Shown one piece after another: positions 1 through 64,000 of a stretch of DNA of 64,000 nucleotides. The stretch lies in contig NZ_JAHBAG010000001.1 of NCBI RefSeq assembly GCF_020510445.1, positions 3,696,501-3,760,500 on the forward strand, given 5' to 3'. The stretch is from Hydrogenophaga taeniospiralis. Lineage in GTDB: Bacteria > Pseudomonadota > Gammaproteobacteria > Burkholderiales > Burkholderiaceae_C. The translations under genes and the position numbers were made by a program. Numbering within the stretch: position 1 is the first letter of the stretch; each line of letters begins with the position of its first letter. The notes beneath the pieces were generated by a model. It was not told the DNA's origin. It made no database searches and saw nothing but the letters and a program-made list of their open reading frames with translations.

Positions 1-555
1 GCCGGTGCTCACTTCCAGCAATGAAGTCGCCAGGTGTGGGGTACTGGCCACGCCGCCGCTGCCGTAGTTCAACGCATTGGGCTTGCTCTTGCCTGTATTC
101 ACCAGCTCCTGCAGGGACTTGTACGGGGAGGCGAGCGGCACCATCATCACCAAGGGGGATTCCGCGACTTTCGCAATGCCAGTGATGTCTTTGAGCGTGT
201 CGTATTTGAGGCGGGCGCCGTAGAGCGCAGGCGCGGTCACGAACGGGGCACTGGGGAACAGCAGCGTGTAGCCGTCCGCCGGTGACTTGGCAACCAGTTC
301 GGAGCCAATGGTGCCGCCCGCACCGGGCTTGTTTTCCACGATAACGGGCTGCCCCAGCTGTGACTGAAGGCGCTCAGCCAGGATGCGGGCCATCACGTCG
401 TTGGGGCCACCAGCGGCGAAGGCCACCACGATTTTGATCGGACGACTCGGATAGCCCGACTGCGCGAATGCGCTACCAGAAATGGCCGCACCGACGGCCA
501 AGCCGATAACGACAGCACGGCGCGCGGGAGTGAAGGGGGTGCTTGAACGCTGCAT
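1..555 (-). CDS. Bug-family (TctC-like) periplasmic solute-binding protein, 3' part outside window
   Basis: The visible 185 codons start at the ATG at 555 and run off the left edge. Residues 1 to about 31 are a signal peptide (basic start, then a hydrophobic run ending SGSAFAQ). The mature part opens YPSRPIKIVVAFAAGGPND, the usual start of the Bug / TctC family that binds organic acids for tripartite tricarboxylate transporters. The conserved VIVENKPGAGG and DGYTLL stretches follow. It is divergent from the aconitase gene, and the gap carries two copies of the shared operator, so it probably belongs to the same regulon. No TctA or TctB partner is adjacent here. The ligand is unknown. Confidence 0.9.
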   Translation of the reverse strand, partial: MQRSSTPFTPARRAVVIGLAVGAAISGSAFAQSGYPSRPIKIVVAFAAGGPNDVMARILAERLQSQLGQPVIVENKPGAGGTIGSELVAKSPADGYTLLFPSAPFVTAPALYGARLKYDTLKDITGIAKVAESPLVMMVPLASPYKSLQELVNTGKSKPNALNYGSGGVASTPHLATSLLEVSTG

Positions 556-622
556 GTCTTGTCTCCTAGCAAGTGAACACGGTTGGAAGTACCAATGGGA
601 CACGGTCCCCACTGTCTGGTCT

Positions 623-652
623 TATTGTATTCACGTATTATTTGATGCAATA
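623..652. promoter_or_regulatory. Operator copy A of the 8-N14-8 inverted repeat
   Basis: Arms TATTGTAT (623-630) and ATGCAATA (645-652) are separated by 14 AT-rich bases. The reverse complement of the right arm is TATTGCAT, so 7 of 8 arm positions are symmetric. Four more sites in the window have the same arms and the same spacing. It lies 68 bases upstream of the minus-strand Bug gene, so it most likely controls that gene. The proposed ligands are the two GntR/FCD regulators (inference). Confidence 0.65.
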
Positions 653-673
653 CTAGTGTTTGCTCCATCAGTA

Positions 674-697
674 AAAACCACACCTAGGGGGGTGTGG
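674..697 (-). terminator. Possible rho-independent terminator or attenuator between divergent genes
   Basis: CCACACC (678-684) pairs with GGTGTGG (691-697) around a six-base loop. On the minus strand the hairpin is followed by TTTTTAC. It sits between the two operator copies and would insulate the minus-strand Bug gene from upstream transcription. The stem is only 7 bp, so this is tentative. Confidence 0.35.
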
Positions 698-763
698 CTC
701 CAGCAATGAAGCGAACCTCAACTAGAGAACTGGGCACCCGCGACAGGTTTGGTATGTGGCACA

Positions 764-793
764 TATTGCATTATGTTGACTTCAAATGCAAAA
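764..793. promoter_or_regulatory. Operator copy B of the 8-N14-8 inverted repeat, at the aconitase gene
   Basis: Arms TATTGCAT (764-771) and ATGCAAAA (786-793) are spaced by 14 bases. The ATG at 786 lies inside the right arm, which argues against it as the start codon and favours the in-frame ATG at 801. A weak promoter (TTGGTA 749-754, 17-base spacer, TATGTT 772-777) would have its -10 box inside the operator, which suits repression. Confidence 0.65.
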
Positions 794-800
794 TTGCACG

Positions 801-3431
801 ATGACCAACACCCCCCTCACAGACATACCCAGCGCCACCATGACGGTGCATGGCGCCTCCTACCGACACGTCAACCTGTCAGCGCTGCTGGGCCCCACAC
901 TGACACGACTGCCCCATGTTCTGCGCGTCTTGCTCGAGAACGTGGTGCGCACCACACAAGGAACTGAACAGCAGGCGCACGTGGCACACCTGCTCCAGTG
1001 GCTGGATCACGCCAGCAGCGAAGCCGAGATCCCGTTCCAGCCGGGCCGGGTGCTGATGCACGACACCACCAGTACCCCCGCACTGGTGGACATCGCGGGG
1101 ATGCGAGATGCGCTGGCCGAAGCCGGCGTGGACCCGGCGGTGCTGAGCCCCACCCTGCCGGTGGATGTTTCGGTCGACCATTCGCTGGCGGTCGAGGTCT
1201 ATGGCCGACCCGACGCGATCACGCTGAACATGGAGCACGAAATCCGCCGCAACCGTGAGCGCTACCGCTTCCTGCGCTGGGCCTCGAAGGCACTAGACGG
1301 CGTACGCATCAACCCGCCCGGCACGGGCATCATGCACACCATCAACCTGGAACAGTTGGCCACCGTCAGCTGCGTCGAACAACGCGACGGCCAGGCCTGG
1401 CTGATCCCCGACGTGATGCTGGGCACCGACAGCCACACCCCGATGGTCAACGGCCTGGGTGTGCTGGGCTGGGGCGTCGGCGGACTGGAAGCGCAGACCG
1501 TCATGTTCGGCATGCCGACCATGTTGCGCATCCCGGACGTGGTGGGCGTGCGATTGGTGGGCCGGTTGGCAGCACCTGCACAGGCCACCGACCTGGCCCT
1601 GACCGTGACCCAGCGCTTGCGTGCGCTGGATGTGACAGGCGAGTTTGTCGAGTTCTTCGGGCCTGGTGTGTCTACCCTCTCGGCCAACGAGCGGGCGGTG
1701 GTGGCCAACATGGCTCCGGAATATGGCGCCACCACCGGCTACTTTCCGGTGGACGAAGCCACCCTGAGCTATCTGGCGGCCACTGGCCGGAGCCCGGCAC
1801 ACATCGAGCTGGTGCGCGCTCACCAGCAAGCGTCTGGACTGTGGTTCGACCCACTCGCCACCCCCGTCTATTCCAAATCCATCGAAATCGACCTGGGCCA
1901 GATTGGTGTGCACATCGCGGGTCCGACCCGGCCGCAGGACCTGCTGTCGCTGCAGGACGCGGGCCGGGCGCTGGACGCGGTCGGTTTTCAGCCCAAGGCC
2001 TTGTCCAAAGACATGCCGCTGCATCCGGTGGGCATTGCCGCCATCTCCAGTTGCACCAACACCAGCGATCCAAGGCTGTTGGTTGCCGCCGGTCTGTTGG
2101 CACGCAAGGCCAGGGCCAAGGGTCTGACGGTGCCGTACTGGGTCAAGACCTCGCTGGCCCCCGGATCGCCCGCGGCGGCCAGCTATCTGCAGCGCGCCGG
2201 CCTGACCGACGACCTCGCGGCACTGGGTTTCAACATCGTGGGTTATGGCTGCAGCACCTGCATTGGCAACCCCGGGCCACTGACCGAACCGATCCGCCTG
2301 GCGCAGGAGCGCGGCGAGGTCAAGGCGCTGGCCATTGTCTCGGGCAACCGCAATTTCCCGGGCCGCGTTCACCCCGACATCGAGCTCAGCTACATCATGT
2401 CGCCGCTGCTGGTGGTGGCGTTCGCCATTGCTGGCGACGCCCGCCGCAACCTGCGCGATGAGCCGCTGCAGACCGGCGCTGACGAAATCCCCGTCCACCT
2501 GGCCGACATCTGGCCCAGCGCCAGCGAGATCGACGAAACCTTGCGTCTGTCGCAAGCCCCAGCCGACTACGCCGCCGACTTTGCCAGGGCCAGCGCCAAC
2601 CCGCTCTGGCACGGCATCGAGGCACCTGACGCGGCGCGCTTTCCCTGGGACGAAGCCTCCACAGCGCTGCGACGCCCTCCGTTTGCGTCGCTCCGGGAAG
2701 GCTCGCAACTGGGCAGCTACCGCGCCTACCCGCTGCTGGTGCTGGGTGACGACATCACCACCGACCACATCTCACCCGCCAGTGCGATACCACCCGACAG
2801 CCTGGTCGCCGATTTTCTGGTCGAGCGCGGCGACGACCGGCGCGACCTCAACGTGTTCGCGTCCAGACGGGGCAACTGGGAAGTGATGCTGCGCGCCGCT
2901 TTCCACAACAAGAACCTGCGCAACCTGCTGGCACCCGGCGCTCCGGTGGCGCACACGCTGCACATTCCCACGGGCGAAACACTGCCCCTGTGGGAGGCGT
3001 CGGCAAGGTACAAGGCCGCAGGGCAATCCGTGGTCATCGTCGCGGGTGAGCGCTACGGCATGGGGTCTTCGCGCGACTGGGCGGCCAAGGGTCAGCGGCT
3101 GCTGGGCGTGCGCGCCGTGTTGGCGGTCGGCTTCGAACGCATCCACCGCTCCAACCTGATCGGCATGGGCATCCTGCCAGTGCGCATGACCCACGGCGTT
3201 TCGCCGACCAGCCTGAACATCCAGCCCGGCGACGAAATCGAGGTGATTGCGGATGCCGCAACCCTGAGCCCACGCTGCGACATCGAAGTGCGCCTGCGCC
3301 GTCGAGACGGCAGCTCGACATCCATTCCGGCCAAGGCCGCCGTTGAAACGCAGCTCGAAGTCGAGCTGCTGCAAAAGGGTGGCGTGATTCCCGCCATCCT
3401 CGAAAAGACCATCGCACAACACCGTCAGTGA
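801..3431 (+). CDS. Aconitase-family hydratase (AcnA type)
   Basis: This 876-residue [4Fe-4S] hydro-lyase has the AcnA/IRP domain order. Cluster cysteines are visible in SSCTNTSDPR and in GYGCSTCIGNPG. The C-terminal swivel domain carries GERYGMGSSRDWAAKG. Length is normal for AcnA. Family members interconvert citrate-like hydroxy acids through an enoic intermediate. Because it lies in an accessory cluster with a lactonase, Bug proteins and a decarboxylating dehydrogenase, it may act on a related hydroxy-tricarboxylate rather than serve as the TCA enzyme (inference). The start is placed at 801 because the in-frame ATG at 786 falls inside an operator; no good ribosome binding site precedes either. 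The stop overlaps a possible GTG start of the next gene. Confidence 0.9.
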   Translation: MTNTPLTDIPSATMTVHGASYRHVNLSALLGPTLTRLPHVLRVLLENVVRTTQGTEQQAHVAHLLQWLDHASSEAEIPFQPGRVLMHDTTSTPALVDIAGMRDALAEAGVDPAVLSPTLPVDVSVDHSLAVEVYGRPDAITLNMEHEIRRNRERYRFLRWASKALDGVRINPPGTGIMHTINLEQLATVSCVEQRDGQAWLIPDVMLGTDSHTPMVNGLGVLGWGVGGLEAQTVMFGMPTMLRIPDVVGVRLVGRLAAPAQATDLALTVTQRLRALDVTGEFVEFFGPGVSTLSANERAVVANMAPEYGATTGYFPVDEATLSYLAATGRSPAHIELVRAHQQASGLWFDPLATPVYSKSIEIDLGQIGVHIAGPTRPQDLLSLQDAGRALDAVGFQPKALSKDMPLHPVGIAAISSCTNTSDPRLLVAAGLLARKARAKGLTVPYWVKTSLAPGSPAAASYLQRAGLTDDLAALGFNIVGYGCSTCIGNPGPLTEPIRLAQERGEVKALAIVSGNRNFPGRVHPDIELSYIMSPLLVVAFAIAGDARRNLRDEPLQTGADEIPVHLADIWPSASEIDETLRLSQAPADYAADFARASANPLWHGIEAPDAARFPWDEASTALRRPPFASLREGSQLGSYRAYPLLVLGDDITTDHISPASAIPPDSLVADFLVERGDDRRDLNVFASRRGNWEVMLRAAFHNKNLRNLLAPGAPVAHTLHIPTGETLPLWEASARYKAAGQSVVIVAGERYGMGSSRDWAAKGQRLLGVRAVLAVGFERIHRSNLIGMGILPVRMTHGVSPTSLNIQPGDEIEVIADAATLSPRCDIEVRLRRRDGSSTSIPAKAAVETQLEVELLQKGGVIPAILEKTIAQHRQ

Positions 3432-3439
3432 GAACCCAT

Positions 3440-4183
3440 ATGAGCACCGTATCCGATGCATTGAAGAAAACACTTGCGCCGACTGGCCGCCTGCGCGCAT
3501 CCATCAACCTGGGCAACCCGGTGCTGGTACAGCGCAACGCCACCACAGGCGAACCCGAAGGTGTGTCTGTCTCCCTGGCGCAAGCGTTCGCGCAGCACCT
3601 GGGCCTGCCCCTGGATCTGGTGGTTTTCGACACGGCTGGCAAATCGGTCGATGCGGTCACCCGGGAAGAGGCCGACTTCGGCTTCTTCGCCATCGATCCT
3701 GTCCGCGGCCAGGGCATCCACTTCACCGCACCCTACGTCCTCATCGAGGGGGCATACCTGGTGCGCGAAGGCTCGACCTTCACCTGCAACGACGATGTGG
3801 ACCAGGAAGGCGTGCTCGTCACGGTGGGCAAGGGCAGCGCGTACGACCTGTTCCTGACCCGCGAACTGCGCCAGGCTCACATCGTGCGCGCCCCCTCCTC
3901 ACCTACGGTGGTGGACGTATTCATGGAACAGGCGCTGGATGTCGCTGCCGGCGTGCGCCAGCAACTTGAAGCCGACCTGCAGCGTTTTGAAGGTCTGCGT
4001 ATCCTGCCGGGCCGCTTCATGGTGATCGAGCAGGCCATGGGGCTGCCCCGCGGGCGTGGAGACGAAGCCGCCCGCTGCCTGTTTGATTTCCTGGAAAGCG
4101 CCAAGACTTCAGGTCTGGTGGCCAGGGAACTGGCCCGCTTTGGTATCCAGGGTGCGTCAGTGGCTCCCGCTGCGAAGGCCTGA
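3440..4183 (+). CDS. Periplasmic-binding-protein-like protein (SBP_bac_3 fold) without a signal peptide
   Basis: A 247-residue protein resembling the amino-acid-type solute-binding family. It begins with a helix and then LRASINLGNPVLVQRNATTG, followed by LAQAFAQHLGLPLDLVVF and DFGFFAIDPVRGQGIHFT, a pattern typical of SBP_bac_3. No signal peptide is visible from either start, so it may stay in the cytoplasm as a ligand sensor, or the annotated fold may have been reused. A GTG at 3428 overlaps the aconitase stop (GTGA) and would add four residues; the ATG at 3440 is preferred. It is four bases from the lactonase gene, and the three genes probably form one operon. Function is uncertain. Confidence 0.75.
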   Translation: MSTVSDALKKTLAPTGRLRASINLGNPVLVQRNATTGEPEGVSVSLAQAFAQHLGLPLDLVVFDTAGKSVDAVTREEADFGFFAIDPVRGQGIHFTAPYVLIEGAYLVREGSTFTCNDDVDQEGVLVTVGKGSAYDLFLTRELRQAHIVRAPSSPTVVDVFMEQALDVAAGVRQQLEADLQRFEGLRILPGRFMVIEQAMGLPRGRGDEAARCLFDFLESAKTSGLVARELARFGIQGASVAPAAKA

Positions 4184-4186
4184 ACC

Positions 4187-5239
4187 ATGTGGGCATACAT
4201 CGGCTCCAGAACCACCCGCGAGCGCAACGCTCGCGGCGAAGGCATCAGCATCTTCCAAGTCAACGAATCCACAGGCGATCTGACCCCCACAGGCGTCGTA
4301 GGCGGCCTGCTGAACCCATCCTTCCAGGCCTACAGCGACCGCCATCAGGTGCTGTACTCCATCCATGGCGACAGCCAGGAGGTGAGCGCTTTTCGGGTTC
4401 ACACCGAAACGGGGGCACTCACCTTTCTCAATCAGGTGTCTTGCGAAGGGCGCAACCCGGTGCATCTGGCGCTGGATCCCAGCCATCAGCGGCTGGTGGT
4501 TTCCAACCACCTGACCAGTGCCGTGGCCGTGTTGAGCATCCTGGACGATGGCCGGTTGGGCGGGGTGACACAACTCGTACCGCTGGAAGGTGACCCCGGC
4601 CCGCACCGCAAGGAACAGCCCTTCTCCAAGCCTCATTTCAATCCGTTCGACCGTTCAGGGCGCTTTGTGATCGTGCCCGACAAAGGGCTGGACAGGATCT
4701 TCGTGTTCCGCTTCGAGAACGGCCGACTCACTCCCGCGCGCACGCCGTCGGTCACCAGCCGGGAAACCGCAGGTCCGCGCCATGTCGCCCTCCATCCGAA
4801 CGGCCCATGGTTGTACTGCGTCAACGAACTGGATTCCACCGTGACCGCCTACCGCTTCAACGGCGACAGCGGTGAGTTGACGCCGTTCCAGGTGTTGTCA
4901 ACCCTCAGTGAGCGGTTCACCGACAACAGCCGCGCCTCTGAAATCGAGGTCCACCCCGGCGGACGCTGGCTGTATGCCTCCAACCGCGGCGAAGACAGTG
5001 TGGCGGTCTTTGAAATCGATCAAGCCTGCGGCGAATTGCGCCTGGCGCAGACCGTCCCGACACTGGGCCGCACACCTCGATTCTTTGCCTTGCACCCGTC
5101 CGGCCGCTGGCTGTATGTTCTCAACGAGGATTCGGACACCATCGTGCGCTTCCGGGTCGATGAACACTCAGGCTTGCTGGCAAGCGTGGGCGATCCACTT
5201 CATTGCGCCAGCCCGGTTTGCATGAGCTTTGTGGGCTGA
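4187..5239 (+). CDS. Lactonase family protein (6-phosphogluconolactonase-like seven-bladed beta-propeller)
   Basis: The 350 residues show the repeating blade motif of the Pgl-type lactonase family (PF10282): repeated units such as VHLALDPSHQRLVVSNH, RHVALHPNGPWLYCVNE, IEVHPGGRWLYASNRG and FALHPSGRWLYVLNEDSD. No signal peptide is seen, so it is cytoplasmic. Family members hydrolyse sugar-acid or other lactones. Next to an aconitase-like gene and C4-acid genes, a role in opening the lactone of a hydroxy-polycarboxylic or aldonic acid is plausible (inference). It is the third gene of the 801-5239 operon. It is not close to the zwf-linked DevB/Pgl enzyme. Confidence 0.85.
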   Translation: MWAYIGSRTTRERNARGEGISIFQVNESTGDLTPTGVVGGLLNPSFQAYSDRHQVLYSIHGDSQEVSAFRVHTETGALTFLNQVSCEGRNPVHLALDPSHQRLVVSNHLTSAVAVLSILDDGRLGGVTQLVPLEGDPGPHRKEQPFSKPHFNPFDRSGRFVIVPDKGLDRIFVFRFENGRLTPARTPSVTSRETAGPRHVALHPNGPWLYCVNELDSTVTAYRFNGDSGELTPFQVLSTLSERFTDNSRASEIEVHPGGRWLYASNRGEDSVAVFEIDQACGELRLAQTVPTLGRTPRFFALHPSGRWLYVLNEDSDTIVRFRVDEHSGLLASVGDPLHCASPVCMSFVG

Positions 5240-5292
5240 TTCCTCTGGTGGCGCGCGACTGCCCGCTCCCGGGCAGGATCACGCAGACGGGT

Positions 5293-5670
5293 CTAACTCG
5301 GAATGTTCTGCGCCAGAAAGTCCAGCAGCATGTTGGCGGTGGACAGGTTGGTCGCGCAGGGCACGTTGTGCACATCACAAGCCCTCACAAGGGCGTTGAT
5401 GTCGGGCTCATGGGGTTGTGGCGTCATAGGGTCGCGCAGAAACACCAGCGCCTGGACACGCCCTGCCACCAGCATGGCGCCGATCTGTTGGTCCCCGCCC
5501 AGCGGACCGCTGAGCACACACTCCACCGGCAGTGCCAGCTCCCGGGACAGGCGCCCCCCCGTGGTTCCGGTGGCCACCAGGACGCATTGGCGCAACAACG
5601 GCAGGTGCCTGCCGGCCAAAACCAGCATGTCGTCCTTCTTTCGGTCGTGTGCGATCAGGGCAAGTCTCAT
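5293..5670 (-). CDS. mgsA: Methylglyoxal synthase
   Basis: The 125 residues fit the MgsA family, which converts dihydroxyacetone phosphate to methylglyoxal and phosphate. It opens [14 protein letters not shown] and contains [10 protein letters not shown] (phosphate binding) and [12 protein letters not shown] with the catalytic aspartate. [18 protein letters not shown] is also typical. It is slightly shorter than the E. coli enzyme (152 residues) because the C-terminal tail is missing. It is divergent from a GntR regulator, with an operator copy in the gap, and lies 2.3 kb from kinase and aldolase genes whose expected product is dihydroxyacetone phosphate. It may therefore act as an overflow valve for that pathway (inference). 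Confidence 0.93.
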
Positions 5671-5695
5671 CTGTACAAAGTATCTGCTTCACTGA

Positions 5696-5725
5696 TATTG
5701 TATGAAAATAATCTTTGATACACAA
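5696..5725. promoter_or_regulatory. Operator copy C of the 8-N14-8 inverted repeat, mgsA-gntR gap
   Basis: Arms TATTGTAT (5696-5703) and ATACACAA (5718-5725) have the same 14-base spacing as the other copies. The left arm is identical to copy A and the right arm is the weakest of the five. It lies between the divergent mgsA and gntR genes, consistent with autoregulation. Confidence 0.55.
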
Positions 5726-5834
5726 AAGCCGATTCCCTTCCGTTCCAAGGTCGTTGCCGCTTTGCCCACCAACCATCGCTACGGCGCGTATGGCCATAAT
5801 TGTTCGTCAGCCACCACCAGCACACGCCAACACC

Positions 5835-6806
5835 ATGAACACCCCCAGAGCCGCAAAAAAAGCCAGCTCGATGCCGCCCCCTCCGAGCGGCATCGCCAAC
5901 TCGGTGGCGGCAGGCATTCTGGAATACATCCGCAAGCTGGATCTTCCCGCCGGTGAGCGGCTGAGGGAGCAGACGCTGGCCAACGAACTGGGCGTGTCCC
6001 GTTCGCCCATCCGAAAGGCCCTGCAGTACATGGAGTCGGCCGGGATCGTTGAATCCAGTCCGAACCGGGGATTTTTCCTCAAGCAAAGGGCAGCTGATCT
6101 GATGCGCCTGGACATGCCAGCCGACGAAGAGTCTGACGAAGCCCTGTACTTGCGCGTGGCCGAAGAGCGCCTGAGCGGCGCACTGCCAGAAGAGATTACC
6201 GAGGTTGATCTCATGGAGCGTTACGACCTGTCCCGATTGCAAGTGCAGCGCGTGCTCAATCGCATGGGGCGCGAAGGGCTGGCTGAGCGAAAGCCCGGGC
6301 GAGGCTGGGTGTTCCGCCCATTTCTCAGCACCGACACCGCCTACCGGGAGGGCTACCGATTCCGCATGATCATCGAGCCCGCCGCACTGCTGGAGCCCAG
6401 TTTCCGGATCGACAAGGTCGCATTCGACAGGATCCGGCGGGACCAGCAAGCGATGCTCGATGGCGGCATCGAAAAATGGCCCCGGAGCGAGCTGTTTCGC
6501 GCCGGCGCCCAGTTCCACGAAACCCTGGTCGCTGCGTCCAACAACAGCTTCCTGCTGGAGTCCATCCGCAACGTCAACCAGTTGCGTCGCCTGGTCGAGT
6601 ACCGGGTGAACGTGGATCGCAGCCGCCTGTACCGGCAATGCGGAGAACACCTCATGCTGCTGGACCTGATCGAAGGAGGCGACCGGGTGGAAGCCTCGTA
6701 CAAGTTGCGCCAGCACCTGGACGTTGCGCGCAGCATCAAGCTGCACGACGCGGATGAAGCCACGGATGGCAAAACCAAGTCCTCTCCCGTGGAAGTCAAC
6801 GTGTAA
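5835..6806 (+). CDS. GntR/FCD-family transcriptional regulator with a second winged-helix-like segment
   Basis: A 323-residue regulator. The first winged helix spans about residues 15-85 (LREQTLANELGVSRSPIRKA, then ESSPNRGFFLK). A second segment at about 115-160 (EITEVDLMERYDLSRLQVQ, then GLAERKPGRGWVF) again looks like helix-turn-helix plus wing. The C-terminal helical FCD domain follows (YRFRMIIEPAALLEPSF, FHETLVAASNNSFLLE), which usually binds a small carboxylate effector. The start at 5835 gives MNTPRAAKK; the longer upstream reading is promoter DNA. It is paralogous to the protein at 16308-17258. Operator copies C and D flank it. It probably represses the acid-catabolic genes. Confidence 0.88.
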   Translation: MNTPRAAKKASSMPPPPSGIANSVAAGILEYIRKLDLPAGERLREQTLANELGVSRSPIRKALQYMESAGIVESSPNRGFFLKQRAADLMRLDMPADEESDEALYLRVAEERLSGALPEEITEVDLMERYDLSRLQVQRVLNRMGREGLAERKPGRGWVFRPFLSTDTAYREGYRFRMIIEPAALLEPSFRIDKVAFDRIRRDQQAMLDGGIEKWPRSELFRAGAQFHETLVAASNNSFLLESIRNVNQLRRLVEYRVNVDRSRLYRQCGEHLMLLDLIEGGDRVEASYKLRQHLDVARSIKLHDADEATDGKTKSSPVEVNV

Positions 6807-6823
6807 CCACGCATCTCTACGCA

Positions 6824-6853
6824 TTTGTACTAAGAATTGACAAAATACAACTT
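6824..6853. promoter_or_regulatory. Operator copy D of the 8-N14-8 inverted repeat
   Basis: Arms ATTTGTAC (6824-6831) and ATACAACT (6846-6853) are spaced by 14 bases. The -35 box of a near-consensus promoter lies in the spacer, so a bound regulator would block RNA polymerase. This is the best evidence that the repeat is a repressor site. Confidence 0.65.
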
Positions 6854-6865
6854 CACACTATACTC
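6838..6865 (+). promoter_or_regulatory. Sigma-70 promoter of the dehydrogenase-otnK-otnC operon
   Basis: TTGACA (6838-6843), a 16-base spacer and TATACT (6860-6865). Transcription would begin near 6872, about 40 bases ahead of the ATG at 6913. The start codon is preceded by ATGGAGACATAG, which contains GGAG. Confidence 0.75.
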
Positions 6866-6912
6866 CGGGATCAACTGGTGGCGCGGTGCCACCATTTCTC
6901 ATGGAGACATAG

Positions 6913-7986
6913 ATGAAGATTCTTGTGCTGCCCGGTGATGGCATTGGTCCTGAAATCGTTGCTGCTTCCCTCAAGGTGCTGACGGCCGCGAGCCAGAAGT
7001 TCGCTCTCGGTCTGAGCTTTGACCACGACGACGTGGGCTTCACCAGCCTGGAAAAAAACGGCACGACACTGCGCGACGAAACCCTGGCCAAGGCCCGCAC
7101 CTACGACGGCATCATCCTGGGCACGCAATCGCACGCCGACTACCCGGCGCCGGAAAAAGGTGGCCGCAATGTTTCGGCAGGTTTCCGCATCGGCCTGGAC
7201 CTGTACGCCAACGTGCGCCCCGCCCGCACCCGCCCCTTCCTGGAGTCGAACATGCGTCCGGGCAAGACCATGGATCTGGTCATCATGCGTGAGGCCACCG
7301 AGGGCTTCTACCCCGACCGCAACATGACCCGCGGCTGGGCCGAGCTGATGCCCAGCCCGGACATGGCCCTGTCCTTCCGCAAGATCACCCGCCACTGCAG
7401 CGAGCGCATCGCGCGCCGCGCCTTTGAACTGGCGATGAAGCGCAACAAGAAGGTCACCGCTATCCACAAGGCCAACAGCTTCCACATGACCGACGGTCTG
7501 TTCATGGAATGCGTGCGCGACGTGGCCAAGGAATTCCCCGAAGTCACCCTCAACGACCTGCTGGTGGATGCCTCCACCGCCCACCTAGTGCGCAACCCGG
7601 AGCGCTTTGACGTGCTGGTGGCGACCAACTTCTACGGCGACATCATTTCCGACCTGGCCAGCGAGCTCTCGGGCAGTCTGGGACTGGCTGGCTCGATGAT
7701 GGCCAGCGACACCCACTGCTGCGCCCAGGCGCAGCACGGCTCGGCACCCGACATCCAGGGACAGGACAAGGCCAACCCGGTGTCGATGATCCTGTCCTGC
7801 GCGATGCTGCTGCAGTGGCTGGGCGAGAAGCGTGGCGTGCCCGCGCTGGAAGCCGCCGCCAAGGCGATGGACGTGGCCGTGGACAAGGTGCTGGAAGACC
7901 CGGCCTCGCGTACGCCCGACCTCGGCGGTTCGACCGGCTGCCAGGCTTTTGCCGACAAGGTGGCCCAGGCCCTGCTGAACGCCTGA
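6913..7986 (+). CDS. Isocitrate/isopropylmalate dehydrogenase family protein
   Basis: The 357 residues form one NAD(P)-dependent beta-decarboxylating dehydrogenase domain. Visible family motifs are LPGDGIGPEIV at the start, LDLYANVRPAR and MREATEGFY (carboxylate-binding arginines), AIHKANSF (catalytic lysine), NFYGDIISDLASEL (metal-binding aspartates) and HGSAPDIQGQDKANP. The family includes isopropylmalate, isocitrate, tartrate and D-malate dehydrogenases, and sequence alone does not settle the substrate. It is followed after 16 bases by an OtnK-type kinase and then an OtnC-type aldolase. It therefore probably performs the oxidation that supplies the kinase substrate, a job done by LtnD in the known threonate pathway. 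A strong promoter and operator copy D precede it. Confidence 0.88.
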   Translation: MKILVLPGDGIGPEIVAASLKVLTAASQKFALGLSFDHDDVGFTSLEKNGTTLRDETLAKARTYDGIILGTQSHADYPAPEKGGRNVSAGFRIGLDLYANVRPARTRPFLESNMRPGKTMDLVIMREATEGFYPDRNMTRGWAELMPSPDMALSFRKITRHCSERIARRAFELAMKRNKKVTAIHKANSFHMTDGLFMECVRDVAKEFPEVTLNDLLVDASTAHLVRNPERFDVLVATNFYGDIISDLASELSGSLGLAGSMMASDTHCCAQAQHGSAPDIQGQDKANPVSMILSCAMLLQWLGEKRGVPALEAAAKAMDVAVDKVLEDPASRTPDLGGSTGCQAFADKVAQALLNA

Positions 7987-8002
7987 GGCAACGAGGTCCC
8001 TC

Positions 8003-9265
8003 ATGTTCCTCGGATGCATCGCAGACGACTTCACCGGGGCGACCGACCTGGCCAACAACCTGGTCCGGTCGGGCATGCGGGTGGTGCAGACCATCGGCAT
8101 CCCGACCGAACCACCGCCCGCCGATGCGGACGCGGTGGTGATCGCCCTCAAGACCCGGACCATCGCGCCTGACGCGGCGGTCGCGGAATCGCTCCAGGCC
8201 GGACGCTGGCTGCGTACCAACGGGGCGCGCCAGATCTACTTCAAGGTGTGCTCGACCTTCGATTCCACCGACGAGGGCAACATCGGACCGGTGACCGAGG
8301 CGCTGATGGACGAACTGGGTGCGAACTTCGTGCCCGTCTGCCCGGCTTTCCCCGAGAACCAGCGCACCATCTTCAATGGCTACCTGTTCGTGGGCAACGG
8401 TCTGCTGAGCGAGAGCAGCATGCGCAACCACCCGCTGACGCCAATGCACGACCCGAATCTGGTGCGAGTCATGCAGCGTCAATGCAAGCGGCAGGTCGGT
8501 CTCATCGACCACCGCACGGTCCATGCTGGCTCGGGCGCGGTCAAAGAGCGTATCGACCTGCTCAGGCAATCAGGCACCGAGCTGGCCATCGTGGACGCCA
8601 CGTCCGACGAGGACCTGCTCATCATGGGCCGTGCTTTCGCTGGCGTGCAGCTGCTGGTGGCGGGCTCTGGTGTGGCGCTGGGCCTACCGCAGAACTTCGG
8701 CATTGCACCCAGTTCGCAGGCGTCCCGGCTGCCCACGGCCCGCGGGCACAAAGCGATCGTGTCGGGCAGCTGCTCGGTGGCGAGCAACGAGCAAGTGGCG
8801 ACTTTCAAAGCCAGGGGCTACGCCTCATTCGCCATTCACCCGCTGCGCGCGGCCAAGGGCGAAGACCTCATAGGTGCGTGCCTCGACTGGGCCAAGTCCC
8901 GACTCGGGGACGAACCCATTTTGATCTACGCGACCGCTGAACCCCAGGCGGTTAAAGAAACGCAGGCCATTCTGGGGGTGCAGGCCGCAGGAGAACTCAC
9001 GGAGCACATCCTCTCCTCCATCGCCGCAGGCTTGGTCGCGCAAGGCGTGGGCCAACTGGTGGTTGCCGGTGGCGAAACATCGGGTGCCTGCGTCAAGGCC
9101 CTGGGCATTGCCAGCATGCGCATCGGCCCGCAGATCGACCCAGGTGTACCGTGGTGCCATGCCCCTGAGAACACGGCTGCACCCCAAGGACTGCACATCG
9201 CACTGAAGTCGGGCAACTTTGGCACGCCGGACTTCTTCACCAAGGCGTTCGGGGTGCTGGCATGA
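8003..9265 (+). CDS. otnK: Four-carbon acid sugar kinase, 3-oxo-tetronate kinase type (OtnK)
   Basis: The 420 residues match the two-domain DUF1537 kinase family, closest in pattern to OtnK/YgbK: GCIADDFTGATDLANNLV at the N-terminus, IYFKVCSTFDSTDEGNIGP, ENQRTIFNGYLFVGNGLL, a second-domain start AIVSGSCSVASNEQ, and VAGGETSGACVKALGI and LKSGNFGTPDFF near the end (nucleotide site). OtnK phosphorylates 3-oxo-tetronate at C4. It sits between the dehydrogenase and the OtnC-like aldolase, the usual kinase-aldolase pairing. The exact C4 acid is not known from sequence. Confidence 0.88.
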   Translation: MFLGCIADDFTGATDLANNLVRSGMRVVQTIGIPTEPPPADADAVVIALKTRTIAPDAAVAESLQAGRWLRTNGARQIYFKVCSTFDSTDEGNIGPVTEALMDELGANFVPVCPAFPENQRTIFNGYLFVGNGLLSESSMRNHPLTPMHDPNLVRVMQRQCKRQVGLIDHRTVHAGSGAVKERIDLLRQSGTELAIVDATSDEDLLIMGRAFAGVQLLVAGSGVALGLPQNFGIAPSSQASRLPTARGHKAIVSGSCSVASNEQVATFKARGYASFAIHPLRAAKGEDLIGACLDWAKSRLGDEPILIYATAEPQAVKETQAILGVQAAGELTEHILSSIAAGLVAQGVGQLVVAGGETSGACVKALGIASMRIGPQIDPGVPWCHAPENTAAPQGLHIALKSGNFGTPDFFTKAFGVLA

Positions 9266-9287
9266 GCGCTGGACAGGAGATGCCGCT

Positions 9288-9944
9288 GTGACCGAAGCCG
9301 AACTTCGCACCGAGATCTGCCGGGTCGGCAAGAGTCTGTTTGACCGCGGTTATGTGCATGCCACGGCGGGCAATATCAGTGCCCGCCTGGCGGACGGCTT
9401 TCTCATCACGCCCACCGACGCCTGCCTTGGATTTCTTGAGCCTGAGGCGCTGGCCAAGGTGGCGCTCGATGGGACACAGATCAGTGGCCAGCGGGCCAGC
9501 AAGACGCTGGTGCTCCACCGAAGCATTTATGCAGCAGAGCCCGAGGCGATGTCCGTCATCCACACGCATTCGACCCACCTGGTGGGCACCAGCCTGACCA
9601 GTGCCTGGACCCAGGACGAGTTGCTCCCCCCCATCACGCCGTACTTTGTGATGAAGGTTGGTCATGTGCCACTGATCCCTTACCACCGACCTGGTGACCC
9701 CAGGGTTGGTCAACTGGTGGCACAGGCAGTTGCCAAGCATGGAGCAGCAGGGCGAAAGATTCGTGCCGTGATGCTGGACCGGCTCGGTCCAAATGTCTGG
9801 CACAGCTCGCCCGCAGCCGCCATGGCCACGCTGGAAGAACTGGAAGAAACCGCCAAGCTCTGGATGCTGGCCAGTCCCAAGCCAGTCCCACTGAGCGAAG
9901 AGGCGATCGCCGAACTCCGAGAACATTTCGGCGCCAGCTGGTAA
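9288..9944 (+). CDS. otnC: Class II aldolase, 3-oxo-tetronate 4-phosphate decarboxylase type (OtnC)
   Basis: A 218-residue class II aldolase/adducin fold. VHATAGNISARLADGFLITP is the family's N-terminal signature, and VIHTHSTHLVGTSL supplies zinc-binding histidines. The OtnC branch decarboxylates 3-oxo-tetronate 4-phosphate to dihydroxyacetone phosphate. The start is placed at GTG 9288 because GGACAGGAGA (9271-9280) lies just upstream; the longer reading begins inside otnK. It is 22 bases from otnK and is the last enzyme of the operon before a Bug protein gene. Confidence 0.85.
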   Translation: MTEAELRTEICRVGKSLFDRGYVHATAGNISARLADGFLITPTDACLGFLEPEALAKVALDGTQISGQRASKTLVLHRSIYAAEPEAMSVIHTHSTHLVGTSLTSAWTQDELLPPITPYFVMKVGHVPLIPYHRPGDPRVGQLVAQAVAKHGAAGRKIRAVMLDRLGPNVWHSSPAAAMATLEELEETAKLWMLASPKPVPLSEEAIAELREHFGASW

Positions 9945-10074
9945 AGCCGCGCCGCAGCAGACGGTTGCCCCATCGGGAACAGGTCCAGTCGGCCTGTTTC
10001 ACCGATACCTTCAGCGCAGACCCCAAAGAGGGCCGCGCCAACCCCCCGACGGATTCCCAGAAGAGGAGACAAGC

Positions 10075-11055
10075 ATGATGAACGCCGCACGTGCGCGCAG
10101 CATTTTGGCTGGACTGCTGTGCGCCTTGATGGGCACTGGATTCGCAGCCGACACGTTCCCGAACAGAGGGCTCACGCTCATCGTTCCTTACTCTGAGGGC
10201 GGCAGCTCGGACACGCGTGCCCGGCAGATTGCCCGGCACATGGCAACCCATCTCGGCCAGCCTGTGCAGGTGGTCAACCACGCCGGTGACGGTGGAAACA
10301 AGGGCACAGACCTCATTGCCAAGGCACGTCCCGACGGCTACACCTTCGGGCTCGGCAACCTGGCTCCGATGACCGTCAACCGCCACCTCCATCCCGGGCT
10401 CCCCTTCAACCCCAGAACGGACTTGCGGGCCATCGGAATGATCGAGCGCGGCCCCCTGGTGCTGGTGGTCGCCGCCGACGCCGACGTCTCCAGCGCCCAG
10501 GCGCTGCTGGACAAAGCGAAGACAACCCCGCGCAGACTGCGGTATGCCTCGGCTGGTGTCGGCGGATCTTTTCACCTGGCGGTCGAGCTGCTGGAGCAGC
10601 AGGTGGGCTTCACTGCGCAGCATGTGCCTTTTGACGGCGGCGGCAAAGCCACGGACGCCCTGATCCAGAAACAGGTGAACTTCAAGTTCGACGGCGTGCC
10701 GTCGGCCATGGCTTTGCTGGCGGAGGCCCCCCCCAAGATCAAGGTGTTGGCAGTGGCCAGCCGTCGCCGCTCGCCGGTCTTGCCAAACGTCCCGACGTTT
10801 CGGGAACTGGGCATCGATGGCCTGGAGGTATCGAACTGGCTGGGACTGGTGGCGCCATCGGGTACCCCCGATGCGGTCATCGAACGGTTGAACCAGGCTC
10901 TGCAGTTCTCTTTTTCCCAGCCCGATGTCGGATCGGTCATCACCCGCCAAGGGAACGAGCTGGGTGCTGGACCGCCCATGCACTTCGACGCCTTCATGTC
11001 GGCAGAGTCGTACCGATGGGGCCGGCTGATTCGCGACAAAAAGATCTCCCCCTGA
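10075..11055 (+). CDS. Bug-family (TctC-like) periplasmic solute-binding protein
   Basis: The 326 residues start with a signal peptide (residues 1 to about 24, ending GTGFAA), followed by FPNRGLTLIVPYSEGGSSDT. Further family features are VQVVNHAGDGGNKGT, ARPDGYTFGLGN and GTPDAVIERLNQAL near the end. GAGGAG lies 10-14 bases before the ATG at 10075. It follows otnC by 130 bases and may be read from the same promoter. No membrane subunits are adjacent, but TctB and TctA lie 1.4 kb downstream and could be shared. Confidence 0.9.
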   Translation: MMNAARARSILAGLLCALMGTGFAADTFPNRGLTLIVPYSEGGSSDTRARQIARHMATHLGQPVQVVNHAGDGGNKGTDLIAKARPDGYTFGLGNLAPMTVNRHLHPGLPFNPRTDLRAIGMIERGPLVLVVAADADVSSAQALLDKAKTTPRRLRYASAGVGGSFHLAVELLEQQVGFTAQHVPFDGGGKATDALIQKQVNFKFDGVPSAMALLAEAPPKIKVLAVASRRRSPVLPNVPTFRELGIDGLEVSNWLGLVAPSGTPDAVIERLNQALQFSFSQPDVGSVITRQGNELGAGPPMHFDAFMSAESYRWGRLIRDKKISP

Positions 11056-11326
11056 CCCAGCCAGGGTGGTCCGTGCAATTTCGCGGGCCAAACGAACCGC
11101 TCCCACGCCCGCTAAGAAAACGCACTTTATGTTTCTAATATTTTCTTGGAACAATTTTCTTGGTGTTTTCCATGAGTAAACAAGACAAGTATGTGTTTTA
11201 TCATTGCTTGAGACGATTCGTACAGATGGCTTTGCGCATACTCAACGTATCCCGAAGGCTCTGCCCGACTGTCCTGACCGGTCCATACCGGTGACCCTAT
11301 CTATCCACCGTTCAGAGGTACATCAA

Positions 11327-12325
11327 ATGAAGACTTGGACCAGGCGCTACCTGATTTCCATCATCCCGGCGCTGTTTGTTTCAACTGGCGCTTATGCCCA
11401 AGACTGGGCCCCGAACAAGCAAGTGACCATCGTGGCGCCGGCCGGTGCAGGCGGCGGCCTGGACATGGTGGCGCGCACCATGGCCAAGGTGTTCGACGCC
11501 AAGAAAATCGTGACCCAGCCGATCACGGTCGAAAACAAACCCGGCGGCGGCCAGGTCACAGGTACGGTGGAGTTCGCCACCAAGGAAGCGCGCAACGATC
11601 ACAAGCTGATGATTGCGTCGACCCCGTTCATCCTCAACCACATCAAGCGCGACGGCAACAGCCCCATCGGCCCGGACCAGATTTACCCCCTGGCCATGCT
11701 GCAAGTCGACTACGGCGTGATCGCCGTGCGCGCCGACTCCAAGTTCAAGACCCTCAAAGAGCTGGTGGATGCGGTCAAGGCCAACCCGGCCAGCGTGCAA
11801 TTCCTGGGCGGCGGTGCCCCCGGCACCTGGGACCACCTGAACACCATCCTGGTGGTGCGCAAGGCCGGTGTGGACACCAAGGCCTTCAAGTACAACTCGT
11901 ACAACAACGGCGGTGAGGCGCTCACGGCTCTCCTCGGTGGTCACGGCGAAGCCATGACATCCGATGTGTCCTCCATCAAGCAATACGTGCAAGCTGGCAA
12001 GGTCCGTGTGCTGGGCGTTTCCTCTCCCACTCGTCTGGCAGAAGACGACGTGATGAAGAGCGTTCCCACCTACAAGGAACAAGGCTTCGACGTCACCACC
12101 GCCAACTGGCGTGGCGTGTTTGTCGGCAAGGATGTCTCACCCGCGGCAAAAGCCTATTGGGGCAAGAAGGTGGCCGAGCTGGTGGCAACGCCAGAGTGGA
12201 AAGAGGAGCTCAAGAAGCAAGGCGTCCTCAATGAGTACAAGGACGCCAAAGGCTTCTATGCCCACCTGAAGGAAGAACTGGGCGACTACACCGACAGCTA
12301 CAAAGAACTCGGCATGGCCAAGTAA
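11327..12325 (+). CDS. tctC: Tripartite tricarboxylate transporter substrate-binding protein TctC
   Basis: A 332-residue Bug-family binding protein. The start at ATG 11327 gives a clean signal peptide ending TGAYAQ, and AGAGGT precedes it. The mature part has NKQVTIVAPAGAGGGLDM, ITVENKPGGGQVTG and AEDDVMKSVPTYKEQGFDV. It is the cognate binding protein of TctB and TctA downstream. It is more diverged from typical Bug proteins (VAPAGAGGG instead of VPFAAGG), a type seen in complete TTT operons. About 270 bases upstream of the start contain no gene and none of the shared operator. Confidence 0.93.
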   Translation: MKTWTRRYLISIIPALFVSTGAYAQDWAPNKQVTIVAPAGAGGGLDMVARTMAKVFDAKKIVTQPITVENKPGGGQVTGTVEFATKEARNDHKLMIASTPFILNHIKRDGNSPIGPDQIYPLAMLQVDYGVIAVRADSKFKTLKELVDAVKANPASVQFLGGGAPGTWDHLNTILVVRKAGVDTKAFKYNSYNNGGEALTALLGGHGEAMTSDVSSIKQYVQAGKVRVLGVSSPTRLAEDDVMKSVPTYKEQGFDVTTANWRGVFVGKDVSPAAKAYWGKKVAELVATPEWKEELKKQGVLNEYKDAKGFYAHLKEELGDYTDSYKELGMAK

Positions 12326-12359
12326 GGCGGTCCGAACCTCTGCATATCTGTGTTTGACG

Positions 12360-12387
12360 AGCCCCAGCGCTGGACAGCGCTGGGGCT
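12360..12387 (+). other. Intercistronic stem-loop between tctC and tctB
   Basis: AGCCCCAGCGC (12360-12370) pairs perfectly with GCGCTGGGGCT (12377-12387) around a six-base loop. No long T run follows, so it is probably a partial terminator or a 3'-end stabiliser. Either would raise the binding protein relative to the membrane subunits. Confidence 0.6.
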
Positions 12388-12436
12388 GTCATGTGTTTCT
12401 GGCGCCGATGGCGCATGAAGTTTGAGGATCCAGTCC

Positions 12437-12901
12437 ATGTTTGATCGAGTATTCAACCTGATTCTGGTGGTCCTGGGAGTCGCGCTGTATTGGCATTCCG
12501 ACACCATGACCACCGAATTGACCAGCGGCAACATTGGCCCGGAGGTTCTGCCCCGGGTGCTGGCCCTCGCGCTGGTCTTCACCGCCGGGCTGAACCTGGT
12601 CACGGTCATGCGAAAGCAGCCTGCCGGCCGCAAAAGCACTGACGACGAAGACAGTGGAGCCAGCAGCGCCTACACGAAGTTTCTGATTCTCGTGGGTCTC
12701 TTGGTGGCCTACACCCTGCTGCTGGAGCCGCTGGGTTACGTGATTTCCACTTTCCTGTTCCTGCTGGCGGCCATCCAGACGATGGAACGCGGCCACCTGC
12801 TCAAGTCTGCGGTCATTGCGGCCGCGTTTTCAGGCGGCGTCTACCTGCTGTACGTCAAGGTCGCCCTGGGCTCCCTGCCCCCCTTGCCGTTTCTTGAATA
12901 A
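12437..12901 (+). CDS. tctB: Tripartite tricarboxylate transporter small membrane subunit TctB
   Basis: The 154-residue protein has four predicted membrane helices with a hydrophilic loop in the middle (GRKSTDDEDSGASS). The N-terminus FNLILVVLGVALYWHSDTM and the ELTSGNIGPEVLPRVLALAL loop fit TctB. The start is ATG 12437 with GAGG nine bases upstream; an upstream TTG in the same frame has no such site. It stands 15 bases ahead of tctA. Confidence 0.85.
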   Translation: MFDRVFNLILVVLGVALYWHSDTMTTELTSGNIGPEVLPRVLALALVFTAGLNLVTVMRKQPAGRKSTDDEDSGASSAYTKFLILVGLLVAYTLLLEPLGYVISTFLFLLAAIQTMERGHLLKSAVIAAAFSGGVYLLYVKVALGSLPPLPFLE

Positions 12902-12916
12902 CCCATAAGGCTCGTC

Positions 12917-14440
12917 GTGGAAGCTCTTCAATACCTGTCGCAGGGCCTGGGGGTTGCGCTGCAACCCATCAACCTGCTGTTCGCATTCATCGGTTGCCTG
13001 CTGGGCACCTTGGTCGGCGTTCTGCCGGGCATCGGCCCCATCAGCGGCGTGGCGCTGCTCATTCCGGTCACCGCCTCCATCACCAGCGGCATGCCCGCTG
13101 CCGAAGCAGCCACCAGTTCCATCATCCTGCTCGCCGGTGTGTACTACGGCGCCATGTACGGTGGTTCGACCACCGCGATCCTGATCAACACACCCGGCGA
13201 AAACTCTTCGGTGTGCACGACCCTGGACGGCTATCAGATGGCCAAGAACGGCCGCGCAGGCGTTGCTTTGGCCATCTGCGCGATCGCTTCTTTCGTGGCC
13301 GGTCTGATCGCCTGTGTCGGGCTGATCTTCCTGGCCCTTCCCCTGGCGGAGTTGTCGCTGAAGTTCGGACCTGCCGCCCAGTTCTCGCTGATGATCCTGG
13401 GCCTCTGCGCACTGAGCAGTCTGGCGGCCAAGTCGCAGCTCAAGGCCTTTGTCATGACACAGTGCGGACTGATCCTGTCCACAGTGGGTGTGGACCCGAT
13501 CTCGGGTGTTGCCCGCATGACCTTCGGCTACACCGAGCTGTACAGCGGCATCGAATTCCTGACGCTTGCGGTCGGCATGTTCGCCCTGGGTGAAGTCTTC
13601 AAGACCATCATCACCCGTGACTACGCCTCCGGCGAACCCATCAAGGTGGGCAGCCTCCTGCCCAGTGCACAGGACCTGAAAGACAGCACGCCCTCCATCC
13701 TGCGCGGCTCGCTGCTGGGCTTTTTCCAGGGCCTGATTCCTGGCAGTGGCGCCACGTTGTGTTCGTTCATGGCCTACACGGTGGAAAAGAAGCTGAGCAA
13801 GAACGGCAAGAACTTTGGCAAAGGTGCCATTGAAGGCGTGGCCGCCCCCGAGGCCGCCAACAACGCTGCGGCCGGCGGCGCCATGATTCCCTTGCTGACC
13901 CTCGGCATTCCCGGCACCGGCACCACGGCTGTGCTGATGGGCGCGCTGATCATGTTCAACATCACCCCCGGGCCGCTGCTGTTCCAGGAGCACCCGCAAG
14001 TCGCCTGGGGCCTGATCGCCAGCATGCTGGTCGGCAACGTGATGCTGCTGGTGCTCAACCTGCCCCTGGTCAAGGTGTTTGCCAAGGTCATCGAGACGCC
14101 GCCCACCTATCTGATCCCGGGCATCCTGGCCATCTCGGTCTTTGGTGTGTACGCGGTGCAGGTCAGCATCTTCAATTTGTTGCTGATGACCGCCAGCGGT
14201 GTCGCAGCCTACTTCCTTGCCAAGAACGACTACCCGATCGCGCCGCTGGTGCTGGCGCTGATCCTCGGCCCCCTGATCGAGAACAACCTGCGTCGGGGCA
14301 TGAACCTGTACAACGGCGACTGGTTCCAATTCCTCTCGGATCCGGCGTCGATCGTGTTCCTCACAATCGCCGTGCTCTGGGTTGGCATTCCGCAGGTGAT
14401 GAAGCTGCGCGGCAAGACCGTCCTGGTGGAAGACGCATGA
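12917..14440 (+). CDS. tctA: Tripartite tricarboxylate transporter large membrane subunit TctA
   Basis: The 507 residues carry about twelve membrane helices and the two family signature loops: GVLPGIGPISGVALLIP near residue 37 and FFQGLIPGSGATLCSFMAY near 275, followed by GVAAPEAANNAAAGGAMIP. It starts at GTG 12917, and ATAAGG lies just upstream. The stop overlaps the next start as ATGA at 14437, so translation is coupled to the racemase-like gene. It drives cation-coupled uptake of an organic acid delivered by TctC. Confidence 0.95.
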   Translation: MEALQYLSQGLGVALQPINLLFAFIGCLLGTLVGVLPGIGPISGVALLIPVTASITSGMPAAEAATSSIILLAGVYYGAMYGGSTTAILINTPGENSSVCTTLDGYQMAKNGRAGVALAICAIASFVAGLIACVGLIFLALPLAELSLKFGPAAQFSLMILGLCALSSLAAKSQLKAFVMTQCGLILSTVGVDPISGVARMTFGYTELYSGIEFLTLAVGMFALGEVFKTIITRDYASGEPIKVGSLLPSAQDLKDSTPSILRGSLLGFFQGLIPGSGATLCSFMAYTVEKKLSKNGKNFGKGAIEGVAAPEAANNAAAGGAMIPLLTLGIPGTGTTAVLMGALIMFNITPGPLLFQEHPQVAWGLIASMLVGNVMLLVLNLPLVKVFAKVIETPPTYLIPGILAISVFGVYAVQVSIFNLLLMTASGVAAYFLAKNDYPIAPLVLALILGPLIENNLRRGMNLYNGDWFQFLSDPASIVFLTIAVLWVGIPQVMKLRGKTVLVEDA

Positions 14441-15105
14441 TCGGTCTGGACGCAGCCCCCCGCGTGGTGCTCGTTCACGCGGTCCCGGTGGCCATGGCAC
14501 CGGTGGAAGCGGCGTTCAAGCGCCTGTGGCCGCAGGCCCGTCGCAGCAATCTGCTGGACGACGGCCTGCCGGCCGACCTGGAGCGCGCCGGACAGCTGAC
14601 GCCCGAGCTGCATGAACGCATCGCCCGCCTAGTCGACCACGCCGTGGGCATCGGCGCCCAGGGCGTGCTGTTCACCTGCTCGGCCTTTGGTGATGCCATT
14701 GCGGCCAAGGCGGCGTGCTCACCCATTCCGGTGCTCAAGCCAGACCAGGCCATGTTTGACCTGGCCCTCGAAGCGGGTCGCCGCATCGGCATGCTCGCCA
14801 CCTTTGCACCGGCCGTGCCCAACATGGAGAGGGACTTCCGAGCGGCGGCCAAACGCCGTGGCATCGACGTGGACATCGAGTCGGTGTGCGTGCCCGAGGC
14901 CATGGACGCCGCGCGCGCGGGCGATACCGCGCGGCACAACCGGCTGCTGGTCGAGGCCGCTTCACAGCTGGCCCATTGCGATGCGGTGATGCTGGCGCAG
15001 TTCTCCACATCCGTAGCACTCGATGCCGTGCAGTCGGTGCTGGCCTGCCCGGTGCTCAGTTCGCCCGATGCGGCGGTTGCGCTGCTCAAAAAGCAGCTCG
15101 GCTGA
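14437..15105 (+). CDS. Aspartate/glutamate racemase family protein
   Basis: A 222-residue member of the Asp/Glu/hydantoin racemase superfamily, which also includes maleate isomerase and arylmalonate decarboxylase. The first cysteine lies in GVLFTCSAFGD. The place where racemases have the second cysteine reads MLAQFSTSVA, so the two-cysteine racemase mechanism is unlikely. A one-cysteine isomerase or decarboxylase chemistry is more plausible (inference). The ATG overlaps the tctA stop, which ties the enzyme to the substrate carried by TctABC. Confidence 0.8.
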   Translation: MIGLDAAPRVVLVHAVPVAMAPVEAAFKRLWPQARRSNLLDDGLPADLERAGQLTPELHERIARLVDHAVGIGAQGVLFTCSAFGDAIAAKAACSPIPVLKPDQAMFDLALEAGRRIGMLATFAPAVPNMERDFRAAAKRRGIDVDIESVCVPEAMDAARAGDTARHNRLLVEAASQLAHCDAVMLAQFSTSVALDAVQSVLACPVLSSPDAAVALLKKQLG

Positions 15106-15139
15106 TCCGATACACATCAGACCAACAGGACGGACATCG

Positions 15140-15736
15140 ATGCACGCAGGGGGGTCAGTGTCGGAACACCAACCAAAGTCACGGGCACAAATGTTCCTGG
15201 CCTTCAGCATCTTGTCCATGCAGGGCTTTGGTGGCGTCATGGCCATCGCCCGGCGCGAGCTGGTCGAGAAGCGGGCCTGGTTGACGCCGGAGCGCTTCCT
15301 GGCCGACTGGGCGGTGGCGCACGTGCTGCCTGGCCCCAATGTGGTCAACCTGTCGGTGATGGTAGGCGACCGGTTCTTTGGCTGGACCGGTGCCGCCGTG
15401 GCGGTGGCAGGCCTGTTCACTTTTCCTCTGCTTCTGGTCCTGCTGCTGGCCGTGGGCTTTGAGTCCTACGGCTCCATTGCCGCTGTCCAGGGTGCCCTCA
15501 AAGGCATCGCCGCCGTGGTCACTGCGTTGATCGCCAGCACAGCGGCCAAGATGCTGCCCTCCATGCGTGCGCATCCAGGCGGGCGGCTTTTCTGCCTGTT
15601 CTGCGGCATGGTCACGCTGGCACTGGTGCTGGTGCTGCGATGGCCCCTGCCCTGGATCCTGGGCTCCGTGGGTCTGACCGCCTGGGCCTGGACCTATTAC
15701 TGGCTTGGGGCCCACCCGAAGCCAGGCGCACGATGA
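15140..15736 (+). CDS. Chromate transporter (CHR) family protein, N-terminal-type half
   Basis: The 198 residues have the CHR domain opening MFLAFSILSMQGFGGVMAIA, then RRELVEKRAWLTPERF and HVLPGPNVVNLSVMVGDRF, followed by hydrophobic helices. This is a short-chain, single-domain CHR protein whose partner gene overlaps it by ATGA. Pairs of this kind form one heterodimeric transporter. No chrB or other chromate-resistance gene is nearby, and the pair follows tctBA and the racemase-like gene, so an organic anion may be the real substrate (inference). The start at ATG 15140 is chosen because the upstream reading lies in the preceding gene. Confidence 0.85.
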   Translation: MHAGGSVSEHQPKSRAQMFLAFSILSMQGFGGVMAIARRELVEKRAWLTPERFLADWAVAHVLPGPNVVNLSVMVGDRFFGWTGAAVAVAGLFTFPLLLVLLLAVGFESYGSIAAVQGALKGIAAVVTALIASTAAKMLPSMRAHPGGRLFCLFCGMVTLALVLVLRWPLPWILGSVGLTAWAWTYYWLGAHPKPGAR

Positions 15737-16311
15737 CCAACGTCCAAGCCTTCGCCTGGAGCGACCTGCCCAGCCTGTGCCTGAACTTCGCCACGCTGTC
15801 CCTCATCTCCGTCGGCGGTGGCATGGCCGTGGTGCCTGACATGCACCGCTTCCTGGTGCTTGAAAGCCGCTGGCTCACAGCGTCGCAGTTCAGCGACTCC
15901 GTGGCCCTGGCGCAGGTTGCGCCGGGCCCCAACATCCTGTTCGTGGCCCTGATGGGCTGGTACGCGTCGTCGCTTTCGCTGGGTGTCTGGGCCGCGCCGC
16001 TGGTGGCAACGCTGTGCCTGCTGTGCATGGTGGGCCCCAGCTCGGTGCTGGCCTTGTACGCCTCGCGCTGGATGGAGCGGCACCATGAGGTGCGCAGCGT
16101 CAAAGCCTTCCACAACGGCCTTGCGCCGGTGGTGGTGGCCCTGCTGTTTTCGTCGGCGGTGTACGTCTACCCTTCCAAGAGCATGACCTTGCACGATCTG
16201 GCGCTGGCGGTGTTGTGCCTGACGGCGTTCGTGCTGCTGCTCAAAACCCGCGTGAACCTGATGCTGCTGCTGGCCGCCGGTGCCACCGCTGGCGCGCTGG
16301 GCCTGGTTTAA
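15733..16311 (+). CDS. Chromate transporter (CHR) family protein, C-terminal-type half
   Basis: The 192 residues contain the second CHR signature: TLSLISVGGGMAVVPDMH, then RFLVLESRWLTASQF and ALAQVAPGPNILFVALMGW, and several membrane helices. The ATG at 15733 overlaps the stop of the first half. Its stop overlaps the stop of the convergent GntR gene by four bases (16308-16311), so no terminator fits between them. Confidence 0.85.
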   Translation: MTNVQAFAWSDLPSLCLNFATLSLISVGGGMAVVPDMHRFLVLESRWLTASQFSDSVALAQVAPGPNILFVALMGWYASSLSLGVWAAPLVATLCLLCMVGPSSVLALYASRWMERHHEVRSVKAFHNGLAPVVVALLFSSAVYVYPSKSMTLHDLALAVLCLTAFVLLLKTRVNLMLLLAAGATAGALGLV

Positions 16312-17258
16312 GTGCCCCGTAGCGGCGCGCTCCGCCGCGGGATCGACCTTTCGGCCTGCCGTGGCTGGGGCGTCACCTCCGGCCCGAGCAAGACGCGGAT
16401 TTTTTCCATGTTTCTGATGGTGGCGTTCAGGTGCTCGCTCATCGCGGCCGATGCGTCCGATAGCCGCTCTGCTTCAATCAGATCCAGGATATCCAGGTGC
16501 TGCTGGCAGTGCGCCGCGTACCGCACACGGTCCTTCATCGACCGGTACGACAACAGGCGCCGCAGGCGGTGGACGCGACGCACAGCGTCGATGAAGAACG
16601 CGTTTCCTGAAGCCTGCACCAAGGCCTCGTGAAACAGCACGCCCCGGTCGTGCAACTCCTCGGGCGTGGCGGTTTCGATGCCACCGTTCAGCAGTCGCCG
16701 CTCGGTGGCGCGCAAGCGCGCGATCACCTGGGGATCCAGGTGGTAGCCAGGCTCCAGCAAGGCGGCAGGCTCCAGCGCCAAGCGCAGCCGGTAGGACTTC
16801 AGCAGACTGCCGGGGGTGGTCAGGATGGCACTGAAGTCCCAGCCGTAGCCAGGGCGTTTCTGCATCCACCCTTCATCGGAAATCCGGTGCAGCAGGGTGT
16901 GCAGCTGACCGCCTGAGAGGCTGTACCTCGACCTCAGTTCAGCTTCGGTCACCTCGTCGGGCAGGGCCCCATTGAGGCGGTCTTCCGCCAGCTGAAAGTA
17001 CGCCGCGCTCAAGCAGTCGGTCTGCGAGACCCCGAACTCCGTCGCCAGCAACGTGGCGACCCGATCCAACGACGCTGCGAGGAAGAAGCCGCGGTTCGGT
17101 TCACGCACCACCACGCCCTTTTCTTGCAGCCTGATCAGCGCCTGGCTGACCGGGGTGCGCGACACCTTCAGGCGCCCGGCCAACGCGGCCGCCGTCAGGT
17201 GAGCACCCTCGGCCAGCCCTTGATCAAGAACGGTTTCCAGTATCTGGCGCGCGAGCAT
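16308..17258 (-). CDS. GntR/FCD-family transcriptional regulator, paralogue of the protein at 5835
   Basis: The 316 residues have the same layout as the regulator at 5835-6806. The first winged helix spans about 5-70 (LTAAALAGRLKVSRTPVSQA, VREPNRGFFLA). A second one lies at about 100-145 (EVTEAELRSRYSLSGGQLH, MQKRPGYGWDF). An FCD domain follows (YRLRLALEPAALLEPGY, FHEALVQASGNAFFIDAVR). The ATG at 17258 is preferred over 17264 because AAGGA then sits five bases ahead. It is divergent from a Bug gene with operator copy E in the gap. It probably shares the operator with its paralogue, and the two could compete or form heterodimers (inference). Confidence 0.88.
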   Translation of the reverse strand: MLARQILETVLDQGLAEGAHLTAAALAGRLKVSRTPVSQALIRLQEKGVVVREPNRGFFLAASLDRVATLLATEFGVSQTDCLSAAYFQLAEDRLNGALPDEVTEAELRSRYSLSGGQLHTLLHRISDEGWMQKRPGYGWDFSAILTTPGSLLKSYRLRLALEPAALLEPGYHLDPQVIARLRATERRLLNGGIETATPEELHDRGVLFHEALVQASGNAFFIDAVRRVHRLRRLLSYRSMKDRVRYAAHCQQHLDILDLIEAERLSDASAAMSEHLNATIRNMEKIRVLLGPEVTPQPRQAERSIPRRSAPLRGT

Positions 17259-17355
17259 TTTCATCCTTCATTCGAGCATCAACCCATATAGTCGTCACCC
17301 AAAAACATTGCATCAAACAACTCCTTGCAACAACAGGCCACTCACCAGAAGTATC

Positions 17356-17373
17356 GAATGAGAGCTCGCATTC
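17356..17373. promoter_or_regulatory. 18-bp near-palindrome in the gntR-bug gap
   Basis: GAATGAGAGCTCGCATTC is symmetric at all but one pair (outer arms GAATG/CATTC, core GAGCTC). It lies 98 bases upstream of the GntR gene at 17258 and does not resemble the shared operator. It may bind another regulator; support is limited to symmetry. Confidence 0.25.
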
Positions 17374-17435
17374 AGAAATTCATGCAATAAATGCAGGCCA
17401 TGGACGGATGAGACCCCGGGTTTTCCACATAGTTA

Positions 17436-17465
17436 TTTTGTATTTAATAAAACTAAAATGCAACT
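17436..17465. promoter_or_regulatory. Operator copy E of the 8-N14-8 inverted repeat
   Basis: Arms TTTTGTAT (17436-17443) and ATGCAACT (17458-17465) are spaced by 14 very AT-rich bases. It ends 24 bases before the start of the Bug gene at 17490, so it probably covers that promoter. Confidence 0.65.
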
Positions 17466-17489
17466 TTCAACCTTCCAAAAGCATCTACG

Positions 17490-18476
17490 ATGAAGCCCCT
17501 ATCGCACCCGCTCGCTCGCGCCGTCGGACTCGCACTGGGCATCGCCGCCCTCAGCCCCACACAGGCGCAGGACTACCCGTCCCGCAACGTGTCCATCGTC
17601 GTGCCCTTCGGCGCAGGTGGCGGCGTGGACATCACTGCCCGCCTGCTGGCCGAGAAGCTGCGCACCACGCTGGGTGGCACGGTCATCGTGGAAAACAAGG
17701 CCGGCGGCAGCGGCATGATCGGCGCGCAGGCGGTGGTCAAGGCCGCGCCGGACGGCCACACCCTGCTGCTGGGTTCGGCCGGCGAAACCGCCATCAACCC
17801 CTTCGTCTACAAGGGCCGCATGCAGTACGAGCCGGCCAAGGATCTGGTGCCGGTCACGCTGGTGGTGCGCGTGCCCAACGTGCTGGTGGTGGCCAACAAA
17901 CTGCCGGTGAAGAACACCGAAGAGCTGATCGCCCACGCCAAGAAGAACCCGGGCAAGTTGTCCTATTCCACCAGCGGCGTGGGCAACCCGCAGCACCTCA
18001 ATGGCGAATTGCTCGAAGAACTGGGCGGCATCTTCATGGTCCACATCCCCTACCGCGGCGCCGCGGCCCAGCTGGTGGACGTAACCTCCGGCCTGGTGGA
18101 CATGACCTTCGTGAGCTACACGGCGGCCAAGTCCTTCATCCAGGCCGGCAAGGTCAAGCCGATCGCGGTGACCTCGCCCACCCGCGCTTCGTTCGCGCCC
18201 GACCTGCCGGCCCTGGCCGAACACAAGCCGCTCGCCAAGTACGCACTGGAAAACTGGTTTGGCCTGTTCGCCCCCGCCGGCACGCCCGACGCTGTGGTGC
18301 AGAAGCTCAATGCCGCCGTGACCGCCGCCCTCAAAGACCCCGAGCTGGCCAAGAAGCTGCGCGAACAGGGTTGCGAACCCACGCCCATGAGCCCGCAGCA
18401 GTTCAAGGACTTCATCAAGAAGGAGTCCACTCAGTTCGAACGCATCGTCACCACCGCCAAGATCGTTGCGGAGTAA
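17490..18476 (+). CDS. Bug-family (TctC-like) periplasmic solute-binding protein
   Basis: The 328 residues begin with a signal peptide (to about residue 26, ending SPTQAQ), then YPSRNVSIVVPFGAGGGVD, VIVENKAGGSGMIGAQ and APDGHTLLLGS. FAPAGTPDAVVQKLNAAV is the usual C-terminal motif. It stands alone, 24 bases after operator copy E, and is convergent with iolB. It is the fourth Bug protein in a region that has only one TctA-TctB pair. Confidence 0.92.
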   Translation: MKPLSHPLARAVGLALGIAALSPTQAQDYPSRNVSIVVPFGAGGGVDITARLLAEKLRTTLGGTVIVENKAGGSGMIGAQAVVKAAPDGHTLLLGSAGETAINPFVYKGRMQYEPAKDLVPVTLVVRVPNVLVVANKLPVKNTEELIAHAKKNPGKLSYSTSGVGNPQHLNGELLEELGGIFMVHIPYRGAAAQLVDVTSGLVDMTFVSYTAAKSFIQAGKVKPIAVTSPTRASFAPDLPALAEHKPLAKYALENWFGLFAPAGTPDAVVQKLNAAVTAALKDPELAKKLREQGCEPTPMSPQQFKDFIKKESTQFERIVTTAKIVAE

Positions 18477-18534
18477 ACAGTCAATCCTTCAAAGAATGCG
18501 TATCGGTTCAGGCGCGCCGGTGTCTCGGCGATGC

Positions 18535-19338
18535 CTACTTCAGCATCCACTCATGCTGGGGGTCGTTCTTGAACACCCAGAAGCGGTTCGGGCCGGCCAT
18601 CACGTTGAGGTAGTACAGGTCGTAGCCGTGCGGCGCGACCACAGGGTGGTAGCCGCGCGGCACCATCACCACGTCGTGGTCTTCCACCGCGCAGGCTTCG
18701 TCCAGGCTGCGGTCGTCGGTGTAGACGCGCTGGAAGGCAAAGCCCTGCGGCGGGTTGAGGCGGTGGTAGTACGTCTCCTCCAGCAAGGTCTCGGTCGGCG
18801 GCGTTTCCTGGTCGTGCTTGTGCGGCGGGTAGCTGCTGGAATGGCTGGCCGGGGTCATCACCTCCACCACCAGCAGGTGCGCCGCGGTCGGGTCGTCGTG
18901 CGGCAGGATGTCGCAGACATAACGCGTGTTCGTGCCCTTGCCGCGCACGCTGCGCTTCATCTTGGCCGGGTCCAGCACGCTCACCTTGCGGTTGCGCGCA
19001 TCGTCCGGCGCGCTGCACAGCGCCACCTCGGCCGCCCGCACGGCGCGGATCTGCACCGTCTTGCCGGAGGGCACGTACACCGCCGCCGGCGACACGTCTT
19101 CGAACACTCTGTTGCGCGTGCCCAGGTGGCTGTAAGTCTCGCCGTCGATGGTGACATCCACTGTGCCGGTGAGCACCACCAGGCACAGTTCGCGCTCACC
19201 GGTTTCCACGGCTTCCGATTCACCCGCCGCCAGGCGAAGGGCGCGGAACCCCACGTGGGTCCAGCCGGCGCGCTCGGGAGTGACGTTGACGATCTCGCGC
19301 CCGGTGGGTACGGCCTTGGCTAACAGAGGACTGACCAT
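18535..19338 (-). CDS. iolB: 5-deoxy-glucuronate isomerase
   Basis: A 267-residue bicupin of the KduI/IolB family, which converts 5-deoxy-glucuronate to 2-deoxy-5-keto-gluconate in myo-inositol breakdown. Metal-binding cupin motifs are visible around SSYPPHKHDQE and VMVPRGYHPVVAPHGYDLYY, and the end is NRFWVFKNDPQHEWM. The start at 19338 has GGAG upstream; a TTG at 19353 is less likely. It lies 27 bases after iolD in the same direction, so iolC-iolD-iolB are one operon. Confidence 0.95.
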   Translation of the reverse strand: MVSPLLAKAVPTGREIVNVTPERAGWTHVGFRALRLAAGESEAVETGERELCLVVLTGTVDVTIDGETYSHLGTRNRVFEDVSPAAVYVPSGKTVQIRAVRAAEVALCSAPDDARNRKVSVLDPAKMKRSVRGKGTNTRYVCDILPHDDPTAAHLLVVEVMTPASHSSSYPPHKHDQETPPTETLLEETYYHRLNPPQGFAFQRVYTDDRSLDEACAVEDHDVVMVPRGYHPVVAPHGYDLYYLNVMAGPNRFWVFKNDPQHEWMLK

Positions 19339-19365
19339 TGTGTTCTCCAGCAAATGGGATCTAAC

Positions 19366-21243
19366 TCAGATGCGCTGCGCTGTCTGCGCCTTGACGTAGC
19401 TGGCGTGGGCCTCGTTGACCTCGCGGCGGCCCGAGACCTCGGGCACCGCGACCTCCCACCAGCAGCCACCGTCGGTGATGCGGTGGTGGGTGGTGTCGAT
19501 GACGATGACCTGGGTGCGCTTGGCCTGGCGGGCCTTGACCATGGCGGCCTTGAGTTCGGCGATGTCCCTGACGTGCACCGCGTCGGCGCCCATGGCGCGG
19601 GCGTGCATGGCGAAGTCGATGGTGCTGCGCTCGCCGCCTTCGGGCACACAGTCGTCGAGCATGTTGTTGAAGCCCGGGCTGCCGGTCTTGATCTGCAGGC
19701 GCTCGATGCAGCCGTAGCCCCGGTTGTCCAGGATCACGACGATCATCTTCTGCCCCAGCAGCAGCGAGGTGGCCAGCTCGGAGTTGGCCATCATGTAGGA
19801 GCCGTCGCCCACCAGCACGATGGATTCCTGCTCAGGCCGGGCCATCTTCACGCCCAGGCCGCCGGCCACCTCGTAGCCCATACAGGAGTAGCCGTATTCC
19901 ATGTGGTAGTTGCCGGGCAGGCTGGCGCGCCAGAGCTTGTGCAGCTCGGCCGGCAGCGTGCCGGCGGCACACAGCGCCACGTCTTGGGTACCGCTGTCCA
20001 GGCCGAGTTCCAGCGCCGAATCGCGCACCGCGCCGATGACCTCGGCGTCGTAGGGCAGCATGTCCTTCGGCACGTTCGTGGTCAGTTCGGTGATGCGCGC
20101 GTTGGCCGCTGCGGCCTGCTGCTTCGCGCGGGCGGTCCAGGCGGCGTCGGCGGCCCAATCATGGAGGCCGGCTTCGAGCTGGCCCAGGCCCACGCGCGCA
20201 TCGGCCACCAGGGCGGCGCCGCTCCACTTGCCGGCGTCGTAGGGCTGCACGTTCAGGCTCAGCAGCTTGGCTTGCGGGAACAGCGCGTGTGAACCGGTGG
20301 TGAAGTCCTGCAGGCGGGTGCCGACCGCGAACACCACGTCGGCCTCGCGCGCCATGTCGTTGGCCCAGGACACGCCGTCGACACCGATGGCGCCGAGGTT
20401 GAGCGGGTGGTCCCAGGGCAGGCTGCTCTTGCCGCCGTGCGACTCGACCACGGGCACGCCGTGCGCGTCGACGAAGGCGCGCAGCGCGGCCCAGGCCCGG
20501 CTGTAGAGCACGCCGCCCCCGGCCACGATCAGCGGACGCTTCGCACTGCGCAACAGGGCGACGGAGTGGGCCAGTTCGCGCTCGTCCGCCGGCGGACGGC
20601 GGAAACGCAGCACGCCGGGGCTCAGGAAATCCTCGGGGCAGTCGAAGGCCATGGCCTGCACGTCCTGCGGCAGCGAGAGGCAGGCCGGGCCGCAGTTGGC
20701 CGGGTCCGTCATCGTCTGAATCGCGCGCGGCAACGCGGTGAGGATGTGCTCGGGTCGCGTGAGGCGGTCGAAGTAGCGCGTGACCGGGCGGAAGCAGTCG
20801 CTGGCGCTGATATCGCCCTGGCCGAAACTTTCGATCTGCTGCAGCACCGGGTCGGGCCGGCGGGTGGCGAACACGTCACCGGGCAGCAGCAGCACCGGCA
20901 GGCGGTTGACGTGCGCCACCGCAGCCGCCGTGACCATGTTGGTCGCGCCCGGTCCGATGCTGGTGGACACGGCCATGATGCGCTGGCGGAACTGGGCCTT
21001 GCTGAACGCGATGGCGGCGTGCGCCATGGTCTGTTCGTTGTGCGCGCGGTAGGTGGTGAGGTGGTCGCGTTCGGCCGCCAGGGCCTCCCCCAGCCCGGCC
21101 ACGTTGCCGTGGCCGAAGATGGTGAACACGCCGCCGCAATAGGGCTCGATGGAAGTGTGGCCGTCGAGGTGCTCCACCTCCATCCGCAGGGCAGCCAGGT
21201 GTTTCACCAGCGCCTGCGCCATCGTGAGTCGTACGGTTTTCAT
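19366..21243 (-). CDS. iolD: 3D-(3,5/4)-trihydroxycyclohexane-1,2-dione hydrolase
   Basis: The 625-residue ThDP-dependent enzyme hydrolyses the diketone ring of the inositol pathway. It starts MKTVRLTMAQALVKHLAALR and has the IolD-specific FGHGNVAGLGEAL and YRAHNEQTMAHAAIAF. The ThDP/Mg segment follows (VLVGDGSYMMANSELATS, then NRGYGCIERLQ). The start at 21243 follows the iolC stop by 13 bases; the longer frame overlaps iolC. Confidence 0.96.
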   Translation of the reverse strand: MKTVRLTMAQALVKHLAALRMEVEHLDGHTSIEPYCGGVFTIFGHGNVAGLGEALAAERDHLTTYRAHNEQTMAHAAIAFSKAQFRQRIMAVSTSIGPGATNMVTAAAVAHVNRLPVLLLPGDVFATRRPDPVLQQIESFGQGDISASDCFRPVTRYFDRLTRPEHILTALPRAIQTMTDPANCGPACLSLPQDVQAMAFDCPEDFLSPGVLRFRRPPADERELAHSVALLRSAKRPLIVAGGGVLYSRAWAALRAFVDAHGVPVVESHGGKSSLPWDHPLNLGAIGVDGVSWANDMAREADVVFAVGTRLQDFTTGSHALFPQAKLLSLNVQPYDAGKWSGAALVADARVGLGQLEAGLHDWAADAAWTARAKQQAAAANARITELTTNVPKDMLPYDAEVIGAVRDSALELGLDSGTQDVALCAAGTLPAELHKLWRASLPGNYHMEYGYSCMGYEVAGGLGVKMARPEQESIVLVGDGSYMMANSELATSLLLGQKMIVVILDNRGYGCIERLQIKTGSPGFNNMLDDCVPEGGERSTIDFAMHARAMGADAVHVRDIAELKAAMVKARQAKRTQVIVIDTTHHRITDGGCWWEVAVPEVSGRREVNEAHASYVKAQTAQRI

Positions 21244-21256
21244 AGGTTCTGTCGTG

Positions 21257-23209
21257 TCAAGCTGCGGCGCGTTGGGCAGTGTGACGGCTTCTCCACGCAT
21301 CCACCAGCACCGCGAAGTTGCGGGCGACTTCGTCCACCAAGGCCGCGTCGTCGATCTCGCCCTTGAACCATTTCAGGGACGCATCGGCCCACAGGGTACG
21401 ACCAACCATGAAACCCTTGACGATGGGGTTGGTGGCGTTGGCAAAACTGGCGGCCAGAAACGCCAGCGGCTGGTTCAGGCCCAGGATGACCGCGCCGCGA
21501 CAGTGGCGGTCGCGCTGGGCGATCAACGCTTCCAGATCGCGCCAGCCCCGCTCCTGCATGGGCGCCAGCTTCCACCATTCGGGCTTGACGCCCAGGTTGT
21601 AGAACCGCTCAACCGCATGCAGAACATCGCCATCTGCGTTATCCGCAGCACTCATGCCCTTGGGCAAAATGATTTCGAGTAGTAATTCATTGCCAGAGGC
21701 ACGCGTGGCCTCCCACAACTCCAACACTGTGTTTTCTTGCTCTTCTCGCAAAGATTCATCGTCGTTGGGGTGGTAGTGCAGCAGACATTTGACGACCTGT
21801 TCCGTCGGCCAATGACGAAGCGCACTGCCTATGGACCTGGTGCCGTCAAAGCGCAGCGGACGAGAACCAGGTAGCTCCACCGGACGTCCGACCCACCAGC
21901 CGCGGCCGGTGGCCCGTGCCAATGCATCGGACCCCATGGCGCTGCCATCGATGAGAACCCCCGTGTGTTCATGCAGGTTGCATGACGCCTCGACCAGCTC
22001 CGTAGCCTTAACGAGCAACGCTTTCAAGTGCGGAATCCGATCGCCGGAAACACCCACAGCATTGACCATCTCTGTGAACTGCGCCCTGTGATCAAAAGCC
22101 ATCACACAGAGTTCTTCCCAGCTCGGGCGCGCGGCGGTGACGCGGTGCAGGTGGGCCAACTGCTCGTCAGCATCCACCTTCGGGTTGCGGCTGCCGCCGA
22201 ACCAGTGGGCCAGTTCGGCCGGCGTGGGCATGGCGGCGGAACAGGCGTGGCGCGAAACCACGATGGCGCCGCAGGCGTTGGCCACCTGGGTGGATTCGGC
22301 CCAGTCCTTGCCCTGCAGCAGGCTGGCCATCAGACCCGAGAGGAAAGCGTCGCCCGCGCCCAGCACGTTGAGCACCTCCACGCGTTCGCCCCGGTAGGTG
22401 GGCGCGGCGTCGATGTGCTCGGGCACAGCGCCTTCGATCACGCAACAGCCCAGGGCGCCGCGCTTGACCACCAGCGTGGCCTGCGGGCACAGGGCGCGCA
22501 CGGCGCGCAGGCTGGCGATGAGGTCGTCCGCCACACCACCGGCAATGAAGAACTCTTCTTCAGTGCCCACCAGCAGGTCGAACAGCGGCAGCGATTCTTG
22601 CAGCTGGCGCGTCACGCCGGCGTCGGCCACGTAGCGGTTTTCACCGGCGCCCCGGCCGGTCAGGCCCCAGAGCACCGGGCGGTAGTCGATGTCCAGCACG
22701 GTCACGGTGCCGTGGCGGCGCGCGGCCTGCAACGCCTTGTGGGCGGCGGCGCGGGTACCGTCGGTCGACAGGTGGGTGCCGGTGATGGCCAGTGCGCGGC
22801 ATTGGGCGATGAAGCCATCGTCGATGGCGGCGGCGTCCAGCGCCATGTCGGCGCAGTTCTCGCGCACGAACAGCAGCGGGAAGGTGTCGCGGTCCTTGAT
22901 GCCCAGCAGCACCAGGGCAGTGAGGCGTTCCTTGTCAATCTGCACCTGGCTGGTGTCGCAGCCTTCGCGCTGCAACGACTCGATCAGAAATCGACCCATA
23001 TGTTCGTCGCCGACTCGAGAAATCATCGCGCTGCGCAACCCCAGGCGAGCGACTCCGAATGCAACATTGGCTGAGCTCCCGCCAAGGTACTTTGCCATGC
23101 TGCGGGCATCCTCAAGACGACTTCCGAATTGTTCGGAGTACAAATCAACAGCAAGACGTCCGAGGCAGGCGATGTCGTGCTCTCTGTTAGCGGGAAATGT
23201 CAGATTCAT
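21257..23209 (-). CDS. iolC: Fused 5-dehydro-2-deoxygluconokinase / 2-deoxy-5-keto-6-phosphogluconate aldolase-like protein (IolC-DUF2090)
   Basis: The 650 residues hold two domains. Residues about 8-335 are a PfkB sugar kinase: LGRLAVDLYSEQFGSRLEDA, KYLGGSSANVAFGVARLG, and the ATP/anion-hole motif NVLGAGDAFLSGLMAS. Residues about 350-640 are a DUF2090 TIM-barrel domain (PSWEELCVMAFDHRAQF, then LLEIILPKGM and GFMVGRTLWA) that resembles class I aldolases. The fusion would phosphorylate 2-deoxy-5-keto-gluconate and then cleave it to dihydroxyacetone phosphate and malonate semialdehyde. No separate iolJ is seen here. This gene starts the iolCDB operon; 156 bases separate it from the rpiR-like gene. 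Confidence 0.93.
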   Translation of the reverse strand: MNLTFPANREHDIACLGRLAVDLYSEQFGSRLEDARSMAKYLGGSSANVAFGVARLGLRSAMISRVGDEHMGRFLIESLQREGCDTSQVQIDKERLTALVLLGIKDRDTFPLLFVRENCADMALDAAAIDDGFIAQCRALAITGTHLSTDGTRAAAHKALQAARRHGTVTVLDIDYRPVLWGLTGRGAGENRYVADAGVTRQLQESLPLFDLLVGTEEEFFIAGGVADDLIASLRAVRALCPQATLVVKRGALGCCVIEGAVPEHIDAAPTYRGERVEVLNVLGAGDAFLSGLMASLLQGKDWAESTQVANACGAIVVSRHACSAAMPTPAELAHWFGGSRNPKVDADEQLAHLHRVTAARPSWEELCVMAFDHRAQFTEMVNAVGVSGDRIPHLKALLVKATELVEASCNLHEHTGVLIDGSAMGSDALARATGRGWWVGRPVELPGSRPLRFDGTRSIGSALRHWPTEQVVKCLLHYHPNDDESLREEQENTVLELWEATRASGNELLLEIILPKGMSAADNADGDVLHAVERFYNLGVKPEWWKLAPMQERGWRDLEALIAQRDRHCRGAVILGLNQPLAFLAASFANATNPIVKGFMVGRTLWADASLKWFKGEIDDAALVDEVARNFAVLVDAWRSRHTAQRAAA

Positions 23210-23313
23210 GATGATGGTGTTGCCGAATAAGGCTCACTCGTTCAGGTGTTTCGATTCGCTGCAAACAGGATGCCAATGGGTCTTTGTGCCAGCAGCGACT
23301 ACTCATAGGGCAC

Positions 23314-23329
23314 ATGGAACCGCATGCAC
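23314..23329. promoter_or_regulatory. Weak third match to the LacI-type operator, upstream of iolC
   Basis: ATGGAACCGCATGCAC matches 12 of the 16 bases of the site at 26804 (ATGCAACCGGGTGCAA), including AACCG and TGCA. It lies 105 bases ahead of iolC. Given four mismatches it may be chance. Confidence 0.3.
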
Positions 23330-23365
23330 CAAAAAAATCGATGCCTTGACAAAGCCTGCCGTGTG

Positions 23366-23677
23366 TCACGAGAGTTCTCTGATGGGCTGAGGCCGCTTCG
23401 TGCGAGCAGCAGAGTGCAACCGATGCAAGATCGCTTGTTTGCAGGCCTGTCGCATGTCGCGGAAGCCGCTGAAGCCCATGTACTGTGCGAAGCGGACGAC
23501 GCTGGCAGCCGAGACGGAACTGCGGGTCGAGAAGTCTTCAATGCCACAAAGCCCCAGCAGCATCGGGTCTTGCAGGATGCAGATAGCCACCTTGCGATTT
23601 TGAGGAGTCAACGTGTGCAATTCGTTGCGGATGCGGACAATGATTTCCGGCCATTCGGGCGCCGTTTCGGGGGCCAT
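23366..23677 (-). CDS. Stand-alone RpiR-type helix-turn-helix protein without a SIS domain
   Basis: The 103 residues match only the N-terminal DNA-binding domain of MurR/RpiR regulators (LTPQNRKVAICILQDP, then IEDFSTRSSVSAASVVRFAQ and YMGFSGFRDMRQ). Full-length relatives in inositol clusters have about 280 residues and end in a sugar-phosphate-binding SIS domain. No SIS-like reading follows in any frame before iolC. The gene starts two bases after the upstream isomerase stop, so it is translationally coupled. It may be a remnant, or a functional sensor-less repressor. Confidence 0.75.
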   Translation of the reverse strand: MAPETAPEWPEIIVRIRNELHTLTPQNRKVAICILQDPMLLGLCGIEDFSTRSSVSAASVVRFAQYMGFSGFRDMRQACKQAILHRLHSAARTKRPQPIRELS

Positions 23678-23679
23678 GC

Positions 23680-24585
23680 TCAGCTCCGTGCGAAGTGCCG
23701 GTCGATCTGGCGCTGGATCTCGGTGCGCATGAAGCGGCTGGAGTCGTCAGCGCGCTCTTCCCAGGCGAAGACGCAGGACGACATCACGCCGTCGAACTGC
23801 ACCTCGGCCAGGGTGCCGAAGAAGACGTCCCAGTCGATCTCGCCCTGGCCCATGTCCAGGTGCTGGTGCACGCGGATCTGCGTGGAGCCCGGCGGGTTGA
23901 CGATGTAGCGCAGCTGGCTGCTCTTCTTGTGGTTGAAGGTGTCGGCCACGCGCACATGGGCCAGCACCGGGGCGGCCTCGCGGATCATGGCGGCCATGTC
24001 GTCGCCGTAATAGAAGGTGTGCGGCGCGATGTAGGACAGCTTCAGCGCCTTGGAGCCGATGTTCTTGACGATGTCGGCCGCCGGCTGCAGCGTCTCGATC
24101 CAGTCCTCGGGGTGCGGCTCCACCGACAAGGTGATGCCTTCCTTCTCGAAGATCGGCAGCAGCTCGTCCATGCTGCGGAACCAGGCGGCCTCGCACATCT
24201 CCTTGGTGTTGGCGCCGGGGCGCTCACCCACCGAGCGCTCGGGCGAGGCGCCGCGACCGAACTCGCTGATCATGAGTTGGCAGTCCATCTCCACCGCCAC
24301 CTCGATCGCCTTCTTCCAGCAGCGCATGGCCCAGGTCCGCTCGTCCTCGAACGGGCTGGCCCAGCGGTACATGGGCTGCAGCGAGGCCAGGCCGACGCCG
24401 GCCGAACGCATCGCGGCCTTGAAGCCGGCCATGCGCTCCTTGGTCGCACGGGGCATGACCCACCAGTCCAGGAAGTCCGAGCGGGGTGAGAGTTCGATCT
24501 GGTCGTAGCCCAGCGCGGCCACCGCCGACGGCAGCTCGGTCAGCGGCAGGTGCCGGATCATGTACGGGTCGAGGGCAATCTTCAT
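23680..24585 (-). CDS. TIM-barrel sugar phosphate isomerase/epimerase, IolH-like
   Basis: The 301 residues fit the xylose-isomerase-like TIM-barrel family. The opening MKIALDPYMIRHLPLTELP, LGYDQIELSPRSDFLDWW and the metal-binding run through LSVEPHPEDWIE, HVRVADTF and RVHQHLDMGQGEIDW resemble IolH of inositol clusters. The catalysed step of IolH is not well defined. It lies 16 bases after the other isomerase gene and two bases before the rpiR-like gene. Confidence 0.8.
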   Translation of the reverse strand: MKIALDPYMIRHLPLTELPSAVAALGYDQIELSPRSDFLDWWVMPRATKERMAGFKAAMRSAGVGLASLQPMYRWASPFEDERTWAMRCWKKAIEVAVEMDCQLMISEFGRGASPERSVGERPGANTKEMCEAAWFRSMDELLPIFEKEGITLSVEPHPEDWIETLQPAADIVKNIGSKALKLSYIAPHTFYYGDDMAAMIREAAPVLAHVRVADTFNHKKSSQLRYIVNPPGSTQIRVHQHLDMGQGEIDWDVFFGTLAEVQFDGVMSSCVFAWEERADDSSRFMRTEIQRQIDRHFARS

Positions 24586-24601
24586 GGCCGGTCCTCCTTG
24601 C

Positions 24602-25543
24602 TCACTGGCTGATGGTCTGCTTGAGCGCTTCGATGGAGGTCAGCACGCCGGCTTCCACCGACATGGTCAGGTCTTCCATCTCCAGCGACACGTAGCCGTC
24701 GTAACCCATCATGCGGCAGACCGAGAAGAACTCTTTCCACCATTGCAGGTCGCGCCCACAGCCCACGGCCACGTAGTTCCAGGTGCGGTTGGCCGCGTCT
24801 GTCACGGGCTTGGTTTCCAGCACGCCGTCGATGTCGGCCAGGCCGCGTTCGACGCGGGCGTCCTTGCCGTGGATGTGGTGGATGGCACCCTTGAGCGCGC
24901 GGGCCGAGGCGATGGGCTCGGCGCCCATGACCATCAGATGCGAGGGGTCAAGGTTGATGCCGACGATGGGGTCGGTGGCTTCGCGCAGGCGCCACAGGGT
25001 GGACGGGTTGTAGACCAGCATGCAGGGGAATTCCTCGATGGCGATCTGGTCCACACCGTGCGCCTTGCAGTGCTCGACGAACTTCTTCCACCAAGGAATG
25101 GCGACCTCGTTCCACTGGTAGTCCAGCGCCGGGCCCATGTACGAAGGCCACGACACGGTGGAGGTGATCCAGTTGGGCGTCTTGTCGCCGGGGGCGCCGG
25201 CCGGGCAGCCGGACATCATCACGACCTTGCGCACGCCCAGCAGGCTGGCCAGGCGGATGGTGTCGTAGGTGCTGGCGGTGTGCTGCTCGCCCATTTCGCC
25301 CGGGCACAGCGGGTTGCCCGAGCAGTTGAGGGCGGCGATTTCCATGCCGCGTTTGGACAGTTCGGCCAGGAAGGCCTTGCGCTTGTCTTCAGAGGCCAGC
25401 AGCTCCTGGGTCTTGACGTGCGGGCAGCTGGCCCAGCCGCCGGCGGTCATTTCCACCGCGTTGACGCCCAGGGACTGGACCTGGTCGAGCATGTCGGTGT
25501 AGCTCAGGTTGCTGTAAACGTCGGTGCAGATCGAGAGTTTCAT
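24602..25543 (-). CDS. TIM-barrel sugar phosphate isomerase/epimerase
   Basis: The 313 residues are a second member of the xylose-isomerase-like family (MKLSICTDVYSNLSYTDML, MEIAALNCSGNPLCPG, VGINLDPSHLMVMGAEP, HIHGKDARVE, YVSLEMEDLTMSVEAG). It is not the typical IolE dehydratase by its start motif, but it occupies the place where an inositol cluster would need 2-keto-inositol dehydratase or an inosose epimerase. It follows the Gfo/Idh/MocA gene by 39 bases in one operon. Confidence 0.82.
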   Translation of the reverse strand: MKLSICTDVYSNLSYTDMLDQVQSLGVNAVEMTAGGWASCPHVKTQELLASEDKRKAFLAELSKRGMEIAALNCSGNPLCPGEMGEQHTASTYDTIRLASLLGVRKVVMMSGCPAGAPGDKTPNWITSTVSWPSYMGPALDYQWNEVAIPWWKKFVEHCKAHGVDQIAIEEFPCMLVYNPSTLWRLREATDPIVGINLDPSHLMVMGAEPIASARALKGAIHHIHGKDARVERGLADIDGVLETKPVTDAANRTWNYVAVGCGRDLQWWKEFFSVCRMMGYDGYVSLEMEDLTMSVEAGVLTSIEALKQTISQ

Positions 25544-25582
25544 GTCGGGTTCCGTTGGGATCAGAAAAGAGGATGTGGGGAT

Positions 25583-26755
25583 TTACTGGAAGTCGATCCA
25601 GGCGGCGCCGGCGTCGGCCGAGCGCACGCAGTTTTCCAGCCAGCGCACGCCTTCGGTGCCGGCCTGGATGCCCGGGTAGTGGTGGGTCTTGAGGAAGGCG
25701 TCGTCGCCACGCTGGCGTGCGTCGATGGCCTGAGCGATCCACAGGTAGATGTTCGACCAGCTGTCGCCGAGGCCTTCGGTGTGCAAGGCGCCCATGCGGT
25801 CCACGGCCAGGCTCTCGGCTTCCAGGTAGGGCATGCCGTGGTGCAGGATGCGGTTGGGCTCGCCCTGCACTTCGTAGATCAGCTGGTCGGGGTGCGCATC
25901 GGACCAGGACACGCTGGCCTTGGAGCCGACGAAGCGGTAGCGCTGCGAGCCCATGTTGCCGGCGTCCACCGACGACACCCACAGGCGGCCGCGCGCGCCG
26001 TTGTCGTAGTGCATGAGCACGGTGGCGTGGTCTTCCAGCGGCGCGCGGGTGGGGATGAAGGCCTTGCGGTCGCACAGCAGGCGCTCGATCTTCATGTGCG
26101 GCAGCACCACTTCGGACAGGTAGTACAGGTGTGTGCCGATGTCGCCCAGCACGAAGGTCGGGCCGGCGGTGCGCGGGTTGGTGCGCCACTTGAGCGCTTC
26201 GCCCGCGCCGGAGTCGTCGCCCGAATTGAAGCCGTGGGTGTAGGCCATGTCGACGATGCGGATGTCGCCCAGCAGGCCCTTCTTGACCATGGCGGCCATC
26301 TGGTGCACCAGCGGGTGGCCGGTGAAGCCATAGGTCACGCCGACGATCAGGCCCTTGGCGGCGGCCAGCTTTTCGACCTCTTCGCACTCGGCGACGGTGA
26401 AGAACAGCGGCTTCTCGCAGATCACGTGGATACCGGCGTTCAGCAGGGCCTTGGTGATCTCGAAGTGGGTGAAGTTGGGCGTGGCGACCGACACCACCTC
26501 CACGCCATCGGCGCGGCCCTTTTCACCCGCGATCAGCGCCTGCACGTCGGCGTAGCAGCGCTCGGCGGCCACACCCAGGTTCACGCCGAAGTCGCGGCCG
26601 CGCTCGGCGTCCAGGTCAAAGGCACCGCAGACGAGCTGGTAGGTGCCGTCGCGCAGCGCGCCGGTGCGGTGCTTGTAGCCGACCTGGCCGGTGCGGCCGC
26701 CGCCGACCATGCCCCAGCGCAGTGGGCGGGCGGTCTTCTTTTCTCCGTTCAACAT
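25583..26755 (-). CDS. Gfo/Idh/MocA family oxidoreductase, probable inositol or sugar dehydrogenase
   Basis: The 390 residues have an N-terminal Rossmann domain (RWGMVGGGRTGQVGYKHR) and the catalytic CEKPLFFTVAEC motif. The C-terminal alpha/beta domain has GDIGTHLYYLSEVVLPHM, whose histidine is typical of the active site. In this context an inositol 2-dehydrogenase (IolG-type) role is likely, but the length (390 against about 340) fits the broader family. It is first in its operon, with a LacI-type palindrome 49 bases upstream and a terminator between it and the ABC genes. Confidence 0.85.
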   Translation of the reverse strand: MLNGEKKTARPLRWGMVGGGRTGQVGYKHRTGALRDGTYQLVCGAFDLDAERGRDFGVNLGVAAERCYADVQALIAGEKGRADGVEVVSVATPNFTHFEITKALLNAGIHVICEKPLFFTVAECEEVEKLAAAKGLIVGVTYGFTGHPLVHQMAAMVKKGLLGDIRIVDMAYTHGFNSGDDSGAGEALKWRTNPRTAGPTFVLGDIGTHLYYLSEVVLPHMKIERLLCDRKAFIPTRAPLEDHATVLMHYDNGARGRLWVSSVDAGNMGSQRYRFVGSKASVSWSDAHPDQLIYEVQGEPNRILHHGMPYLEAESLAVDRMGALHTEGLGDSWSNIYLWIAQAIDARQRGDDAFLKTHHYPGIQAGTEGVRWLENCVRSADAGAAWIDFQ

Positions 26756-26803
26756 GAGTAAATCCTTGAGATGTTTAAAAAAAATTGAGGGGGTTGAAAA
26801 AAT

Positions 26804-26819
26804 GCAACCGGGTGCAAAG
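26804..26819. promoter_or_regulatory. LacI-type operator upstream of the Gfo/Idh/MocA operon
   Basis: ATGCAACCGGGTGCAA is a 16-bp imperfect palindrome centred on CCGG, the usual shape of LacI-family sites. Fifteen of its 16 bases recur at 29813-29828 in front of the ABC operon. The LacI regulator at 29896 is the obvious candidate to bind it. Confidence 0.7.
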
Positions 26820-26826
26820 AGAATTC

Positions 26827-26850
26827 AAAAAAACGGGGAAGCGTCCCCGT
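26827..26850 (-). terminator. Rho-independent terminator of the ABC transporter operon
   Basis: ACGGGGA (26833-26839) pairs with TCCCCGT (26844-26850) around AGCG. On the minus strand the stem is followed by a seven-T run. It lies 20 bases beyond the stop of the ATPase gene. Confidence 0.85.
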
Positions 26851-26869
26851 GGCGTGGGTACTGGCGGCG

Positions 26870-27660
<791 letters not shown>

Positions 27661-27664
<4 letters not shown>

Positions 27665-28716
27665 TTCTTCACCGCGCCTTTCGTGCTGCGGGCGCTGGAC
27701 AGCGCCATCTTGCGGAAGGTGTTGTTCATCAGCACGGCGACCAGCAGCAGGATGCCGATGATCAGGCTGGCCCAGTTGGCATCGAATCCCGTGAAGAAGA
27801 TGCCTTGGTTGACGATGGCAAAGGTCAACGTGCCCAGCACGATACCGACCACCGAACCATAGCCCCCGGTCAGCAGCACGCCGCCGATCACCACCGAGAT
27901 GATCGAGTTGAAGATGAAGGACATGCCGGCCGAAACCTGCGCGCTGTTGTAGAGGATGGCCTGCGACATGCCGACGAACGACGCGGCGACCGAGCTGCTC
28001 ATGAACAGCGCGATGGTGAGTCTGTCGGTCGGGATGCCGGCGTTGCGGGCGCCGTCCTTGTCGCCGCCGAGCGCCAGCAGCCAGTTCCCAACCGGCGAAA
28101 GGTGCAGCACAAAGCCAACCCCCAGTGCCGCAGCCAGCCACCAGAAGATCGTTACCTGGAATTTGTCGGCCACGAACTGGCCCAGCAGCGCCTTGGCCAG
28201 ATCGCCCGCCTCCAAGGGAACACTGGTGCTGCCCGCGATCAGCACCGACAGCCCCAGCGTCAAGCCTGCCACGGCAAAGAGCGTGGCCAGCGTGACGATC
28301 AGCGACGGTACAGCCGTTCGGATGACCAGCAGGCCGTTGATGAAACCCACCAACAGGCCCAGACCGAGCGAGGCCGCGATGCCGACCGCGATCGGCGCAC
28401 CGAAGTGCCCCGAGACGATGGCCACCATCATCGACGAGGCTGGGATCATTGAACCGATCGAGATGTCCAGGTGGCCGGCGATCATCAGCAGGCCGACCGG
28501 CAGGGCCACGATACCCAGCGCAGCGGCGACGTTGAGCCAGCTCGCCACGCCGCCGGCGGTGACGAAGTTCTCGCCGCCGAACAGGGTGAAGAAGGCGAAC
28601 ACGACGACCAGGCCGATCATCGAGCCGGTCTCGGGCCTGCGCAGCAGGTTGCCGAGGGAAATACCGGGTGCAGGGGTGGTCATGGTGGGCGCCACTGGGT
28701 GGGTCAGGGTGTTCAT
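27661..28716 (-). CDS. Sugar ABC transporter permease (RbsC/FrcC type)
   Basis: The 351 residues have about nine to ten membrane helices of the BPD_transp_2 family; ALPVGLLMIAGHLDISIGSM is the characteristic second-helix motif, and GGVLLTGGYGSVVGIVLGTL lies near the end. It overlaps the ATPase gene by four bases and is one base from the binding-protein gene. In this locus the cargo is probably myo-inositol or a related cyclitol (inference). Confidence 0.93.
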
Positions 28717-28717
28717 G

Positions 28718-29692
28718 TCAGCGCGCGCCGGCCTTCACGCCCGCCAGGGTGGCGTCGATGTTGGTCGCGTCCACGATGCCGGGGCCGGTCAGGATGGGGC
28801 TGGTGGGCACGTCGAGGCCGTACTGCACATAGTTGTTGAGCAGGGACACGGCCAGGAAGCCCTGCAGGTAGGGCTGCTGGTCGATGGCGAACAGCTGCGA
28901 TCCCTTCTTGATGCGGTCCAGCGTGGACTGGTCCATGTCGAAGGTGCCGAGCTTCACTTTACTGCCGGTCTGCGTGATCGCGGTGGCGGCGCTGTTGGCG
29001 TCGCCTGCGCTGATGGTGATCACGCCCTGGATCGCACTGTCGCGCATCAGAGCGGCCTTGATGGCCTCGGCCACCGCTGTCGGGTTGCCGAAGCTGGTGG
29101 CCGGCAGTGGCAGCTGCTTGGAGGTGCCGCCGGCCTTGGCGATGCCGTCAGCCACGCCCTTACAGCGCGCTTCCAGGTTGGCCGCGCCAGGCACGGTGTT
29201 CACACAGATCACGTTCTTCACGCCTGCCTGGGCGAACTTGGCGCCACCCGCCACGCCGGCCACGTACTCGTCGCTGCCGATGTAGTTGCGCGCACCCAGC
29301 TTGTCGGCCGCAGCCTTGCCGCCGGCGTTGTAGATGATCAGCGGGATGCCGGCCTTGACGACCTCCTTGAAGGCGTCGTCCATGGCGGCGGGCACCCAGT
29401 CGGGGCCAACGATAGCATCCGGCTTCTGGCTGATGGCCGAGCGGATCAGGTTCGCCGCGTCGGGACCGAGGTTGTCGTAGTTCTGCGGGCCCAGCCAGGT
29501 CACCGAACCGCCTTGCGCCTTGACCACGATGCCGGCCGCCTCGGCGCCGCGCTTGACGATGGACCAGAACGGGTCATCGGCCTTGCCGCCGATCACGATG
29601 ATCTTGGCGCCCGCAGCCAGGGCCGAGCTCGAGACGGCGCAAAAAGCCGCCGAAATTGCAACCGCTTTCAAAACGCGTTTGAAAAACATCAT
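28718..29692 (-). CDS. Sugar ABC transporter substrate-binding protein
   Basis: The 324 residues start with a signal peptide (FKRVLKAVAISAAFCAVSS, cleavage near SALAA), followed by a periplasmic-binding-protein-1-like domain (KIIVIGGKADDPFWSIVKRG, KPDAIVGPDWVPAAMDDA, NYIGSDEYVAGVAGG, ISAGDANSAATA). The ATG at 29692 is chosen because AAGGAG lies seven bases upstream. First gene of the ABC operon; its promoter region holds the LacI-type palindrome. Cargo is probably inositol by context. Confidence 0.93.
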   Translation of the reverse strand: MMFFKRVLKAVAISAAFCAVSSSALAAGAKIIVIGGKADDPFWSIVKRGAEAAGIVVKAQGGSVTWLGPQNYDNLGPDAANLIRSAISQKPDAIVGPDWVPAAMDDAFKEVVKAGIPLIIYNAGGKAAADKLGARNYIGSDEYVAGVAGGAKFAQAGVKNVICVNTVPGAANLEARCKGVADGIAKAGGTSKQLPLPATSFGNPTAVAEAIKAALMRDSAIQGVITISAGDANSAATAITQTGSKVKLGTFDMDQSTLDRIKKGSQLFAIDQQPYLQGFLAVSLLNNYVQYGLDVPTSPILTGPGIVDATNIDATLAGVKAGAR

Positions 29693-29812
29693 GTTTGTCT
29701 CCTTGCTGCTCGTCAAGAGCGAAAAACCTGTGATTCAGGTTGATATGGTGGGTGATCGGCTACTTCTAAAAAGCTATCCCGGTGGCTGTTTCAAGCAGAT
29801 TTTTGCATTGCA

Positions 29813-29828
29813 TTGCAACCGGGTGCAA
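29813..29828. promoter_or_regulatory. LacI-type operator upstream of the ABC transporter operon
   Basis: TTGCAACCGGGTGCAA is a 16-bp palindrome, symmetric at 14 of 16 positions and centred on CCGG. It shares 15 of 16 bases with the site at 26804-26819. It lies 121 bases ahead of the binding-protein gene and downstream of the lacI stop. Confidence 0.75.
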
Positions 29829-29895
29829 GCACTTTAGCGGCAGAATCAAAACCTTGGTTTAGGGGTTTTCCCTCGGGGTCAGGAAAGAGGGCAGG

Positions 29896-30921
29896 TCAGC
29901 CCGGATCGCGCTTGTGCGATCCGCGCAGCACCAGAATGCCCGGTGCCAGGCAGGAGTCGGCCGTGCGAGCGGCCGGATCCAGCAGGCGGTTGACGGCCTC
30001 GGTCACCAGGTACTCCATCGGCTGGCGGAAGGTGGTGAGCTCGTAGCTGGGCGAGGCGGCAATATCGATGTCGTCAAAGCCCACGATGGCGATCCGGCGA
30101 GCCGCATGACAGGCCACCAGGCAGTCCATCGCGCCGATGGCCAGGATGTCGTTCTCGCAGAACAGCGCCTCGATGCGCTCCTGCCGCGGGGTCGATTCCC
30201 AGTGCCGCATCAGCGCCTGCATGCCGCAGCTGCGGTCGTAGTGGTCGGCGTGCAGCACGTTGCGCAGTGCCACCTGCCCGGCGCGCAGGCCCTCCTTGAA
30301 CCCTTCGAAGCGCCGCAGCGTGGTGCCCGCGGAGGTGGGACCCGACATGTAGCCGATCGAGCGGTAGCCCTGGTCCAGGAACAGCCGGGCGATCTCCTGG
30401 CCGGCCTGGTATCCGTCGGTGCTGACGTAGGGGATGCCGGCGTCTTCGCTATTGCGGAACATCACCACCAGCGGGATGTGCTTGATATTGCGCGCCAGGT
30501 TGACCAGCTCATCGGTAAGGGTCACGCCCAGGAACAGCAGGCCATCGATCTGCAGCTGGTCGGCCAGCGTCAGCGCGGCGGCCGAGCTGTAGACCGAGCT
30601 GATGTTGAGCAGCAGCGAGCTGTAGCCCTTGAGCTGCAGCTGCCGGGTGACCTCGTTGAGCAGGGCCAGCTGGTTCGGGTTGCTGGCCATCTCGTCGACC
30701 ACCAGCCCGATGATGTGGGTCTTGCGCGTGGCCAGGCTGCGCGCCAGCAGGTTGGGGCTGTAACCCAGCTCGGCGGCAATGCGGTGCACTTTCTCGCGCA
30801 CGGCCGGGGCGATCGAGGCGCCATCGGTGAAGGCCCGCGAGACGGTCCACTTGGACACGCCCGCGCGCTCGGCAACATCACTGGCGGTGACTTTCCGGAA
30901 GGATGCGCCCGATTTGGTCAT
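29896..30921 (-). CDS. LacI-family transcriptional regulator of the inositol-type locus
   Basis: The 341 residues contain the N-terminal LacI helix-turn-helix (VTASDVAERAGVSKWTVSRA) and hinge (YSPNLLARSLATRKTHIIGL). A periplasmic-binding-protein-like effector domain follows (YVSTDGYQAGQEIARLFLD, ALFCENDILAIGAMDCL, IAIVGFDDIDIAASPSY). The start at 30921 places the DNA-binding domain 11 residues in, as usual; an ATG at 30984 would add an atypical 21-residue extension. It heads the ABC-transporter direction, and two CCGG-centred palindromes in front of the transporter and dehydrogenase operons are its likely targets. Confidence 0.92.
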   Translation of the reverse strand: MTKSGASFRKVTASDVAERAGVSKWTVSRAFTDGASIAPAVREKVHRIAAELGYSPNLLARSLATRKTHIIGLVVDEMASNPNQLALLNEVTRQLQLKGYSSLLLNISSVYSSAAALTLADQLQIDGLLFLGVTLTDELVNLARNIKHIPLVVMFRNSEDAGIPYVSTDGYQAGQEIARLFLDQGYRSIGYMSGPTSAGTTLRRFEGFKEGLRAGQVALRNVLHADHYDRSCGMQALMRHWESTPRQERIEALFCENDILAIGAMDCLVACHAARRIAIVGFDDIDIAASPSYELTTFRQPMEYLVTEAVNRLLDPAARTADSCLAPGILVLRGSHKRDPG

Positions 30922-31106
30922 AGCATTTTGCAAGACTGGAATGGAAGCGCGAGCTGGGCTCAGCACGAGTTGGTTGAAGCACATCGAATTCTAGGCGTGA
31001 GTCAAAAGCCACCTTCACTGACTTCCGACTTGAACGGCTGTTGGGGGCTCATGTCACCCTACTGGAAGTTTGATTGGCATCCAACGGAACTCTGGATCCA
31101 CTTCTT

Positions 31107-32402
31107 TCAGCGCAAAGCCACAGTCTTTTCAGAGTTCGGAAGCACAGCAGCAGCCTCAATAAAGTCAGCCACTGTCTGCCAGCCAGCGCGCAGCTGTGCT
31201 TCGCTCTTGCCAACGTAGTGTCCCAAGGTCACATCCCCTGCGACCGAGTGGTTCAACATTCGCTTCAGCAAACCACCTGAGACCAACTCTTCAGCAATGC
31301 TGGCAAAGGTGTCGCGCAAGCCATGTCCTTGCACATTGGTCTTTGCCTCCGCGTTGATCCACTTCAAGGTCTTTCGCGCATCGGTGATGGGGAAGAGGAC
31401 CTCGTCGGGTTTCCGGCCTGCGCAGTGCTTGGCCGCGATTTCCAGCGCCTGTCGCGCCAGTAGCAGCTTGTGGTCGCTTCGGTTCTTTGTGTCCCGAAGA
31501 ACGACCTTTCCAGCGTCACAGTCCACATCCCCCACCCTGATCGGTGGGTAGTTGTAGCGCTTGTCGCCATGAATTTCGCCGCCACGACAACCGGTCAACA
31601 ACTGAAAACGGTAGTAGTCCGCAGCTATCTGTGAGGGGGCTTTGCCGCTCACCCGCCACCAAGCACCGAGTCGTTCAGGAGGGATGGGAGCCGGGTTCCC
31701 TTTTGCTGGAGCCAGAACGATGCGATCCCGCCCCGCTGCCTCTCGGCCCAGCGGATTGCCTGGCACCACAATGCCATGCCAGCGCATCACCGCGCGCAGC
31801 ACTTGCATCGCATAGTCGGCTTGCCGCTTTGACCTCTTAAGCAGGGACGCGTATTGGTCCCGAATGTCATCGGAGGTGAGCTTCACCAGCAGCTTGCCTG
31901 CGAGTTGGTAAAGCAATCCGTCAGCCAGCTTTTTGCCCCTCTTGGTTGTTTCACCCGGTTCGACCATTGCCAGGTAGTCTGCCCTAGTGCGGGCTTTCAA
32001 TGGCAGACCGTCCTTTGCCCGCCGCTTCTTGTCAACGTACTCGCGGAGTGCCTTGGCCAGCGTCATGCCTTCTTGCCGATCCAGTTGCTCACGCTCGGCT
32101 GCTTCAGCCCGCAGCCGCGCCTCCTCCTGGGCTGGCCAGTCCACGCCGTCGCGAGCCAGCGCTCGGATGCGTGCGGCCTCGGCACAGGCCGTGGCCAGCT
32201 TCATCTGGCCCGGACCTTCCCCATACTCCTGCGGCAATCGATACTGGCGCTCAACATCAGAGCCTTTGACGGTGTATCGGACCAGCAGTGTGCGAACGCC
32301 ATCTGGCGCGATGCGCAACTGCAAGCCTCGGTCGAGCGTGAGCTTGTAGGGCCGCGCTTTGGCTTTGTGGGTTTCAATCGCTCTAACAGTGAGGAGCGGC
32401 AT
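31107..32402 (-). CDS. Tyrosine-type site-specific integrase (DUF4102 N-terminal domain)
   Basis: The 431 residues open with the arm-binding DUF4102 domain (AKARPYKLTLDRGLQLRIAP). The core-binding region follows at about 120-210, and the catalytic domain has TGCRGGEIHG (first arginine), HGLRDTFASIAEE (HxxR) and the C-terminal MLNHSVAGDVTLGHYVG with the nucleophile tyrosine. It appears intact. It lies 160 bases left of a tRNA-Asn 3' fragment, the normal target for this integrase group, and is transcribed away from it. It would mediate integration and excision of the element to its left. Confidence 0.95.
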   Translation of the reverse strand: MPLLTVRAIETHKAKARPYKLTLDRGLQLRIAPDGVRTLLVRYTVKGSDVERQYRLPQEYGEGPGQMKLATACAEAARIRALARDGVDWPAQEEARLRAEAAEREQLDRQEGMTLAKALREYVDKKRRAKDGLPLKARTRADYLAMVEPGETTKRGKKLADGLLYQLAGKLLVKLTSDDIRDQYASLLKRSKRQADYAMQVLRAVMRWHGIVVPGNPLGREAAGRDRIVLAPAKGNPAPIPPERLGAWWRVSGKAPSQIAADYYRFQLLTGCRGGEIHGDKRYNYPPIRVGDVDCDAGKVVLRDTKNRSDHKLLLARQALEIAAKHCAGRKPDEVLFPITDARKTLKWINAEAKTNVQGHGLRDTFASIAEELVSGGLLKRMLNHSVAGDVTLGHYVGKSEAQLRAGWQTVADFIEAAAVLPNSEKTVALR

Positions 32403-32561
32403 TTGCGTGTTCCGTGTCCGACTGGTGTCCGAAAAATCCTGAGCTCAAATGCTACCCAGCGGGACTGCATGAAACAACAAATTCTTTCAACCCATTGATT
32501 TAGAATGGTTTTATCTCGTCCCAAGAAGCCCCATAGCGTCCCAGAAAATCCGTTTTATACT

Positions 32562-32608
32562 GACTGTTAATCCGCAGGTCCCTGGTTCGAGTCCAGGTCG
32601 GGGAGCCA
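32562..32608 (+). pseudogene. 3' fragment of a tRNA-Asn gene (attR)
   Basis: The fragment starts inside the anticodon arm (GACTGTTAATCC, anticodon GTT at 32566-32568). It has a complete T arm (CCTGG TTCGAGT CCAGG), then the acceptor 3' strand CGGGGAG and a CCA end at 32608. The 5' half (acceptor 5' strand and D arm) is absent; upstream sequence does not pair with the acceptor. It cannot make a tRNA by itself and is best read as the duplicated attachment site. Confidence 0.88.
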
Positions 32609-32617
32609 GAACACGTT

Positions 32618-32655
32618 AAACAACAAAGGCCTTCTTCGGAAGGCCTTTGTTGTTT
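32618..32655 (+). terminator. Strong UUCG-loop terminator left over from tRNA-Asn
   Basis: A 17-bp perfect stem (32618-32634 with 32639-32655) closes on a TTCG tetraloop; the inner part is AAGGCCTTC/GAAGGCCTT. It lies ten bases after the tRNA fragment and before the vanZ-like gene. It was probably the terminator of the original tRNA gene and now has no obvious client apart from read-through from the element. Confidence 0.85.
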
Positions 32656-32702
32656 CTGGCGGCATCACGCACTCGCACTCCTGGCCCTTGCCCACCCCTC
32701 TC

Positions 32703-33053
32703 ATGATGACCATCAAGCGATCGGTTTTCTGGCTCAGCCTGATTGTCGTGGCGGTGCTCTCGTTGATGCCCGTCGAATTCCTGCCTCCCCAGACGCTCAA
32801 TGTCTGGGACAAGGCCCAGCATGCGCTGGCTTTTGCCGGCCTGGCTCTGCTGGGTCTGCAGCCCTATCCCACACGCCCATGGCGCCTGGCCCTGTGGCTG
32901 CTGGCGTACGGTGGGGCCATCGAGATGATCCAGTCGGCCACCGGCTGGCGGTATGGGGACTGGCTGGATCTGCTGGCCGATGCCCTGGGCATTGCGACAG
33001 GGGTCCTGCTCTGGGGTTTGCTTCGCTTGCGTGTACCGCACGCCGGTGGCTGA
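32703..33053 (+). CDS. VanZ family membrane protein
   Basis: A 116-residue protein with four hydrophobic helices and VanZ-like features (MPVEFLPPQTLNVWDKAQHALAFA, GGAIEMIQSATGWRYGDWLDLLADALGIATG, the second cited only in part as GRYGDWLDLLAD-like). The family includes the teicoplanin-resistance VanZ, but most members have no known role. The start at ATG 32703 avoids an upstream TTG. First chromosomal gene right of the integrated element. Confidence 0.85.
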   Translation: MMTIKRSVFWLSLIVVAVLSLMPVEFLPPQTLNVWDKAQHALAFAGLALLGLQPYPTRPWRLALWLLAYGGAIEMIQSATGWRYGDWLDLLADALGIATGVLLWGLLRLRVPHAGG

Positions 33054-33140
33054 ACACGGGCCATTGCAGATTTCACGGCATGCTCAACGGCCTGACAAGC
33101 TCGACAGCACCGACCATGGGCAACCGCGCACAATACGGGC

Positions 33141-33911
33141 ATGACGCAATCGCCGCCCACCCGGACGCTGCCCTGGCTGGAACCTGGGCAGTCGTTTCCA
33201 CCCGTTGAGACCGCCTGGGGTCCGTCCGATCCCGCCCCAGGGTTGTTGGCTGCGGGCGGCGTGCTGGACGTGCCCACATTGATTGCCGCCTATTCGCAGG
33301 GCATCTTTCCCTGGTACAGCGCTGGGCAACCCATCTTGTGGTGGAGCACCGACCCGCGCATGGTGCTTCACTGTCGCCGCTTCCGGCTGCACCGCTCCCT
33401 TCGCAAGACCTTGAAAACCCTGCTCAAGGCGGGGCGGCTGGAGATCCGGTTCGACCACGGATTCGAGCGCATTATTCAGGCCTGCGCACACACCCGTCGC
33501 GCCGGACAAAGTGGTTCCTGGATCCTGCCACCCATGGTTCAGGCCTATGTCCGCCTGCACCGCGCCGGTATGGCCCACAGCGTGGAAACCTGGATCGACG
33601 GTGAGCTCGCTGGTGGCCTCTATTGCGTCAATCTGGGTGGCATGGTTTATGGCGAGTCCATGTTCTGCCGGCAAAGCGATGCCTCAAAGATCGCGCTGGC
33701 GGCACTGGTGGCTTTCTGTCGCGCCCATGCCCTGCCCTTGATTGATTGCCAGCAAGACACCTCCCACCTGGCTTCATTGGGTGGCGAGCTCATGCCGCGC
33801 GAAGCGTTCTGCCGCCACCTGCGCATGGCCCTCCAACATGCAACGCCGCAGTGGGATTTCCTCCCCGTATACTGGGAGGAAATCCTGAATGAAGGCGGCA
33901 TTCGAGTGTGA
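33141..33911 (+). CDS. aat: Leucyl/phenylalanyl-tRNA--protein transferase
   Basis: The 256-residue Aat enzyme attaches Leu or Phe to N-terminal Lys or Arg as a ClpS/ClpAP degron. Family motifs are [60 protein letters not shown] and [16 protein letters not shown]. Length is typical for betaproteobacteria. The stop overlaps the GTG start of bpt (GTGA), so the two N-end-rule transferases are co-translated. Confidence 0.96.
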
Positions 33912-34645
33912 CGCACCTCAAAGAACTCCCTCTTCAGGCGCTGCAGTTTTATGCCACAGCGCCTTACCCTTGCAGCTATCTGCAAGGGCATCAGGCCCGC
34001 TCGCAGGTCGCCACACCGAGCCATCTGATCCACAACGACGCTTACTCGGACCTGGTCACGCACGGCTTTCGCCGCAGCGGCATGTTCACCTACCGCCCGT
34101 ACTGCGATGGCTGCCAGGCCTGTGTGCCGTTGAGGGTTCCGGTGAAGCGCTTTGCCCCCAGTCGCAGCCAGCGGCGCTGCCTGGCCAGCCATGCGCACCT
34201 GCAGACCCGGGTGCTCAAATTGTGCTTCGTCCCGGAACACTACCAGTTGTACCTGCGCTACCAGAACAGCCGCCACGCAGGCGGGGGCATGGATCACGAC
34301 AGCATCGACCAGTACACCCAGTTTCTCCTGCAAAGCCGCGTCAACTCGCGATTGATCGAGTTTCACGAACCGGCCAGAAACGGACACCCCCCGCAACTCA
34401 AGATGGTGTCTATCGTGGACGTGCTCAACGACGGCCTCTCGGCGGTCTATACGTTCTACGAGCCCGATGACAAGGCGAGCTACGGCACGTACAGCGTGCT
34501 CTGGCAGATCGAGCAATCCCGAACCCTGAACCTGCCCCATGTCTATCTGGGTTACTGGATCGCCCAGAGCGACAAAATGCGCTACAAGTCCGGGTTCCGT
34601 CCGCACGAAGTGCTCATAGATGGACACTGGATCGCTCGAGACTGA
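33908..34645 (+). CDS. bpt: Aspartate/glutamate leucyltransferase (Bpt)
   Basis: The 245 residues fit the bacterial ATE1-like transferase that adds Leu to N-terminal Asp or Glu. The N-terminal Cys-rich region is visible ([16 protein letters not shown], then [18 protein letters not shown]), and the C-terminal acyl-transfer domain has [12 protein letters not shown] and [16 protein letters not shown]. The start is GTG 33908, which overlaps the aat stop. With Aat it completes the N-end rule input. Confidence 0.95.
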
Positions 34646-34760
34646 GCCATCGGCCGCCACGAGGGCGGCGCTTGCCTGATCATCGAAACGCGTCGTCAGC
34701 CCGAAGCGGGCAGGAAACGTCATTTCATCTCGTAAAATATGCTCAACCCAATTTGAGCCC

Positions 34761-35564
34761 ATGACCAAACGATCCGACAACCTGCCCAGCACCCCCACCG
34801 TCCAGGTGATCGAACGCATGTTCAACCTGCTGGAGGTGCTGGCCGCACGCGAGGAGCCGGTTTCACTCAAGGAAATCAGCGAAAAGACCGGCTTGCACCC
34901 ATCCACAGCCCACCGCATCCTCAACGACCTGACCATCGGGCGTTTTGTGGACAGACCAGAAGCCGGCAGCTACCGTTTGGGCATGCGGCTGCTGGAGCTG
35001 GGCAATCTGGTGAAGGCACGTCTGAGCGTGCGCGATGCCGCGCTGCTGCCCATGCGCGAGCTGCACAAGCTGATCCAACAGCCGGTCAACCTGAGTGTTC
35101 GCCAGGGCGACGAGATCGTGTATGTGGAACGGGCCTACAGTGAGCGCTCCGGCATGCAGGTGGTGCGCGCCATTGGTGGTCGGGCACCACTGCATCTCAC
35201 CTCCGTCGGCAAGCTGTTTCTGGCCGCTGACGATCCGCAACGCGTGCGTGCCTATGCCACACGCACCGGTCTGGCTGGCAATACGCGAAACAGCCTGACC
35301 CAGCTGGCCACGCTGGAGCGCGAACTGATCCAGTGCCGCCAAGCGGGTCTGGCGCGTGACAACGAAGAACTGGAGCTGGGCGTGCGCTGCATGGCGGCAG
35401 GCATCTACGACGACCAATGCAAGCTCGTGGCAGGCCTCTCGATTTCCGCACCAGCCGACCGCATCGATGAAAGCTGGGTGCCCCGGCTGCGCTCCACTGC
35501 GGCAGAGATATCTGCCGCACTGGGTTGCCCCAACGTCAAAAATCTGGCACCGGTCGGCCCCTGA
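34761..35564 (+). CDS. IclR-family transcriptional regulator
   Basis: The 267 residues have the IclR winged helix (VQVIERMFNLLEVLAAREEP, KEISEKTGLHPSTAHRILND) and a GAF-like effector domain (GRAPLHLTSVGKLFLAADDP, ELELGVRCMAAGIYDD, VAGLSISAPADRI). No target operon is adjacent in the same direction, so its regulon is unknown. A bidirectional terminator follows. Confidence 0.93.
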   Translation: MTKRSDNLPSTPTVQVIERMFNLLEVLAAREEPVSLKEISEKTGLHPSTAHRILNDLTIGRFVDRPEAGSYRLGMRLLELGNLVKARLSVRDAALLPMRELHKLIQQPVNLSVRQGDEIVYVERAYSERSGMQVVRAIGGRAPLHLTSVGKLFLAADDPQRVRAYATRTGLAGNTRNSLTQLATLERELIQCRQAGLARDNEELELGVRCMAAGIYDDQCKLVAGLSISAPADRIDESWVPRLRSTAAEISAALGCPNVKNLAPVGP

Positions 35565-35575
35565 ATGCTTCTTTC

Positions 35576-35607
35576 AAAAAAAACGGTCCGACAGGGACCG
35601 TTTTTTT
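35576..35607. terminator. Bidirectional rho-independent terminator between iclR-type gene and D,D-peptidase
   Basis: CGGTCC (35584-35589) pairs with GGACCG (35595-35600), with eight A before and seven T after, so it works in both directions for the convergent genes. Confidence 0.88.
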
Positions 35608-35646
35608 ATCGGCGGAACTCTTTGTGCCCCGCTCATTCCGGAATGC

Positions 35647-36855
35647 TCAGCCTTGAGGTCTGACAAGCACGGCCTGAGACGGCGGCGTTTGGGCCTCCAC
35701 CCACCGACGCACACGCTCGGCATCCTGCGCACGGTCCAGCTTACCCGCCGAGTCCAGGAACACCATGATGAGTTTGCGATCCGCCACCTTCGCCTGCATC
35801 ACCAAGCATCGACCCGCTTCAGAGATATAGCCCGTCTTTTGTAACCCGATGTCCCAATCCGGACTGCGAATCAAACGATTGGAGTTCTTGAACTGAAGCA
35901 TGCGATCGCCCAGCTCCACCAAGTAGCTAGGCGAGGTGGACAGACTGCGCAGAATCGGCCGCTCGTAGGCCACAGACACCAGCGTGGCCAGATCACGGGC
36001 ACTGGACTGATTCAGGCTCGACAGACCGGTGGGCTCCACGTAGCGGGTATCGCCCATACCCAACTCAAAAGCCTTCTGGTTCATAAGGCTCACGAACTGG
36101 TGCAAGCCACCTGGGTAGGTACGCCCCAACGCGTGGGCAGCGCGATTCTCGCTGGACATCAAAGCGAGGTGCATCAACTCACCCCGGCTCAGGGTGGTGC
36201 CCACTGCCAAGCGCGACCGACTTCCTTTGAGGGTATCCACGTCATCCTGGGTGATGGTGATCAATTCATCCATCGGCAGGTTGGCGTCGGCAATCACCAG
36301 ACCCGTCATGAGTTTGGTCAACGAAGCGATGGGAAGCACCGCCGCGTCGTTCTTGCTGAACAGAACTTCGCGGGTGTCCTGATCAATCACCAGCGCCACG
36401 CTCGAGTTCAAGTCCAGCGGGTCCAGGCTGCTGCGCAGCCCCAGGCGCTCGCCCACGGACAGCCGGGCCGGCACGGACACACGGACCACGCTCGCTGGCC
36501 GGCTGTACGCGGCCGCCGTATACCGCCGGGACTTGCTGCTGGCCACGCGCAGCTTGCCGCCCTTTGACCTCGCCAGGGTGGTTGCCGACTTTTTGCGGGT
36601 GTTCTTGGCCAGTCGCTTGGAGCTCGGCGCGGTGCTGCGCTTGGCCTGGACAACCGACGTCTTCCGGGCATGGGTTTTGGCAACCGCCGTGTTTCTTTTG
36701 TCCGCGGACTTGGTGGCGACAGGCCTTTTGCCTTTTTCGCTCGAACGGGTCTGGGTGGCGGACTGCACCGACAGCGGAATGGCCAGCGCGGCGGTTAGAG
36801 CCAGGCAGGCGGTCGTTTGCAGGATTTTTCGGATGCGATTCGAGCAAAGGACCAT
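35647..36855 (-). CDS. D-alanyl-D-alanine carboxypeptidase/endopeptidase (S11 family, PBP7-like)
   Basis: The 402 residues have a signal peptide (ending VQSA), a Lys/Ser/Arg-rich linker at about 35-130, and an S11 catalytic domain: SLTK (SxxK), SEN (SxN) and KTG. The domain is close to DacG/PbpG-type peptidoglycan endopeptidases. The basic linker may bind the cell wall or DNA-like polyanions and is longer than in E. coli. It acts in the periplasm on cross-links. Convergent with the IclR-type gene. Confidence 0.92.
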   Translation of the reverse strand: MVLCSNRIRKILQTTACLALTAALAIPLSVQSATQTRSSEKGKRPVATKSADKRNTAVAKTHARKTSVVQAKRSTAPSSKRLAKNTRKKSATTLARSKGGKLRVASSKSRRYTAAAYSRPASVVRVSVPARLSVGERLGLRSSLDPLDLNSSVALVIDQDTREVLFSKNDAAVLPIASLTKLMTGLVIADANLPMDELITITQDDVDTLKGSRSRLAVGTTLSRGELMHLALMSSENRAAHALGRTYPGGLHQFVSLMNQKAFELGMGDTRYVEPTGLSSLNQSSARDLATLVSVAYERPILRSLSTSPSYLVELGDRMLQFKNSNRLIRSPDWDIGLQKTGYISEAGRCLVMQAKVADRKLIMVFLDSAGKLDRAQDAERVRRWVEAQTPPSQAVLVRPQG

Positions 36856-37031
36856 GACGCCACTCCAGCAACAGATGTTGTGCTGGAGTGGAGTATAGAC
36901 AACCCAAGAAAAACTAGCAATATCAAAAGCTTGCCTAAGTTTCTTCGATGATCGGTAGAACAGGTGCTACTTTCGGTATCAATTCAACTGTTCACGATAC
37001 CAAGATTTGCAAGTCATTGATTTTAAAAGCT

Positions 37032-38573
37032 TTATCCTTGGGCTGCCACACGGTCCGCCTTGCTGTGCAATTTGTTGAGCGCACTCAGATAGGCCTTGGC
37101 CGACGCGACCACGATATCCGGGTCCGCCCCCACGCCATTGACGACCCGCCCGCTGTGTTGCAACCGCACGGTCACTTCCCCCTGGCTTTCGGTCGAACCA
37201 CTCGTGATGGCATTGACCGAGTACAGCACCAGTTCGGCGCCGCTCTTGACATGGGTTTCAATGGCTTTCAATGAGGCATCCACCGGCCCGTTGCCGTCGG
37301 ATTCACCGAGGAACTCCTTGCCCGCCACGGTAAACACCACGCGGGCATGGGGCCGCTCGCCGGTTTCACTGCGCTGCGAGAGCGACACCAGGCCGTACTG
37401 CTCCTTTTCGGTGGTCACACTCTCGTCACTGCACAGGGCGAGGATGTCTTCGTCGAAGATCTCGCTCTTGCGATCGGCCAGTTCCTTGAAGGCGGCAAAT
37501 GCGGTGTTGATCTCGCTCTCGGACTCCATCTCGATGCCCAGGTCCTGCAAACGCTGCTTGAAGGCATTCCGACCGCTGAGCTTGCCCAACACAATCTTGT
37601 TCGCACTCCAGCCAACGTCTTCGGCCCGCATGATTTCATAGGTGTCTCGCGCCTTGAGCACGCCGTCCTGGTGGATGCCACTGGCATGGGCAAAGGCATT
37701 GGCTCCCACCACGGCCTTGTTGGGCTGCACCACGAAACCCGTGGTCTGGCTGACCATGCGGCTGGCAGGCACGATCTGCGTGGTATCAACGCCCACGTCG
37801 AGGTTGAAATAGTCGCGACGCGTGCGCACCGCCATCACGACTTCTTCCAGCGAACAGTTGCCGGCGCGCTCACCCAGGCCGTTGATGGTGCACTCCACCT
37901 GACGAGCGCCGCCGATCTTGACACCCGCCAGCGAGTTGGCCACCGCCATACCCAGGTCGTTGTGGCAATGAACGGACCAGATCGCCTTGTCCGAGTTGGG
38001 CACGCGCTCGCGCAGGGTGCGAATGAAATCGCCATACAGCTCGGGAATCGCGTAGCCCACCGTGTCTGGGATGTTGAGTGTGGTGGCGCCTTCCTTGATG
38101 ACCGCCTCGAGCACGCGGCAAAGAAAGTCCATGTCACTGCGATAACCGTCTTCGGGACTGAACTCGATGTCGTCGACCAGATTGCGAGCAAAGCGCACCG
38201 ACTGCTTGGCCTGCTCGAACACTTGATCGGGCGTCATGCGCAGCTTCTTCTCCATGTGCAACGGACTGGTCGCAATGAAGGTGTGGATGCGCGCCCGGTT
38301 GGCCCCTTTGAGAGCCTCCGCCGCACGGGAAATGTCGCGGTCGTTGGCCCGTGCCAGCGAGCACACCGTGGAATCCTTGATGGTGTTGGCGATGGCCTGC
38401 ACACAATCAAAATCACCGTTGGAGCTGGCGGCGAAACCGGCCTCGATCACGTCCACCTTCAGACGTTCCAGCTGACGTGCGATGCGCAGCTTCTCGTCCT
38501 TGGTCATGGAGGCGCCGGGCGACTGCTCGCCGTCGCGCAAGGTGGTGTCAAAAATGATCAGTTTGTCGCTCAT
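37032..38573 (-). CDS. leuA: 2-isopropylmalate synthase
   Basis: The 513 residues start [20 protein letters not shown], the HMGL-like catalytic motif, then [18 protein letters not shown] (metal histidines) and [17 protein letters not shown]. The C-terminal part from about 390 is the LeuA regulatory domain for leucine feedback. The start at 38573 has GGAG ahead; the longer frame runs into the leader. Expression is probably controlled by the leucine leader peptide and attenuator at 38622-38741. It condenses acetyl-CoA with 2-ketoisovalerate, first step of leucine synthesis. Confidence 0.96.
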
Positions 38574-38590
38574 CTCAATTCTCCGGTGTG

Positions 38591-38605
38591 TGGTCTCGTA
38601 GACCA
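38591..38605 (-). promoter_or_regulatory. Small hairpin just before the leuA ribosome binding site
   Basis: TGGTCT-CGT-AGACCA is a perfect 6-bp stem with a 3-base loop, ending 18 bases before the leuA start. It lies after the attenuator and may modulate ribosome access; this is only a structural observation. Confidence 0.3.
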
Positions 38606-38623
38606 CTCTTGAAAAAACCCGCA

Positions 38624-38665
38624 GCCCAAAACAAAACGGCCCGCTGCAGGTGCAAACGGGCCGTT
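38624..38665 (-). terminator. leuA attenuator (rho-independent terminator)
   Basis: AACGGCCCG (38635-38643, plus strand) pairs with CGGGCCGTT (38657-38665) around a 13-base loop. On the minus strand it is followed by TTTTGTTTTGGG. It lies between the leader peptide stop and leuA, as expected for transcription attenuation. Confidence 0.82.
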
Positions 38666-38684
38666 GTTGGAAATCACTCGCGCG

Positions 38685-38741
38685 TTACCAGACCTGCCCG
38701 TTGTGGACACCCAGTAGTAGCGAGAGCGAAACTTGTTTCAT
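38685..38741 (-). CDS. leuL: Leucine leader peptide (18 residues)
   Basis: The minus-strand ORF encodes MKQVSLSLLLGVHNGQVW with four leucine codons among residues 6-10 (CTC, then CTA, CTA, CTG), ending in TAA at 38685. It is followed by the attenuator hairpin and then leuA. When leucyl-tRNA is scarce, ribosomes should stall at these codons and allow an alternative fold. CTA is rare in such GC-rich genomes, which sharpens sensing (inference). The position directly behind a promoter supports it. Confidence 0.8.
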   Translation of the reverse strand: MKQVSLSLLLGVHNGQVW

Positions 38742-38751
38742 GTCAAGCAAT

Positions 38752-38780
38752 GTATCACAAAGGAAGACCCGCCGAGACAA
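38752..38780 (-). promoter_or_regulatory. Promoter of leuL-leuA
   Basis: On the minus strand TTGTCT (38780-38775), a 17-base spacer and TGATAC (38757-38752). It ends 11 bases ahead of the leader-peptide ATG and lies in the 67-base gap between the leader ORF and the pssA stop. Confidence 0.55.
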
Positions 38781-38808
38781 CGTGACGTCGCAAACGCCAT
38801 GGACCCGC

Positions 38809-39618
38809 TCAATCGTGCAACCCACGCTCATCGGGTTCATCGGTGGAGGTGCTGATCACACTGGTCGGGCGCCCCTTGGCCTTGCGCCAGAAATAGACCG
38901 CGTACCCCGACAGGCCGTAGACCACGAAAAGGCCAAACAAGACAGTGGGCGGATGGATGTTGATGATGGCGATACCCAGAGCCACCAGCACAATCGCGGC
39001 AAACGGCACGCTCTTTTTGAGACTCAGATCCTTGAAACTGTAGAAGGGCACATTGGTGACCATGGTCAAACCAGCGTACAGGGTGAGAGCGAACATCACC
39101 CAGGTCACATCCGAGGGAGGTATCTCGGCCTCGGTCATGAGCCAGATGAACCCGGCCACCAGAGCCGCGGCCGCTGGCGATGGCAGCCCCTGGAAGAAGC
39201 GCTTGTCCACCACGCCGGTGTTGACGTTGAAGCGGGCCAGCCGCAGAGCCGCGCAAGCGCAGTACACGAACGCAGCGATCCAGCCCCAGCGCCCCAGATC
39301 GTTGAGCGTCCAGACGTAGGCAATCAACGCGGGCGCGGCACCGAACGACACCATGTCGGACAGCGAATCCATCTGCTCGCCAAACGCACTTTGTGTGTGG
39401 GTCATCCGGGCCACGCGGCCATCCAGGCTGTCGAGCACCATGGCCACGAAGATGGCGACCGTGGCCAGATCAAAGCGGCCGTTCATGGCCATGACAATGG
39501 CGTAGAACCCACCGAACAGCGCAGCGAGCGTGATCATGTTGGGCAACATGTAGATGCCCTTGCGCCGCCGCGGTGGTTCAATGGTTGTCTGGTTCAGAGG
39601 ATCGATTCCGTCGTGCAT
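38809..39618 (-). CDS. pssA: CDP-diacylglycerol--serine O-phosphatidyltransferase
   Basis: The 269-residue membrane enzyme makes phosphatidylserine. It has the CDP-alcohol phosphotransferase signature DSLDGRVAR ... FGEQMDSLSD with the conserved aspartates, six to eight helices, and LPNMITLAALFGGFYAIV ahead of it. The start at 39618 (MHDGID) is preferred over the longer frame that runs into the ilvC terminator. Its place between ilvC and leuA is common in Burkholderiales. Confidence 0.95.
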   Translation of the reverse strand: MHDGIDPLNQTTIEPPRRRKGIYMLPNMITLAALFGGFYAIVMAMNGRFDLATVAIFVAMVLDSLDGRVARMTHTQSAFGEQMDSLSDMVSFGAAPALIAYVWTLNDLGRWGWIAAFVYCACAALRLARFNVNTGVVDKRFFQGLPSPAAAALVAGFIWLMTEAEIPPSDVTWVMFALTLYAGLTMVTNVPFYSFKDLSLKKSVPFAAIVLVALGIAIINIHPPTVLFGLFVVYGLSGYAVYFWRKAKGRPTSVISTSTDEPDERGLHD

Positions 39619-39699
39619 GAATGTCTCGGTTGGAGCCGTATGGCGAGCCAAGGCTCGTGGGTGGCAGTGTAAGCCAGCGAGTCCATCGACTGAAAAGAC

Positions 39700-39721
39700 A
39701 AAGGCCACCGAAGTGGCCTTT
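39700..39721 (-). terminator. Terminator downstream of ilvC
   Basis: AAAGGCCAC (39700-39708) pairs with GTGGCCTTT (39713-39721) around CGAA. On the minus strand the stem is followed by TGTCTTTTC. It ends the ilvC transcript before pssA. Confidence 0.75.
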
Positions 39722-39777
39722 GTATCGCAATGAGCAGCGCCACGGGTCGCTCGCCCGGCAGCGCTTCCACGCCCGGA

Positions 39778-40794
<1,017 letters not shown>

Positions 40795-40835
40795 CTATTG
40801 CTCCAGTGGATTTGAGGTGTGTTGCCGTTCTTCGC

Positions 40836-40917
40836 GAGCCTGTCGAAGGGCTCTCGGGACCCCTGTCCGGTGGACAGGGGCTTCGACAGGCTCAGCCAGA
40901 ACGGGCCAATGGCTGAG
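40836..40917. repeat. REP-like double inverted repeat between ilvH and ilvC
   Basis: GAGCCTGTCGAAG (40836-40848) is inverted at 40881-40893, and a perfect 9-bp hairpin CCCCTGTCC-GGT-GGACAGGGG (40860-40880) lies between. A second hairpin CTCAGCC/GGCTGAG follows (40891-40897 with 40911-40917). The nested palindromes suggest a REP/BIME-type dispersed element, which could stabilise mRNA ends or slow read-through into ilvC. Confidence 0.7.
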
Positions 40918-40929
40918 CCCTGAAATAGG

Positions 40930-41421
40930 TCAAACGCGCAGGATTCTCTCACCCCGACCAATGCCGCAGGAACCGGTGCGCACCGTTTCCAGAATAGCGG
41001 TGCGGTCGATGGCTTCCAGGAAAGCGTCGTTCTTGCCCTGGTCACCGGTGAGTTCGATGGTGTAGCTTTTCTCGGTCACGTCGATCACACGACCACGGAA
41101 GATGTCGGCCATGCGCTTCATTTCCTCGCGCTCCTTGCCCACCGCGCGCACCTTCACCAGCATGAGCTCACGCTCGGTGTAGGCGCCTTCGGTCAGGTCC
41201 ACCACCTTGACCACCTCGATGAGGCGGTTCAGGTGCTTGGTGATCTGCTCGATCACGTCGTCCGACCCGGTGGTCTGGATCGTCATGCGCGAGAGGCTGG
41301 GGTCTTCCGTGGGGGCCACGGTGAGGGATTCGATGTTGTAGCCCCGCGCAGAGAACAGGCCAACCACGCGCGAGAGGGCGCCGGGTTCGTTTTCGAGCAG
41401 GACAGCGATGATGTGTTTCAT
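40930..41421 (-). CDS. ilvH: Acetolactate synthase small (regulatory) subunit
   Basis: The 163 residues open MKHIIAVLLENEPGALSRVV, the ACT domain for valine binding, and continue FSARGYNIESLTVAPTEDPS. The second half matches the ALS_ss_C domain (REEMKRMADIFRGRVIDV). The start at 41421 is used instead of the longer frame. It binds and activates the large subunit encoded 121 bases upstream. Confidence 0.96.
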   Translation of the reverse strand: MKHIIAVLLENEPGALSRVVGLFSARGYNIESLTVAPTEDPSLSRMTIQTTGSDDVIEQITKHLNRLIEVVKVVDLTEGAYTERELMLVKVRAVGKEREEMKRMADIFRGRVIDVTEKSYTIELTGDQGKNDAFLEAIDRTAILETVRTGSCGIGRGERILRV

Positions 41422-41542
41422 GAATGAGATTCCTCTTTTCTGAGCCCTCCCCTGCGCACGGTAATGCGCAGGATTGGCTGCAAATAGATTCGTCAAGGGA
41501 CTGCCGACCACCCAAAATGGATGGGCGGCAGGGTGAACAGGG

Positions 41543-43318
41543 TCAGAGGTCTTCGGCGCCCAGGGTCATCTCGGTGATGCCCTTGCCGGCGCGCACCATG
41601 GGGAAGACGTTCTCCGTCGGGTCGGTGCGGAAGTCCATGAACACGGTGCGGTCCTTGAGCTTGCGCGCTTCGCGCAGCGCCGGCTCCACGTCCTGCGGGC
41701 GTTCGATCAGCATGCCGACGTGGCCATAGGCCTCGGCGAGCTTCACGAAGTTGGGCAGCGCATCCATGTAGCTGTGGCTGTAGCGGCCCTCGTAGTCAAG
41801 TTCCTGCCACTGACGCACCATGCCGAGGTAGCGGTTGTTCAGTGCCATGATCTTGATCGGCGTGTTGTACTGCAGGCAGGTGGACAGTTCCTGGATGCAC
41901 ATCTGCACCGAACCTTCACCGGTCACGCAGAACACCTCGCTCTCGGGCTTGGCCAGCTTGATGCCCATGGCATAGGGAATGCCCACGCCCATGGTGCCCA
42001 GGCCACCGGAGTTGATCCAGCGGCGTGGCTCGTTGAACTTGTAGTATTGCGCTGCCCACATCTGGTGCTGGCCGACGTCGGACGTGATGTAGGCATCGGC
42101 GTCCTTGGTCATGTTCCAGAGCGTTTCCACCACGTACTGCGGCTTGATCACGTCCTTGTTGCCACGGTCGTACTTCAGGCATTCCTTCGAACGCCAGCCT
42201 TCGATGGCGTCCCACCAGCCCGCGAGCGCCTTTTCGTCGGGCCGGAGCGGGCTTTCGCGCACCATGCTGATCAGCTCGGTCAGCACGTCCTTCACGTCGC
42301 CAACGATGGGCACATCCACCTTGACGCGCTTGGAGATGCTCGACGGGTCGATGTCGACGTGGATGATCTTGCGCTCGTTCTGCGCGAAGTGCTTGGGGTT
42401 GCCGATCACGCGGTCGTCAAAGCGCGCACCCACGGCCAGCAGCACGTCGCAGTTCTGCATCGCGTTGTTGGCCTCCACCGTGCCGTGCATGCCCAGCATG
42501 CCCAGGAACTTGCGGTCGGTCGCTGGGTAGGCACCCAGGCCCATGAGCGTGTTCGTCACCGGGTACCCGAGCATGTCGACCAGCGTGCGCAACTCCTGCA
42601 CGGCACTGCCCAGCAGCACGCCGCCACCGGTGTAGATGTAGGGGCGCTTGGCCGTCAACAACAGCTGCAATGCCTTGCGAATCTGGCCGCCATGGCCCTT
42701 GCGCACCGGGTTGTAGGACCGCATCACCACCGACTCGGGGTAACCGGTGTAGACGGTCTTGTTGAAGGAAACGTCCTTCGGGATGTCCACCACCACCGGG
42801 CCGGGCCGGCCGCTGCGGGCGATGTGAAAGGCCTTTTTCATCACCATCGCCATGTCGCGCACGTCTTTCACCAGGAAGTTGTGCTTGACGATGGGGCGCG
42901 TGATGCCGACGGTGTCGCATTCCTGAAAGGCGTCCAGGCCGATCGCGGCGGTGGGGACCTGGCCGGTGACGATCACCATGGGAATGCTGTCCATGTAGGC
43001 GGTGGCGATGCCGGTGATGGCATTGGTCACGCCCGGACCTGAGGTGACAAGCGCCACGCCCACGTCACCAGTGGCGCGCGCGTAGCCGTCGGCGGCGTGC
43101 ACAGCGGCCTGTTCGTGCCGCACCAGCACGTGTTGGATGGTGTCCTGCTTGTAGAACGCGTCGTAGATGTGCAGCACGGCACCGCCGGGATAGCCCCAGA
43201 TGTACTTCACACCTTCGGCCTGGAGGGCCTTGATGAGGATTTCTGCGCCGCGGAGTTCTTGGGGGGCTGCACCGGAGGCAGCGGCAGCGGAGGCCAGCTC
43301 GGCCTTGTTGATTTCCAT
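41543..43318 (-). CDS. ilvB: Acetolactate synthase large (catalytic) subunit, biosynthetic
   Basis: A 591-residue ThDP enzyme: GAEILIKALQAEGVKYIWGY with GYPGGAVLHIYDAF at the N-terminus, glutamate in VLVRHEQAAVHAADGYAR, FAD-site region in the middle, and the ThDP motif GEGSVQMCIQELSTC ... NNRYLGM. It condenses pyruvate (and 2-ketobutyrate). The start at 43318 has AAGG nearby. The 263 bases upstream to the divergent RDD gene show no Ile/Val/Leu-rich leader. Confidence 0.96.
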   Translation of the reverse strand: MEINKAELASAAAASGAAPQELRGAEILIKALQAEGVKYIWGYPGGAVLHIYDAFYKQDTIQHVLVRHEQAAVHAADGYARATGDVGVALVTSGPGVTNAITGIATAYMDSIPMVIVTGQVPTAAIGLDAFQECDTVGITRPIVKHNFLVKDVRDMAMVMKKAFHIARSGRPGPVVVDIPKDVSFNKTVYTGYPESVVMRSYNPVRKGHGGQIRKALQLLLTAKRPYIYTGGGVLLGSAVQELRTLVDMLGYPVTNTLMGLGAYPATDRKFLGMLGMHGTVEANNAMQNCDVLLAVGARFDDRVIGNPKHFAQNERKIIHVDIDPSSISKRVKVDVPIVGDVKDVLTELISMVRESPLRPDEKALAGWWDAIEGWRSKECLKYDRGNKDVIKPQYVVETLWNMTKDADAYITSDVGQHQMWAAQYYKFNEPRRWINSGGLGTMGVGIPYAMGIKLAKPESEVFCVTGEGSVQMCIQELSTCLQYNTPIKIMALNNRYLGMVRQWQELDYEGRYSHSYMDALPNFVKLAEAYGHVGMLIERPQDVEPALREARKLKDRTVFMDFRTDPTENVFPMVRAGKGITEMTLGAEDL

Positions 43319-43581
43319 GATGAACCTTTCGAGAATTTCTCTGACGAAATACCTTGGGTGCCCCTTCACCCACTCTTGTGAAGCGGTGTCGGGACTTGAG
43401 GCCAATGGACATGGGCGGACACATAACCCGCCGGACCTTGGCCCGTTTGCCTGTTGAATTGCAGCCTGTGATTATCGCACTGCAACACGTCTTGTGGATC
43501 AACAAGGGTGGATGCAATCGTGGCCAGGCCGCGAATATTGGCCGCAATGCGACAATTCGGGGCCACTTTCCACCGCATCCG

Positions 43582-44127
43582 ATGACCGCGTCCGACACCA
43601 ACCTGCAGGCCCAGCCCTCCCTGACCGCCCCGTCCCTGACACGCCGCATGGCCTGCTGGCTGTACGAAGGCATCCTGTTGTTCGGCGTGGTGTTCATTGC
43701 CGGTTACCTGTTTTCGACACTCACCCAAACCCGCCACGCGCTCGACAACCGCCACCTGCAACAGGGCTTTCTGTTCGTGGTATTCGGCATCTACTTCACC
43801 TGGTTCTGGGCCAAAGGCCAGACGCTGGCCTTGAAGACCTGGCACATCCGCGTGGTGGACCGCCGCGGGCAGCCGCTCACCCAGGCGCGGGCGCTGTTGC
43901 GCTACCTCTTGTCGTGGATGTGGTTCCTGCCACCGTTGGCCGTGGGTGGCGCGTTCAGATTGCCCGGTGGCGAGTTGACCGTGATCGTGATCGGCTGGGT
44001 GGCCATCTGGGCGGTTCTTTCGCGCTTCCATCCCCAACGCCAGTTCCTGCACGACGCACTCGCGGGCACGCGGCTGGTTCACCACAAGCCTGCAGCGCCC
44101 CTCAAGGCGGCCCAACATCAGGCCTGA
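43582..44127 (+). CDS. RDD family membrane protein
   Basis: The 181 residues have three to four helices with the RDD-domain signature: TRRMACWLYEGILLFGVVF, then FFVVFGIYFTWFWAKGQTLA-like TWFWAKGQTLALKTWHIRVV, and RRGQPLTQARALLRYLLSWM. FHPQRQFLHDALAGTRLV near the end is typical. The start at ATG 43582 is used because the upstream reading crosses the ilvB promoter region. The role of RDD proteins is poorly known. Confidence 0.85.
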   Translation: MTASDTNLQAQPSLTAPSLTRRMACWLYEGILLFGVVFIAGYLFSTLTQTRHALDNRHLQQGFLFVVFGIYFTWFWAKGQTLALKTWHIRVVDRRGQPLTQARALLRYLLSWMWFLPPLAVGGAFRLPGGELTVIVIGWVAIWAVLSRFHPQRQFLHDALAGTRLVHHKPAAPLKAAQHQA

Positions 44128-44145
44128 AGTCTCTTGTCTACCGGT

Positions 44146-44589
44146 ATGCCCACCACCACCCCCAACCGCCCCGCCACAACCGCACCTGCGGTGTCAACCC
44201 GTTCCGCCCGCGAACCCGTCAACGCCCAGAAACAGCGCACCGGCCTGGCGCGCATGCTGCACGCCTTCGGTTACTCCATGGCCGGACTGCGCGCGGGCTG
44301 GGGCGAAACGGCCTTCCGGCAGGAAGCGCTGGCCGCCCTGGTGCTGGTTCCGCTGTCCTTCTGGCTGGGCCGCAGCTGGGTCGAGGTGGCCTTGCTGGCG
44401 GGCACCGTGCTCGCGGTGATGGTGGTCGAACTGCTGAACACCGGCATTGAGGCCGCCATCGACCGCATCGGCCCGGAATGGCACGACCTCTCCAAACGCG
44501 CCAAGGACATGGGCAGCGCGGCCGTGCTGCTGAGCCTGCTGCTTTGTTTCGGCGTCTGGACTGCGGCGCTCTGGACCCGGCTGGTCTGA
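44146..44589 (+). CDS. dgkA: Diacylglycerol kinase, prokaryotic type
   Basis: The 147-residue small membrane kinase has the catalytic motif VVELLNTGIEAAIDRIGPEW and three helices. It recycles diacylglycerol released in membrane-derived oligosaccharide or lipid turnover. The N-terminal 35 residues before FGYSMAGLRAGWGETAFRQE are a low-complexity extension. The ATG at 44146 is used. 18 bases from the RDD gene. Confidence 0.93.
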   Translation: MPTTTPNRPATTAPAVSTRSAREPVNAQKQRTGLARMLHAFGYSMAGLRAGWGETAFRQEALAALVLVPLSFWLGRSWVEVALLAGTVLAVMVVELLNTGIEAAIDRIGPEWHDLSKRAKDMGSAAVLLSLLLCFGVWTAALWTRLV

Positions 44590-44613
44590 ACACCTCACCT
44601 TCTTCAACGTCCC

Positions 44614-45201
44614 ATGACGGCCCCCCACTTTTCCCTGTGTGTCTATTGCGGCTCCCGCCCTGGCGCCCGCCCCGAGTTCACCGACGCTGCCCGCACAGTC
44701 GGTCACTGGATCGGCAGCCATGGAGGGCAACTGGTCTATGGCGGTGGTCGCAACGGCCTCATGGGCACCGTGGCCCAGGCCACGTTGGACGCGGGCGGGC
44801 GCGTGGTCGGCATCATCCCCAAGGCCCTGGTGGAGAAGGAATGGGCCAACCACAGCTGCACCGAACTGCACGTGGTCGACACCATGCATGAACGCAAGCG
44901 TCTGATGGCCGAAAAGGCAGACGCATTCGTTGCGCTGCCTGGCGGCATTGGAACGTTCGAGGAGTTTTTTGAAGTCTGGACCTGGCGCCAGCTGGGCTAC
45001 CACGACAAACCGGTGGGCCTGCTCAACCTGGCGGGTTACTACGATGGGTTGATGCAGTTCCTGCGCACCAGCGTCGAAGCGCAGTTCATGGGCGCCTGGC
45101 AGATGGACCTGATCCGCGTCGACAGCGACGCACACCGGCTGCTGCCCGAACTGGTGCAGGCTGCGGGCCTGTCACCCGCGGCCCAGCTCGACGCGATCTG
45201 A
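44614..45201 (+). CDS. LOG family protein (TIGR00730; cytokinin riboside 5'-monophosphate phosphoribohydrolase-like)
   Basis: The 195 residues have the Rossmann-like LOG fold: CVYCGSRPGARPEFTDAAR, VYGGGRNGLMGTVAQATL and the signature PGGIGTFEEFFEVWTW with HERKRLM upstream. Bacterial LOG proteins cleave nucleoside 5'-monophosphates; the physiological substrate here is unknown. Reads in the same direction as dgkA with 24 bases between them. Confidence 0.92.
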   Translation: MTAPHFSLCVYCGSRPGARPEFTDAARTVGHWIGSHGGQLVYGGGRNGLMGTVAQATLDAGGRVVGIIPKALVEKEWANHSCTELHVVDTMHERKRLMAEKADAFVALPGGIGTFEEFFEVWTWRQLGYHDKPVGLLNLAGYYDGLMQFLRTSVEAQFMGAWQMDLIRVDSDAHRLLPELVQAAGLSPAAQLDAI

Positions 45202-45227
45202 ATGGGGGGCGGACCCGCCGCTTCCCC

Positions 45228-45605
<378 letters not shown>

Positions 45606-45660
45606 TTATGCCCAAGGCCAGCCGCACGCTGCGTACACTGAAGGCACCCCCAACCGAAGC

Positions 45661-46713
45661 ATGCCCATGCCCATTTCCGAAGCCGTCCGCACCGCGCCCC
45701 ACGCCCTGCCCCGTCATGTGCCCATCACCGTCAGTGTCCGGGGCATCCATCCGGAAAACGTCCACTTCGGATCGTTGGCCGTGGTGGACACGCAGGGCCG
45801 GCTGCTGGCGAGTGTGGGAGACGTCGACACGCCGGTTTTCACCCGCTCGGCGCTGAAGCCGTTTCAAGCCATGCCCGTGATCGCGCAGGCGGCACAAAGC
45901 CATCGGCTGGACGACGCCGATATCGCCCTGCTCTGCGCCAGCCACAACGGCGAGCCCATGCACGTGGAGCGCGTTGCTGCGCTGCTGTCCCGCATCGGTG
46001 CGAGCGAGTCGGCGCTGGCCTGCGGCACCCACACGCCGTTCTTCTACCGCTTCAACGACGCCACGCCCGAGCCCGGTGCGCGATTCACCCGTCTGCACCA
46101 CAACTGTTCGGGCAAACACACGGGCATGTTGTTGCTGGCCAGTGCGCTCGGCCTGCCCCTGAGCGGCTACCTCGACCTTGACCACCCGGTGCAGGAGCAG
46201 ATCCGGACCAGTGTGAGCCATTTCTCGGGTGTGCCGGTGGACCAGCTGGCGTGGGGCATCGACGGCTGCAGCGCCCCCAACTACGCGCTGCCGCTGCGCG
46301 CGCTGGCCCACGCTTTCGCCCGCCTGACGCTCGCCGCGCCGGACCCAGTGTACGGCGATGCCCCACGGCGCATTGCTCGCGCCATGAGCCAACACCCCGA
46401 GCTGGTCAGTGGACAGGGTCGCAACGATCTGGCGCTGATGCGCGCCGGCCGTGGCGACTGGGTGAGCAAGGTGGGCGCCGACGGTGTGCAGGTGCTGGCC
46501 AGTTTCAGCCGTGGCGTGGCCATCGCGGCCAAATGCAGCGACGGCCAGCTGACGCCACTGATGGTGGCTTTCGTGGCGGCGCTGGAGCAGCTCGGCTGGC
46601 TCGATGAACAAAGCCGCGCGGTCCTGGCCAGCCTGATCCCGCCGCCGCTGAAAAATGCTGCCGGCATCGAGGTGGGCGAGCTGCGCGCGGTGCTGGAGTT
46701 GCCGTTTTCCTAG
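45661..46713 (+). CDS. L-asparaginase II family protein (PF06089, ReAV-like)
   Basis: The 350 residues fit the asparaginase family unrelated to E. coli AnsA/AnsB: RSALKPFQAMPVI, LLCASHNGEPMHVERVAALL, and FTRLHHNCSGKHTGMLLLA with the conserved cysteine and serine-lysine residues, then WGIDGCSAPNYALPLRALA. Characterised relatives are zinc-dependent serine-lysine type enzymes. Starts at ATG 45661 (45667 is also possible). It is convergent with nadE, with 18 bases between stops. Confidence 0.9.
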   Translation: MPMPISEAVRTAPHALPRHVPITVSVRGIHPENVHFGSLAVVDTQGRLLASVGDVDTPVFTRSALKPFQAMPVIAQAAQSHRLDDADIALLCASHNGEPMHVERVAALLSRIGASESALACGTHTPFFYRFNDATPEPGARFTRLHHNCSGKHTGMLLLASALGLPLSGYLDLDHPVQEQIRTSVSHFSGVPVDQLAWGIDGCSAPNYALPLRALAHAFARLTLAAPDPVYGDAPRRIARAMSQHPELVSGQGRNDLALMRAGRGDWVSKVGADGVQVLASFSRGVAIAAKCSDGQLTPLMVAFVAALEQLGWLDEQSRAVLASLIPPPLKNAAGIEVGELRAVLELPFS

Positions 46714-46731
46714 GCCGTTTCAGTGGGAGAC

Positions 46732-48426
46732 TCAAGCCCGATATTTGCTGGTGATCGGGTAGCGCCAGTCCTTGCCGAAACTGCGGTGGGTCACGCGAAT
46801 GCCCACCGGCGCCTGACGGCGCTTGTACTCGTTGATGCGGATCAGGCGCACCACCTTGTCCACGTCGGCGCGCGCATAGCCCGCCGCCTCGATGCTGTCG
46901 GGGCTCTGGTCGTTTTCCATGTAGCGCTCGATGATGGCGTCGAGCACGGCGTATTCGGGCAGGCTGTCCTGGTCTTTCTGGTCGGGCCGCAGCTCGGCGC
47001 TGGGCGGACGGGTGATGATGCGCTCGGGGATCGGGTTGGCACCGGTGCCATAGGGGTCGTGCGCGTTGCGCCAGCGCGCCAGACGGAACACCAGGGTCTT
47101 GGCCACGTCCTTGATCACGGCAAAACCGCCCGCCATGTCGCCGTACAGCGTGCAGTAGCCGGTGGCCATTTCGCTCTTGTTGCCGGTGGTCAGCACGATG
47201 CTGCCGAACTTGTTGGACAAGGCCATCAGCAGCGTGCCGCGGATGCGCGCCTGCAGGTTTTCTTCCGTCGTGTCTTCGGGCAGGCCGGCGAACTCGGTGG
47301 CCAGGCTGGCCTTGAATGCGTCGAACTGCGGCGCAATGGCGATCTCGTCGTAGCGCACACCCAGGCGCTCGGCCATGTCGCGCGCGTCGATCCAGGAGAT
47401 ATCGGCCGTGTAGGGCGAGGGCATCATCACCGTGCGCACCCGGTCCTTGCCGAGCGCATCCACCGCAATGGCCAGCACCAGGGCCGAGTCGATCCCGCCC
47501 GACAAGCCCAGGATCGCGCCGGGAAATCCGTTTTTGCCGATGTAGTCGCGCACACCGAGCACCAGCGCGTGCCACAGGTCGGCCTCCTGGCTGTGGGCGC
47601 GGTCGGTGGTGGCGTCGATCCGCCAGCCCGACCCCTGCCGAGTGAAGGCCACGTCAAACAGCGCTTCCTCAAAACTCACCGCCCGGCCCGCCAGCGCACC
47701 GTCGTCGCCGAGCACGAAGCTGCGCCCCTCGAACACGATCTCGTCCTGGCCGCCCACCAGGTGGGCATAGACCAGCGGCAGGCCGGTGGCACGCACGCGC
47801 TCGCGCATGGTGGCTTCGCGCTCGCCGCCCTTGCCGGTGTGAAAGGGCGACGCATTGATGACCGCCAGCACGTCGGCCCCAGCGGCCTGGGCATCGGCCG
47901 CCGGCTCGTCGAACCAGGCGTCCTCGCAGATCAGCAAACCGACCCGCACCACGTCACCCGCCATGCGCACGTCGAACACGCAGGCCTCGTGGCCCGGCAC
48001 AAAGTAGCGCCGTTCGTCGAACACCTGGTAGTTGGGCAGCTCGCGCTTGGCGTAGGTCTGTTGCACCCGGCCTTCCAGCAACACACTCGCGGCGTTGTGC
48101 AGGCGGGCCACCGACACGCTGCGTTCCCGCCGGTCCACGTTGCTCGCGCCCGCCGCCCTGGCCGGATGACCCACCACGATGTGCAGGCCATTGAGGCCGG
48201 CGGTCTCGGCGGCCACGGTTTTCAGGGCATCATCACAGGCGTCGATGAAGGCCGGGCGCAGGAACAGGTCTTCGGCGGCGTAACCGCACAAGGCGAGTTC
48301 GGGTGTGAGCAACACCCGTGCGCCGCGGCCATGCGCCTGGCGCGCCGCATCGATGATCTTGCGGGCGTTGCCGGCCATGTCGCCCACCACGAAATTGAGC
48401 TGAGCCACGCAAATGGGAAGTGTCAT
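46732..48426 (-). CDS. nadE: NAD+ synthase, glutamine-hydrolysing
   Basis: The 564 residues have an N-terminal nitrilase-type glutaminase (residues about 1-260: TPELALCGYAAEDLFLRPAF with the catalytic Glu, YAKRELPNYQVFDERRYF with Lys, LLICEDAWF with Cys) and a C-terminal synthetase with the PP-loop LGLSGGIDSALV. The ATG at 48426 (MTLPICVAQLNFVVGDM) is the true start; the open frame continues 1.3 kb upstream antisense to the next gene. It amidates deamido-NAD in the last step of NAD synthesis. Confidence 0.95.
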   Translation of the reverse strand: MTLPICVAQLNFVVGDMAGNARKIIDAARQAHGRGARVLLTPELALCGYAAEDLFLRPAFIDACDDALKTVAAETAGLNGLHIVVGHPARAAGASNVDRRERSVSVARLHNAASVLLEGRVQQTYAKRELPNYQVFDERRYFVPGHEACVFDVRMAGDVVRVGLLICEDAWFDEPAADAQAAGADVLAVINASPFHTGKGGEREATMRERVRATGLPLVYAHLVGGQDEIVFEGRSFVLGDDGALAGRAVSFEEALFDVAFTRQGSGWRIDATTDRAHSQEADLWHALVLGVRDYIGKNGFPGAILGLSGGIDSALVLAIAVDALGKDRVRTVMMPSPYTADISWIDARDMAERLGVRYDEIAIAPQFDAFKASLATEFAGLPEDTTEENLQARIRGTLLMALSNKFGSIVLTTGNKSEMATGYCTLYGDMAGGFAVIKDVAKTLVFRLARWRNAHDPYGTGANPIPERIITRPPSAELRPDQKDQDSLPEYAVLDAIIERYMENDQSPDSIEAAGYARADVDKVVRLIRINEYKRRQAPVGIRVTHRSFGKDWRYPITSKYRA

Positions 48427-48531
48427 GGAATCTGGAAAAGTTGCTGCGGGGGCCACCGCCACGGGGTCAAAGATACCCCGTCCGTCCACCCGGGAAATGC
48501 CCCCTTCAGGCATGGCATGAAGGGGCAGAAA

Positions 48532-49752
48532 GTGTCTGCGCACCAGCGCGCCAACGATTATGTCACCCGGGTCCTGGCCTCGCCCACGGCCGTCCCGGCC
48601 GCTGCCTGGAGCCACTTGCTGGCGCTGGAAACCGATCCCAGCCCCTTCATGCGCCACGAGTACCTGGCGGCGCTGCACGACAGCGGCTGTGCACGGGAGA
48701 AGGCCGGCTGGCAGGCGCAGTTCATCACCCTCTGGCGTGGCGACGAACTGCACGCGGCCTGCCCGATGTACCTGAAGAACCATTCGTACGGCGAGTACGT
48801 GTTCGACTGGGCCTGGGCCAACGCCTATGCCCAGCACGGGCTCGACTACTACCCCAAGGCGCTGGTGGCGGTGCCCTTCACCCCGGTGCCGGGCGCGCGG
48901 CTGCTGGCCCGCGACCCCGAGGCCCGCGCCGCGCTGGTGCGCGCCCTGCTCCAGCACGCACGCGAGGAAGACCTGTCCTCGCTGCACCTGCTGTTCGCCC
49001 AACCGCAGGACATCGCGGCCTGCGAGCAGAACGGCATGCTGCTGCGCCACACCGTGCAGTTCCACTGGACGAACGGGGCCTCCGCACTTTTCACACCGTT
49101 CACCGACTTCGAACATTTCCTCGCAAGCCTGCAGCAGGAAAAACGCAAAAAGATTCGCCAGGAACGCCGCAAGGTGGCCGATGCCGGGGTGACTTTCCGA
49201 TGGGCCAGGGGACAGGACATCACGCCCGCGGACTGGGATTTTTTCTACCGCTGCTACGAGCGCACCTACCTCGAACACGGCAACGCGCCCTATCTGAATC
49301 GCGACTTTTTCCAGCGCATGGCCCACACCATGGCCGACCACTGGCTGCTGTTCGTGGCCGAACGCGCTGGCCACCCCATCGCCTGCAGTCTGATCGCCCT
49401 CGATGCCGACGCGCGGGTCGCGTATGGGCGCTACTGGGGTGCGCAGGAACGGGTGGACTGCCTGCACTTCGAGGCCTGCTACTACCAGCCACTGGCCTGG
49501 TGCATTGAGCACGGCTTCCTGCGCTTTGAAGGCGGCGCGCAAGGCGAGCACAAGATGGCGCGAGCCCTGCTGCCGGTCAAAACCACCAGCGCCCACTGGC
49601 TGGCCCACCCCTCCTTTGCCGACGCGGTCGAGCGTTTCCTGGAGCGCGAGGGCGCGGGCATCGGGCAGTACCTGGACCACCTGGCCCAACGCAGCCCGCT
49701 GCGTGCGCCGCCACACGGTTCATCGGCGCACATACCCCACAATAGCGACTGA
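48532..49752 (+). CDS. FemAB/GNAT-like acyltransferase family protein (PF04339)
   Basis: The 406 residues match the peptidoglycan-biosynthesis-related GNAT family PF04339: DPSPFMRHEYLAALHDSGC, CPMYLKNHSYGEYVFDWAWA, QQEKRKKIRQERRKV, FFYRCYERTYLEHGNAPYLN and LRFEGGAQGEHKMARAL. GTG 48532 is chosen because AAGGGG lies six bases upstream; the ATG at 48517 is possible. The open frame upstream is antisense to nadE. The acceptor substrate is unknown. Confidence 0.87.
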   Translation: MSAHQRANDYVTRVLASPTAVPAAAWSHLLALETDPSPFMRHEYLAALHDSGCAREKAGWQAQFITLWRGDELHAACPMYLKNHSYGEYVFDWAWANAYAQHGLDYYPKALVAVPFTPVPGARLLARDPEARAALVRALLQHAREEDLSSLHLLFAQPQDIAACEQNGMLLRHTVQFHWTNGASALFTPFTDFEHFLASLQQEKRKKIRQERRKVADAGVTFRWARGQDITPADWDFFYRCYERTYLEHGNAPYLNRDFFQRMAHTMADHWLLFVAERAGHPIACSLIALDADARVAYGRYWGAQERVDCLHFEACYYQPLAWCIEHGFLRFEGGAQGEHKMARALLPVKTTSAHWLAHPSFADAVERFLEREGAGIGQYLDHLAQRSPLRAPPHGSSAHIPHNSD

Positions 49753-49843
49753 ACGCCGCCACGCCAGGACACGCCACCCCACAAGCCCGCCGGGGTCCGC
49801 GCGATGGCCGTGTCTGGTTACATACTGACTACACTCAGCCGAC

Positions 49844-50161
49844 ATGGACGACACCGACGCTTTTTTCACCCAGACCATCGTGGGCGCTCCGTTCACGGTC
49901 TCGTTGGGCAAGCGCCGTGTGGTGCCCAGCGGCCCTGCCCAGGGGCTGGACGTCGACCCGAGCAGCGGGGAGAGCCGCCTGACACAGCTCTGGCGCGACT
50001 GGGTGGTGCTCAGCCATGCCAGCGATCCGGTGGGGCGCCCCCGCCTTCGCCCGGGGCCCGTGCGGGGTTTCCTCGAACGGCACGCGCTGTGGATCGCCCT
50101 GCTGGGGCTGCTGAGCCTGCTGGTTTCGGTGGTTTTCTGGGGAGTCACCCGGTGGAACTGA
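49844..50161 (+). CDS. Small membrane protein of the bactofilin cluster
   Basis: The 105 residues have no recognisable domain. Residues 1-75 are soluble and the C-terminus is a membrane helix (HALWIALLGLLSLLVSVVFW), so it is probably a tail-anchored inner-membrane protein. Its stop overlaps the bactofilin start by ten bases. This suggests it tethers or recruits the bactofilin polymer (inference). Confidence 0.65.
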   Translation: MDDTDAFFTQTIVGAPFTVSLGKRRVVPSGPAQGLDVDPSSGESRLTQLWRDWVVLSHASDPVGRPRLRPGPVRGFLERHALWIALLGLLSLLVSVVFWGVTRWN

Positions 50162-50592
50162 AGACCCCTCAGGACACGCTCACGCTCGACCCGGTGGCCA
50201 TGAACGTGGTCAACCGCGTGGCGGCGGGCAGCCGGCTCAGCGGCGAGCTGCAGTTTGAAGGTGGCCTGCTCGTGCAGGGCGAAATCTCCGGCCGCATCCG
50301 CGTCAACGGCCGCCTCATCGTCTGGACAGGTGGCGTGGTTCGTGGCAGGGTTCGCGTGATGGGCGACTTCTATCTGTTTGGGCAACTGGGCGCGACGGAC
50401 GCCGACCCGAGCGACACCAGCCTCGAATGCCAGGGCATGGCCTACGTGTCCAAAACGGGTGTCTCCACCGGCACGCTCATGGCCCGACGCCTGCAGCTGT
50501 ACGAGGGCGCCGATCTGCAGGGGCCATTCAAGACGCTCAAACCCGGCAGCAAGCTGCCGGTGCTGCAGGACGTGCACATCGACCAGCCCTGA
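50152..50592 (+). CDS. Bactofilin family protein 1
   Basis: A 146-residue bactofilin (DUF583): a right-handed beta-helix repeated in GELQFEGGLLVQGEISGRI, LIVWTGGVVRGRVRVMGDFY and KLPVLQDVHI, with a short disordered N-terminus. The family forms membrane-linked polymers without nucleotide. The start is GTG 50152, with GGGGAG (50139-50144) ahead. It overlaps the small membrane protein gene upstream. Confidence 0.85.
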   Translation: MELKTPQDTLTLDPVAMNVVNRVAAGSRLSGELQFEGGLLVQGEISGRIRVNGRLIVWTGGVVRGRVRVMGDFYLFGQLGATDADPSDTSLECQGMAYVSKTGVSTGTLMARRLQLYEGADLQGPFKTLKPGSKLPVLQDVHIDQP

Positions 50593-50678
50593 CACCCTCG
50601 ATCCGACCCACTGCCATGAAAGCCGATCGTTATCTGCACCCCGACCGCCATCTGGAACAGGATTTAGGAACCGACGAC

Positions 50679-51212
50679 ATGAACGACTACGACAACCCGC
50701 CCCCACCACCGCAGGACTTCCAGGACAACAACGGCATGCAGCCGGTCGAAGGCAATACGCTGGAAATCGATGTGGGACGGGCCATGCCGCCGAGCCAGCC
50801 GGGACATCTGCCGCTGCTGCAGCCCCAGGTGCATGCGGCCGTGCCGGTTGACGTCCTCGAAGGAGGTCAGGCCCGAAGCATGGTGGCCGAAGGCATGCAT
50901 TTCGTGGGCAACGCCGAACTGCGTGGCCCCTGCAGCATCGCTGGTCAGGTGGATGGCAATCTGACGCAGGCCCCCGGCGTCGCAGTGGCCGTGGTGGTGA
51001 CCGAAACCGGTCGCGTCAAGGGCGACATCACCGCCCAGAAGATCTCCGTCATGGGCCACACCGACGGGATTCTGGATTCCGGCCAGGGCGAAGTCTCGTT
51101 GCACGACACCGCCAGCGTGCACGGCCTGGTGCGTTATGGACGCATCCAGGTCAATGGCGCCGACCTCAACGCCACGCTGGAGCGTGTGCCCGTCCAGAAG
51201 CCGGGCACCTGA
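50679..51212 (+). CDS. Bactofilin family protein 2
   Basis: The 177 residues have a proline-rich disordered N-terminus (NDYDNPPPPPQDFQD) and a bactofilin beta-helix in the second half (FVGNAELRGPCSIAGQVDGN, VTETGRVKGDITAQKISVM, GEVSLHDTASVHGLVRYGRI). An ATG at 50616 would add 21 residues; TAGGA before 50679 favours the shorter form. It follows bactofilin 1 by 86 bases and shares its direction. Confidence 0.85.
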   Translation: MNDYDNPPPPPQDFQDNNGMQPVEGNTLEIDVGRAMPPSQPGHLPLLQPQVHAAVPVDVLEGGQARSMVAEGMHFVGNAELRGPCSIAGQVDGNLTQAPGVAVAVVVTETGRVKGDITAQKISVMGHTDGILDSGQGEVSLHDTASVHGLVRYGRIQVNGADLNATLERVPVQKPGT

Positions 51213-51221
51213 CGGTCCTCC

Positions 51222-51776
51222 ATGCTGTGGCACGGATCGGCACGACCACCCCACCGTATGGCGAAAGCGCCGGTGCCCGACACCGAGGCTGTGCGCCAGG
51301 CCGCGCTGCGGGCCAGTTGGCGACGCGACCGCTGGGTCGCCCGGCGCCGGCTGCTGGGGCGCTGGCTGCTGTGGTGCCTGAGGCGCTATGTGCTGCCCAT
51401 CGTGCTGATCATCGGCCTGGGCCTCCTGTTGTGGCTCGGTGTCTGGCCCAGCCTGCGCAAGCCCTTCGAAACAGCCCGTCCGGCAGTGGCATCCAGCGCT
51501 CCGTTGCCGCCAACACCGCCAAACCCGCCAATGGGGTCCGCTCCTGGGCCTCAGGGCCCTGTCCTGCCGCCACCCGCGAACGACCCACCCCCCAGTACCA
51601 CCCTCGCCTCGGGCATCGACCCGGTCGATGCAGCGCACAACGCGGGCCTGCGGCTCGACACCCATTGGCCCACCGCGACGACCGCGCAGGCCGCGGTACA
51701 GACCGCACCACCGGCACCGCCCCCTTCCACCCCTCATCTGAAACCCGAAAACTGGTTGCACAGCAAGGAGCCCTGA
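51222..51776 (+). CDS. Single-pass membrane protein with proline-rich tail, bactofilin cluster
   Basis: The 184 residues have a strongly basic segment (RRDRWVARRRLLGRWLLWCL), one membrane helix (VLPIVLIIGLGLLLWLGVW), and a long Pro/Ala-rich tail probably in the periplasm (positive-inside rule). No domain is recognised. The start may be ATG 51222 or 51258. It lies between bactofilins 2 and 3, nine bases after one and four before the other, so it is likely an anchor or cell-wall contact for the polymer (inference). Confidence 0.65.
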   Translation: MLWHGSARPPHRMAKAPVPDTEAVRQAALRASWRRDRWVARRRLLGRWLLWCLRRYVLPIVLIIGLGLLLWLGVWPSLRKPFETARPAVASSAPLPPTPPNPPMGSAPGPQGPVLPPPANDPPPSTTLASGIDPVDAAHNAGLRLDTHWPTATTAQAAVQTAPPAPPPSTPHLKPENWLHSKEP

Positions 51777-51780
51777 CCCC

Positions 51781-52185
51781 ATGAGCCACAACCCCGCATC
51801 GACCCGCCTCGTCCCCGCCGAGCGCCTCTCGGCCATCACCAGCCTGATCGCCGAAGGTGCTGTCTTCGACGGCAACTTCCACACCACGCGCGACCAGGGC
51901 ATCAAGGTCGACGGCCAGCTCAAGGGCAACATCACCTTCGAAACCGGCGGCACGCTGCACGTGGGCGCCACCGGCGTGATCGAGAACACCCGGCTGGAAG
52001 CGGACTATGTGTTCATTGAAGGCAAAGTGATCGGCACCGTGATCGCGCGCAAGGCGCTGGAAATCACCGGTTCGGCCACGCTGATCGGCGACGCCAGCTA
52101 CGACGAGCTGATCGACATGCACCCACGCGCCCGGGTGCGCGGCAAGATCGAGTACCGCGGAGACATCGACGCGGCCCCGAACTGA
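51781..52185 (+). CDS. Bactofilin family protein 3
   Basis: The 134 residues are nearly all bactofilin beta-helix: SLIAEGAVFDGNFHTTRDQG, IKVDGQLKGNITFETGGTLH, YVFIEGKVIGTVIARKALEI and ATLIGDASYDELIDMHPRAR. It is the shortest and most canonical copy. A strong bidirectional terminator follows. Confidence 0.9.
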   Translation: MSHNPASTRLVPAERLSAITSLIAEGAVFDGNFHTTRDQGIKVDGQLKGNITFETGGTLHVGATGVIENTRLEADYVFIEGKVIGTVIARKALEITGSATLIGDASYDELIDMHPRARVRGKIEYRGDIDAAPN

Positions 52186-52218
52186 AGCCTCGCGGCGCCC
52201 AGCGCACCGCCCGAAAAC

Positions 52219-52252
52219 AAAAGGCCTGTACGGTTCGCCGTACAGGCCTTTT
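52219..52252. terminator. Bidirectional terminator between the bactofilin cluster and ppa
   Basis: AAAAGGCCTGTACGG-type arms (52219-52233 with 52238-52252) form a perfect stem of about 15 bp around a TTCG loop, with T/A runs nearby (TTTTGTTTTC downstream on the plus strand). It serves both convergent transcripts. Confidence 0.88.
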
Positions 52253-52310
52253 GGCCTTTTGTTTTCTTGGCCGCACGCACACGGCGCGCCGCCGAGGGCC
52301 CAGCGTTTGA

Positions 52311-52847
52311 TCAGCCCTGCTTCTTTTTGTAGGCGGCGACGCCGTCCATGATCTCCTTGTGCGCGGAAGCCTTGTCTTCCCAGCCCTGCACCTTGACCCA
52401 CTTGCCGGGTTCGAGGTCCTTGTAGTGCTCGAAGAAGTGTTCAATGGCTTTCAGGCGCATCGGGTTGAGGTCTTCCGGCTTTTGCCAGCGGCTGTAGAGC
52501 GACAGGATCTTGTCGGTCGGTACGGCCAGCACCTTGCCGTCTTCACCGGCTTCGTCCGTCATCTTCAGGATGCCGATGGCGCGGCAAGGCACCACCACAC
52601 CGGGAATCAGGGGCACGGGGGTGATCACCAGCACATCCACCGGGTCGCCGTCGCCCGACAGGGTCTTGGGCACGTAACCGTAGTTGGTCGGGTAGTGCAT
52701 GGCGGTGCTCATGAAGCGGTCCACGAAGATCGCCCCGGTTTCCTTGTCCACTTCGTACTTGATCGGATCGGCGTTCATCGGAATTTCGATGATCACGTTG
52801 AACGCTTCGGGAATGTTCTTGCCAGGGGTGACGTTGTCGAGAGACAT
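52311..52847 (-). CDS. ppa: Inorganic pyrophosphatase, soluble family I
   Basis: The 178 residues have [20 protein letters not shown], the metal-site signature [14 protein letters not shown] and [20 protein letters not shown]. The start is 52847 ([16 protein letters not shown]). It hydrolyses pyrophosphate in the cytoplasm. It is divergent from hppA, so soluble and membrane pyrophosphatase genes sit head to head with a shared 310-base control region. Confidence 0.96.
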
Positions 52848-53091
52848 GGGGATTTTCTGAGAGTTGAGGAATCGGAGGCGGTCACAAGCGCATAGGCATG
52901 GCGCAGGGAACCCGAACAGGTGGCGCAAACCGGTGCGCCCGCAGGCGGGATTTACCCTGATTTTACTGATGCCAGCCTTACTTTCTGATCCAGATCATTT
53001 CCCAAGCGGCTCAAATCCCGCTAAATTCCGGGCGTTGGCCAATCGCCCTGCCCAGCATGCTCTCAGGCATGCCGTTCAAGGACGCGAGGAA

Positions 53092-53123
53092 GCAACGCAG
53101 CGGGGGTACCCCGGAGGCGTTGC
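53092..53123 (+). promoter_or_regulatory. Structured 5' leader element of hppA
   Basis: Outer stem GCAACGC (53092-53098) pairs with GCGTTGC (53117-53123). Inside it CGGGG (53101-53105) pairs with CCCCG (53109-53113) around GTA. The element ends 34 bases before the hppA start. No known riboswitch class is recognised. The rest of the 310-base ppa-hppA gap (52848-53157) holds no gene; promoters could not be assigned with confidence. Confidence 0.45.
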
Positions 53124-53157
53124 CCCCTCCAAGTCAAAAACGAGCAGGAGTTACTTT

Positions 53158-55221
<2,064 letters not shown>

Positions 55222-55240
55222 GACCGGCCTTCTCGAAGCA

Positions 55241-55268
55241 AAACGGCCCGCCACAGCGGGCCGTTTTT
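55241..55268 (+). terminator. Rho-independent terminator of hppA
   Basis: AAACGGCCCGC (55241-55251) pairs with GCGGGCCGTTT (55256-55266) around CACA and is followed by more T. It lies 19 bases after the hppA stop and before the convergent TetR gene. Confidence 0.9.
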
Positions 55269-55297
55269 CATGGGGCGCCGGTTCCGTCCGCCAACGC

Positions 55298-55924
55298 TCA
55301 GAGACCGGCGAGCTGCGTGCGGGTCAGCACCCGCACGATTTCACTGGCGCGAGGCGCCAGGCTGGCCAACTGGTCGGCTGCACCGCGCTCGATGATGTCG
55401 AGCACCAGTTCGTTGATGCCACCCACCGCGGCCATGGCCATGGTGGGGGTGAGTGCCGGATAACCGGAGGCGGGCCCGCGGTCATCGGCACCGTTCACCG
55501 TGCGCATCAGGAAATCGGCCATCTGCTGCATCACGGTGCGGCGCACGGCCATGCCAGCGGGGCCAACGTGGTGAATCTCAACGAACAGGCTGCGCAACAG
55601 GCTGGGGCCGGCCGCGAGATGCGAGAAATAGGCCCCCAGCGCGTGCTCCAGTTGGGCCTGCCACGGTCGATCGGGCTGCACCGCCTCGCTCAGCGTGCGC
55701 AGGGCCGAGGCACTGGCCGCCCGGTACAAGGCCAGGAAACACGCCTCCTTGCTGTCGAAGTGCTCGTAGAAACTGCGTTTGGACACGCCGGCTTCGCGTA
55801 CGATGTCGGCGATGGTCGCGGCCGACAGACCTTTGTCTGCCGCCACGGCAGCCATGGCGCGCATCATGCGCTGACGGTGCTCGTGCTGTTCGGCCTCGGG
55901 GGCGCTGGCTTCCTGGACATTCAT
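55298..55924 (-). CDS. TetR/AcrR family transcriptional regulator
   Basis: The 208 residues have the TetR helix-turn-helix (GLSAATIADIVREAGVSKRS, FYEHFDSKEACFLALYR) and a helical C-terminal ligand domain. The start is ATG 55924. It is divergent from a metal-dependent hydrolase gene; the gap contains GGGTACCC at 55969-55976, a possible operator core. Its target is probably that gene. Confidence 0.93.
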   Translation of the reverse strand: MNVQEASAPEAEQHEHRQRMMRAMAAVAADKGLSAATIADIVREAGVSKRSFYEHFDSKEACFLALYRAASASALRTLSEAVQPDRPWQAQLEHALGAYFSHLAAGPSLLRSLFVEIHHVGPAGMAVRRTVMQQMADFLMRTVNGADDRGPASGYPALTPTMAMAAVGGINELVLDIIERGAADQLASLAPRASEIVRVLTRTQLAGL

Positions 55925-56066
55925 GAACGGGCATCTTAGTTCGCTCACCGGGTAGAAAACTGACAGGTGGGTACCCGTTTCCCCGCTTGACAGGGCCCAC
56001 CGTGGCGATCAGCATGACCGCCACGGTACTCATCAGTACCAACACGGACACCCCACCGCACAAGCC

Positions 56067-56888
56067 ATGACCGAGTTGATGGTCCGCCGCCTCTTGATCG
56101 ACCTGGAGCAACCCGTGCAACGCCACTGGTGCAACGGCGACGCCTTCCTGAGCGCCTGGTTCAATGCCCTGTCGATGAGCTTTCCGGTCGGCGAGCAGTT
56201 CTTCATCGACTCGGTGCGCAACGGCTTCAAGGCGTTGCCCGCTGAACAGCAGGACCAGTGCAGAGACGAGGTGCAGGGGTTCATCGGGCAGGAAGCCACG
56301 CATCGCCGCATCCACGCGCTGTTCAATGCGCAGATTGAGAAGCACGGTCTGGTCAACGAATGGGAACCGCGGGCCCGTGAACGGCTGCGGCTGCTCGAAG
56401 GAACGGACCTGCGCCACGGTCTGGCCATCACCGCGGCGAACGAGCATTTCACCGCCCTGTTCGCCGAATGGATGCTGTCTCACGCGCGCTTGCTCGACGG
56501 CTGCGAGCCCCGGCTCCAGGCCCTCTGGCTGTGGCACAGCGCCGAAGAAGCCGAGCACAAATGCACCGCGTTCGATCTGTACCAGGCCCTCGGCGGCGGC
56601 CATGCCTGGCGCGTGAAGTGGATGCGCCGGGTGACCTGGATCTTTCTCTCCGACACCTTGCGCCAGACGGTCAACAACCTGCGGCACGACGGCACGCTCT
56701 GGCGCTGGAGCACCTGGCGCAGCGCCGCGCACCACCTGCTCGGTCGCGAGGGACTTCTGCGCCTGAGCTACCGCCCCTGGCGCGCGTACTTCCGGCCGGA
56801 CTTCCACCCGGCACAACAATCGAGCGATCTGTCGGCCCGCTGGCTGCGCGAGAACGCCCGCCTGTTCACCCCGGTGAGCGCGCCGTGA
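56067..56888 (+). CDS. Metal-dependent hydrolase family protein (PF10118)
   Basis: The 273 residues match the PF10118 family: WFNALSMSFPVGEQFFIDSV, FIGQEATHRRIHALFNA, ITAANEHFTALFAEWML and HSAEEAEHKCTAFDLYQAL. The repeated E/H positions look like a ferritin-like di-metal site, so it may be a di-iron protein rather than a hydrolase (inference). No signal peptide is seen. The divergent TetR regulator probably controls it. Confidence 0.85.
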   Translation: MTELMVRRLLIDLEQPVQRHWCNGDAFLSAWFNALSMSFPVGEQFFIDSVRNGFKALPAEQQDQCRDEVQGFIGQEATHRRIHALFNAQIEKHGLVNEWEPRARERLRLLEGTDLRHGLAITAANEHFTALFAEWMLSHARLLDGCEPRLQALWLWHSAEEAEHKCTAFDLYQALGGGHAWRVKWMRRVTWIFLSDTLRQTVNNLRHDGTLWRWSTWRSAAHHLLGREGLLRLSYRPWRAYFRPDFHPAQQSSDLSARWLRENARLFTPVSAP

Positions 56889-57003
56889 TCCGGCCACGCC
56901 GGGCACCTGCGCTGGCCCAGGGAGATCGGAAACCCATTTTTAGACCCCTGTGGCACCGGGTCCGTCCGTGCGGACAGATGGGTCCTCGCCCATAATCAAG
57001 GGC

Positions 57004-58140
57004 ATGTCCGAACGCGTCATTCCCCTGGTCGATCAGCGCAGCGCCACGCGGCTGGCGGCCGTCCCCTTGGCACCCATCGCCGCCACCGGCCTGCTGGGCG
57101 ATGCGCTGGGCCGTCCGCTGCGCGACCTGCGCATCAGCGTGACCGACCGCTGCAACTTCCGCTGCAGCTACTGCATGCCCAAGGACGTGTTCGACAAGGA
57201 CTACCCCTATCTGCCGCACAGCGCGCTGCTGAGTTTCGAGGAAATCACGCGCGTCGCGCGCCAGTTCGTGGCCCACGGCGTGCAGAAGATCCGGCTCACG
57301 GGCGGCGAACCGCTGCTGCGCAAGAACATCGAAGTCCTGATCGAACAGCTCGCCGCGTTGCGCACGGTGGAGGGCCGGCCGCTGGACATCACGCTGACCA
57401 CCAACGGCTCCCTGCTGGAGCGCAAGGCCGCTTCGCTCAAGGCCGCCGGCCTGCAGCGGGTCACGGTCAGCCTCGATGGCCTGGACGACGCCATCTTCCG
57501 CGCCATGAACGACGTCGACTTTCCCGTGGCCGACGTGCTGCGTGGCATCGACGCCGCGCAGGCCGCGGGTCTGGGCCCGATCAAGGTCAACATGGTGGTC
57601 AAGCGCGGCACCAATCACCACCAGATCCTGCCCATGGCGCGCCATTTCAAGGGCACAGGCATCGTGCTGCGGTTCATCGAATACATGGACGTGGGGGCCA
57701 CCAACGGCTGGCGCATGGACGAGGTGCTGCCCAGCGCCGATGTGGTGCGGCTGATCCAGAGCGAACTGCCCCTGGTGCAGCTCGATCCCTCGGCGCCCGG
57801 TGAAACCGCCGAGCGCTGGGGCTATGCCGACGCCAACGGCCAGCACGACGTGCAGGCGGGGGAGATTGGCGTCATCAGCAGCGTCACCCAGGCGTTCTGC
57901 CACGACTGCAACCGTGCCCGCCTGTCCACCGAGGGCAAGCTCTACCTGTGCCTGTTCGCCAGCCAGGGCCACGACCTGCGCCCGCTGGTGCGCGGCAACG
58001 CCAGCGACGAAGAGCTCGCCAGCGCCATCGCCGCCATCTGGCAGGGCCGCAGCGACCGCTATTCCGAGCTGCGCGCCAGCCTGCCGCCGGACGCGTCCAC
58101 GGGAACCCGACGCGTGGAGATGAGCTACATCGGTGGGTAG
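57004..58140 (+). CDS. moaA: GTP 3',8-cyclase (molybdenum cofactor synthesis, radical SAM)
   Basis: The 378 residues have the radical-SAM motif [22 protein letters not shown], the C-terminal cluster cysteines in [20 protein letters not shown], and the C-terminal GG needed for catalysis. The start is ATG 57004. It makes the first intermediate of molybdopterin. mobA and moeA follow in the same direction; the 161-base gap holds GC-rich palindromic sequence (for example at 58149-58166) but no gene. Confidence 0.96.
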
Positions 58141-58301
58141 ATGGCTCGCCCCCGGGCCGCCTTCGGCGTCACCCCCTCAAACGGGCGATGCGAGTGGCCC
58201 GGCAAAGCCGGTTCCACCGCATCCCTGGTTTCAGTCACATCGCCCCGGAAACATCCTTCGCGCGACCCACTCGCACATGCTTCTACTTCGCAAGGTCCAT
58301 C

Positions 58302-58925
58302 TTGATCCAAGCTTCTGAAATCACCGCCCTTGTGCTCGCCGGCGGCCGCGGCTCCCGCATGGGCGGCGTGGACAAGGGCCTGCAGAACTTCAACGGCACG
58401 CCTCTGGCGTTGCAGGCCTTGCTGCGGCTGCAGATGCAGCAGGGTGGGCTGATCGGTGATCTGATGGTCAACGCCAACCGCAATCTCTCGGCCTATGAGG
58501 CCTTCGGCTCGCCGGTCTGGCCCGACACGCTGAGCGACTACGCCGGGCCGCTGGCCGGTTTCCTGACGGGGCTGGAGCGCTGTGAAACACCGTACCTGCT
58601 GACCGTGCCTTGCGACTCGCCGCTGTTCCCGCTTGATCTGGCGCAGCGCCTGGCCCAGGCCTTCGACGACGACAGCACTGAGATCGCCATGGCCGCGGCG
58701 CGCGAAGACGACGGGCAGCTCCGCACCCAGCCGGTGTTCTGCCTGATGCGGGTGCAACTGCTCGAAAGCCTGGTGGCCTTCACGCAGGCGGGCGGCCGCA
58801 AGATCGACCGCTGGACCGACCAGCACCGCACGGTGGTGGTGCCGTTCGACCGGCCCGGCGACGACCCCAAGGCCTTCTTCAACACCAACACGCTGGCCGA
58901 GCTGCACGCGCTGGAAAAACCCTGA
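58302..58925 (+). CDS. mobA: Molybdenum cofactor guanylyltransferase
   Basis: The 207 residues have the nucleotidyltransferase motif [18 protein letters not shown], then [28 protein letters not shown] and [11 protein letters not shown]. The start is TTG 58302: AAGG lies six bases upstream, and the preceding frame is not conserved-looking. It makes the guanine dinucleotide cofactor of DMSO-reductase-type enzymes. Confidence 0.93.
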
Positions 58926-58937
58926 TTCCGACGGGCC

Positions 58938-60299
58938 ATGAAAACCATTGAACAGATCGCCGCCGAGCTGCAGGGCTACGACCCGCAGGCCCTGAGCGCG
59001 GCCGACGTCAACCAGTTCCTGGCGCGCCTGGTCGAGCCGGTGACCGAAACCGAAGACGTGGGCGTGTTCGACGCCCTGGGTCGGGTGCTGGCGCAAGACG
59101 TGGTCTCGCCCATCAGCGTGCCGCCGCACGACAACTCGGCCATGGATGGCTTCGCGTTCGACGGCACCCAGCTGGGAGCCGGGCAGGCCCTGAGCCTGCG
59201 CGTGGCCGGCACGGCCTTCGCCGGCAAGGGCTGGAGCGGCACGGTTGCCGCGGGCGAGTGCCTGAAGATCATGACCGGCGCCATCATGCCCGCCGGGCTG
59301 GACACGGTGGTGCCGCTGGAGTTCGTGACGCTCGACGGCGACTGCGTGCACATCCCGGCCGGTGTGGTGAAGGCCGGCGACAACCGCCGCTTCGCGGGCG
59401 AAGACCTGATGGCGGGCCAGCCCGCGCTGCGCCGTGGCCAGACCCTGGGCCCGGCCGCGCTGGGCCTGATCGCCAGCCTGGGCCTGCCCGCCGTGCCGGT
59501 GTTTCGCCGCGTCAAGGTGGCCTATTTCTCCACCGGCGACGAAATCCTGAGCCTGGGCGAAGCGCCGCGTGAGGGCGCGGTGTACGACAGCAACCGCTAC
59601 ACGGTGTTCGGCCTGCTCACGCGCCTGGGGGTCGAGGTGATCGACATGGGTGTCGTGGGCGATCAGCCGGCGCTGCTCGAAGCCGCGTTCCGCCAGGCGG
59701 CGACCCAGGCCGACGCCATCATCACCAGCGGCGGCGTGAGCATGGGCGAAGCCGACCACACCAAGGCCATGATGAAGCAGTTGGGTGACGTGGCTTTCTG
59801 GCGCATCGCGATGCGCCCGGGCCGACCGATGGCGGTGGGCCGCATTGTTGTCCCCCACGCTCCACCGCTGCGCGGGTCGCTGCCCCCCGAGGGGGCTGAG
59901 CCCGGCTTGGGACGGCCCGGCGCCGAGCTCTCTGAGAACGGAAAGTCTGCTGTCCTGTTCGGTCTGCCCGGCAACCCGGTGGCCGTGATGGTCACCTACC
60001 TGGCCTTCGTGCGCCCTGCCCTGCAGCGCATGATGGGCAGCACCGGGGCCGAACCCGTGTTGCTCAAGGCCCACAGCCTGGAGCCCCTGCGCAAGAAACC
60101 CGGCCGCACCGAATACCAGCGTGGCATCGTCGCGCGCTCGGCCGACGGCCGCCTGACCGTGCGCACCACCGGCAACCAGGGTTCGGGCGTGCTGCGCTCC
60201 ATGGTGGAAGCCAATGGCCTGATCGTGCTGCACCACGGCCAGGGCAACGTGGCCGTGGGCGACGAGGTCGATGTGATGATGTTCGACGGCGTGGTCTGA
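58938..60299 (+). CDS. moeA: Molybdopterin molybdenumtransferase
   Basis: The 453 residues have the MoeA domains: VSPISVPPHDNSAMDGFAF, the MPT-binding fold with STGDEILSLGEAPREGAVYD and ITSGGVSMGEADHTKAMM, and FGLPGNPVAVMVTYLAFVRP near the end. Between MRPGRPMAVGRI and AVLFGLPGNP the family normally has a short link, but here about 30 extra residues (proline/glycine-rich) are inserted in frame. The insertion coincides with GC-rich palindromic DNA at 59848-59930. Otherwise it appears functional. Confidence 0.95.
   Translation: MKTIEQIAAELQGYDPQALSAADVNQFLARLVEPVTETEDVGVFDALGRVLAQDVVSPISVPPHDNSAMDGFAFDGTQLGAGQALSLRVAGTAFAGKGWSGTVAAGECLKIMTGAIMPAGLDTVVPLEFVTLDGDCVHIPAGVVKAGDNRRFAGEDLMAGQPALRRGQTLGPAALGLIASLGLPAVPVFRRVKVAYFSTGDEILSLGEAPREGAVYDSNRYTVFGLLTRLGVEVIDMGVVGDQPALLEAAFRQAATQADAIITSGGVSMGEADHTKAMMKQLGDVAFWRIAMRPGRPMAVGRIVVPHAPPLRGSLPPEGAEPGLGRPGAELSENGKSAVLFGLPGNPVAVMVTYLAFVRPALQRMMGSTGAEPVLLKAHSLEPLRKKPGRTEYQRGIVARSADGRLTVRTTGNQGSGVLRSMVEANGLIVLHHGQGNVAVGDEVDVMMFDGVV
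59848..59930. repeat. GC-rich palindromic insertion inside moeA
   Basis: This stretch encodes the extra linker of MoeA and contains CCCCC-GA-GGGGG (59884-59895) in a GC-rich context unlike the flanking codons. It looks like a REP-type element that kept the reading frame. Confidence 0.5.
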
Positions 60300-60313
60300 G
60301 CCAGCGCCTTCCA

Positions 60314-60349
60314 AACAAGAAAGCCACCGTCTCCGGTGGCTTTCTTGTT
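60314..60349. terminator. Bidirectional terminator between moeA and the RND pump gene
   Basis: A stem of about 16 bp with core AAAGCCACCG/CGGTGGCTTT closes on TCTC, with T on both flanks. It lies between the convergent moeA and RND genes. Confidence 0.88.
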
Positions 60350-60365
60350 GGTGTTTCGGGGCGCG

Positions 60366-63300
60366 CTATTTGGCGCTGAGCAGATCCGTGCCCTGCGCCG
60401 CGGCCGTCGGCAGCACACGCGAACCGTGCTTCTTGCGCGCCAGCAGCGTGTACATGGTCGGCACCACGAAGATGGTGAGCAGGGTGCCCAGGCTCATGCC
60501 GCCCACGATCACCCAGCCGATCTGCTGGCGGCTCTCGGCCCCGGCCCCGGTGGCCAGCGCCAGCGGCAGGGCACCGAGCACCATGGCGCCGGTGGTCATG
60601 AGGATGGGGCGCAGGCGCAACGCGGCCGACTGCTTCACGGCGTCGAGGATGCCCAGGCCCTGTTCACGCAGCTGATTGGCGAACTCCACGATCAGGATGC
60701 CGTGTTTCGTGATCAGCCCCACCAGGGTGATGAGCCCGATCTGGCTGAACACGTTGAGCGTGCCGCCGCTGAGCTTGAGCGCCAGCAGCGCGCCCAACAT
60801 GGACAGGGGCACGCTGAGCATGATGATCAGCGGGTCGATGAAGCTCTCGAACTGCGCGGCCAGCACCAGGTAGATGAACAGCAGCGAGAGCACGAACACG
60901 ATGGCCAGCGAGCCCGATGAGTTGCGGAACTCGCGGCTCTGGCCGTTGAGGTTGGTGGTGTAGCCCGGCGGCAGGATCTCGCGCGCCGTGGCATCCATGA
61001 ACTGGAGCGCATCGCCCAGCGCGAGATCGGGCGAGAGGTTGGCCGTGATGGAGGCGCTGCGGCGCTGGCCGAAGTGGTTGAGTTCGCGCGGCACCACCAC
61101 CTCGCGGATCTTCACCAGCGAGGCCAGCGGAATCATGGCGTTGTCCCGGCCGCGCACGAACAGGCGGTCGATGTCGTCGGGCGTGCTGCGCTGCGCGCTG
61201 TCGGTCTGCACCACCACGTCGTACTGTTCGCCCTCACGTTTGTAGCGCGTCACGGTGCGCCCGCCGAGCAGGGTCTCCACGGTGCGCGCGATGGCATCCA
61301 CGCTCACGCCCATGTCGGCCGCGCGCTCGCGGTCCACGTCCATGCGGATTTCGGGTTTGTTGAGCCGCAGGTCGGTGTCCACCTGCACGAAGCCGGGATT
61401 CTTGGCCAGCGCGTCCTGGAACTCGCGCACCACGCGGGCGAGGTTGTCGTAGCTGTCGGAGGTAACGATCACGTAGTTGATCGGCCGCTCGCGAAAACCC
61501 TGGCCCAGAGAAGGCGGCGTGATCGGGAAGGCGCTGATGCCGGGCAGGGCCGCCAGGCGCGGCGCGATCTCGCGCGCGATCTCCTGCGTGGTGCGGCTGC
61601 GCTCTTCCCAGGGCTTGGCGCGCAGGAACACGCTGCCCTGCGCGACCGTGGGACTGCCGATGTTGCTGAAGATGCGGTCGAACTCGGGATAGTCCTGGCC
61701 GATCCGTTCGATCGCTTCGGCGTAGCGGCGCGTGTAGGCCAGGGTGGCGCCGTCCGGCCCGTTGATGTTGGCCAGGATCACGCCCCGGTCTTCCAGCGGA
61801 GCGAGCTCCTGCTTGGTGGTCTGCAGCAGGGCCCAGCTGCCCAGGGCGCTGGCGACCATCACGCCCACCACCAGCCAGCGCGCCCGCAGCGCCAGCGCCA
61901 GCGCCGAGCTGTAGGCCCGGGTGGCGGCCACCAGCACGCGCTCCATGAAACCGTCAAAACGCGTGGGTCTGGGGTTGTGCCGCAACAGCTTGGAGCACAG
62001 CATGGGCGAGAGCGTGAGCGCCACGAAGCCCGAAACCACCACGGCCCCGGCCAGCGCCAGCGCGAACTCGGCGAACAAGCGCCCGGTGCGCCCGGGGGTG
62101 AAGGCCAGCGGCGCGTACACCGCGGCCAGCGTGAGCGTCATGGCGACCACCGCGAAGCCGATTTCCCGTGCACCCTTGATGGCGGCGTCGAACGGTTTCA
62201 AGCCCTCTTCGATGTGCCGGAAGATGTTCTCCAGCATCACGATGGAGTCGTCCACCACCAACCCGATGGCCAGCACCAGGGCCAGCAGCGTGAGGGTGTT
62301 GATGGAGAAGCCGAACAGCGCCATCAGGGCGAACGAGCCGATCAGGCTGACCGGAATGGTGATGAGCGGGATGATGGACGCGCGCAAGGTGCGCAGGAAC
62401 ACGAAGATCACCAGCGCCACCAGCACCACCGCCTCGGCGATGGTGAGGTAGACCGCCTTGATGGAACGGTCGATGAACACCGAGTTGTCGTTGGCGATGT
62501 CCACGTTCACGCCCGGTGGCAGGTCCTTCTTGACCTTTTCCAGCAGCTCGCGCACGCCGGCCGAGAGCTCCAGCGGGTTGGCGGTGGCCTGCCGGATCAC
62601 GCCCAGCGAAATCGAGTCGCGGCCGTTCAGGCGCACCGAGGTGCGCTCGTCCTGCGGGCCTTGCAGGACACGCGCCACGTCGCCCAGCCGGATGGTCTGC
62701 CCGCTGACGTTGCGCAGGGCCACGTCGCGGAACTGCGCCGGGGTCTGCAGGTCGGTGGCCGCGGTCACGTTGAATTCGCGCAGCGTGCTTTCGATGCGCC
62801 CGGCCGGCACCTCCAGGTTGGAGCGCCGCAGCGCATCTTCCACGTCCTGCACGGTCAGGCTGTAGGCGGCCAGACGGTCCGGGTCGATCCAGACGCGCAT
62901 CGCGTACTTGCGCTCGCCGTACACCCGCACGTCGGCAGCGCCGGGCGCGGTCTGCAGCACCGGCTTGGCCAGGCGGTTGGCGAAGTCGGAGAGCTGCAGC
63001 GAGTCGTGGGTGTCCGAACTCAGGGCCAGCCAGATCACCGGAAAGGCGTCGGCCTCGACCTTGGCGATCACCGGCTCGTCGATGCCCTGGGGCAGGCGCT
63101 GGCGCACACGGCTGACCTTGTCGCGCACGTCGGCCGCGGCCGAATCGGGGTCGCGCTCGAGCTTGAAGCGCACCGTGATCTGGCTGCGCTCCTGCCGGCT
63201 GATGGAAGTGATGATGTCCACCCCCTCGATGCCGGCGAGCGAGTCTTCCAGCGTCTTGCTGACCTGCGACTCCACCACCTCGCTGGAGGCCCCGGTGAAC

Positions 63301-63449
63301 GTGGTGCTGACGGTGACGGTGGGCTCGTCGATCTTGGGGTACTCGCGCACCGTCAGGCCGTTGAACGCCACCCAGCCCACCAGCAGGATGAGCATGGACA
63401 GCACGGAGGCGAACACCGGCCGGCGGATGGATATTTCAGGCAATTGCAT
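60366..63449 (-). CDS. RND-type multidrug efflux transporter permease
   Basis: The 1027-residue inner-membrane pump subunit has the HAE1 opening ISIRRPVFASVLSMLILLVG, two large periplasmic loops, the proton-relay motif GLVVDDSIVMLEN in helix 4, and FTPGRTGRLFAEFALALAGA. Length and helix pattern match AcrB-like proteins; it is closest in pattern to the MexK/VexK-type group that often pumps drugs or dyes. It is 33 bases downstream of an adaptor protein, and both are minus-strand. Substrates cannot be inferred. Confidence 0.94.
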   Translation of the reverse strand: MQLPEISIRRPVFASVLSMLILLVGWVAFNGLTVREYPKIDEPTVTVSTTFTGASSEVVESQVSKTLEDSLAGIEGVDIITSISRQERSQITVRFKLERDPDSAAADVRDKVSRVRQRLPQGIDEPVIAKVEADAFPVIWLALSSDTHDSLQLSDFANRLAKPVLQTAPGAADVRVYGERKYAMRVWIDPDRLAAYSLTVQDVEDALRRSNLEVPAGRIESTLREFNVTAATDLQTPAQFRDVALRNVSGQTIRLGDVARVLQGPQDERTSVRLNGRDSISLGVIRQATANPLELSAGVRELLEKVKKDLPPGVNVDIANDNSVFIDRSIKAVYLTIAEAVVLVALVIFVFLRTLRASIIPLITIPVSLIGSFALMALFGFSINTLTLLALVLAIGLVVDDSIVMLENIFRHIEEGLKPFDAAIKGAREIGFAVVAMTLTLAAVYAPLAFTPGRTGRLFAEFALALAGAVVVSGFVALTLSPMLCSKLLRHNPRPTRFDGFMERVLVAATRAYSSALALALRARWLVVGVMVASALGSWALLQTTKQELAPLEDRGVILANINGPDGATLAYTRRYAEAIERIGQDYPEFDRIFSNIGSPTVAQGSVFLRAKPWEERSRTTQEIAREIAPRLAALPGISAFPITPPSLGQGFRERPINYVIVTSDSYDNLARVVREFQDALAKNPGFVQVDTDLRLNKPEIRMDVDRERAADMGVSVDAIARTVETLLGGRTVTRYKREGEQYDVVVQTDSAQRSTPDDIDRLFVRGRDNAMIPLASLVKIREVVVPRELNHFGQRRSASITANLSPDLALGDALQFMDATAREILPPGYTTNLNGQSREFRNSSGSLAIVFVLSLLFIYLVLAAQFESFIDPLIIMLSVPLSMLGALLALKLSGGTLNVFSQIGLITLVGLITKHGILIVEFANQLREQGLGILDAVKQSAALRLRPILMTTGAMVLGALPLALATGAGAESRQQIGWVIVGGMSLGTLLTIFVVPTMYTLLARKKHGSRVLPTAAAQGTDLLSAK

Positions 63450-63482
63450 GCGGGCTGTTCCTGTGCAAAGGCGCCTGGCGCG

Positions 63483-64000
63483 TCAACTGGCGGCCGGCAC
63501 CGGGCGGACGCCGGCGGGCGCGGGCGCCGGTGTGGCCGGTGCGGCATCCGGGCCGGCGGCCGGAGCCGTCTCACGGGGCCTCGCTTCAGGCGAACCCATC
63601 TCCACCACCCGCACGGCCGTGCCATCGCGCTGCAGCCGCTGCTGACCGGCCACGACCACCGTGTCACCCTCGCTCAGCCCGGTAACCACCTGCACCTGCG
63701 AGCCCTGGCGCACGCCCACCTGGACCTCGGTGCGGCGCGACACCAGCTTGAGCGCATCGCCCTCGCCTTCTTTCTCCAGGCGGAACACGAACTGTTTGCC
63801 GGCCTGCGGCACGATCGCCTCTTCGGGCACCACCAGCGCCTTGTCGTTCACCGAAAAAATCGTCAGCACGCGGGCAAACATGCCGGGGCGCAGATTGGCG
63901 TCGGGCGAAGGCGGCAGCAGCGCGCGCACGGCCACCGAGCGGCCGTTGGCGTCCAGCAGCGGGTCCACCGCTTGCACCCGGGCGGCGAAGGCCTTGCCAG
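63483..64000 (-). CDS. RND efflux periplasmic adaptor subunit, 5' part outside window
   Basis: The 172 visible codons are the C-terminal part of a MFP/HlyD-type adaptor: LRPGMFARVLTIFSVNDKAL, VVPEEAIVPQAGKQFVFRLE and SEGDTVVVAGQQRLQRDGTA are usual for the beta-barrel and membrane-proximal domains. The last 35 residues are a Pro/Ala-rich tail. It is upstream of the permease gene in the same operon. The signal peptide and N-terminal half lie beyond position 64000. Confidence 0.9.
   Translation of the reverse strand, partial: GKAFAARVQAVDPLLDANGRSVAVRALLPPSPDANLRPGMFARVLTIFSVNDKALVVPEEAIVPQAGKQFVFRLEKEGEGDALKLVSRRTEVQVGVRQGSQVQVVTGLSEGDTVVVAGQQRLQRDGTAVRVVEMGSPEARPRETAPAAGPDAAPATPAPAPAGVRPVPAAS

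Follow-up and report, generated by a model that had tools for sequence, protein, structure and literature searches.

Long-Spaced Inverted Repeats as Putative Operators of Two Paralogous Tandem-Winged-Helix GntR Regulators at an Organic-Acid Locus of Hydrogenophaga taeniospiralis

Among bacterial regulators, FCD-type GntR proteins form a very common class, whose regulons are predicted by a short-operator rule. The stretch of Hydrogenophaga taeniospiralis DNA analysed here (64,000 nucleotides, hereafter the window) carries an inverted repeat with unusually distant half-sites at an organic-acid locus that also encodes two FCD-type GntR proteins (Table 1). Judging from sequence comparisons, we consider the repeats to be putative operators of these two paralogous regulators, each with two winged helices (wHTH1 and wHTH2) in tandem, so that one four-headed dimer would occupy each site (probability about 0.78).

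Table 1. Genes, regulators and putative operators of the locus (arms, base at arm position 4 on the two sides).
Feature	Position	Core	Strand	Arms	Basis or context
Bug1 receptor (TctC family)	1..612		-		PF03401; runs off window
Putative operator 1	623..652	625-650	.	T/C	Upstream of Bug1 (-); exact core
Putative operator 2	764..793	766-791	.	C/C	Just upstream of aconitase start, taken as 801; exact core
AcnA-type aconitase	801..3431		+		PF00330/PF00694; NCBIfam AcnA above cut-off
Methylglyoxal synthase (mgsA)	5293..5670		-		NCBIfam above cut-off; 125 aa
Putative operator 3	5696..5725	5698-5723	.	T/T	Between mgsA (-) and gntR-A (+); one mismatch to core
GntR A	5835..6806		+		wHTH1 residues 19-82, wHTH2 101-160, FCD; Pfam and model; start codon inferred
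Putative operator 4	6823..6852	6825-6850	.	T/T	Upstream of dehydrogenase; exact core
Isocitrate/isopropylmalate-type dehydrogenase	6913..7986		+		PF00180
GntR B	16308..17264		-		39% identical to its paralogue A; Pfam FCD and a single GntR stretch
Putative operator 5	17436..17465	17438-17463	.	T/C	Between gntR-B (-) and Bug3 (+); exact core
Bug3 receptor (TctC family)	17490..18476		+		PF03401

Besides these genes, the locus encodes an SBP_bac_3 protein, a lactonase-family beta-propeller protein, a 3-oxo-tetronate kinase, another Bug receptor, TctC, TctB, TctA, a racemase-like protein and two chromate-transporter domains, together with a class II aldolase near 3-oxo-tetronate-4-phosphate decarboxylase (242 bits against a cut-off of 250). 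No NCBIfam model scored above its cut-off for the dehydrogenase. The dehydrogenase, the kinase and the decarboxylase-like aldolase form one operon (6913-9944), and this trio recurs in four other genomes (G168, G246, G377, and G295, the nearest relative). The methylglyoxal synthase appears in G295 as two adjoining tblastn pieces (84 and 113 aa; L052:6968-7583), possibly a tandem copy.

The original prediction, NWTTGYAY-N14-ATRCAMNN, matches all five sites on the + strand of the window and nothing else there, and on the - strand it matches just 623 and 764 again. Four of its five site starts were correct, the one given as 6824 being 6823, and the gene context of the sites is as it described, with the addition that the 5698 site also lies 28 bp from the start of the divergent mgsA, which it had missed. 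When the core TTGYAY-Nd-RTRCAA was searched in the window with d from 0 to 30, exact matches were found five times at d=14 (including one at 29803), once at d=9, once at d=13, and at no other spacing. The spacers of the five sites are AT-rich (10-13 of 14). A -35 box had been noted within one site, and TTGACA indeed lies in the spacer of the 6825 site; TTGACA-16-TATACT at 6837-6864 is the sole promoter-like match in 400-7100 (0.8 expected by chance), and its -35 box is kept in G295.

Exact cores are rare in this genome. Only five were found in 5.28 Mb, all in the window (625, 766, 6825, 17438, and 29803), and four of them fall in the 17-kb locus; one-mismatch cores, including 5698, occur in 31 places. 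The chance expectation is 0.003 exact cores in 17.5 kb against four seen, for a stretch that was picked after the fact. In the 28 genomes without a detected homologue of the regulators that supply the background, 132.8 Mb contain 24 exact cores (0.18 per Mb), none with more than 8 AT among the 14 spacer bases. By comparison, 28 picked genomes with a homologue contain 60 exact cores, of which 31 (in 26 genomes) lie near the gntR gene, and the other 29 amount to the background rate over 130.6 Mb. The many random genome hits proposed as grounds for abandoning the pattern were thus not found genome-wide. The match at 29803, which consists of overlapping TTGCA repeats (29803-29828) around a GC-richer spacer, was rejected as a sixth operator: because its spacer is 6/14 AT and it is absent among the exact matches of G295, we regard it as a chance match. 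Two near-identical AT-rich exact cores outside the fetched gntR surroundings (G528:C1:300554-300579 and G645:C30:91506-91531) perhaps mark a further regulon member. In G131, whose B-type locus ends at a contig end, an AT-rich exact core on a separate contig (C147:3120-3145) is perhaps the missing operator.

Both regulators are present in G295 (A, 92% identical; B, 96%), and all five sites occur there at positions equivalent to those of the window. In the intergenic alignments, 88 of the 90 positions in the 9-bp arms are kept (18/18 at 625, 766, and 17438; 17/18 at 5698 and 6825), against 29 of 40 in the central 8 bp and 61-79% in the remainder of each region; the conserved unit is therefore 9 bp - N8 - 9 bp, rather than one with the 8-bp arms first described. 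A match at 11129, before tctC, was rejected as a site, being only 9/12 to the core and poorly conserved in G295 (arms 15/18, centre 3/8), so that the regulon edge placed at tctC stands. L053:5065 of G295 (11/12), considered as a further shared site, has no counterpart in the window by blastn.

The N-terminal PF00392 match scored 76.9 bits in A and 52.5 bits in B (cut-off 27), and the C-terminal FCD match (PF07729) 55.6 and 62.2 bits (cut-off 24.3). By Pfam, A has two GntR stretches and B has one, and B aligns with A through wHTH2. In a structure model of A (input, A and B sequences only; mean pLDDT 67, pTM 0.45), a first winged helix (H19-35, H45-52, H56-68, E72-75, E79-82) is followed by a second (H101-113, H123-130, H134-146, E150-153, E157-160) and then by the FCD helices; A thus departs in the model from the one winged helix per chain of the FCD subfamily. 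When profiles from 53 homologues are compared, wHTH1 and wHTH2 align with each other across 56 columns (E 8.9e-14); the profile of wHTH1 also matches 37 of the 53 wHTH2 segments at E <= 1e-3. For each sequence match in the PDB, the best-matched stretch takes in just a single winged helix, sometimes together with part of FCD. A fold search of the PDB with the model put single-headed FCD regulators first, and its best 50 rows hold transcription-factor chains of 198-278 residues, none evidently tandem. The best fold match was the VanR-type Atu1419, whose sequence match spans wHTH2 and the start of FCD. FCD matches above cut-off number 16 in the genome, and a search of it with A gave two proteins, A and B (8 of 34 candidates scored; 33 of 36 in the genus search). 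Both GntR proteins of the locus agree with the suggestion that the repeat could suit proteins with two winged helices per chain, and elsewhere the N14 spacing follows their protein group.

Homologues were found in 11/250 and 23/399 genomes of the family, 5/67 of the genus, 20/399 of the order, and 20/398 of the phylum (own genome counted), in searches whose queries and cut-offs differ and whose samples overlap; a scan of named genomes gave one distant match. The surroundings of homologues were taken from the genomes of the family, genus, and order searches, minus G807. Without the window, these loci amount to 902,528 bases, in which exact cores number 31 at N14 against 0-3 at any one of the other spacings (0-40). 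An exact N14 core lies within 5 kb of the gene in 29 of 54 homologues, against at most 2 of 54 for any other spacing; these 54 are not independent (e.g., seven belong to a single genus, and G295 contributes close copies of A and B). The exact core is absent within 5 kb in the other 25, of which six have a variant form and 19 neither; 11/12 AT-rich matches were seen in at least three of those with neither (G150b, G364, and G555a). An inverted-repeat scan of intergenic stretches at eight places in loci without an exact site returned GC-rich repeats only. No exact core was found in 18 loci outside the order (phylum search, flanks of only 1.5 kb), where five 11/12 AT-rich near matches at N14, against at most two at other spacings, are only a hint. 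Across several families of the order, the sites are found with members of this GntR group, amid differing neighbour genes. A third tandem-wHTH paralogue was also observed (L033:6915-7853, L117:906-1844, L055:3577-4464), in G246 and G377 near an A-type gene, and an exact core was not found within 5 kb of it.

The locus was originally described as a single regulon. Instead, the arm bases and the gene neighbourhoods in other genomes indicate two paralogous regulators with overlapping operators, and the one regulon is probably two overlapping ones. Among proteins with sites within 5 kb, those with Arg60 have at least one TTGT arm in 10/10 (five T/T, five T/C), while those with Asn60 or Glu60 have TTGC/TTGC in 17/17; the two Ser60 proteins (B here and B of G295) have mixed sites. 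Fourteen of 311 alignment columns split the T and C groups fully, and only E45 and R60 are one residue throughout the T group and absent from the other group. Arm base 4 thus tracks, statistically, E45 and R60 of the first winged helix. By distance from the conserved recognition-helix arginine, these residues correspond to Glu34 and Arg49 of Atu1419, both of which are listed as DNA contacts in the available text of its report, where Arg49 contacts the phosphate backbone, not a base (PMC7797058). On the tree, Glu must have been gained independently at least twice, so that the covariation does not reflect one event, though the independent events are still few. A reading of arm position 4 by wHTH2 was rejected, the Arg49-like residue there being Gln or Arg in the T and C groups alike.

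Gene neighbourhoods elsewhere give a similar picture: the dehydrogenase-kinase-aldolase unit stands alongside regulators of the A type, and for the aconitase-SBP-lactonase-Bug unit the partner is mostly of the B type. In G168, where an A-type regulator was found and a B-type was not, the site before the Bug-lactonase-aconitase operon is T/T, against C/C for the sites beside aconitase and Bug in nine B-type (Asn) genomes, which suggests that the arm base goes with the regulator, not with the target. In our window, A would mainly serve the T/T sites (its own gene with mgsA, and the dehydrogenase operon) and B mainly the C-containing sites (aconitase, Bug1, and Bug3), a division that we infer for this genome. 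At 5.0-5.2 kb from gntR-A, 625 and 766 fall outside the 5-kb cut; 766 (C/C) is assigned here to B, and if it were bound by A, the T rule would fail there. It is unlikely that A or B alone controls all five sites with neutral T/C differences. Such a view could appeal to the single architecture common to the five sites, to a Y at position 4 that either regulator could tolerate, and to the mixed arms at half of the R-type sites, but T or C follows the wHTH1 residue elsewhere (10/10 against 0/17), and the A and B types are also found separately, each with its own target units.

The best hint to the role of the second winged helix comes from six homologues with Gln60, none of which has an exact core. 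Their loci carry WTG-N7-TRATYA-N7-CAW, mostly with a central TGATCA, in the same 26-bp frame as the A and B sites. This pattern has 12 matches in 112.7 kb of the Gln60 loci at that offset, against 0-1 at other offsets (0-14), and two in 854 kb of the other homologue loci. Two of the 12 lie within recognised genes (L056:8644 and 13830) and one is GC-rich (L054:1684), with the remaining nine spanning all six loci. The frame was first spotted by eye in part of the Gln loci, and the offset test therefore partly reused the same loci. A variant with a conserved centre suggests that the second winged helix reads inner bases. A pairing of a wHTH2 arginine with the central G was dropped after a look by eye, as G506, G688, and G691 do not fit.

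From the computed sites, their rarity, fixed spacing, and conservation, the link to the protein group, and the covariation with wHTH1, we infer binding itself, the place of wHTH2, the stoichiometry, repression, and the ligand as follows. Each chain would place two GntR-type winged helices before its FCD ligand domain, giving a dimer with four reading heads, and two DNA-binding heads per chain would explain the unusually wide gap between half-sites. The wHTH1 of each chain would sit on the outer TTGYAY part of an arm, and wHTH2 probably points inward, to the three bases of the 9-bp arm nearest the centre or, in the Gln clade, to the central TGATCA. A distance of 21 bp, or about two turns, puts the invariant G and C on one face of the DNA, and one FCD dimer may set it by holding both ends with the two wHTH2 lying between. 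Protein bound over the core promoter would most likely repress until an organic acid binds FCD; because a -35 box lies in the 6825 spacer and is kept in G295, occlusion is the most likely mode of repression. More tentatively, and at a little under even odds, the doubled winged helix would have made a four-head dimer for one 26-bp operator, in which wHTH1 fixes the outer arms (E45, R60) and wHTH2 is a separately evolving inner reader able to gain its own half-site (the central TGATCA), so that paralogues diverge within a common frame.

Two dimers side by side, one per arm, with the second winged helix off the DNA, would be an alternative arrangement, which we think doubtful. A single arm does carry the TTGT box that serves as half-site in FCD operators, PMC4494728 describes additional half-sites in the family, 7-12 nt from the centre, and the FadR-Arg45-like arginine is lost from wHTH2 in 21 of 54 homologues. 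Nevertheless, the arms are single half-sites and not palindromes, the spacing is held at 14 across widely diverged homologues, and the central bases are conserved in the Gln clade. That an unrelated regulator of these genes owns the sites is highly improbable: the wHTH1 link is indeed statistical, but the sites go with the GntR group across several families and the base in the arm varies with the residues by which this group contacts DNA. That the repeats arose by chance in AT-rich intergenic DNA has a negligible probability, for although 29803 is evidence that chance matches arise and the original pattern was chosen after the sites were seen, the genome count, the spacing control, and the conservation contradict it.

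The four-headed dimer that we favour would differ from known systems in its geometry. The spacing was rightly predicted to exceed the FCD norm: GT and AC are 18 nt apart here, against a typical 3 nt, or 2 nt in some groups, given for FadR-subfamily operators in the portion of PMC4494728 that treats them. Those operators, described in the same source as AT-rich inverted repeats with TTGT/ACAA boxes, share this form with the sites predicted here. The extra half-sites of the GntR family lie at about the distance of our outer arms, but go with a central palindrome to which single-headed proteins bind (PMC4494728), while the centre of the A and B sites is not conserved. Atu1419 (PDB 6z74, 6za3) has an FCD ligand domain and a GntR-type winged helix in common with A and B, but is described in the available text as having one winged helix per chain and forming a tetramer that loops DNA, with the 10-mer ATGTATACAT as its site (PMC7797058). 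Escherichia coli NanR is also a GntR-type regulator with a non-standard operator, as proposed here, but it binds as three dimers on (GGTATA)3 direct repeats, as stated in the accessible part of its report (PMC8012715). No report of a tandem-wHTH FCD regulator was found in searches of a library of open-access papers.

If the proposed arrangement is true, this doubled-head, long-spaced group would escape the short-operator rule. The motif and the residue link make the regulons of the tandem-wHTH group predictable, and the group would be a clean test case for how doubling of a DNA-binding domain alters operator geometry and for the divergence of paralogous regulators.
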